This document shows, one piece after another, positions 1-35,749 of a stretch of 35,749 nt of DNA (its first letter is position 1; every line of letters begins with the position of its first letter). Origin of the DNA: Entophlyctis helioformis (Eukaryota; Chytridiomycota; Chytridiomycetes; Chytridiales; Chytriomycetaceae); contig JAHLKH010000231.1 of NCBI GenBank assembly GCA_025526915.1, positions 1-35,749 on the forward strand, given 5' to 3'. The translations under genes and the position numbers were made by a program. The notes below the pieces were generated by a model, which was not told the origin of the DNA, did no database searches, and was given only the letters and a program-made list of their open reading frames with translations.

Positions 1-894
1 CGATGCACAGTCTGAGGAGAAGCAGGCCAGCAAGCCACTCGAGCTGCTGCCCAGGCTGGCACCCATCTGGATCGCCAAGAATGTGAGCTCGCAACTGTGT
101 CTGCTCCATGGCGATCTGCTCTCTTCACAGGAGACGCTAATCAGACGCTTTTGGTCCATGTGCACAGGTTCGCCACGACTTTCTGGACATGCGCGTGCCG
201 GTCTGGATCACAGAGATTCAATGGCTTAGCGACGACACGACAATGCGTCTCGTCACGGGCACTGGACATCACCAGGTCCGTGTGTATGACACGGTCAAGC
301 AAAGACGGCCGACGCTGGACGTGTCGGTGGGCGACCATCCCATCAAGACGATCGGTGTGAATGCGTCAAAGAGGTAATGGACCCAGCAACTGCAGACTAT
401 TGTGGCCATGGCTGCTGACACTGTTTGTTGCATCTGGCAGCGAGTTTGTGCTGGCAGACACCACGAGCAATATGACGAGCATCGACGCCAAGACTGGCAA
501 AGTCACAGGCCGGTTTTCTGGCATTGCAGGCGCAGTCACGCAGACAGTGTACTGCACGAGCCACGACTATGTGATTAGTGTGGGCGTTGACCGCAAGCTG
601 CGTCTGTTTGAGGGATCCGGCCGGCACCGCATGGTCAAGGAGATCTACCTGAAGCAGCGTCTGACTGCGTTGCTGGTCGACGAGGACTGGACGCCAGAGA
701 GCGACGAGGCTGCGCACGCTGCTGCTGCTGCTGGCGCCAGCGAGAGCGAGATTGCTGCGGCTGCGGCTGCGACCGGCAAGGCAGATGACGAGGATCTGTG
801 GGAGAACATGGCGCAGGCAGATGACGAGGAGGACGAGGCTGAGGCCAAGCCTGCCAAGGCGATCCGCAAGAAGAGAAAACAGCCGTCTGTCTGA
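1..894 (+). CDS. NSA1: WD40 ribosome-assembly protein, NSA1/WDR74 family (5' end cut off)
   Basis: The C-terminal part of a WD-repeat protein of the Nsa1/WDR74 family, a nucleolar factor in 60S pre-ribosome assembly. I read three exons: 2-82, 168-373 and 441-894, joined through introns 83-167 (gtgagc...cacag) and 374-440 (gtaatg...tggcag) with frame kept. The spliced protein reads IWIAKN-VRHDFLDMRVPVW, then TGTGHHQVRVYD, QRRPTLDV, and VYCTSHDYVISVGVDRKLRL, which follow the order of conserved blocks I know in WDR74 (AKNV...LDLRVP, TGYHQVRLYD, CGLDRFLRI, YLKSQL). The tail is acidic and alanine-rich (about residues 115-165 of the last exon) and ends in a basic IRKKRKQ stretch, a likely nuclear or nucleolar signal, before TGA at 892-894. 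The start and the first WD repeats lie left of the window. It is convergent with the NCS1 gene, with a 197-bp gap that contains a purine-rich run at about 1010-1050. Confidence 0.9.
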
Positions 895-1091
895 TGGATT
901 GCCGCGATCGTCTCGCTGCAAATGGTCGGCACAGCAGGAAGTAAACTATCAAGAATGTCTGTTCAGCTGTTCATTATGGAGGTGTATCCTGGGAGTAAAT
1001 AGTGGCGCCGGAGGAGGAGGAGGAGGAAGAGAAGGAGGAAGAGGAGGCTCTGGTGATGCGGCAAAGGGAACAAGTGTATGAGTAGCAAGGA

Positions 1092-2015
1092 TCAAATAAG
1101 CCCGCTGTACAGTCCCAGAGCATCCATAATCAAGGGATCGCTGGCCGACCCAAGCTTGAACTCTTCAAAGCTCAAGCGGCCATCTCGGTCCTGTTGGATT
1201 GCATTGCGCGTGTTAGCCACAACAGGCCAGGCACGGCACGGCACGGCATGTGAAAGACACGAGCAAGACACGACGCGAGCGACCCACCAGATCCATGGCA
1301 GCAAAGACTTTGGCGACACGCATCTCTGGCGTGGACTCGTCTTCAGGCAGCCCTGTTGTCGTGCCCATCATGCGGTAGATGGCATCCACAATGCACAGCA
1401 TCTCAGCCTCGCCAATGTATCCGTCTTCATCAAGATCGTACAGCCGGAAGAGCCCTGTCCGCCGCGTCCGCAGCATCCCTTGATTGTCAGCCGCCAACAG
1501 CACGAGATGCGCAAGCACGTCTGGGCGGGTAGTCGACAACCCACACTGAAGCTTCTCTTCCAGATCGCCGCGCGCAGACACATCCAGAGCAGTCATAAAC
1601 TCTGGAAAGTCGAGCTCGCCATTGTTGTTGGCATCGAGGAGGTTGAAGACGTAGTGTGCGTACTTGGAGGCATCGCCAAAGGGAAAGTACTGCTTGTAGA
1701 TCTTTTGGAACTGCTTCTTGTCCATGGAGCCTCGCGGGCAGTCTTTCATGAACCCCTTGTACCTGCGCTCGCCGTGAGTGAGTGCGTCCGTGAGTGAGAG
1801 AGTGCGATTCATCCGCACGATGATGCCAATGACGCCGCCGCCACAGAAACACCAACAGCCGCAGCAACAACAAACAGCAGCCACGAGTGTGTTGCGGCGC
1901 TTGGACTGTGGAGGCGCTCGACGTACCACAGCTGCAGCTCCTTCTTGTCGAACCGGGTGGACAGCGACAGCTGCTCCAGCGTCTCTGCAGACAGCTTTGA
2001 TGACCTCGCTCCCAT
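1092..2015 (-). CDS. NCS1: Neuronal calcium sensor 1 / frequenin, EF-hand protein
   Basis: A small myristoylated calcium sensor; the fungal orthologue (Frq1/NCS1) activates phosphatidylinositol 4-kinase at Golgi and plasma membranes. The minus-strand exons are 2015-1927, 1762-1545, 1454-1288 and 1190-1092, totalling 573 nt (190 aa, the family length). Introns start gtacgt, gtgggt and gtgggt and end in cag or acag. The protein starts MGARSSKLS, an N-myristoylation signal (Gly2, Ser6), then [24 protein letters not shown] (degenerate EF-1), [13 protein letters not shown] (EF-2), [13 protein letters not shown] (EF-3) and [13 protein letters not shown] (EF-4, spanning the exon 3/4 junction), ending ALGLYSGLI. 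All three functional loops keep the acidic position-12 residue. The start at 2015 is the only one that puts Gly at position 2. The SCAI gene lies head-to-head about 1 kb to the right. Confidence 0.95.
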
Positions 2016-3041
2016 CTGCGTCTGATGCGGCAACGGCTGTTGTTGTTGGTCGTGGTGCCAAGGCTCGGGCGGTCCACCGTCCCAGCAAACGACCAGATGG
2101 GCCGCTCCTGAGGACAGGCGGGCATACAAAGCCGCGAGCCGCAAGCGTTTTCTTTCTGCCAGGGGAGAGACCGAGATCGCCTGCGTGGTCGGCCGTCAGT
2201 CGCTTTTCGGAGCCCACGTACAGGAGTGCGGGTGCGCCGTCATGGGCTGCCCGTCGCTCACCTCGTGCTCTGGGGAAAGTCCTCGGACGCCTTGGCAGAA
2301 AGTGCCGCTGGTAACACACCGGGCCCTTGCCCAGCGCGGCTGCCCTCTTGCGAGCGGCGGCCGCCGGGCATGGTTTGTCATAGCACAGTTATGCGACTGC
2401 GGGTGCCGCTGCGCCGTGCGTGCGGCGGCGTCTGTCACTCAACGAGGCTTACACGGCCGTCTCTCTCTCGCTCGCTTCTCCCGCCTCTCCCCCTCACGCA
2501 TACACACTCCTGCTGTCTGTTGGCTGTCTGGCTTGCTGTCTTGCTGGCCATCTAGCTGGCCTGCCTGCCTCTCTGTTGTCTCTGCCGGCATGCAAGTGCC
2601 GTGCGTAGAGGCAGACTCGCCTGACACCTGCGGCATGCCTGGGCAGGCGTGCTGCATCTGTCGGCAGTCACCCGTCCACCACCGTCCACCCACTGCCATC
2701 CACCTGCTGCCTTCCACCCACCCACCCCCCCGCCATTCACTCTGTGATCTGGTCTGCCCATGCAGCATCATATTTTTTCATGGCGTAGAACAAGCCGTAG
2801 CAGATGCCGGGCTGCCTGTGCTGGGGCTGCCTCTCCCGCTGCCCCAGCCTGCCTCGGTCACTGCGCATATTCTCTTGCTGCCTGGCCCCTCTTGCTTGCT
2901 TGCGTGCTCGTCTCGCCTTGGTCTGCTGGTCCTGCCCAATGAAACCGCTCTCTTTCTGCAGCTGCTCTTGACGATCCTCTGCAAAATGGACAGAATTGCC
3001 TGTCCCTCCATTGACTCTGCCCGTGATTGAGAAACGCGCGC
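2016..3041. other. Divergent intergenic region, NCS1 / SCAI
   Basis: About 1 kb between two divergent genes. The open frames here have low-complexity Cys/Pro/Ser-rich translations with no motif I know, so I read it as 5' untranslated and promoter sequence. It is CT- and CCTGCC-rich on the + strand from about 2460 to 2730. I see no clear TATA box and no RNA gene. Confidence 0.6.
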
Positions 3042-6687
<3,646 letters not shown>

Positions 6688-7058
6688 TCACCGGCCACCT
6701 ATCCCCTCATGTTCTCGGCATACATGCGATCCTTTGGCCCCATCCTCTGTTTCCCTCTATGGACTCGTGCCAATTGCATTCAATCGGGACTCGTCCACCA
6801 CCACTACCACTACCACTACCACCATCTGATCCCCAATATTCACTTGAAAGCACTCCACCAACCGTGTCTTCCTGGCCCGAATACGGAATACAGACGCACC
6901 TTCCAGCCAGCCAGCCAGCCAGCCAGCCAACCGGTCATTGCCAACATGCCCAACACGCCTAATTGCAAGCAAACAATCAGATATGCATTCACACCCATCG
7001 CCAAAAACACCAGCAGCAACAACAACAAGAAGGAAAAAAGAGGAAAGAGAGGATGCGA
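6688..7058. other. Convergent intergenic region, SCAI / mitochondrial carrier
   Basis: 371 bp between two 3' ends. It holds a short (CCACTA)n-like run (about 6796-6823) and a (CCAG)n run (about 6902-6930). It should carry both 3' UTRs. I see no gene. Confidence 0.6.
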
Positions 7059-8828
7059 TCATGTGTAAGATCCCATGTTGCGCACAATGAGCTCGTACAT
7101 ACACAACGAAAACGCCGATGCAGGGACAGTGCGTACCAAGTTGGCACCCATGCCCTTGTACAGCGCCCGCCACCCCTCCTCACTGACAATGACACGCGCC
7201 GTCTGCACCACACCGCGGTACTTGGCCGGCTCCTGTGTTGTCAAGGCTCCGTTGGATCCTGCTGCTCTTGCCAATTGGGATGACGAACTGGATGCGGCTG
7301 TCGCCTGTGGCTGTTGCTGTTGGTGCTGCTGCTGCGGTTGTGGTTTGCCTGGGAACTGCACGCTTGCTGTCATGGAGGGGCCGCGCCATATACTCTCTGT
7401 GATGAACTCGGGCGGATCGAGGGGCAGGTGTGTGCGGTACAGTTTCTGTGTCTGGAGGCGTGTCCGCAGCACCTGGTTGGCATCACAATCTGCGTGTCAG
7501 ACCATTGCGCATTGACAAGAGTCGGGCTGCACGGGCTGCACCGCGTGCACTCACTTCGTGCGGATACGTGGCAACGCTGGCAACAAGCTTGGAGACGGCA
7601 CTGGCAGTCAAAAGGCCCCATGTGTTGACGTTGCCGTTGGTATCAAGGTGGTGTGCCACTTGCCAGTCTGGCACGTGAATCCAGCGGCATGCTTGTCAGC
7701 AGCAAAGCAACCCTACTGATGAACGCCAGCAGATAAAGCTTACCGCGAATCCAGATCTTCAGCTGCTCGTACAGGGGAAACTGGACCGCCACGTGCGACA
7801 GACCAAGGAACGAGGGACCTAATCCCTTGTACAGCGACGTCCAGCCCTCTGAGCGCACCATGGTCGACAGGCCGTTCACGATGGACGTATAGTTGAACTG
7901 CGATTGGGACTGCAGGGCCGAGTCAGCATCCAAGGATCGTGCAGGAGTCGGTTGCAAGGGCAGCAAGGCACCCAGATATGCATGATTACCATGACTCGCG
8001 TACGCAGCACCCAGAGAGGGTTCGTCAGGACTAAGCAGAGAGACGAGGCAGAGACGGATGCACTCAGATGCGCTAACGCATGGTTGCCGTTCTTGGCTTG
8101 GTCTGTCGTTGGGCACCAAGGAGCATGCAGTCATGGCCCGGATAAGCCAGAATTCAAATGCGATCTCGAGCATGTGAAGATGGACGATGGCAGTCGTCCA
8201 GTCCAGCACATGCCGAGCACATGCGAGCGGCACGCGGCCGTCCAACACACCCGAAAACAGCGTCTTGAAGCGGTGGTAGATGGGGAACCAAATGGCACGA
8301 TCGATCATGTATGCCAGTGTGGTTGCACCCAGTCCGCGATAGCAGCCCCGCAGTCCTTCTTCCCGAAAGATGGTCTTGAGTGTGCCGCTGATGCCGACAT
8401 ACTTGGGCCCGCCTCGGAGCGGGTCTGGCTTGCCCTGGTTCTGCAGCCGCACCTTGACGATATCCAGAGGGCCTGCAGCATGGATTGATCCGTTGAATGG
8501 TCCAGCATCAGTTGTCCAGCACCCAGCAGTCATGTCTTATCAGCCGGTGCCTCGAGGCCAGTCCCCGCTGATGCGAGCAGATGCGATGCGATGGCGATTG
8601 GGCAAGGACACATAGGCGCAACCTGGACTGCGAGCGTCGCTGCGTATGGGCACATGTGCGGATGGGATGGCTGCAAGGATGGATGCGTCATGAACGGAGA
8701 CACTCACAGACGAGGACGGCTGCAGTCAGGCCAGCAATGCTGCCAGCAAACATATGGACGGTGTCGTCGTCCAGGCGTCTGAAGCCCTGCGTGCCCGCGG
8801 ACGCCGTCTGGGTTATCATGGAGAACAT
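7059..8828 (-). CDS. Mitochondrial carrier family protein, NAD+ (YIA6) / folate-type subfamily
   Basis: An inner-membrane solute carrier of the SLC25 family with three repeats of two helices. Minus-strand exons are 8828-8708, 8472-8251, 8102-7990, 7909-7744, 7667-7555 and 7472-7059, 1,149 nt (382 aa). Each repeat has its signature: CPLDIVKVRLQNQ, LTNPLWVLRTRVM and TYPHEVLRTRLQ. The Trp in the second signature and the LSHVAVQFPLYEQLK and SAVSKLVASVATYPHE blocks are what I know from yeast Yia6/Yea6 (NAD+ import) and its folate and pyrimidine-nucleotide relatives, so NAD+ is the best guess for substrate. A Gln/Ser/Ala-rich insert of about 60 residues in the matrix loop of repeat 3, between LYRTHLP and YRGVVQ, is unusual. 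The start at 8828 (MFSMITQ) was chosen as the first ATG of the open frame; a second lies at 8819. It ends NMGSYT, TGA at 7061-7059. Confidence 0.88.
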
Positions 8829-8989
8829 TTGAGCAGGCGGTCGTGCGGATGGCTGTGGGTGGAGGGCTGGATGCTGCTGCTGCGTCTGCTGCTCCTGCTC
8901 CTGCTGCTGGGTCTGGTTGTGTGCGGTGTGGCTGACTGGCTGGCTGGATATGCCGCAAGTCGAGGCCCGGTTCTCATACCATTACCCCT

Positions 8990-9130
8990 GGTGGAATCGC
9001 TGTGATTGGTCAATTCTGGTGGAATCGCTGTGATTGGTCGATCCTGGTCGAATCGGTGTGATTGGTCAACTCTTGGTGGAATCGCTGTGATTGGTCGATC
9101 CTGGTGGAATCGGTGTGATTGGTCGATCTA
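8990..9130. repeat. Five-copy 28-bp tandem repeat with inverted CCAAT boxes
   Basis: Copies start at 8990, 9018, 9046 (29 bp), 9075 and 9103. Each contains GTGATTGGTC, so each carries a CCAAT box on the minus strand, and they differ only by GCTG/GGTG and a few bases at the end. The array lies between the divergent starts of the carrier gene (8828, -) and the FEN-like gene (9420, +), so binding sites for a CCAAT (HAP/NF-Y) factor in a shared promoter are a reasonable inference. The rest of the gap to 9419 shows nothing I can name. Confidence 0.85.
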
Positions 9131-9419
9131 GGGAGCCCTTGCACAGTGCAGACACTGCGTGATGCGAGCACAGCAACGACAGTGGTGCAGGCAGCAGCGC
9201 CTGCTGTCTCGCTGGGCCGTGCGTGTGTGTCCTCCATGAATAAAGAGGGGCGAATGCATAGTCATGTGCAACGCTCTCTCTCTCTCTGAGGAGCATGCCA
9301 TTCCTCACACACAGACCAGTGCTCCATGCATTGCTGCCAACCATCAGTCTGATATTACAAGAGCAGCTTGCCCGTAAAACGACCGACACAAAACAACACG
9401 CAACAACAAACCAGCGAGC

Positions 9420-10071
9420 ATGGGAGTCGACGGCAGTCTCCCCACCATCGACAAGAGAGGTGGTGTCAAGACATACAAAGCAGACACCCCTCTGCCCACT
9501 GCCATTCAGGCCATTGCCCAGCAGCAGCCAGATGCAGCAGCAGCAGCAGCAGCAGCAGCAGCCGACTCGGAGCCCATCAGCTGCATCATCCATGTCGACA
9601 TCCTTTGCCTGCTCTTCATTGACATTATGAGAGCAGCAGCCGCAAAGCCGCCCCAGTCTGACAACGACTGGAGGCTGCTACTCGAGCCGCTCATCAGCAG
9701 CCTCGCCGCAGCCATTGGACAGCTGCACACAGTCCAGCTGCACGTCGACGGCTCGCAGCTTGACACTGGCATCAAGGCTGCTTATGCCGGGCGGGCCTGG
9801 GCAGCATTGGAGGCGGCATCCTTTCTCATGGCCGAGGCAGCCAAGCGAAATGCTGGCAAGAAGGGCGGCAAGCTCTCGAGGTGTGCCACTTGCTGCTGTT
9901 GATCTGCATGCTGTACTGACTCAATGCCATTCCAGAAACGAGATGCAGCGCCTGCAGAAGGCATACCCCCTCACACGCGAGCGCAAGGCAGCCATCTCGA
10001 AGGCCCTGGGCAGTCTTCTTGGATACTTCAAAGGCGGGTCATCTGTGTGCCTTTGCGAGAATGAGGTGGAT
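9420..10071 (+). CDS. FEN/XPG-like nuclease, N-terminal segment
   Basis: Exons 9420-9880 and 9936-10071 with an intron gtgtgcc...attccag. The start MGVDGSLPTI resembles the MGV-G-L N-terminus of the FEN1/XPG family, whose free N-terminus helps bind the flap. A polyalanine run (about residues 39-48) is an insert. Metal-ligand candidates are Asp60 in IIHVDILCLLF, Asp110 in LHVDGSQL followed by Lys119 (like the FDG...K of FEN1), then Glu195, Glu197 and Asp199 in CENEVD, the XPG-I motif. The segment ends exactly at codon 199, where the retrotransposon entered. From here the present frame runs about 59 codons into the LTR and stops at 10248. Structure-specific nuclease activity is family knowledge; the cellular role is unknown. 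Confidence 0.75.
10067..10071 (+). repeat. Target-site duplication TGGAT, left copy
   Basis: TGGAT immediately left of the 5' LTR is repeated immediately right of the 3' LTR (15962-15966). A 5-bp duplication is normal for Ty3/gypsy integrases. Confidence 0.95.
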
Positions 10072-10314
10072 TGTAACAGTCAGCCGCGATCACGTGACAC
10101 GCGTGCAACCGGTCGCGCGTCCCACTTGAATCCTGACAGACCACAAGGCGACTTGCCCCAGTCGTCGCCTTGTGTACTGAAACCCGCCGTCTGTCAGGTA
10201 TTGCCCATGCATATGCCTTTATTACTACGAAGCTATATCAATGAATAACCTTGTGTACTGAAACCCGCCGTCTGTCAGACCGCCCATTGTCTCGTTGCAC
10301 ATCGTCCTGTTGCA
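10072..10314 (+). repeat. Element 1 5' LTR
   Basis: Starts TGTAACAGTC, ends CCTGTTGCA. It carries CACGTG near its left end, a candidate transcription start at the 8-mer AGTCGTCG (10160-10167), and a duplicated 30-bp unit at 10168-10197 and 10249-10278 with a spacer holding CAATGAATAA. Confidence 0.95.
10198..10278 (+). other. Intron-like cassette in element 1 LTR
   Basis: An 81-nt segment that starts GTATTG after CAG, contains CAATGAA, a branch-like TACTGAAAC and ends CTGTCAG. Its last 30 nt repeat the 30 nt before its GT. The same segment is at 15845-15925 in the 3' LTR. Splicing is inferred only. Confidence 0.45.
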
Positions 10315-10322
10315 CGACGACT
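10315..10322 (+). other. Element 1 self-priming primer-binding site
   Basis: CGACGACT directly follows the 5' LTR and is the exact reverse complement of AGTCGTCG at 10160-10167 in the LTR. It does not look like a tRNA 3' end complement (no TGG start). This is the arrangement known from Tf1, where the first bases of the mRNA fold back to prime reverse transcription. Confidence 0.7.
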
Positions 10323-10350
10323 CAAGACAGTCAGTGACCAGACGGAAGGA

Positions 10351-12687
10351 ATGACGACCGACAGCCTCAGTGCCGAGGGCACTGGTGCGGTCGGAGCAGG
10401 CAGCAGCATCGAACAGCAACACCAGCAACACCAGCAAAATCAGACCGGCCTGCCAACACCCGTCACCGTTGTCCGCACTGTCACCAACTACCGCCTTGGC
10501 TCGAGCCTGGCAGAGGCGGCCATGAGGCTGCTCTTGAAGAGACCCGAGTTGATGGCCGAGATGCGAGACGCGGTGCCAGAGGGCGGCAGCCTGCTGCAGG
10601 ATGGAGACATCCAACCGGTCGCGGATTACGGGTCGCTCCTCGCCGCGCTGGGACATCGGGATTCTGCCATCCAGGATGAGGTGGCCTCGGTAGCAAGCTC
10701 GCCGTCGGTTCACTCCTCAAGCGCCCAGTTCAACTCAGCGGCGTTTGCTGCTCACTCGTCTCTGGCTCGAGCACCCGCACCGTCGCGATCGCAATCCATC
10801 AGCATCAGTCAGCACGGCACGATGGATCTACCGACGCCAGCGGCAGCCTCCGATGCCGCGCTGTTCCGCGCGCGGCAGACGGAGGCCGAGAATGACCTCA
10901 AGGATCTGAGGTTCGACGGCGACCCAGCGGCCGATCCGCTGGGCAACGCCCGGGCCTGGAAAGTATTCACCCGCGCCCTGGAGAGCAGCATGGGCATTTG
11001 CCTGGCGCTCTACAGGGAGGAACCTGTTCGCATTCGCATGTTAGAACGCTGCTTGAGGGGCTCTGCCCGAGAGTGGTTCTCCAACACTGTGATGCCGCGT
11101 GTCCAGGCGCGAGAGCTGCGTTCATTGGCCCAGGTCATCGAGGTGGGCAACCGCAGGTACCGTCCGGCGCATCTCATCCAGCGTGCACAGCTCGTCATCG
11201 ATCGTTTTGTACCCGCACCTGGCGAGGCGTGTGCCCAGTGGGGCGATCGTCTCACGGCCCTGCAACGCAACGCCGACGCCTCGGACGCCGCGATGATCAA
11301 GAAGGCGTACTCGCTGTGCTCACAGGAGCTGAAGGCTCGGATCGACATCTTGGAGGGTCCGGACGGTCTCGACGGCCCACAGACGTTTGCAGAATACCTG
11401 GAGCTGATCGAGAAGCTCGACGCCAACATGCGGTCCAAGGCCGAGTATGCCCAGGCGGCTGTTTTGACGGCCGCGGCACTCAATGGCACCCTGTCGACGC
11501 CATCTGCCAATGTGGGCTCAGGATCGGCTTCTGGAAGTGGACGCCGCCGCACGCAGACGGCTCCTGCACCGGCCAGAACGCCGCCGGCTCCAGTGACGAT
11601 CCCAGCAGCGCCGAGGACGCAATCCGTGTCAGCCCCAGCAAACAGCGCCGGCCTGGCCAGCGAGTGGCAGGCGGTGATGTTGCGCGTTGGTCGACCGCTC
11701 TCAGAGGCGGACCGCGAGTTCCTGAAGGCCAACCACGGCTGCTACGCCTGCCGCCGACCCGATCACGCATCCATCAGGAACCCGGCATGCCCATTCCACC
11801 GCAGCGGCGGTGCACCAGTCGCAGTCGCCAGTGTGGCCCCCCCTAGTGATCATGGTTCGGGAACAGCTGACAATACATCTGTTACCCACTGCTCGTCTTT
11901 GCCCATGCCGCCGGTCCGCTCGCCTATCCGATCGCATGTCATGGCAACCGCCGATGGGTTCCCGTGCGTGGCCCTGCTGGACACCGGCGCATCTGGTATG
12001 GTGATGTCGCGCAGTTTCGCGCGTCGGATTGGTGCACAGACCTGCGCCATTGAGCCGTTCACGGTCGAGTATGCCAACCAGGAGTGCCATCGCGTTGCGG
12101 AAGCGGTGACCATTACTCTTGGGGTTGGGGACTACGCGCAGCAGCTGCAGTTCTTTGTCGCGGACATCAGCACCGATGTGATCCTGGGTACGCCATGGTT
12201 TGCTGAGGTGGTGATCACCAAGGGCGATATGGCCGACCGCTCATTTGCATTCCACCACAAGGCCATGGGGCGCGACTTTGTATGGCGTCTGCACCCCTCA
12301 GTGGCACCCGAACCGGAACCGACACCCGAACCAGTACCCGAACCCGCATCCAAACCCGCATCCGAACCAGCACCCGAACCAGCACCCGAACCAGTACCCG
12401 AACCCGCACCCGAACCAGTACCCGAAACAGCATCTGAACCAGCACCCGAACCACCCTGCGATCATGCTCCGATGTCCCTTGAGGCCATTGCTGCGCAGCA
12501 CGGCATTGAGTTCGTCAGCTACGAGGATTTCCATGCGGACGAGTCATCATATGTCGAGATCATGGCCCTGACCAGCTGTGGGGACGCAGATACGGCAACC
12601 GACGCGGCCATTGCGGCGATTGACGAGGCGGATCCACTCGCCCATCTGAGCCTGGAGACGCAGCCTGAGGTTGTCCATCCCTGTTGA
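10351..12687 (+). CDS. gag: Element 1 Gag-protease polyprotein
   Basis: A 778-aa open frame from the first ATG after the PBS to TGA at 12685-12687. It holds a capsid-like helical region (about residues 190-380, with RMLERCLRGSAREWFSN), a long Ala/Pro/Ser linker, a zinc-knuckle-like CYACRRPDH...NPAC (about residue 463; the spacing after His is longer than the usual CX2CX4HX4C), and an aspartic protease with LLDTGASGMV (active-site Asp about 544) and VILGTPWF. Protease is thus in the Gag frame rather than at the head of Pol. The C-terminus holds a Pro-Glu repeat and an acidic tail. Gag packages RNA; the protease matures the particle. Confidence 0.92.
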   Translation: MTTDSLSAEGTGAVGAGSSIEQQHQQHQQNQTGLPTPVTVVRTVTNYRLGSSLAEAAMRLLLKRPELMAEMRDAVPEGGSLLQDGDIQPVADYGSLLAALGHRDSAIQDEVASVASSPSVHSSSAQFNSAAFAAHSSLARAPAPSRSQSISISQHGTMDLPTPAAASDAALFRARQTEAENDLKDLRFDGDPAADPLGNARAWKVFTRALESSMGICLALYREEPVRIRMLERCLRGSAREWFSNTVMPRVQARELRSLAQVIEVGNRRYRPAHLIQRAQLVIDRFVPAPGEACAQWGDRLTALQRNADASDAAMIKKAYSLCSQELKARIDILEGPDGLDGPQTFAEYLELIEKLDANMRSKAEYAQAAVLTAAALNGTLSTPSANVGSGSASGSGRRRTQTAPAPARTPPAPVTIPAAPRTQSVSAPANSAGLASEWQAVMLRVGRPLSEADREFLKANHGCYACRRPDHASIRNPACPFHRSGGAPVAVASVAPPSDHGSGTADNTSVTHCSSLPMPPVRSPIRSHVMATADGFPCVALLDTGASGMVMSRSFARRIGAQTCAIEPFTVEYANQECHRVAEAVTITLGVGDYAQQLQFFVADISTDVILGTPWFAEVVITKGDMADRSFAFHHKAMGRDFVWRLHPSVAPEPEPTPEPVPEPASKPASEPAPEPAPEPVPEPAPEPVPETASEPAPEPPCDHAPMSLEAIAAQHGIEFVSYEDFHADESSYVEIMALTSCGDADTATDAAIAAIDEADPLAHLSLETQPEVVHPC
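12304..12454 (+). repeat. Pro-Glu hexanucleotide-based repeat between protease and RT
   Basis: About 150 nt of CCCGAACCAG(T/C)A-type repeats encoding PEP(V/A) runs of about 50 residues near the end of the Gag-protease ORF. It is a tandem low-complexity linker and probably length-variable. Confidence 0.9.
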
Positions 12688-15600
12688 TCCAGTTCCAGGA
12701 CCTCTTCCAACCGGGCAACCTGCCGCCGTCGCGGCCTGAGGATCATCGTATCAAGCTGGTGCCTGGTTCCAAGCCGCCGCCGCGCCGCCCTACGCGCAGC
12801 CTGCCGACTGAGCACCAGGATGCTGTCAAGGCGTTCTTGGACGACCTCGCCGCGCGTGGCATGATCCGCGGCTCTGTGTCGCCATTTGCTGCGGGTATCG
12901 TGATCGCCAAGAAGAAGGACGGCGGTCTGCGTCTGTGCATCGACTATCGTGGGCTGAACAACATCACGGTCAAGGATCGCGCGTCGATGCCCAGTATCCA
13001 GTCGCTCATTGACCGCGTCGCAGGCAAGCCGTTCATGTCGTCGGTCGATCTGCGGGACGGCTACTACAACATCCGCATCTACGACGAAGACATCCCCAAG
13101 ACGGCGTTTGTGACCCGTTACGGCCACTACGAGTTCAAGGTGATGCCTTTTGGGCTCTGCAACGCTCCTGCCACCTTCAACGCCATGATGAACCGCATCT
13201 TCCACGACCTGCTGGACGTCTGCGTTGTCGCCTACATGGACGACATCCTGATCTACTCGGAGACCGAGGCGGACCACCTGCTGCACCTGGAGGAAGTGTT
13301 CCATCGTCTGCGTGCTGAATCGCTCCGCCTGAAGATGTCCAAGTGCGAGTTCTTCTCGTCGCGGCTCGAGTTCTGCGGTCATCTGTTGCTGGGTGACGGC
13401 TACTCGATCCAGGACAAGCATCGGCTGGCACTGAAGACTCGGCCGATCATTGGGTCTGTTGGCGATCTGCGGCGCTTCATTGGGCAAGTCGTGTGGGTCA
13501 AGGATTTCATCAAAGACTACGCCGACATCTGTGTGCCGCTCACGGACATGCTGCGCAAGGACGTGCCCTTTGTGATGGACGAGGCCAAGTGGGCCATTGT
13601 GGACTTTATTCTGGACGCCATCACGAACGCTCCGGTGCTCAAGTACTTTGACCCGTCGCTGGAGACACACGTGTACACGGACGCATCCGAGTTTGCCATT
13701 GGTGGCTGGATTGGCCAGAAGCATGTCGAGGCGGACGGCACGGCCAAGATCCATCCGGTCTCGTTCTACTCGCGCAAGCTCAATGATGCGGAACGCAACT
13801 ACCCGACCCACGAGCGCGAGATGCTGGCGATCGTGGACACCTGCGACAAGTACCGGCACTACCTGCTCAGCGTGCATTTCACCATCCACACCGACCATGC
13901 CTCGCTGCGATGGATCTCGACGCAGCCCAAGCTGTCGTACCGCCAGGCTCGCTGGATCATGGAGCTGCAGGAGTTTGATGCTGTGGTCCAGTACATCCAG
14001 GGGGGCGACAACAACCTTGCCGACATGCTGTCGCGCCATGTGACTGTTGCCCCGCACTGCGCTCGATGCCGTGCAAAGGTTGAAGTGGATGCCTTGACCA
14101 CCGCAACACCCGACATTGCCGACCGCGTTCGCCCGCTGCTCGATGCCGATCCGTTCCTGCTGGACGTCGCTCGCTGGAAGGCCGATCCTGCTGATGCTGC
14201 TCTGCACGAGCGTCAGTTGGCCGCCAAGCTCGAGCTGGTCGACGGCCTGTGGTTCTACGAGGGTCGCATGTACATCCCAGAGGGTCAAGTGCGCACAGAC
14301 CTGCTCACCTCGTACCACGAGCCGGCCCATGCCGGCCACCAGGGCCGCGAACGAACATACGGCCGTCTGCGTGCGCACTACTACTGGCCGGACATGGCTG
14401 CGTCGGTCGGCCGCTTTGTGGGCTCGTGCGACGCCTGCCAGCGGTTCAACTCGTCGACGCAGGCGCCTGCCGGTCTGCTGCACCCGCTGCCCATCCCTGC
14501 CGACCGCTTCCAGTCTGTGGCCTGCGACGTTGCGTTCATGCCCATGTCGGACGAGGGCAACGACGCTGCGTTTGTGATTGTGGATCGCCTGACAAAGCTT
14601 GTCAAGTGCGTGCCGACGCGACGCGATGCGACTGCCGAGGATCTTGCCGCGCTGTTCCTCAACCGATGGGTGCTTGCTGGCCACGGCCTGCCGTCGTCTA
14701 TCGTGTCGGACCGCGACGCTCGCTTCCTGTCTGCCTTCTGGACGGCGCTCTGTGCGGCGCTGGACATTGAGCAGGTCATGGCAACGGCCCGCCACCAGGA
14801 GACCGACGGCCAGTCCGAACGCACCATCCGCACGCTCAAGGACCTGCTGTCCAAGTACGCCAACCACCGCGGCAGCAACTGGGAGCACATGCTCGATGCG
14901 GCTGTCCACGCCCTCAACTCTGCTCCAAGCGCATCGACTGGCTATGCTCCGTACTTCCTCGCCTTTGGCCTCGAGCCTCGCACGCTGCCACACGAGCCTG
15001 CAGCATCATCGCCGCCTGCTGTCCGCGACCTGCTCGCCGCCATTGACAAGGCTCGCGTGGATGCCACAGCCAACCTGACCAAGGCTCAAGAACGACAGAA
15101 GCGCAACGCCGATCGCCACCGCCGGGATGCTCCTGCCTACGCTGTCGGCGACATGGTCATGCTGCAAGCCGCCGGCATTGTGTGGCCCACCGACACGCAT
15201 CGCCCCAACGCGTTCCTGCCCAACTGGCTGGGTCCATTCCCGATCACAGAGGTCAATGCCGCACTGGATGGTCTCAACTGCAAGCTGGCTCTGCATCCGA
15301 CCATGCATCGTCTGCATCCGTGGTTCCACGTCCGTCTTCTGAAGCCGTACCGCGATCCGGCCGCCGCCTTCCCTGGCCGGCCACTGCCTGCTCAGCCGCC
15401 TGCAGTCGCCTTTGCTGAGGACCCTGCAACAGCTGAATGGGAGATTGACGCGATTGTGGGACACAAGGTCGCTCGCAACGGCCGCCGCTCCTTTGTGGTC
15501 TCGTACCTCGGTTACGGCCCGCAACACAACGAGTACCGATCGGAGGCCGAGTTGCGCGAGACTGCACCTGATCTGCTGGACCAGTACCTCGCCGCCCTCC

Positions 15601-15776
15601 CAGCACAGCCGCCGGTCCGTCGCAGCCGCCGCCACGCTGGGGATGCATTGGACGTGAATGTGGCTTCCTTCTTTGTCTGTGCCGATTGTTCTCCAGAGGA
15701 TCCCTCGTCAAGGGGGGCTGTAACAGTCAGCCGCGATCACGTGACACGCGTGCAACCGGTCGCGCGTCCCACTTGA
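12669..15776 (+). CDS. pol: Element 1 Pol: reverse transcriptase, RNase H, integrase, chromodomain
   Basis: Open in the -1 frame relative to Gag from just after a TGA at 12666-12668 to TGA 15774-15776, with about 1,030 residues from TTG 12684. No ATG lies near the Gag stop, so expression must use frameshifting or another recoding in the 12669-12687 overlap; I see no canonical slippery heptamer. Domains: RT (LRLCIDYRGLNN, SSVDLRDGYYNI, VMPFGLCNAPATF, YMDD at about residue 184), RNase H (HVYTDASEFAIGG), integrase zinc site (HEPAHAGH...CDAC), DDE core (CDVAFMP, VSDRDARF, ETDGQSERTI), and a C-terminal chromodomain (WEIDAIVGHKV...VSYLGYGPQHNEY). The last 58 nt of the ORF lie inside the 3' LTR. Integrase with chromodomain typically targets heterochromatin in this clade. 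Confidence 0.93.
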   Translation, partial: GCPSLLIQFQDLFQPGNLPPSRPEDHRIKLVPGSKPPPRRPTRSLPTEHQDAVKAFLDDLAARGMIRGSVSPFAAGIVIAKKKDGGLRLCIDYRGLNNITVKDRASMPSIQSLIDRVAGKPFMSSVDLRDGYYNIRIYDEDIPKTAFVTRYGHYEFKVMPFGLCNAPATFNAMMNRIFHDLLDVCVVAYMDDILIYSETEADHLLHLEEVFHRLRAESLRLKMSKCEFFSSRLEFCGHLLLGDGYSIQDKHRLALKTRPIIGSVGDLRRFIGQVVWVKDFIKDYADICVPLTDMLRKDVPFVMDEAKWAIVDFILDAITNAPVLKYFDPSLETHVYTDASEFAIGGWIGQKHVEADGTAKIHPVSFYSRKLNDAERNYPTHEREMLAIVDTCDKYRHYLLSVHFTIHTDHASLRWISTQPKLSYRQARWIMELQEFDAVVQYIQGGDNNLADMLSRHVTVAPHCARCRAKVEVDALTTATPDIADRVRPLLDADPFLLDVARWKADPADAALHERQLAAKLELVDGLWFYEGRMYIPEGQVRTDLLTSYHEPAHAGHQGRERTYGRLRAHYYWPDMAASVGRFVGSCDACQRFNSSTQAPAGLLHPLPIPADRFQSVACDVAFMPMSDEGNDAAFVIVDRLTKLVKCVPTRRDATAEDLAALFLNRWVLAGHGLPSSIVSDRDARFLSAFWTALCAALDIEQVMATARHQETDGQSERTIRTLKDLLSKYANHRGSNWEHMLDAAVHALNSAPSASTGYAPYFLAFGLEPRTLPHEPAASSPPAVRDLLAAIDKARVDATANLTKAQERQKRNADRHRRDAPAYAVGDMVMLQAAGIVWPTDTHRPNAFLPNWLGPFPITEVNAALDGLNCKLALHPTMHRLHPWFHVRLLKPYRDPAAAFPGRPLPAQPPAVAFAEDPATAEWEIDAIVGHKVARNGRRSFVVSYLGYGPQHNEYRSEAELRETAPDLLDQYLAALPAQPPVRRSRRHAGDALDVNVASFFVCADCSPEDPSSRGAVTVSRDHVTRVQPVARPT
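15710..15718 (+). other. Element 1 polypurine tract
   Basis: AAGGGGGGC immediately before the 3' LTR, the expected plus-strand primer site. It lies inside the pol ORF. Confidence 0.85.
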
Positions 15777-15961
15777 ATCCTGACAGACCACAAGGCGACT
15801 TGCCCCAGTCGTCGCCTTGTGTACTGAAACCCGCCGTCTGTCAGGTATTGCCCATGCATATGCCTTTATTACTACAAAGCTATATCAATGAATAACCTTG
15901 TGTACTGAAACCCGCCGTCTGTCAGACCGCCCATTGTCTCGTTGCACATCGTCCTGTTGCA
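15719..15961 (+). repeat. Element 1 3' LTR
   Basis: 243 bp, identical to the 5' LTR but for one base (A at 15876). The 8-mer is at 15807-15814, duplicated units at 15815-15844 and 15896-15925, intron-like cassette 15845-15925. Confidence 0.95.
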
Positions 15962-15966
15962 TGGAT
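15962..15966 (+). repeat. Target-site duplication TGGAT, right copy
   Basis: Right copy of the 5-bp duplication of element 1; host codon 200 (GTT) follows at 15967. Confidence 0.95.
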
Positions 15967-18379
15967 GTTTGCATTGCACGCCATTCCCGCGAAGCAAGGT
16001 TGGTCGGCCTTCTGCATGCTTCTAGAATCCATGGCTCACGCGCCTTCTTGACAGCGATGTGCCAGTCATTGTGATCAGTGGCGACTCTGATCTGGTGTTC
16101 CACTGTGCCGGCTATTGCCCTGTCCTGCTGCTGCAACTGCGCAGTGGGCAGATCAATAGAATGCGATCCTACAATCACCATGGGATTGCCTCCATTGCAG
16201 CCGCCTTAGGCTTGCCAGACATTCCCTTTGTCTGCCAGTTGGTGGCCGCAATGGCGAGCAACAACTATTTCCATTGTGTTGGGATTGGTAGGTTGGCTTG
16301 CCTGCTTTGCATTTTTGGATGTCATGCACTGCGACCTTGACTTACTTGTGATGCTGCGATGTGGACTTGAAAGGGATCGTCACGGCTGCAAAGTGCATCA
16401 TGGCATGCATTCGGTTGGAGGCAGAGCAGCTGGGTATCTCTGTCGCGGATGTCTGTGAATGCCTCCAAGACCCCGACATTGCCAGAATGTTTGTGCATGT
16501 CATCAAGATTGCGTTCATGTGGCAGATGTACAAGATCGGCGGCAAGCCTCTTGCTCAGTCATTCAGCAATGCCTTCGCGGTGTTTCTCAACCGTGATGAA
16601 ACTGGAGCCGATATTGGAGAGATCACAGCCCCAGCATGTGGCCATTATGCCAGTGTGTTTGCAGGACAGATGCGGCAGTAAGTCTTGCTTTGGATGCACT
16701 TGAACAGCATGGCATTGACATGAATGCATGCACCATCCAATGGCAACAGCATCACTGCCAACAGGACCATCTCGCCCCAAAACAGGTAGGCACGGCTGCG
16801 ATCTCTGCAGGATTCTTGTGGCACTGACTCTGATGGATGCCACTGGCAGATCTGCCTCTGCATGCACGGCCTACAGCGACTGCTGCTTGAGCCACACGGC
16901 ACAGCAGCTGAAGGGAAATGCCAGTGGTGCGGTTTGGCACATCACACGGGACGCAGTCACAGAGCTCGCCAACCACACTGTCAGCACAAGGCGGATGGAC
17001 GGCGTTTTTGGCGAATTCAATGGCTGCCGTGTCGTGCTTGGCTGCATCCTCCGGTGCACAGCAGATCAGCTTGCCAATGACAGCATCAACGGCCGCGACA
17101 TTCTTGCTGATATCTGCGAGAATGCAAGCAAGCAGCTGCTCCAGGCTGTGCACGAGAAGGATCTCGCTACAAAAGGATATGAGATACTCAGCCCAGCTGA
17201 GCAGAGCCTGTTACACGCCTTTGTGAGTTTTGGGTGGCTTGGATGCGTGTCTTGACTGTCCACTGCATGCTGTTGCTGATTTTGAGCATGGCTGACTTGA
17301 TCCATCACTGGGCAAGCAGATGGTGATCCTGAGACTGCAGGAACGGCTCAAGAGGTATCCAGGCATCGCATGTGCACCATTCAGGCGTTCAAGGAAGCCA
17401 GGTTCGCTCTGCATTTGTTTGGCACAGTGCGACCTTGTGTATTCACAATCAATCACGGCATTCTTCTGGCAGGCAACCGCAAGGCTAAACAGCACCGCAG
17501 AAAGAGCACACGGATCGCGACTCGAAAGGCTGTCGCTGCCATTCGCAAACAGGCCGTAGATACGCTGAATCTCTTGGAATGCCAAAAGAAACACAGCCCG
17601 GACGACTTCAAGCCGCTGGCACTTTCTGAGCAGTATCAACAAGCCACAGACACACTGACACTGATCATTGACAGGGCTCCAGTGCGTCTTTGCATTTCTA
17701 TGCTCTGTTTGCATGTGGCGGCTTGATGCACCTGCTCATGCTTTGACTTGACAGGTCGGCAAGCCACCGAAAGCGCCAAAGATGCTGCTGCCATCTCCAG
17801 CCGCAGCTGATGGCACAGATCGCGACAAGATCCTCTACATTGATGTGCTTCAAGACACAAAGACAACCGTGAGTTGAACTGCAGGCTTGTGATTGTGAGC
17901 ATCTTGTGCACATTCAGAATGCACGCCTAAGATTGCATCCAAACACGGCAGGAGCCATACCTTGTCACACTGGCCAGACAGGCTGTATTCAAGAAGGAGC
18001 GAGAAGAGCGTGCAGAGAAGGCCAAGGCAGATGAGATCATCAAGGAGCTCAAGAAGGATGCAAGCAAGCAAGCCCGCCAGGCTCAATCTGAGGACGAGAC
18101 ACAGGCGTAAGTGGCATATGGCATGTCGCGTGCCTTGATTGTGCTTGCTGACATGCATTCTGCTGGCAGATACGCATTTCATGCAAGACGCACCTTGCAC
18201 AATGAGCTTGTCCGGATGGGCGACTACAAACAAGGGGCCTGCCAGACTCTTCCTGCAGCCGCCAATTTCAAAGCACCAACAGAGGAGGGCACGGAGAAAG
18301 ACAAGGAGAAGGACGAGCACGAGCGGGAGCAGGAGGCACAGCAGCATCCCAAAGCACCAAAGGCTCAGACAAACATGCA
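15967..18379 (+). CDS. FEN/XPG-like nuclease, second segment (after element 1)
   Basis: Exons: 15967-15998, 16055-16287, 16374-16677, 16765-16785 (a 21-nt micro-exon), 16850-17222, 17385-17681 (start unsure), 17755-17868, 17952-18106 and 18170-18379. It continues VCIARHSREAS, then VIVISGDSDLVFH (Asp220, Asp222, the DxD pair) and NNYFHCVGIGIVTAAK, the helix-hairpin-helix-like site where FEN1 has Asp233-Tyr; here Asn280 stands in place of that Asp. Beyond about residue 300 I recognise nothing. The chain is mostly helical, with a Lys/Glu/Ala coiled-coil-like stretch (VFKKEREERAEKAKADEI) in the exon at 17952 and a charged run at about 18290-18340. An alternative exon start at 17320 is supported by a branch-site-like CTGAC but falls in another frame. 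Confidence 0.65.
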
Positions 18380-18624
18380 TGTAACTGTCCTCGTCGAGAG
18401 CGGCTGGCCGTCTGGTGGCAGAGGGGCAGTGAGTATACAGGCTTACGGCTGGATACAACTTCATTGAGACTCAGGCACAGACCTGGTGGCAGAGGGGCAG
18501 TGAGTATACAGGCTTACGGCTGGATACAACTACAACAACAGGGCCAAGCCAAGTCTGGGCGAGGCGCGTCCAGATCAATGCCAGCAGGTCACGTGACCAC
18601 GGGACTGCGGCGGCATCCGTTACA
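18380..18624 (-). mobile_element. Solo gypsy-type LTR, 245 bp, TSD ATGCA
   Basis: On the minus strand it starts TGTAACGGATGCC and ends CAGTTACA, with ATGCA on both sides (18375-18379, 18625-18629). Its first 11 bases match those of the element 3 LTR, but the rest differs, so it is a related family. It carries GTCACGTGAC and a 49-bp unit twice (18483-18531 and 18412-18460 in + coordinates) separated by a spacer with CTCAATGAAG. The solo form indicates LTR-LTR recombination after insertion. It interrupts a host exon; the frame resumes at 18630. Confidence 0.9.
18412..18482 (-). other. Intron-like cassette in the solo LTR
   Basis: Read on the minus strand: CAG|GTCTGTGCC, CAATGAAG, branch-like TACTCACTG, and an end at GCCACCAG. 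71 nt, its last 49 nt repeating the sequence before the GT. Splicing is inferred. Confidence 0.4.
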
Positions 18625-18629
18625 ATGCA

Positions 18630-19372
18630 GCAACATCGCCCCAATATGATCGTGAATCTGAAGGTATGGGGGTTGATCGCCATGCTGCTCTGCATGCTCG
18701 GCTTTTTGCATGCTGACAGGTGTGCAGGAGATGGTTTCAGACAATCCAGCAAGCGCAAAGTTGTTGGGCCCTCCAGCCAAACCACCATCAGCAGAGCAAA
18801 CCATCGCCATGGTTGTCCTAGCCTGCATTTCCAAGGTTTACACGTTCATCGTCGGCGCTCGGCATGTCGGGATTGTGATGCTTGGCGCTGTTCTTGAAGT
18901 ACTGCTCAAGCTTGAGTCAGATGAGCCGCTGCCTCTCGATTATTGCGTTTTCAAGTGGACCCGCGATGGAAAGACCAACTACTGCTTTCTTGATCGCGAG
19001 AAACTTGACCGCAAGACGGAGGCTGCGCTCTTGGCAGGATACTGTGTGCTGGAAAAGGACACCATGGTCCGGTTTATGTACGGCGTTGGTCCACATGGTC
19101 GCAAGGGCAAAATCCCTTTCTATGGGGATTCTGTGATCCTCTCAAAGGACACAGTGCTTGAGCTCTGTTCGCTTGGACACGTCAAGAAGCCCAAGCAGCC
19201 CAATGGCCCCAATGACCCTGACGGTCCTGACAGCCATGAGGACGATCGCGACCACGAGGATGATGATGATCATGATGACCACGAGGACGATGACGATCAT
19301 GAGGATCACGAGGACGACGAGCAGCATGATGACCATGAGGATGACGAGCAGCATGAGCAGCACGAGCAGCAA
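18630..19372 (+). CDS. Host gene, third segment (after solo LTR)
   Basis: Completes the exon cut by the solo LTR (18630-18663, reading QQHRPNMIVNLK), intron 18664-18727 (gtatgg...gtgcag), then an exon open from 18728 to the next insertion at 19372. It encodes a hydrophobic stretch (IAMVVLACISKVYTFIV), an unknown folded-looking region (YCVFKWTRDGKTNYCFLD, RFMYGVGPHGRKGKIPF), and a long His/Asp/Glu/Gln low-complexity tail from about 19230. I do not recognise the domain. The frame continues after element 3 at 26034. Confidence 0.6.
19368..19372 (+). repeat. Target-site duplication AGCAA of element 3 (second full element)
   Basis: AGCAA directly before the 5' LTR, repeated at 26029-26033 directly after the 3' LTR. 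Confidence 0.92.
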
Positions 19373-19557
19373 TGTAACGGATGCTTGGTCGCGGTCACGT
19401 GATCCACGTGACCCACGTGACCAGACAGACATTGTCGGGCCGCACTGGCCGCTCTGGTTTCCCCCGTTCTTGCAGTCGTCTGCCCGCCCTTCCTCGCGTG
19501 CACACATACTGACCCGAGAGACCAGCCGGCAAGTCCGTCTGGCGGCCCAGTACTACA
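19373..19557 (+). repeat. Element 3 5' LTR, cassette-less form
   Basis: 185 bp, TGTAACGGATGC...CAGTACTACA. It has three CACGTG sites in its first 60 bp (GTCACGTGAT, CCACGTGACC, CCACGTGACC), the 8-mer GTTCTTGC at 19466-19473 and a single 52-bp unit (19474-19525). Confidence 0.93.
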
Positions 19558-19565
19558 GCAAGAAC
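19558..19565 (+). other. Element 3 self-priming primer-binding site
   Basis: GCAAGAAC directly after the 5' LTR, exact reverse complement of GTTCTTGC in the LTR (19466-19473 and 25863-25870). The layout is the same as in element 1. Confidence 0.7.
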
Positions 19566-19653
19566 CGCCCTCTCGACGCCGTCGGCCGCCGTTTCCCGCC
19601 GCCGTCGATCGATTTTTCCGTCGATTTTTCCGTCGATTTTTCCGTTTTTTCAG

Positions 19654-21730
19654 ATGGCCGTCGAGCGCTCGCCCCAGCCCACGGCTCGCTCGGCTGCCGC
19701 CCCCTTGGGCACCGACCAGGACCTCCTTGGCGAGGCCTCGTTCGATACGGCCCGCTCGTTCATCGACGCCACCCCCCCAAGGTTCCAGCACCGCCCCGAC
19801 CCTGCGGGTACGTCGTCCGTCTTGATGGCCGACTCTGCTCTGGGCGCGTCTTTTGGCGCCTCACCAGCGCGCCGCCACTCCTCGGCCGATCTGTTGGGCC
19901 GCCACGATGCAGACGCTGGTCGGCGCCAAGAGGCGTTCCTCTCCAGCACGCCGGCCGTCCAGCCCGGCGCTGGGAGTGCCCCCAGGCGGCCCTTCACCAT
20001 CACTGGAGAGCACATGTTCTACGAACTCGTGCGCCTCCACACGGGGGCGTCAGACACCAGCCGAGCACTCAAGGCAACCACATCATCTGCGGCCGCTGCC
20101 CACGCGGCCATCGATGATCTGCGGCTGCAGCTGCAGGCCGACCGCGACACTGCCGCCAGGCAGGCTGAGGCCTACTCCAGCGCCACCCAGCTCCACCATC
20201 AACGCCTGGTGGCACTCTTTGACTCCGTCGAGGCCAACTCAGAGGCCATACGGGGCCTGCAGAAGAGCGTCGCCAACACGTCGGAATCCGTGATTGCACT
20301 GGAGCAGGTCTTCTCGGATGCCGTTGCCAAGGCCACCAAAACGGCAAATGCCGCGTTGGCGCAGGCCTCAGCCACGGCGACCCTGCTTGCGGAGCATCCG
20401 GTCCAGGCGCTTGGGTCCTCGGTGGACTCGCGTCCGGCCCCCGCGTCTGGATCCTCGGTGGATGCTCGCCTGCCAGCAGTCGTGGATGCCCGTGCACCAA
20501 ACTTGGCCAAGGTGTTCTCGGAGTCGCTTGGCAGACAGGCGCCGTTCAACGGCCTTGTCATGGTCAAGGGCTCGCAGCTGACGGTCAACTGGAACGCCAC
20601 TCGCGAGAGCCTTGAGCCATTTGTCCTTGCCATTGAGATGGCCTACAAGAGCGCCTGCAAGGCGACCGGCGTGGATGCGATCCCCCTGAGCGACATTGGC
20701 GCAACCCTCCTGACGCTCCTCACAGGCGAGGCCCGCGTATTTGCCACCGCCTGGTTCAAGTCGCTCAAGACAGACGATCCGCCCCCGACGCTCGCCCACT
20801 TCCTTGCGGACCTCGTGTCGCGCCACAGTGCCCCGGAACGAGTCCGAGGCCAGGCTCGCCAGAAGCTGGAGCGTGACTTTGCGCCCACTGAGTGCCATGG
20901 CCGTGTCCCGCAGGATTGGCTACATGCAGCCGAGCGGCTGTTTGGTGACGCCCAGCTTACGGAGGCGGAGATGCTCACATTCCTCCGCACGCGCATCAAG
21001 GACAAGCCCGAGGCGTGGGATTCGCTCACGACCTACTCGGCCCTCCGCGAGGCGTTCATCAAGCGACACTCAGGCGCGGAGGAACACGAGCGTAACATTG
21101 CAATTGCCACTGCCCTCGCCAACGCTCACAAGGCCCAAGACGCCAAGTCGACGCCCAGCTCTGGCAAGACAGCCGCCGCGTCGCCGCGTTCTTGGAGCTC
21201 CTCATCGCCCAAGGCCACTCCTGCGCCTTCCGGCAGTAGCAGCGCGTCTGAGACGCGTAAGGCTGCCTCGCCTGCTGCGACAGCCGACCATGCTGGCCGA
21301 TCGCCTAGCCAGCGCCCGCCCCACTCTAAGGTCGGGCGCATCGCGGCAAAGGCCAAGGCACCCGGGTATGTTCGCTCGCCCCCTTTGGCTCCTCCTGCTC
21401 CTGCGGCTAAGCACGCTTCGGCGGCTAAGCCTGCAGCCGTGCGTAAGCCCAATGCTGACACCGAATCTCCATCGGTCCCTGCCCGTGACGACGGCGCACC
21501 AGCAATGGCTCCGGCTCGCGGTCGCTCGAAACCGTCTCGTCGTTCTCAGACGACGGGACGCAGTACAGCGACGCAGACGAAGAAGAGTGACCCTCTGGGT
21601 GGCGTTGCGAATAAAAAGATGCCCTCTGGGCTCCCCGTTCATCCTGCTTGCCCTGTTATGCCGCCGTCGCGGCTGAAGGAGGGGCACCTTGCCCCGGTGA
21701 CCCATCACCACACACCGGTGCACCTTCCCG
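19654..21730 (+). CDS. gag: Element 3 Gag
   Basis: From ATG 19654, open in this frame to 22290 but with retrotransposon-like content only to about 21730, where protease sequence moves to another frame. An N-terminal Ala/Ser-rich region, a predicted coiled-coil stretch (residues about 145-240, ATKTANAALAQASATATLL), a capsid-like domain (FATAWFKSLKTDDPPPTLAHF, residues about 300-480) and a basic Ala/Pro/Arg tail. I see no CCHC knuckle; the Arg/Lys-rich tail may bind RNA instead. Confidence 0.8.
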
Positions 21731-24700
21731 GTGTTCCTGGACAATCGCAGTGCCAGTGTCCTGGTGGACACTGGCAGCAGCGCGAATCTGGTAGCTCGCC
21801 GTTGGTTGGATGCCAACGGCCTGCTCGCCGCTGCCCGGCCGTTCACCCGGCAGGCGGTGACTCTCGAGTTTGCCAACGGCAACTTGCAGAGACTAGATTC
21901 GGAGGTCTACCTCACGCTCGCGGACAGAACAATGCTGTTGCCAGGTGCGGTTCCTTGTCTACGATGGTGTGGATGATGTCATCCTGGGCATGCCATGGCT
22001 GCGCACAACCGCGAAGGCGTCGTTCAACTTCCGGCGCGGCGTTTTCCGCTTCTCAACCGAGTCGCGCCCCGATGTGCACCACATCTGGCAGCACAAAGAC
22101 GCTCCGCCGTCCGCTGCCTCCCACAACCGGCCGCACTCTGACATCGTGGTTACCATGTCGGACATCCTCGCCCATCCTGACGAGTACGCGGAGCTGGTCT
22201 ATGTGGATGACCTGCCCGAGGACCGTGAGGCAGCTGCCGATGCGCGCCTTCGCGTCGCGGCTGCAAACGGCCTCACCCCGGACGAGCTGAAGGAGAAGTA
22301 CCCCTACCTTCCAGTCTGCCCGGACGAGGAGACGCAGAAGGCATTCATCGACTACTACGAGGTCTGCTGCCCGCCGCAAGGCCGCGCGCACGACTCGGAG
22401 TTCGAGATCGCGATCCCTTTCATTAAGGATGCGCAGCTGCCGCCGCGTCGTGGCCTCAAGAGACTGAACCAGGATGCATCCGTAGCGCTCAAGAAGCAGC
22501 TGGACGAGTGGTACACCAAAGGTTACATCCGCCGCTCGTCATCGCCTTTGGGCGCCGGCACGCTCTTTGTCCGCAAAAAGGATGGTTCGCTGCGGTTGGT
22601 CATCGACTACCGCGGCTTGAACAACATCTCGGTGAAGTTCCACAGTGCGATCCCGGAGATTGAGACCCTCCGTGATAACTTGGCAAACAAACCCTTCCGC
22701 TCGATGCTTGACATCCGCGAGGGCTTCCTTAACATTCGTGTTAAGGCGGAGGACCAGTGGAAAACTGCGTTCTCCACCCAGTTTGGTCACTTTGAGTTCA
22801 CGGTCATGCCCTTTGGGCTGACCAATGCTCCGGCGTGTTTACACAGGCCATCCAGTCGACGCTCAATGAGCTGCTGGGCACGTGCGTCTCGGTGTACATG
22901 GACGACATCTACATCTACAGCGCGACGTATGAGGAGCATATCGAACACCTACGCACTGTTCTCAAGCTGCTACTGGAGGCTCAATTGTACATTAAGCCGT
23001 CCAAGTGCATGATCCTGCAGCAGGACATTGAGTTCTGTGGTCACGTGCTCTCGCCCACTGGTTATTCCATTGCGCCAAAGCACTTGCAGGACATGGCAGC
23101 TGCCCCCCACATCTCAAACACGTCCACTCTGGCAACTTGGCTAGGTAAGCTTGTGTGGTTAAAGTCATTCATTGGTGGGCCGAACCCTGCAAAGGCGTAC
23201 GCCACCATGTGTCTGCCACTATACAAGCTACTAGCCAAGAATGCCAAGTGGGATGGGGCCCTGCTCAAAAGCAGGCTGTGGAGACCTGCGACAGGCAGTG
23301 TTGAAGGCTACCGAGCTGCGGTTCTTTGACCCGGCTCTGGAAACGCATGTCTACACTGATGCCAGCAACTACGTCATTGCCGGCTACCTGTCGCAGATCC
23401 ACCCAGATGGCGAGAAGCTGGTGGCCTGCTGGTCACGTAAGCTTAGCCCAGCCGAGATGAACTATCCAACCCACGAACGCGAGTTGCTTGCCATCGTGGA
23501 GTTCTTCTCGCGTTTCCGTCATCTACTGTCCAGTGTGCGCTCTGTCACGCACACTGACCACAAGGCGCTGGTCTGGTTGGCCACGCAGCCCCACCTGTCG
23601 GATCGGCAGGCTCGATGGGTCCTGTCTCTGCAGGAGTTTGATACATCCATCGAGTACGTGCCTGGCGAGCTCAACTCGCTGGCCGATCTGCTGTCCCGCG
23701 ATCCCTCAAAGGCCCCTCTCTGCACAAACTGTCGCTCGCCTGTCCCGATCCGTGCTGCCAATCTGCGCACTGACTCTGACTGGGCGAAAGACGTGCGTGC
23801 GGCGTTGCCGGCCGACCCATTCGCCTCCAGACTGCCTGGCTGGAAGGCTGACCCGTCGTCGCCACGCCGGCCGACCGCAAGGTCGTAGTGCACATGGAGT
23901 GCTTGGATGGTGCGTGGTGGTACAAAGGCAACCGCTTGTATGTGCCGCAGTCTCTGCGCGCGGATCTGCTTGCCCACTACCACGACTCTCCCTTTGGTGC
24001 GCACCAGGGACGTCAGCGGACCACCAGCCGCTTGTCGAACCGGTACTTCTGGCCCAGAATGTCTGAGGACATTGCTGCCTATGTCGCCTCATGCGACATG
24101 TGCCAGCGCCACCGCACACCCAACCACCGGCCTGACGGCCTGCTGCATCCACTCGCGATCCCGGACGACTGCTTCTCGAGCGTCGCCATGGACGTCATGT
24201 TCCTGCCCACGGGCGGACAAGACGATGCGTTTGATGCTGCTCTGGTTGTGGTCGATCGCCTGTCCGGCCTCTGCGACGCGTTCCCGTGCCGCCGCTCGTC
24301 GTCGGCCCAGGAGCTGGCCGAGCTCTTCCTGACTCGCTGGGTCTGCTCGGGCAAGGGCTTCCCAGTCGACATCGTCTCGGACCGCGACGCCCGCTGGCTG
24401 TCGGCCTTCTGGTCGAGCCTCTGCACCGCTGCCCGGATCAAGCAGAACCTCAGCACGGCTCGCCACCAGCAGACTGACGGCTTGGCCGAACGCAGCATCC
24501 GCACCATCAAGGATGCGCTCGCCAAGGCGGCCGATTACCACGGCTCTGACTGGCCGCTGCTGCTCGGTCCCACCTGCTTTGGCCTCAACTGCGCGCCGTC
24601 GGCTTCGTCTGGCTTTGCACCTTTCTTCCTGGCGTTTGGCCGCCACCCGCGGTCCTTCCCGTCTGAGCCGGCCCTGGCACCGTCTGCCGCGGCCCGCGAC

Positions 24701-25716
24701 CTGCTGCTGGACATGGCCGCTGCCCGCGACTCGGCCATTTTGAATCGGCGCAAAGCTCAGGCAGCTATGGCCGTTCAGGCAAACAAGCGTCGCCGCCGCA
24801 CCCTGCGTACAAGGTCGGCGACATGGTGCTCCTCAACGCTGAGGGCATCTCCTGGCCGGCGGACTCGCACCGCCCGCCGCTCACGGCCGCCAAGTGGCTT
24901 GGCCCTTTTGCCATCACCAGCCTGGACTCTGGTGAATCTGGCCTCAACTACACGCTCGCGCTGCCTGCCTCGCTGCACCGCGTCCACAACGTGTTCCATG
25001 CCGACCGGATCTGCCCGTATGTTGACCCTCTGTCTGCGCCCACCGGCCGCAAGGATGTGCCCTCCCGGCCTGACCCCGAGTACCATGCCGACGACGGCAC
25101 GTCGGACAACTACGAGGTCGAGCAGATCGTCGACTCGCGCACTTATCGCGGCAAGATCGAGTATCTGGTCAAGTGGGTTGGCTATCCAGCCGACGACAAC
25201 ACATGGGTCCCAGCCGCGGACATGCGCAAGGCCCAGGACCTCGTCAAGGCATTCCACGCTCGGCCGTCCAAGGCGCCTAAAGGCAAGGCGTCCAAACCGG
25301 CTCAGCCCCCGCGCGCGGCTCCTGCTCCGGCTGCTCCTGCACCGGCTGCTCCTGTTCCAGCCGCGGCGCCTGCTCCCACGCAGCCCAAGGCATCCAAGTC
25401 CTCTCGCCGCAAGCGCACTGCGCCTGCTCCTGCACCAGTGGCCCCTGCTCCAGCAGCAGCCACGCCCGCGGCACCTGCTCCGGCTGACGAGCCGATCACA
25501 CCTGCTGCACCCGCGTCTCCCTCTCTCTCTCCATCTTTCCCTCCTCTCCCTCCTCCCTCTTCTCCTCCTTCCTTCTCTCTCTCTTCTCTTCCCCCTCTCA
25601 ACCATCCCGCCCCACCTCGTCGCTCTGAGCGCACGGTTCCCCGTCCTGTGTCCTACGCGTCCATCGTTGCCCGCACTTCTGCCTCTCGTGTGTGCAACGC
25701 CCATGCATCCTCTTAG
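21731..25716 (+). pseudogene. pol: Element 3 Pol, broken by several frameshifts
   Basis: Protease (VLVDTGSSANLV, 21731-21950; VILGMPWL from about 21965 in a new frame), RT (LRLVIDYRGLNN, VMPFGLTNAPA to about 22840; then YMDDIYIYS from 22835 in another frame), RNase H (HVYTDASNYVIAG, from about 23290), integrase zinc site and core (GAHQGRQRTT...CDMC, VSDRDARW, HQQTDGLAERSI, from 23888), then a last switch at about 24800 to the frame with VGDMVLLNAEG and a canonical chromodomain (YEVEQIVDSRTYRGKIEYL, about 25111-25250), ending with a long Pro/Ala/Ser tail at 25716. Breaks lie near 21950, 22840, 23270, 23875 and 24800. Each looks like a one- or two-base indel, so no single product can be made as sequenced; assembly indels are an alternative. 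Confidence 0.88.
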
Positions 25717-25759
25717 TCGCTGTTCATCCACTCTTCTTTCCTATAAGTGGCTGTCTACG

Positions 25760-25769
25760 CTGGGGGGAG
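25760..25769 (+). other. Element 3 polypurine tract
   Basis: CTGGGGGGAG, purine-rich and directly before the 3' LTR. Confidence 0.8.
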
Positions 25770-26028
25770 TGTAACGGATGCTCGGTCGCGGTCACGTGAT
25801 CCACGTGACCCACGTGACCAGACAGACATTGTCGGGCCGCACTGGCCGCTCTGGTTTCCCCCGTTCTTGCAGTCGTCTGCCCGCCCTTCCTCGCGTGCAC
25901 ACATACTGACCCGAGAGACCAGGTCTGTGCTGCCTCCCAATGAAGAGTCGTCTGCCCGCCCTTCCTCGCGTGCACACATACTGACCCGAGAGACCAGCGG
26001 CAAGTCCGTCTGGCGGCCCAGTACTACA
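25770..26028 (+). repeat. Element 3 3' LTR, cassette-containing form
   Basis: 259 bp, ending AGTACTACA. The 8-mer is at 25863-25870, followed by a 52-bp unit (25871-25922), a 23-bp spacer with CCCAATGAAG and a second identical unit (25946-25997). Without 25923-25997 it matches the 5' LTR except for one substitution and one missing C. Confidence 0.92.
25923..25997 (+). other. Intron-like cassette in element 3 3' LTR, absent from its 5' LTR
   Basis: 75 nt: CAG|GTCTGTGC, CAATGAAG, branch-like CATACTGACCC 12-17 nt before the final CCAG. Host introns nearby have the same length, branch and boundary style. The 5' LTR lacks exactly this stretch. Confidence 0.5.
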
Positions 26029-26033
26029 AGCAA
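26029..26033 (+). repeat. Target-site duplication AGCAA, right copy
   Basis: Right copy; the host exon continues with GCA GGC AGA at 26034, in the frame it had before the element. Confidence 0.92.
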
Positions 26034-28392
26034 GCAGGCAGAGCAGAAGCAGGCAGCAGCATCATCCAACTCCTCACAGCACTGACCAGCAGCAGATCGG
26101 TGGCGAGACGTTGTGCATGTTCCTACGCACATTGTCACGATTGTTGGCATGGCAAAGCGGATCAACATGGACACCAACGCATGGTGGTCACCGTCATGCA
26201 ACTGATTGTTCACCGTAACTGGACGCGGCGCATGGTGCACGCCAATGCAGGCAAGGTGCGTGCAGACATGGCTGATGCTGACATGATGGGCATGGATATG
26301 ATGGATGCTGACAAGATGGACGCGATCCAGACGAGCACGATCCAGGCGGATTTGGACAAGGCAGTCCTGCCATGCAAGCTGGCTGTTGGTCTGTGTGGGA
26401 AAGCGGCCAATGACATCTACAGCTACTTGGCCAGAGATATCTGCACCATGCTGGCAGTGCATGTCATCTCGAACCAGTCGATGCTCGTGCTTGCTGCTGC
26501 CCACCAGCTGATGCCCGGCGCATCAAAGGAGGAGGTTGTGGCATCAGTTGCGGCCATGACCAAAGCCATTGAGGATGCCACGCCACTGGCCGCCGAGGAT
26601 GCCACACCACAGGTCGCTGAGGACGCCATGCCACTGGTTGCTGAGGACGCCCCATCGCCGGCTGATCTTGACGCTGCACCACAAGCCACTCTGGATGCTG
26701 CACCTCCTGCGGCAGGTCGCAAGAGGGCCCTGTCTAGCTCTTCGTCGCCCACCGATTGCACCGCGACCAAGAAGCCATGTGGCGAGAGGGACGAGGCCAC
26801 CACAGACGCGGCATCCAGCACACCTTCAGACACGGAGGGCATAGCCATTTCTGGGATCCCCCAACAGCTGGTCAGGCTTGCGGCGATCTTGCTCAACAAG
26901 TCGCTGTCGGAAATAGGCAAGTTCTACCGGCTGCGCAAGCTGGCCGGCGAAACAGTGATCAAGTTATGCCCTGAGGCGGCGAATCGGGACCCGTTTGTCC
27001 ATATCACCGAGACCATTCTGTTTTGGTCGGTGATAGGGAACCCAAAGGATCGCAAGCCAACCAAGAACAACGCTGCATTGCAGGCTTTGCAAAAGCATCT
27101 CTTGGCTGCGATCAGCAGTAGGTCGCACTTGGTTATGCCATGTTTACATGATTTGATACTTACAAACCACTCTTCTCAAAGAGCCTGGCTCGCAAGCCTT
27201 GACTCTTGCGTCATCCAACAAGGACATACAAGCCGCTTTCAGCTCAAGCCGCGAGGATTGCGTTCTCGACATTCTCCTCCCCGGACTCGCCTTGGATACA
27301 CGACGCTTCCAGACGCCTGCAGACGCTAAGGTCCAGATGGACGCGGCTGCCAAGGCCAGAGCAGACGCCATTGCCGATGCGACTCTTGAGGCCAAGAGAC
27401 TCCTTCTGGTTGGCAAGGTGCGCGAGGATTACATCCAGGCTGCAATCAAAGCCCTGCCCCCAGCGAGGCCAACCAAGGCTGTCAGACTAGGCAGCATCAA
27501 GACCGATGGATACAGCGTCTCTCAGCTGACTCTGGACTATCGCACAGACCGTCCAGAGTCGCCTCGCAGTATGTGGCGCACTTGAATGCGATGGTGCACA
27601 CATTGGTTCTGACATCCGCCTTGATCTGCAGGTCCCAACGCGGCGTCTTCAGCCCAGCAACTCAGTCTTGCTGGTGATGCTCATGATCACATGGACGTCA
27701 CATGTGAGTTGCTGTACCAATCCAGACGCGCACTTGTTGACCACACCGACTGACATGCCATCCACAGCCACCGATCCAGCTGACCCATCAGCCACCAAGC
27801 CAAAAGACCCAATCCTGTAAGCCACTTGCATGCCAACCTCGCGCATTGGTGCACATGCACTGCACATTCCTCACTCATGTCATGGCACGACAGGCCCAGC
27901 GCAACTTTTACGCCTCGCAGCGACTGCGTGACATCATCAACGCCAACAAGCTGTTCACCAACAAGGGCTACCGGTTTGTGCGCGTTGTCAGCTTTGATTG
28001 GGGCCAGCGGTACCTGTATGGCGCGTCCAGCATCTTGGTCGATCTCAGAGACTTTTCGTATACGCTCGAGGCCAACTACGTGCTCGCCTCTGGCATGCAC
28101 AAGCTGAGCGCAATTTTCAGTGGTGGTATGCATGCAATGACTCTGCCACGCGCACTCTTGACCAGATCAACTCACAGTGCCTGCCTCTTGTGCCAGGTTT
28201 GATGACCGACTTGCCAAGGCAGCCGACGTCCAGGCAGCCATTGCATTCAAGACAGCAAAGCATGCCGATCCAAACGTCAAGCCTGGCGAGAGAGCCTTTT
28301 GGGATCTGCGCTGTGTCGTGGACCACGACGAAGGCACAGCTGCAGATGATGGGATGTCGGAGGATTCTGATGACACGGTGGACACGTGGGAG
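26034..28392 (+). CDS. Host gene, fourth segment with TDG and RuvC-I-like motifs
   Basis: Exons: 26034-27117, 27182-27568, 27632-27703, 27768-27816, 27894-28125 and 28178-28392. The first part has Met/Asp-rich and acidic Ala/Pro repeats (26570-26720) and a basic GRKRAL stretch, then a helical region. The late exons hold LGSIKTDGYSVSQLTLDY and, 400 nt on, RFVRVVSFDWGQRYLYGASS followed by NYVLASGMHKLSA. In TnpB and eukaryotic Fanzor proteins a TDG-type strand precedes a RuvC-I motif of the form D-x-G, then a conserved SG region; the order and spacing fit, but this is pattern recall, not a search. The D codon is 27996-27998. No RuvC-II Glu, zinc finger or RuvC-III Asp is visible before the end. 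The junction at 27817/27894 does not keep frame with the sites I see. The terminal acidic DDTVDTWE runs directly into a TGA that I assign to an LTR. Confidence 0.55.
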
Positions 28393-28702
28393 TGAGAAGG
28401 GGGCGGAAGGGAATTGTGCACGTGGGTGGTCGCCGCGTGGGTCGCGCGGCAGGGAAGCAGGAGTGCAGTGCCGGAGGGCGGGCGGCGTTGGGCTTTCCCC
28501 AAGCCAACCCATCGTCAACCGTATCCGTCGTCGTACTGCTGGAGTAGCTCGAGGCTGACTCCACTGTAACCAAGGTGTGTGTGTGTGTCGTTTATTGCCC
28601 AATGAAGCCAACCCATCGTCAACCGTATCCGTCGTCGTACTGCTGGAGTAGCTCGAGGCTGACTCCACTGTAACCAAGTCCTCTCGTAACCCTGAAGATC
28701 CA
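28393..28702 (+). repeat. Element 4 5' LTR (ends approximate)
   Basis: TG...CA limits proposed by analogy: TGAGAAGG at 28393 and GATCCA at 28702. It contains CACGTG, a 74-bp unit present twice without mismatch (28501-28574 and 28605-28678), and a 30-bp spacer starting GTGTGTGT and ending CCCAATG. I could not find a self-complementary 8-mer here, so the right end is uncertain. Confidence 0.4.
28575..28678 (+). other. Intron-like cassette in element 4 LTR
   Basis: 104 nt: AAG|GTGTGTGT, CCCAATGAAG, branch-like GGCTGACTCC, end TAACCAAG. Its last 74 nt repeat the sequence before the GT. Splicing is inferred. Confidence 0.4.
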
Positions 28703-28787
28703 GCCATCCCTACGTGGGCGGCAGCCTTCAACCGTCCGTCCCACGACATCTGGTCCGACTTCTCGGAAACCGTTGCCCTTCTCTACT

Positions 28788-29768
28788 ATGCGCTACCCTG
28801 TGTACAAGCCTGGCGAAGACCCCGCCGAGTACCTCCAGTCCGTTCTGCGTGCTGCCGAGCTGGTGGTCCTTGACCTTGACAAGGAGACCCGCGGGCCCGA
28901 CGGCAAGGTCCTCCCCGCGGTCAAGTTCCGCACTTCCATTGCGGCCTTCGAAGGTATCCGCGGCCAGGCTGAGCACTCCGAGCTGTGTGCCCTCAACCTC
29001 GACCCGACCCCCGCCCTGCCCTGCTGGGACGAGGTGGTGGCGTTCTACACGTCGACGTTCCCCTTTTCCGCCACCCCTAAGGTGTCCGCCGGCAACAAGC
29101 TGATGGCGTTCATCAACCGTGGCCTGCAGAGCGACCTCACCACGTACCTCACGACCCTTGAGACCCTCTACCGTGCCGTCCCTGAGCCCAAGCGTCCGCC
29201 TTCGGAGTTCATGGCGAGTTCCCTCATGGCAGTCTTCCTCTCCTCGCCTGCGTTCAAGAACATCAGGCGCGAGTTCGCTGCCCGGCACCTCGTCAAAGGC
29301 ACCGACTCGCTCGATATCGCCAACGTCGAGAAGGAGTTCCCGATCCTGCTTGCGGCGGTGGCCTCGGAGCGCGCGTCCGAGCCCGAGTTTGCCAGTCTCC
29401 TGTGCCCGGGCGCTCCCGCCGCTTCCTCGGTGTCGCCGTCGGCTGTCCCGGCCCGTGCCGCCCTGCCTGCCCCACCGGCGTCGCGTCCCTCGGCCTACCC
29501 CTCGCCCGTGAGCAGCGTCGCCCCTTCGCCTGTATCGCCCTTTGCCGTCGGCAGCCCTCCCGTGCCCCGACAGAGCCCGCCAGGCCCCAAGTGCTGCGCG
29601 TACTGCGGGCTCGAAGGCCACCTCATCAAGAACTGCCACGTGCATCCCATCGACCAGGCGACGGCCACGTCCGGGTCGAAAAGGAAGGCAACTACCATCG
29701 CTTCTTCGGCAAGGACAGAGCGCCCGTCCAGCGCCACGCCAAAACGGGACTGTTCCGCGACAGCCTGA
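28788..29768 (+). CDS. gag: Element 4 Gag with CCHC zinc knuckle
   Basis: The open frame from ATG 28788 to TGA 29766-29768 encodes a capsid-like protein (FRTSIAAFEGIRGQAEHSE, MAFINRGLQSDLTTYLTTLE) ending in a proline/alanine/serine linker and a perfect CX2CX4HX4C knuckle, CAYCGLEGHLIKNC. A second frame just upstream (about 28706-28787, FNRPSHDIWSDFSETVALL) looks like the true Gag N-terminus, so a frameshift near 28785 is likely. After the knuckle, sequence typical of the Gag-Pol link (RVEKEGNYHRFFGKD) lies in the -1 frame, so this frame ends early at about 29768. Confidence 0.8.
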   Translation: MRYPVYKPGEDPAEYLQSVLRAAELVVLDLDKETRGPDGKVLPAVKFRTSIAAFEGIRGQAEHSELCALNLDPTPALPCWDEVVAFYTSTFPFSATPKVSAGNKLMAFINRGLQSDLTTYLTTLETLYRAVPEPKRPPSEFMASSLMAVFLSSPAFKNIRREFAARHLVKGTDSLDIANVEKEFPILLAAVASERASEPEFASLLCPGAPAASSVSPSAVPARAALPAPPASRPSAYPSPVSSVAPSPVSPFAVGSPPVPRQSPPGPKCCAYCGLEGHLIKNCHVHPIDQATATSGSKRKATTIASSARTERPSSATPKRDCSATA

Positions 29769-31021
29769 CGGGCGTCAGGCCTCTCGCCTCGTTCTCCTCG
29801 TTCGTCCAAGTGGTCGATATTGCCGACGACGACGACTGGCACGCGGTGCACCACGTGTCGCTCATCGAGGACGAGCCCCCGTCGCACGTGGCCGAGCCGC
29901 CTCCGCCTGCATTCCAGGCCGCTGTGGCACACGGGACTGGCGAGCTGATCCGCGAGATCGAGGCAACCATCGCGGGACTGCGTGCCAGCGGGCGCGACGG
30001 CACGGCGACGCTCCTGTCCTCCTTCCTGGTGAACGCCGTCAAGCATGCCGCCGACGGCAACGGTGTCGAGCTACGTGAGCTGCACAAGAGGGCTCGCCTG
30101 GACCCGGAGTCGATCGCCGCCGAGCTGCCCACGTTCAAGCCGCTCACCAAGCTGTCAGCCCAGGTCGTCGTCAACAACAGCCACGTCCCCGACGCCGTCT
30201 ACCAGCGCGTGATGTCGACGAGTGTGCCCGTGACGGTGGAGGAGCTGTATGCCTTGGTGCCGGCCCTCCGCTCGAGCGTAACGGAGGCCACCCGCAACCG
30301 CCGCGTGGTTGTCGAGGGCCCCAGGAACGTCAAGGCCGCAGACCGCCCCGCCGACGACCCGGCCGTCCCGGCCGTGCTCAGCGTCCGCGACATGGTCACA
30401 GTGGCCGCCCCTCGTGCGTCGACGGCCCGCACCCTGGCCAACGTCTTGGGCGACGTCAGGCGCTTCTTTGCCGAGGTTGACTCGGGCTCGCAGGTGTGCC
30501 TCATCAACCCCGTCCTGGCGGGTATCCTCGGCCTGCCCGTCGCCCAGTCGACCCGCCAGATCCTGACCGCCTCTGGCACGGTTTCGCCGATCGCGGGCGA
30601 GTGCTCGTTCACGGTTTCGGTCCTGGATGCGCACGTCGAGATCACCGCCTATGTGATGGACAACGCCCCGTACGAGCTGCTCCTGGGAACGCCGTGGCTG
30701 AACGCCGTGCACGGCTCGGTGTCGCACTCGCCCTCCGGCCCGCCCGAGCTGACCATGCAGGACGCCTGCGGCAATCTCATCCGCCGCCCGAGCCTGACTG
30801 CCGAGCAGATCGCGGAAGTCCGTCGCAAGCGCGCTGCTGGTTACCCCGCTTTCGTGCATCTGGATGCTCCGGCCGGTCCGTCGTCGCGCGCGCTGTGCGT
30901 GACTATGCTCGACATCTACCTCGAGGACTCTGTTCGAGTGTATTGCGGAGCAGGACAGTCGTGGATTTTCGGAAGTGAGGCAAAGTTCATTTGCAATAGC
31001 CAAAAGTCAAATTACGCGTGA
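29670..31021 (+). CDS. Element 4 protease region, cut by the copia insertion
   Basis: In the -1 frame relative to Gag: linker, helical region, then a retropepsin-like domain with EVDSGSQVCLINP (active-site DSG near 30479) and ELLLGTPWL. True element sequence ends at 30930 after CVTMLDIYLED; the remaining codons to 31021 read through the copia LTR and are artefactual. RT should follow beyond the nested element. Confidence 0.75.
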
Positions 31022-31042
31022 CTTGGCACAACCTTTCGCACA
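30931..31042 (-). repeat. Element 5 3' LTR, about 112 bp
   Basis: On the minus strand it begins TGTGCGAAAGG directly after a purine tract and ends CACTCGAACA, where element 4 protease coding sequence resumes. It is short for a copia LTR. The limits rest on TG...CA ends, the adjacent purine tract and the coding break, since the partner LTR is not in view. Confidence 0.65.
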
Positions 31043-31055
31043 CTCCTCCTTGGGC
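31043..31055 (-). other. Element 5 polypurine tract
   Basis: GCCCAAGGAGGAG on the minus strand, between the pol stop (TAA 31058-31056) and the LTR. Confidence 0.75.
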
Positions 31056-34000
31056 TTAGGCACGCATAGGACGAAGGCCAAGCATTTGACGTAGACGCAC
31101 GAACGGTTCGAGTCCGAGACCCTTGGTGAGGATGTCGGCAATCATCTGATCCGTCGGAATCCAGACAACCGAGACTTCCTTGCGTTCCACGAGTTCTCGG
31201 ACAAAGAAGTGACGAACTCCGATGTGCTTGTTCGTTTCGTGCCGAAGGCGTCCTGCGTTGAGCAGATTCTTGACGCATGCTTGGTTGTCGTTGTACAGTA
31301 CTGCAGGCTCCTCCTGTGCAAGCCGGAGACTGACAAGCAGTAAGCGAAGAGACACAATTTCGCGTCCAGCCAGGCTTGTGGCCATGAGTTCTGCTTGTGC
31401 AGTTGAGAGTGCAATCGAACGCTGCAATGAACTTTTCCATGCGATGGCACCGCAGCCCCAGAAGATGACGTAGCCTGTAGTGGACTTGCGGCCATCGATG
31501 TCGCCAGCCCAATCGGCGTCGGCGTGGGTTACGATGCGGTGCAGATCGTTTCTGCCAGAAGTGGCTGCTCCTCCAAGCACTAGGCCCATGTCCACGGTGC
31601 CGCGCACATACTTGAGAGCGCGATGCACGATGTTCCAGTGGCGTTGTGTGGGCTCATGCATGTACCTGGCGGCGTATCCAACTGCGACTGCAAGATCAGG
31701 ACGTGTTCCGCACATGAGGTACATGAGGGATCCGACGACGTGACGATAACCAGCCTGGTTGACCACCTCTTCGCCATCCACGCGCGCGTACGGCTTGTAA
31801 GAGTGGGCAGTAAGACCAGAGTTGGCTGTTGGCGTGGCAACGGATCTTTCGCTGCGTTGGAACTGTGCGGTTGGGGTCACCGAGGACGACGCTAGGTGCA
31901 CATGAGTTTCGTCCACAATCTGCTGTGCGTAGCGAGCTTGGCTCATGGTGACAGTTCTTGCGTCGCGATCGCGCGTGATCTCCATGCCAATGATGACCTT
32001 GGGCTCCCCCAGGTCTTTCATCTCGAAGGTGGCAAAGAGGCCCTTCTTGACATAGGCGAGGAGGGCAGACGCGTTGGTGACCACCAGGATGTCGTCGACG
32101 TAGAGACCAATGATGAGTAGACCGTCTTGAGCATTGCGGTTGATGAAGATGCACGGATCGCTGGTCTGGATCATGCCGAGACGCAGGAGCGCGGCAGTGA
32201 TTGCCTTGTTCCACTCGTGTGGCGCTTGCTTCAGCCCATAGAGAGACTTTAGCACTTCACACACCAATGGGAGGCCATCTGCAGCGCGTACGGCCTCATC
32301 GACCTCTGGAATGCCCATCTCGGTCAGGCCCGGAGGCAGCTCCATGTAGATGGTCTCGGTGAGCTTGGCGTGTAGGAACGCGGAGGTGACGTCCCACTGC
32401 TCCATGTGCAGGTTGAGTGTGCCTGCGATGCTGAGCAGTAGTCGCAGCGAGATCAGCCGCATGACCGGGGCGTAGGTCTCGTTGAAGTCAATACCATGGA
32501 CTTGCAGGTACCCAAGTGCGACAAGTCGGCTTTTGGGCGTCAGGTCGGTCTTGATCTTGTTGACCCATTTGCACCCGATCACGTGCATGAAGCTGCGACG
32601 AGGAACCAAACGGAACGTCCCGTTGCGGATGAGGGCCATGCCTTCTTTCTTGCCTGCGGCAAACCACACATGGCGATTCGCAGGAGATGTCATCTGTTTC
32701 CAAGTAGTGGGCACGGTGCCGACCTTGCTGCCAGACATGGCCGACGAAAGGAACCCAAAGTGGAATGCAAAGTGTCCAATCGCATCAGGCGGTCGAGCAG
32801 CGCGGCGGGCCGTGTCACTGTAGTTGATGACTGGTTGCATCTGGACGCGAGCAGATCTGCGAGGTCCTGTCGTTGCTCCTCCATTTCTGGACGAGGATGC
32901 TGTGTTGGTGGTCACACCTGCATCTCCTCCTGACACCACCACAGTATCCGCAGGGGCGGCGACGGTGTCGAGAGGCGTGGACCAGGCAGGATCGCTCGTG
33001 GCAGGAAGTCTGGGCTTTCCAATGCGCGAAGCGTTGACAAACTGGAACATGGTGGTGAGCTCCTCCATTTCCTGGGCAAGGGCCGCATCGTCAGACGTCA
33101 GCAGTCGAGAGAGCGGGGCCGTAAAGTGACCGGCCGAGGGCTCAACGTCGTCCACAACGTCAGTGATGGCAACGTGCGGCATCTTGTGGCCAGGCTTGCG
33201 ACGGTGCCCGTTGACCACGGTGAAGCTGCTGGAGACACGGATCTTTCCGGTCGCATCGTCAAGCACACGGATGGCTTTGGACTCCATGTCAATGCCGACG
33301 TACTTGCCAGGCAGGCTGACGTCGTCGAGGGAGTGCCTGAGCTGGGATGGGACGTGCGCGAAGACCGGCTGTCCGTACGGCAGGAGAAGGCTGTAGTCGA
33401 CCTTGCGCATGTAGAACAGCGCATAAGGAGTCTGGCCGCGCGGCAGTCGTGAGTGTGGCGACAAGTTGCGAATCAGATTTGCGTGCGGAAACGCTTCGCC
33501 CCACAACGACGAAGGGAAACCCCCGCCTTTCAGCAGCGCACGACCGGTTTCCTTGATCTGCCGGTTGAGGACCTCTGCAGCGCCGTTCTGCTCGGGCGTG
33601 TAGGCCGTAGTGAGCTGGCGGATGATGCCCGTCTCGCGGGTGTACTGCAGGAGCGAGGTGCTCGAGTATTCGCCACCACGGTCCGACCGCAGGTACAGGA
33701 CGCTCTGGCCAGTCACGTTCGCGGCCATGGCACAGAAGTAGCGGACGCATGTGGCGGCGTCGCTCTTGGCCTTGATAAGGTACAGGAACGAGCACTGCGT
33801 GTAGTGGTCGAGGAACGTGATGTAGTACCAGTTACCGGACGGCGTCTGGACGGCCATGGGACCGGCAATATCAGTTGAGACCAGTTGCAGAGGGCGACTG
33901 GGCCGCTCACTGATGGATCGTGGGTACGAGGCACGTGTGGCGCGCGTCGCAATGCAGGTGAGGCAGTCACGGAGATGGGCCATGTCAATCTTGCTGATGC

Positions 34001-34790
34001 GGATCATCTTGCTCTTGGCCAGGTCGCGAAGCTTCTGCGGCGACAGGTGCGTAGCATCATGCCACTCGCGTAGGGTGCGAGCATGGGCAGCAAGGGCGTG
34101 GTGAATGATGAGATTGCGCGTCATCAGCTCGTCACGGATAAGGCGGAGTAGACCGGATCGGTCGCGCTGAAACACTGCGACAACGAGACCAGATCGGTTG
34201 TAGACCAGTGCACCTGCGGGCTTCAGGACGGGCTTGAGACCACGGTCGAATAGACGCGATGTTGAGATCAGCGTGAACGTCATGGTGGGGATGTATAGAG
34301 CATGGTCGAGCTTGAGCTTCGAGATGCCTGTCTCGGTGCGACAAGGAATCACCATGCTCCCAATGCCGGTTGCCGACGTGGTTTGTGCCCCAATGCCCGT
34401 AATCATGAGCTCGCCAGTACGTTGAAGATTGGTGAAATGGCAGATGTCGCCTGACATGTGCGTTGAGGCACCCGAGTCGAGAAACATGGGCATGGCGTGA
34501 TCATCGGTAGGCGTGCTTCGTACAGCCAGGGCGTACTTCTTGTCAACAGCCACGGTACATGCGTTCTGCTGGAAGTGTAGATATGAGTCCACAGGACGCA
34601 GTGGGTAAGTGTCAAGGAACGTGGTTTGTTGGGCTGGACAGTAGACAAGGGAGTGAAGGTCATGTGGTGATCTTCTCTGGCTGTGTGAATTGTGAAGGAT
34701 GCTAATGAATGATGATTGTAAACAGGCAGTCTGGTGAATCTGCAGGATTTTAACCGCGACCAGTATGCTGCAGTGCCATTCAGAGCACAA
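31056..34790 (-). CDS. pol: Element 5 Pol: protease, integrase, reverse transcriptase, RNase H (copia order)
   Basis: An open frame of 1,244 codons. Protease with FLDSGASTHMSG (Asp about 105), GAG-pre-integrase HDATHLSPQKL...CLTC, integrase core (VSTDIAGPM, YLRSDRGGEY, TPEQNGAAEVLNR), RT (HVIGCKWVNKIKTD, EQWDVTSAFLHA, LKSLYGLKQAP, LYVDD at about 897) and RNase H (ADADWAGDIDGRKSTTGYV, YNDNQACVKN). Integrase before RT defines Ty1/copia. The frame opens on a TTG at 34790 inside a tandem repeat; there is no ATG before about residue 100, so the authentic start or join to Gag is elsewhere (see the intron proposal). Confidence 0.95.
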   Translation of the reverse strand: MCSEWHCSILVAVKILQIHQTACLQSSFISILHNSHSQRRSPHDLHSLVYCPAQQTTFLDTYPLRPVDSYLHFQQNACTVAVDKKYALAVRSTPTDDHAMPMFLDSGASTHMSGDICHFTNLQRTGELMITGIGAQTTSATGIGSMVIPCRTETGISKLKLDHALYIPTMTFTLISTSRLFDRGLKPVLKPAGALVYNRSGLVVAVFQRDRSGLLRLIRDELMTRNLIIHHALAAHARTLREWHDATHLSPQKLRDLAKSKMIRISKIDMAHLRDCLTCIATRATRASYPRSISERPSRPLQLVSTDIAGPMAVQTPSGNWYYITFLDHYTQCSFLYLIKAKSDAATCVRYFCAMAANVTGQSVLYLRSDRGGEYSSTSLLQYTRETGIIRQLTTAYTPEQNGAAEVLNRQIKETGRALLKGGGFPSSLWGEAFPHANLIRNLSPHSRLPRGQTPYALFYMRKVDYSLLLPYGQPVFAHVPSQLRHSLDDVSLPGKYVGIDMESKAIRVLDDATGKIRVSSSFTVVNGHRRKPGHKMPHVAITDVVDDVEPSAGHFTAPLSRLLTSDDAALAQEMEELTTMFQFVNASRIGKPRLPATSDPAWSTPLDTVAAPADTVVVSGGDAGVTTNTASSSRNGGATTGPRRSARVQMQPVINYSDTARRAARPPDAIGHFAFHFGFLSSAMSGSKVGTVPTTWKQMTSPANRHVWFAAGKKEGMALIRNGTFRLVPRRSFMHVIGCKWVNKIKTDLTPKSRLVALGYLQVHGIDFNETYAPVMRLISLRLLLSIAGTLNLHMEQWDVTSAFLHAKLTETIYMELPPGLTEMGIPEVDEAVRAADGLPLVCEVLKSLYGLKQAPHEWNKAITAALLRLGMIQTSDPCIFINRNAQDGLLIIGLYVDDILVVTNASALLAYVKKGLFATFEMKDLGEPKVIIGMEITRDRDARTVTMSQARYAQQIVDETHVHLASSSVTPTAQFQRSERSVATPTANSGLTAHSYKPYARVDGEEVVNQAGYRHVVGSLMYLMCGTRPDLAVAVGYAARYMHEPTQRHWNIVHRALKYVRGTVDMGLVLGGAATSGRNDLHRIVTHADADWAGDIDGRKSTTGYVIFWGCGAIAWKSSLQRSIALSTAQAELMATSLAGREIVSLRLLLVSLRLAQEEPAVLYNDNQACVKNLLNAGRLRHETNKHIGVRHFFVRELVERKEVSVVWIPTDQMIADILTKGLGLEPFVRLRQMLGLRPMRA

Positions 34791-35313
34791 TGATCATAAG
34801 AGAGGGCTGGCTGGCAATTCTGCAGGAATTCAACCGCGACCAGCAAGCCCCTATGCCACCCAGGGCACGATGATCATAGAGTGATAAGCAGGCTGGCAAT
34901 TCCGCAGGAGTTCAACCGCGACCAGTGAGCTGCAGTGCCATTCAGAGCACAATGATCATAAGAGAGGGCTGGCTGGCAATTCTGCAGGAATTCAACCGCG
35001 ACCAGCAAGCCCCTATGCCACCCAGGGCACGATGATCATGAGATATAAAGCAGATTGGCAATTCGGCAGGAGTTCAACCGCGACCAACAGACTGCTGTCC
35101 CATTCAGGGCACTATATGACGTGATCACACACCTAGGTGTGAAGAAAGGGCATCATATTGCCAAAGAGGTGGATCAAGTCCACACACACACACACATGAG
35201 AGAGATAAAGAGGGGAATGAGAGGAGCGAGAGAGGCAGAGCATGAAAGACTGGAGATAGGAGAGATGACGATCGGGTGAATCAGTGAGGCATGGACGAGT
35301 TGATCTGACTCAC
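34566..35313 (-). other. Possible intron joining Gag to Pol in element 5
   Basis: Near the gag 3' end the minus strand has a perfect donor GTGAGT (35313-35308) after codon CTC; upstream of protease it has CCAGCAG (34572-34566). Splicing 35313 to 34566 joins NADLNSL to NACTVAVDKKYAL with frame kept. The 748-nt intron would contain the gag stop and all five 80-bp repeats. Inferred from sites and phase only. Confidence 0.35.
34733..35122 (-). repeat. Five 80-bp tandem repeats in the gag-pol spacer of element 5
   Basis: Units begin near 34733, 34813, 34895, 34975 and 35057 (80-82 bp), each with AACCGCGACCA, and most with ATGATCAT. Units 1 and 3 resemble each other, as do 2 and 4, so a 162-bp two-unit block was duplicated. 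The rest of the spacer to 35280 includes a short CA run. Confidence 0.85.
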
Positions 35314-35749
35314 GAGACTGTTGAGGTCGGCGTTGTTCGAGTCGCCGGGTCCCGTCAGTCCCAAGGTGCTGAGGTCGAAATGCTGCTGCGGTTGAGTCGG
35401 TGCCTGTTGGCCGAGTTGCTGTAAGGCGATATGCTGCCACTGGTTGTTGAGTGGCTGCTGCTGCTGCGCGTTGAATCCAGCATTGAATCCAGCATTGAAT
35501 CCAAACATGTTCGGGTTGGCCATGTACCCGATGTTCTGCTGTCCAGTCACCTGGTTGGCGTGCTGTCGTCCACCACGGTTGTAGCTCGAGTTGCCGCGGT
35601 TGTTGAACCTGCCGCGGTTGTTGTTGCTGAAGCTGCCGCGACCGTTGCTGCTGTTGTTGTAGCCACCGCGACCGCGATGGCCTGAGTTGCCGCCGCGGCT
35701 GGAGCTGCTGTCACTGTTCTTGCTCCAGCTCCTCTGGAAGAATGCGCGA
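35281..35749 (-). CDS. gag: Element 5 Gag, C-terminal part
   Basis: Open from the window edge to TGA at 35283-35281. The visible part is Arg/Gly/Asn-rich (SRGGNSGHRGRGGYNNSSN, RGG-box-like) followed by a Phe-Asn-Ala-Gly repeat (FNAGFNAGFNA) and a Gln-rich tail ending INSSMPH. No CCHC knuckle is visible in this part; the RGG region could serve as the RNA-binding element. The N-terminal capsid part and the 5' LTR lie beyond the window. Confidence 0.75.
   Translation of the reverse strand, partial: RAFFQRSWSKNSDSSSSRGGNSGHRGRGGYNNSSNGRGSFSNNNRGRFNNRGNSSYNRGGRQHANQVTGQQNIGYMANPNMFGFNAGFNAGFNAQQQQPLNNQWQHIALQQLGQQAPTQPQQHFDLSTLGLTGPGDSNNADLNSLVSQINSSMPH

What the first reader, a model, noticed from the sequence alone, without database searches (positions are those of the whole stretch)
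10072..28702. Unit-spacer-unit, intron-like cassette shared by all four gypsy-type LTR families
Four LTRs with different sequences (10198-10278, 18412-18482 minus, 25923-25997, 28575-28678) share one design: a 30-74-bp unit ending in AG, then GT..., then CAATGAA, then an exact second copy of the unit with a yUnAy branch-like motif (CTGAA, CTCAC, CTGAC, CTGAC) 12-20 nt before its final AG. Spacer plus unit 2 thus looks like a 71-104-nt GT-AG intron, the size and style of host introns. Proposed function: in the 5' LTR, splicing removes the AATGAA poly(A)-like signal that would otherwise end the transcript near its start; in the 3' LTR it is kept. Minus-strand strong-stop DNA copied from the spliced leader could then anneal to unit 2 at the RNA 3' end and rebuild spacer and unit 1, so the intron survives reverse transcription. 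Without splicing, each cycle should add a unit. I know of no described element that keeps an intron in its LTR this way.
Basis: partly seen in the sequence, partly recalled or inferred. Interest (0 to 1): 0.92.

Follow-up and report, generated by a model that had tools for sequence, protein, structure and literature searches.

The report
LTR retrotransposons that regrow an intron
In a chytrid fungus, several families of virus-like jumping genes carry what looks like a splice-out intron inside their terminal repeats, built so that copying the spliced RNA back into DNA should write the intron back in every time.

Summary
At 10168-10278, 18412-18531 (minus), 25871-25997 and 28501-28678 an exact 30-74 nt unit ending in AG is followed by GT...AATGAA and then by the unit again. 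The host is the chytrid Entophlyctis helioformis. The design is family-wide: 78 of 84 sampled LTRs of families 1-3 are double, 58 of them exact.

(1) In families 1-3 the 8 nt before unit 1 are the exact reverse complement of the first 8 nt after the LTR: Tf1-type self-priming. The unit therefore runs exactly from the end of the primer to the GT donor. (2) Family 4 has an 18-nt tRNA-type primer site instead. (3) In family 3, upstream sequence, unit 1 and spacer stay linked; in 3 of 32 double LTRs (2 insertions) unit 2 comes from another subfamily, switching at or near the spacer/unit 2 border, as transfer of a spliced strong-stop DNA predicts. (4) Single- and triple-unit LTRs occur; singles are common in family 4.

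Best reading: the 5' leader is spliced, and strand transfer to unit 2 rebuilds the intron. No RNA was seen. Splicing and poly(A) use are inferred.

The parts
10072..10314 (+). family 1 5' LTR, TG...CA; element 10072-15961 flanked by TSD TGGAT
10160..10167 (+). f1 self-primer 8-mer AGTCGTCG, inferred RNA 5' end
   Evidence: reverse complement of 10315-10322
10168..10197 (+). f1 unit 1 = inferred exon 1 (after the primer)
10198..10278 (+). f1 candidate intron, GT...AG, 81 nt (spacer 10198-10248 with AATGAA at 10240-10245; unit 2 10249-10278 with CTGAA)
10315..10322 (+). f1 primer binding site CGACGACT
12684..15776 (+). f1 pol ORF: RT, RNase H, integrase, weak chromodomain
15719..15961 (+). f1 3' LTR, also double (units 15815-15844 and 15896-15925)
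18380..18624 (-). family 2 solo LTR (TSD TGCAT), double
18532..18539 (-). f2 self-primer GTTGTTGT (PBS ACAACAAC seen in 5' LTR copies, not at this solo LTR)
18412..18482 (-). f2 candidate intron, 71 nt (spacer 18482-18461, unit 2 18460-18412 with CTCAC)
18483..18531 (-). f2 unit 1 (49 nt)
19373..19557 (+). family 3 5' LTR, SINGLE unit (19474-19525), self-primer 19466-19473
19558..19565 (+). f3 primer binding site GCAAGAAC = reverse complement of GTTCTTGC
25770..26028 (+). f3 3' LTR, double; same insertion as 19373 (TSD AGCAA)
25871..25922 (+). f3 unit 1 (52 nt)
25923..25997 (+). f3 candidate intron, 75 nt (AATGAA 25939-25944, unit 2 25946-25997 with CTGAC)
28314..28748 (+). family 4 5' LTR, TGTCGTGG...CGACA; start placed where upstream similarity to other f4 copies ends
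28501..28574 (+). f4 unit 1 (73-74 nt)
28575..28678 (+). f4 candidate intron, 104 nt (AATGAA 28601-28606, unit 2 28605-28678 with CTGAC)
28751..28768 (+). f4 primer binding site, 18 nt complementary to a tRNA-type 3' end plus CCA

Best explanation
These LTR retrotransposons carry a spliceosomal intron inside the LTR that reverse transcription rebuilds each cycle. Transcription starts at the 8-mer (f1-f3) or at the unit (f4). Unit 1 is the first exon. Spacer plus unit 2 is a 71-104 nt intron whose 3' half (branch site and AG) is a copy of exon 1. Splicing removes it, with the AATGAA signal, from the 5' leader. At the 3' end the RNA is cleaved inside unit 2, before the acceptor AG, so spacer and part of unit 2 stay. 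In f1-f3 the RNA 5' 8-mer anneals to the PBS and primes; the template then ends at the first base of the unit. The minus strong-stop DNA is therefore exactly unit + U5. It anneals to unit 2 at the RNA 3' end and is extended through spacer, unit 1 and U3. The result is U3-unit-spacer-unit-U5, with unit 2 freshly copied from the 5' unit 1. Annealing to unit 1 instead gives a single-unit LTR; unspliced or mis-annealed strong-stop gives a triple. Shown: anatomy, edges, homogenisation, recombination point. Inferred: transcription start, splicing, poly(A) site, strand transfer.
For: Unit left edge = end of an 8-nt primer exactly complementary to the first 8 nt after the LTR in 3 of 3 self-primed families; the 8-mer stands before unit 1, and the spacer end stands before unit 2. 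Right edge: GT after unit 1, none after unit 2, AG at both unit ends in 78 of 78 f1-f3 doubles and in the f4 cassette of the window. CTNA branch-like motif with the A 13-18 nt before the final base in 6 of 6 unit types (the product of four family nulls is about 0.004). Intron sizes 71-104 nt compare with five introns of a public host gene model (76, 80, 82, 148, 235 nt; CTGAC near the acceptor in three). Units identical within a copy in 58 of 78 doubles and 7 of 7 in f4, though f1 and f3 integrases share 51% over 299 aa and subfamily units differ. Genome-wide exact junction patterns in f3: AA 22, BB 37, BA 3, AB 0; mutated copies are missed by these. Linkage map of 32 f3 double LTRs, 28 diagnostic columns: U3, unit 1 and spacer of one type in 29; unit 2 of the other type in the 3 BA LTRs. 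Both LTRs of the C355 insertion are BA with TSD CCAAA, so the event dates to reverse transcription. f2 with 49- and 48-nt units: 25 homotypic exact, 4 mixed, 3 other of 32. Insertions with one unit in both LTRs: f1 on C186 with a shared U5 variant and TSD GGTTG and f4 on C152 with TSD CGCAC. Triples on C239 and C469.
Against: No RNA evidence at all. In f4, 11 of 20 LTRs are single, so the cassette is not strictly needed there or is easily lost. Discordant LTR pairs exist with intact TSD (C37 5' double/3' single; window f3 5' single/3' double), which need slippage or conversion on top of the model. U5 markers assort more freely than unit 2 (L054, L055), so not all transfers carry unit + U5 together. 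L076 (mosaic in both units) and L053 (patch in unit 1) switch inside units. In the C99 hybrid the spacer column is A-type and the last unit 2 column B-like, so its break may lie before the border. Primer:PBS pairing is in the minimum-energy fold for f3 (folded in its single-unit form), is shifted in f2 (probability of the exact register 0.01-0.03) and absent in f1. The f2 48/49 difference is a C-run slip and could recur. The assembly holds near-identical repeats and may contain chimeras.
Confidence: 0.78

Rival explanations
1. No splicing: R is unit-spacer-unit as a whole, an internal direct repeat; identity of the units is kept by reverse transcriptase slippage or out-of-register strand transfer between repeats, and the GT/AG edges are coincidence.
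For: Single and triple LTRs exist, as slippage would make; direct repeats are known to be unstable in reverse transcription (recalled).
Against: Does not explain why the repeat runs exactly from the primer end to a GT, or ends in AG, in all four families. A full R carried in the strong-stop would move unit 1 and spacer together with unit 2 and U5 and break between U3 and unit 1; 0 of 32 f3 doubles break at that border, though L076 and L053 switch inside unit 1.
Confidence: 0.12
2. Splicing is absent or incidental: the cassette is a poly(A) device duplicated once and homogenised by DNA-level gene conversion among LTR copies.
For: Mosaic unit present in both units of L076 and a patch in unit 1 of L053 could be conversion tracts.
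Against: Conversion has no reason to stop at the primer end and the GT; both LTRs of the C355 insertion carry the same hybrid with TSD intact.
Confidence: 0.06
3. Two alternative start sites, one before each unit, give strong-stop DNA with one unit without any splicing.
For: Would also give a one-unit strong-stop.
Against: The primer 8-mer stands before unit 1, while unit 2 is preceded by the spacer end, in f1-f3; an RNA starting at unit 2 could not self-prime.
Confidence: 0.03

Closest known systems
Tf1/sushi-type self-primed Ty3/gypsy elements (Tf1, Tj1; Tcn1 proposed)
   Same: PBS complementary to the 5' end of the element's own RNA (passages of PMC4600332; PMC7175516); related RT-integrase polyprotein.
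   Different: Primer is 8 nt here; no intron in the LTR and no duplicated first exon is mentioned in the passages I saw (0 occurrences of 'intron' in PMC4600332).
Foamy viruses (major splice donor in the LTR, upstream of the poly(A) signal)
   Same: Donor upstream of the poly(A) signal inside the LTR answers the 5'/3' LTR poly(A) conflict (PMC3694450, passages).
   Different: There U1 snRNP binding suppresses the 5' site and the genomic RNA stays unspliced (recalled); here a complete GT-AG intron lies in the LTR and the genomic RNA itself would be spliced, so the intron must be rebuilt.
HIV-1 type suppression of the 5' poly(A) site by a downstream donor
   Same: Same conflict, answered through a splice donor (PMC3694450 background passage).
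   Different: Donor lies 195 nt downstream of the signal; the genome is unspliced (recalled).
Intron-retaining Penelope-like elements (recalled; only a listing of PMC3846280 seen)
   Same: Retroelements that keep introns in genomic copies.
   Different: Different enzyme and target-primed copying (recalled); no strand-transfer rebuilding known to me.

Membership tests
Ty3/gypsy LTR retrotransposon (chromovirus) | gypsy-type RT + RNase H + integrase order | tested here: met
   f1 pol: RVT_1, RT_RNaseH, Integrase_H2C2 over cut-off, rve under its cut-off. tblastn of f1 pol on the loci (output cut at 60 rows): of 25 matches of 200+ residues at f2/f3 loci and the window's f3, 19 lie at 43-52% identity, 6 lower
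Ty3/gypsy LTR retrotransposon (chromovirus) | C-terminal chromodomain | tested here: inconclusive
   PF00385 E 7.3e-5, 23.0 bits against cut-off 25.1
Ty3/gypsy LTR retrotransposon (chromovirus) | family 4 belongs too | tested here: inconclusive
   gag/protease-like hits beside its 5' LTR; the 3' LTR of the C152 insertion follows a 25.5%/337 aa match to f1 integrase, E 3e-15; its RT was not examined
LTR retrotransposon | paired LTRs, PBS, PPT, 5-bp target duplication | tested here: met
   8 of 12 same-strand LTR pairs of f1-f3 share a 5-bp TSD; f4 C152 pair CGCAC
Tf1-type self-priming | PBS complementary to RNA 5' end in the LTR | tested here: met
   8 of 8 nt in f1, f2, f3; RNA 5' end itself not observed
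Tf1-type self-priming | same for family 4 | tested here: not met
   no such 8-mer before its unit; PBS matches the 3' end of a tRNA-like sequence with 11 genomic copies (tRNA fold not tested)
spliceosomal intron | GT-AG ends, branch motif, host-like size | tested here: met
   host sample is one gene with five introns
spliceosomal intron | removed from RNA | not testable with these tools
   no RNA data held
foamy-type poly(A) control | donor upstream of a used poly(A) signal within R | not testable with these tools
   arrangement present; poly(A) use unknown

The most novel reading that the evidence does not exclude
A whole set of LTR retrotransposon lineages, self-primed and tRNA-primed alike, replicates through a spliced genomic RNA and uses strand transfer to write a functional spliceosomal intron back into its LTRs at every cycle: an intron that survives reverse transcription by design and settles the 5'/3' LTR poly(A) conflict, with one short sequence serving as both first exon and 3' half of the intron.
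Probability: 0.72. Interest if true: 0.92.

Novelty: new variant of a known kind. Interest (0 to 1): 0.86.

Why it matters
Reverse transcription of spliced RNA normally erases introns. Here the anatomy says that it rebuilds one. If true, it is a third way round the LTR poly(A) conflict, besides a signal in U3 only (recalled) and donor-bound U1. It also links splicing to strand transfer, explains concerted evolution inside an LTR, and gives a DNA record of where first-strand transfer lands. It is directly testable with RNA from the host, a chytrid fungus.

Tried and rejected
Plain tandem duplication: rejected as sole cause (fixed edges, four families, homogenised subfamily types). Assembly artefact: unlikely, since TSDs match and the design recurs in many contigs, but chimeras cannot be excluded. 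Pattern searches had a gap range one base too short; their 0 and 2 are not used, one search replaces them. Search for the same design outside this genome: one scan of viral contigs with an alignment of polymerase relatives found none (two peptide patterns only); no other outside scan was made (the genome collections described are prokaryotic, and metagenome scans were capped at 0). Literature: ten searches. The phrase search for an intron in the LTR gave one paper, PMC5542766, a false hit on the vector name LTR1 (passages). I saw the design described in none of the listings; this covers open-licence papers only, as titles, abstract starts and counts.
Full report
What is there. The window is one whole contig (C231, 35,749 bases) of a 29.6 Mb genome. 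A mitochondrial carrier gene in it matches a protein recorded for Entophlyctis helioformis on a contig of the same length, and that protein maps exactly to the window with five introns, so the host is this chytrid fungus. Family 1 (f1) is a full element, 10072-15961, target duplication TGGAT. Family 2 (f2) is a solo LTR at 18624-18380 minus. Family 3 (f3) is an element, 19373-26028, target duplication AGCAA, whose 5' LTR has one unit and whose 3' LTR has two. Family 4 (f4) is a 5' LTR at 28314-28748.

How general. From the genome loci on hand I read 84 LTRs of f1-f3 (18, 32, 34): 78 double, 1 triple, 5 single. In the doubles, units 1 and 2 are identical in 58, differ by one edit in 14, by two in 3, and belong to different subfamilies in 3. 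In 78 of 78, unit 1 is followed by GT, unit 2 is not, both end in AG, and AATGAA stands at the junction of spacer and unit 2. Of 20 f4 LTRs, 7 are double, all exact, with two unit types (CAACCG or CAATCG) that appear in both copies of a given LTR; 11 are single; one is cut off by a contig end (L084); one diverged relative (L087) looks like a decayed double (the last is my reading). The searches used double-unit queries, and only 40 of 126 (f2) and 40 of 157 (f3) candidates were scored, so singles are under-sampled. An old, gapped f1 copy (L096, outside the 84) still shows both units by eye.

The left edge. Just before unit 1 stands an 8-mer: AGTCGTCG (f1), GTTGTTGT (f2), GTTCTTGC (f3). The first eight bases after the LTR are CGACGACT, ACAACAAC and GCAAGAAC: exact reverse complements, and the ninth base does not pair in any of the three. 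This is the mark of self-primed reverse transcription as described for Tf1 and Tj1 (PMC4600332, passages). It sets the RNA 5' end at the 8-mer and, once the primer is cut off, the end of the template at the first base of the unit. The f2 match is in a GTT repeat and is weaker evidence. Unit 2 is preceded by the spacer end, not by the 8-mer. f4 differs: after its LTR lies TGGTCCGACTTCTCGGAA, complementary over 18 nt to a tRNA-type 3' end plus CCA. The genomic sequence TTCGATTCCGAGAAGTCGGA occurs 11 times, control 0. With a tRNA primer the template should end at the transcription start, and no 8-mer is needed.

The right edge. In all four families unit 1 is followed by GT and unit 2 is not; the unit ends in AG. 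The six unit types each carry CTNA with the A 13-18 nt before the end; by shuffling, each has a chance of 0.18-0.29. f1, f2 and f3 keep TACT(G/C)A while much of the rest of the unit differs. Spacer plus unit 2 measures 81, 71, 75 and 104 nt. Five introns of the carrier gene measure 235, 148, 80, 76 and 82 nt, with GTGAGT, GTGTGT, GTAATC, GTAAGC and GTGAGT donors and CTGAC near the acceptor in three. That AATGAA is a poly(A) signal is inference.

Concerted evolution. f1 and f3 integrases share 51% over 299 residues; of 25 matches of f1 pol of 200 or more residues at f2/f3 loci and the window's f3, 19 lie at 43-52% and 6 lower (output cut at 60 rows). So the families parted long ago. Each still has two matching units of its own sequence. 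Within f3, subfamilies A (unit 52 nt) and B (51 nt; its 5' LTRs adjoin a different, short internal region) differ at 9 diagnostic columns of the unit, and a third type C (one copy) is an A/B mosaic in both units. A process must copy one unit onto the other, often, from the primer end to the GT.

Recombination. Exact junction patterns over the whole genome gave AA 22, BB 37, BA 3 and AB 0; searches had a wrong gap and are not used. One search scored 28 diagnostic columns in 32 double LTRs. U3, unit 1 and spacer agree in 29 (one unreadable column in L062); unit 2 is of the other type in the three BA LTRs. The three exceptions are L076 (mosaic units), L053 (a patch in unit 1) and the C99 hybrid, whose spacer column is A-type and whose last unit 2 column is B-like. 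Two BA LTRs are the ends of one insertion on C355 with target duplication CCAAA, so the hybrid arose at reverse transcription. U3-unit 1-spacer from one RNA and unit 2 from another is what transfer of a spliced strong-stop DNA predicts. An unspliced strong-stop would carry unit 1 and spacer along. f2 gives a weaker parallel: of 32, 49/49 exact in 21, 48/48 in 4, 48/49 in 2, 49/48 in 2, other in 3, the difference being a C-run. U5 markers are looser.

Loss and gain. C186 carries an f1 element with one unit in both LTRs, a shared U5 variant and target duplication GGTTG; C152 carries an f4 element with one unit in both LTRs and target duplication CGCAC: lost at or before reverse transcription. 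C37 (f1) is double at 5' and single at 3' (CTGCG). Triples: C239 (AAA, solo LTR) and C469 (BBB, 5' LTR). A single-unit LTR has neither GT nor AATGAA at this place; as a 5' LTR it is the pre-spliced form and would still serve, as in the f3 element of the window.

Mechanism. See best explanation. Steps shown by sequence: anatomy, edges, homogenisation, recombination point, addition and loss of units. Steps inferred: transcription start, splicing, cleavage in unit 2, strand transfer. Folding of the leader gave the primer:PBS helix for f3 (its single-unit form), a shifted one for f2 and none for f1, so folding is not support for f1.

Known systems. [quoted passage not shown] Their genomic RNA stays unspliced (recalled). 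I saw no paper with a complete intron in an LTR that is rebuilt, within open-licence papers only and mostly from listings.

Verdict. A real, family-wide and unusual LTR design; the intron-rebuilding reading is well ahead of its rivals on DNA evidence and still lacks RNA.

Noticed in passing
L062/L060 (C355:7336-9246), L063, L102: Subfamily B 5' LTRs adjoin an internal region unlike that of A; the C355 pair is 1.6 kb apart with TSD CCAAA, so B looks like a short non-autonomous partner of A sharing its primer and PBS.
   Followed up: partly
C185:2826-4801 (L019, L027): An f2 pair only 1.7 kb apart with TSD ATCCA: a short f2 derivative.
   Followed up: no
window 31056-34790 (-): Copia-type ORF of 1244 aa (RVT_2, rve) close behind the f4 gag/protease region; its 5' part overlaps an 80-82 bp tandem repeat (34739-35112).
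   Followed up: no
window 19373-26028: f3 insertion with a single-unit 5' LTR and a double-unit 3' LTR and intact TSD; C37 f1 shows the opposite discordance.
   Followed up: partly
f1 spacer, last two bases; f3 spacer, last base: The spacer/unit 2 junction varies among copies (AA, GA, AT in f1; with or without T in f3), as an imprecise strong-stop end might leave; other spacer columns vary too.
   Followed up: partly
window 8987-9128: 28-bp minisatellite, 5 copies, between the carrier gene and f1.
   Followed up: no
L076 (C34:148260): f3 LTR whose two units are the same A/B mosaic (one edit apart), with an unusual U5.
   Followed up: partly
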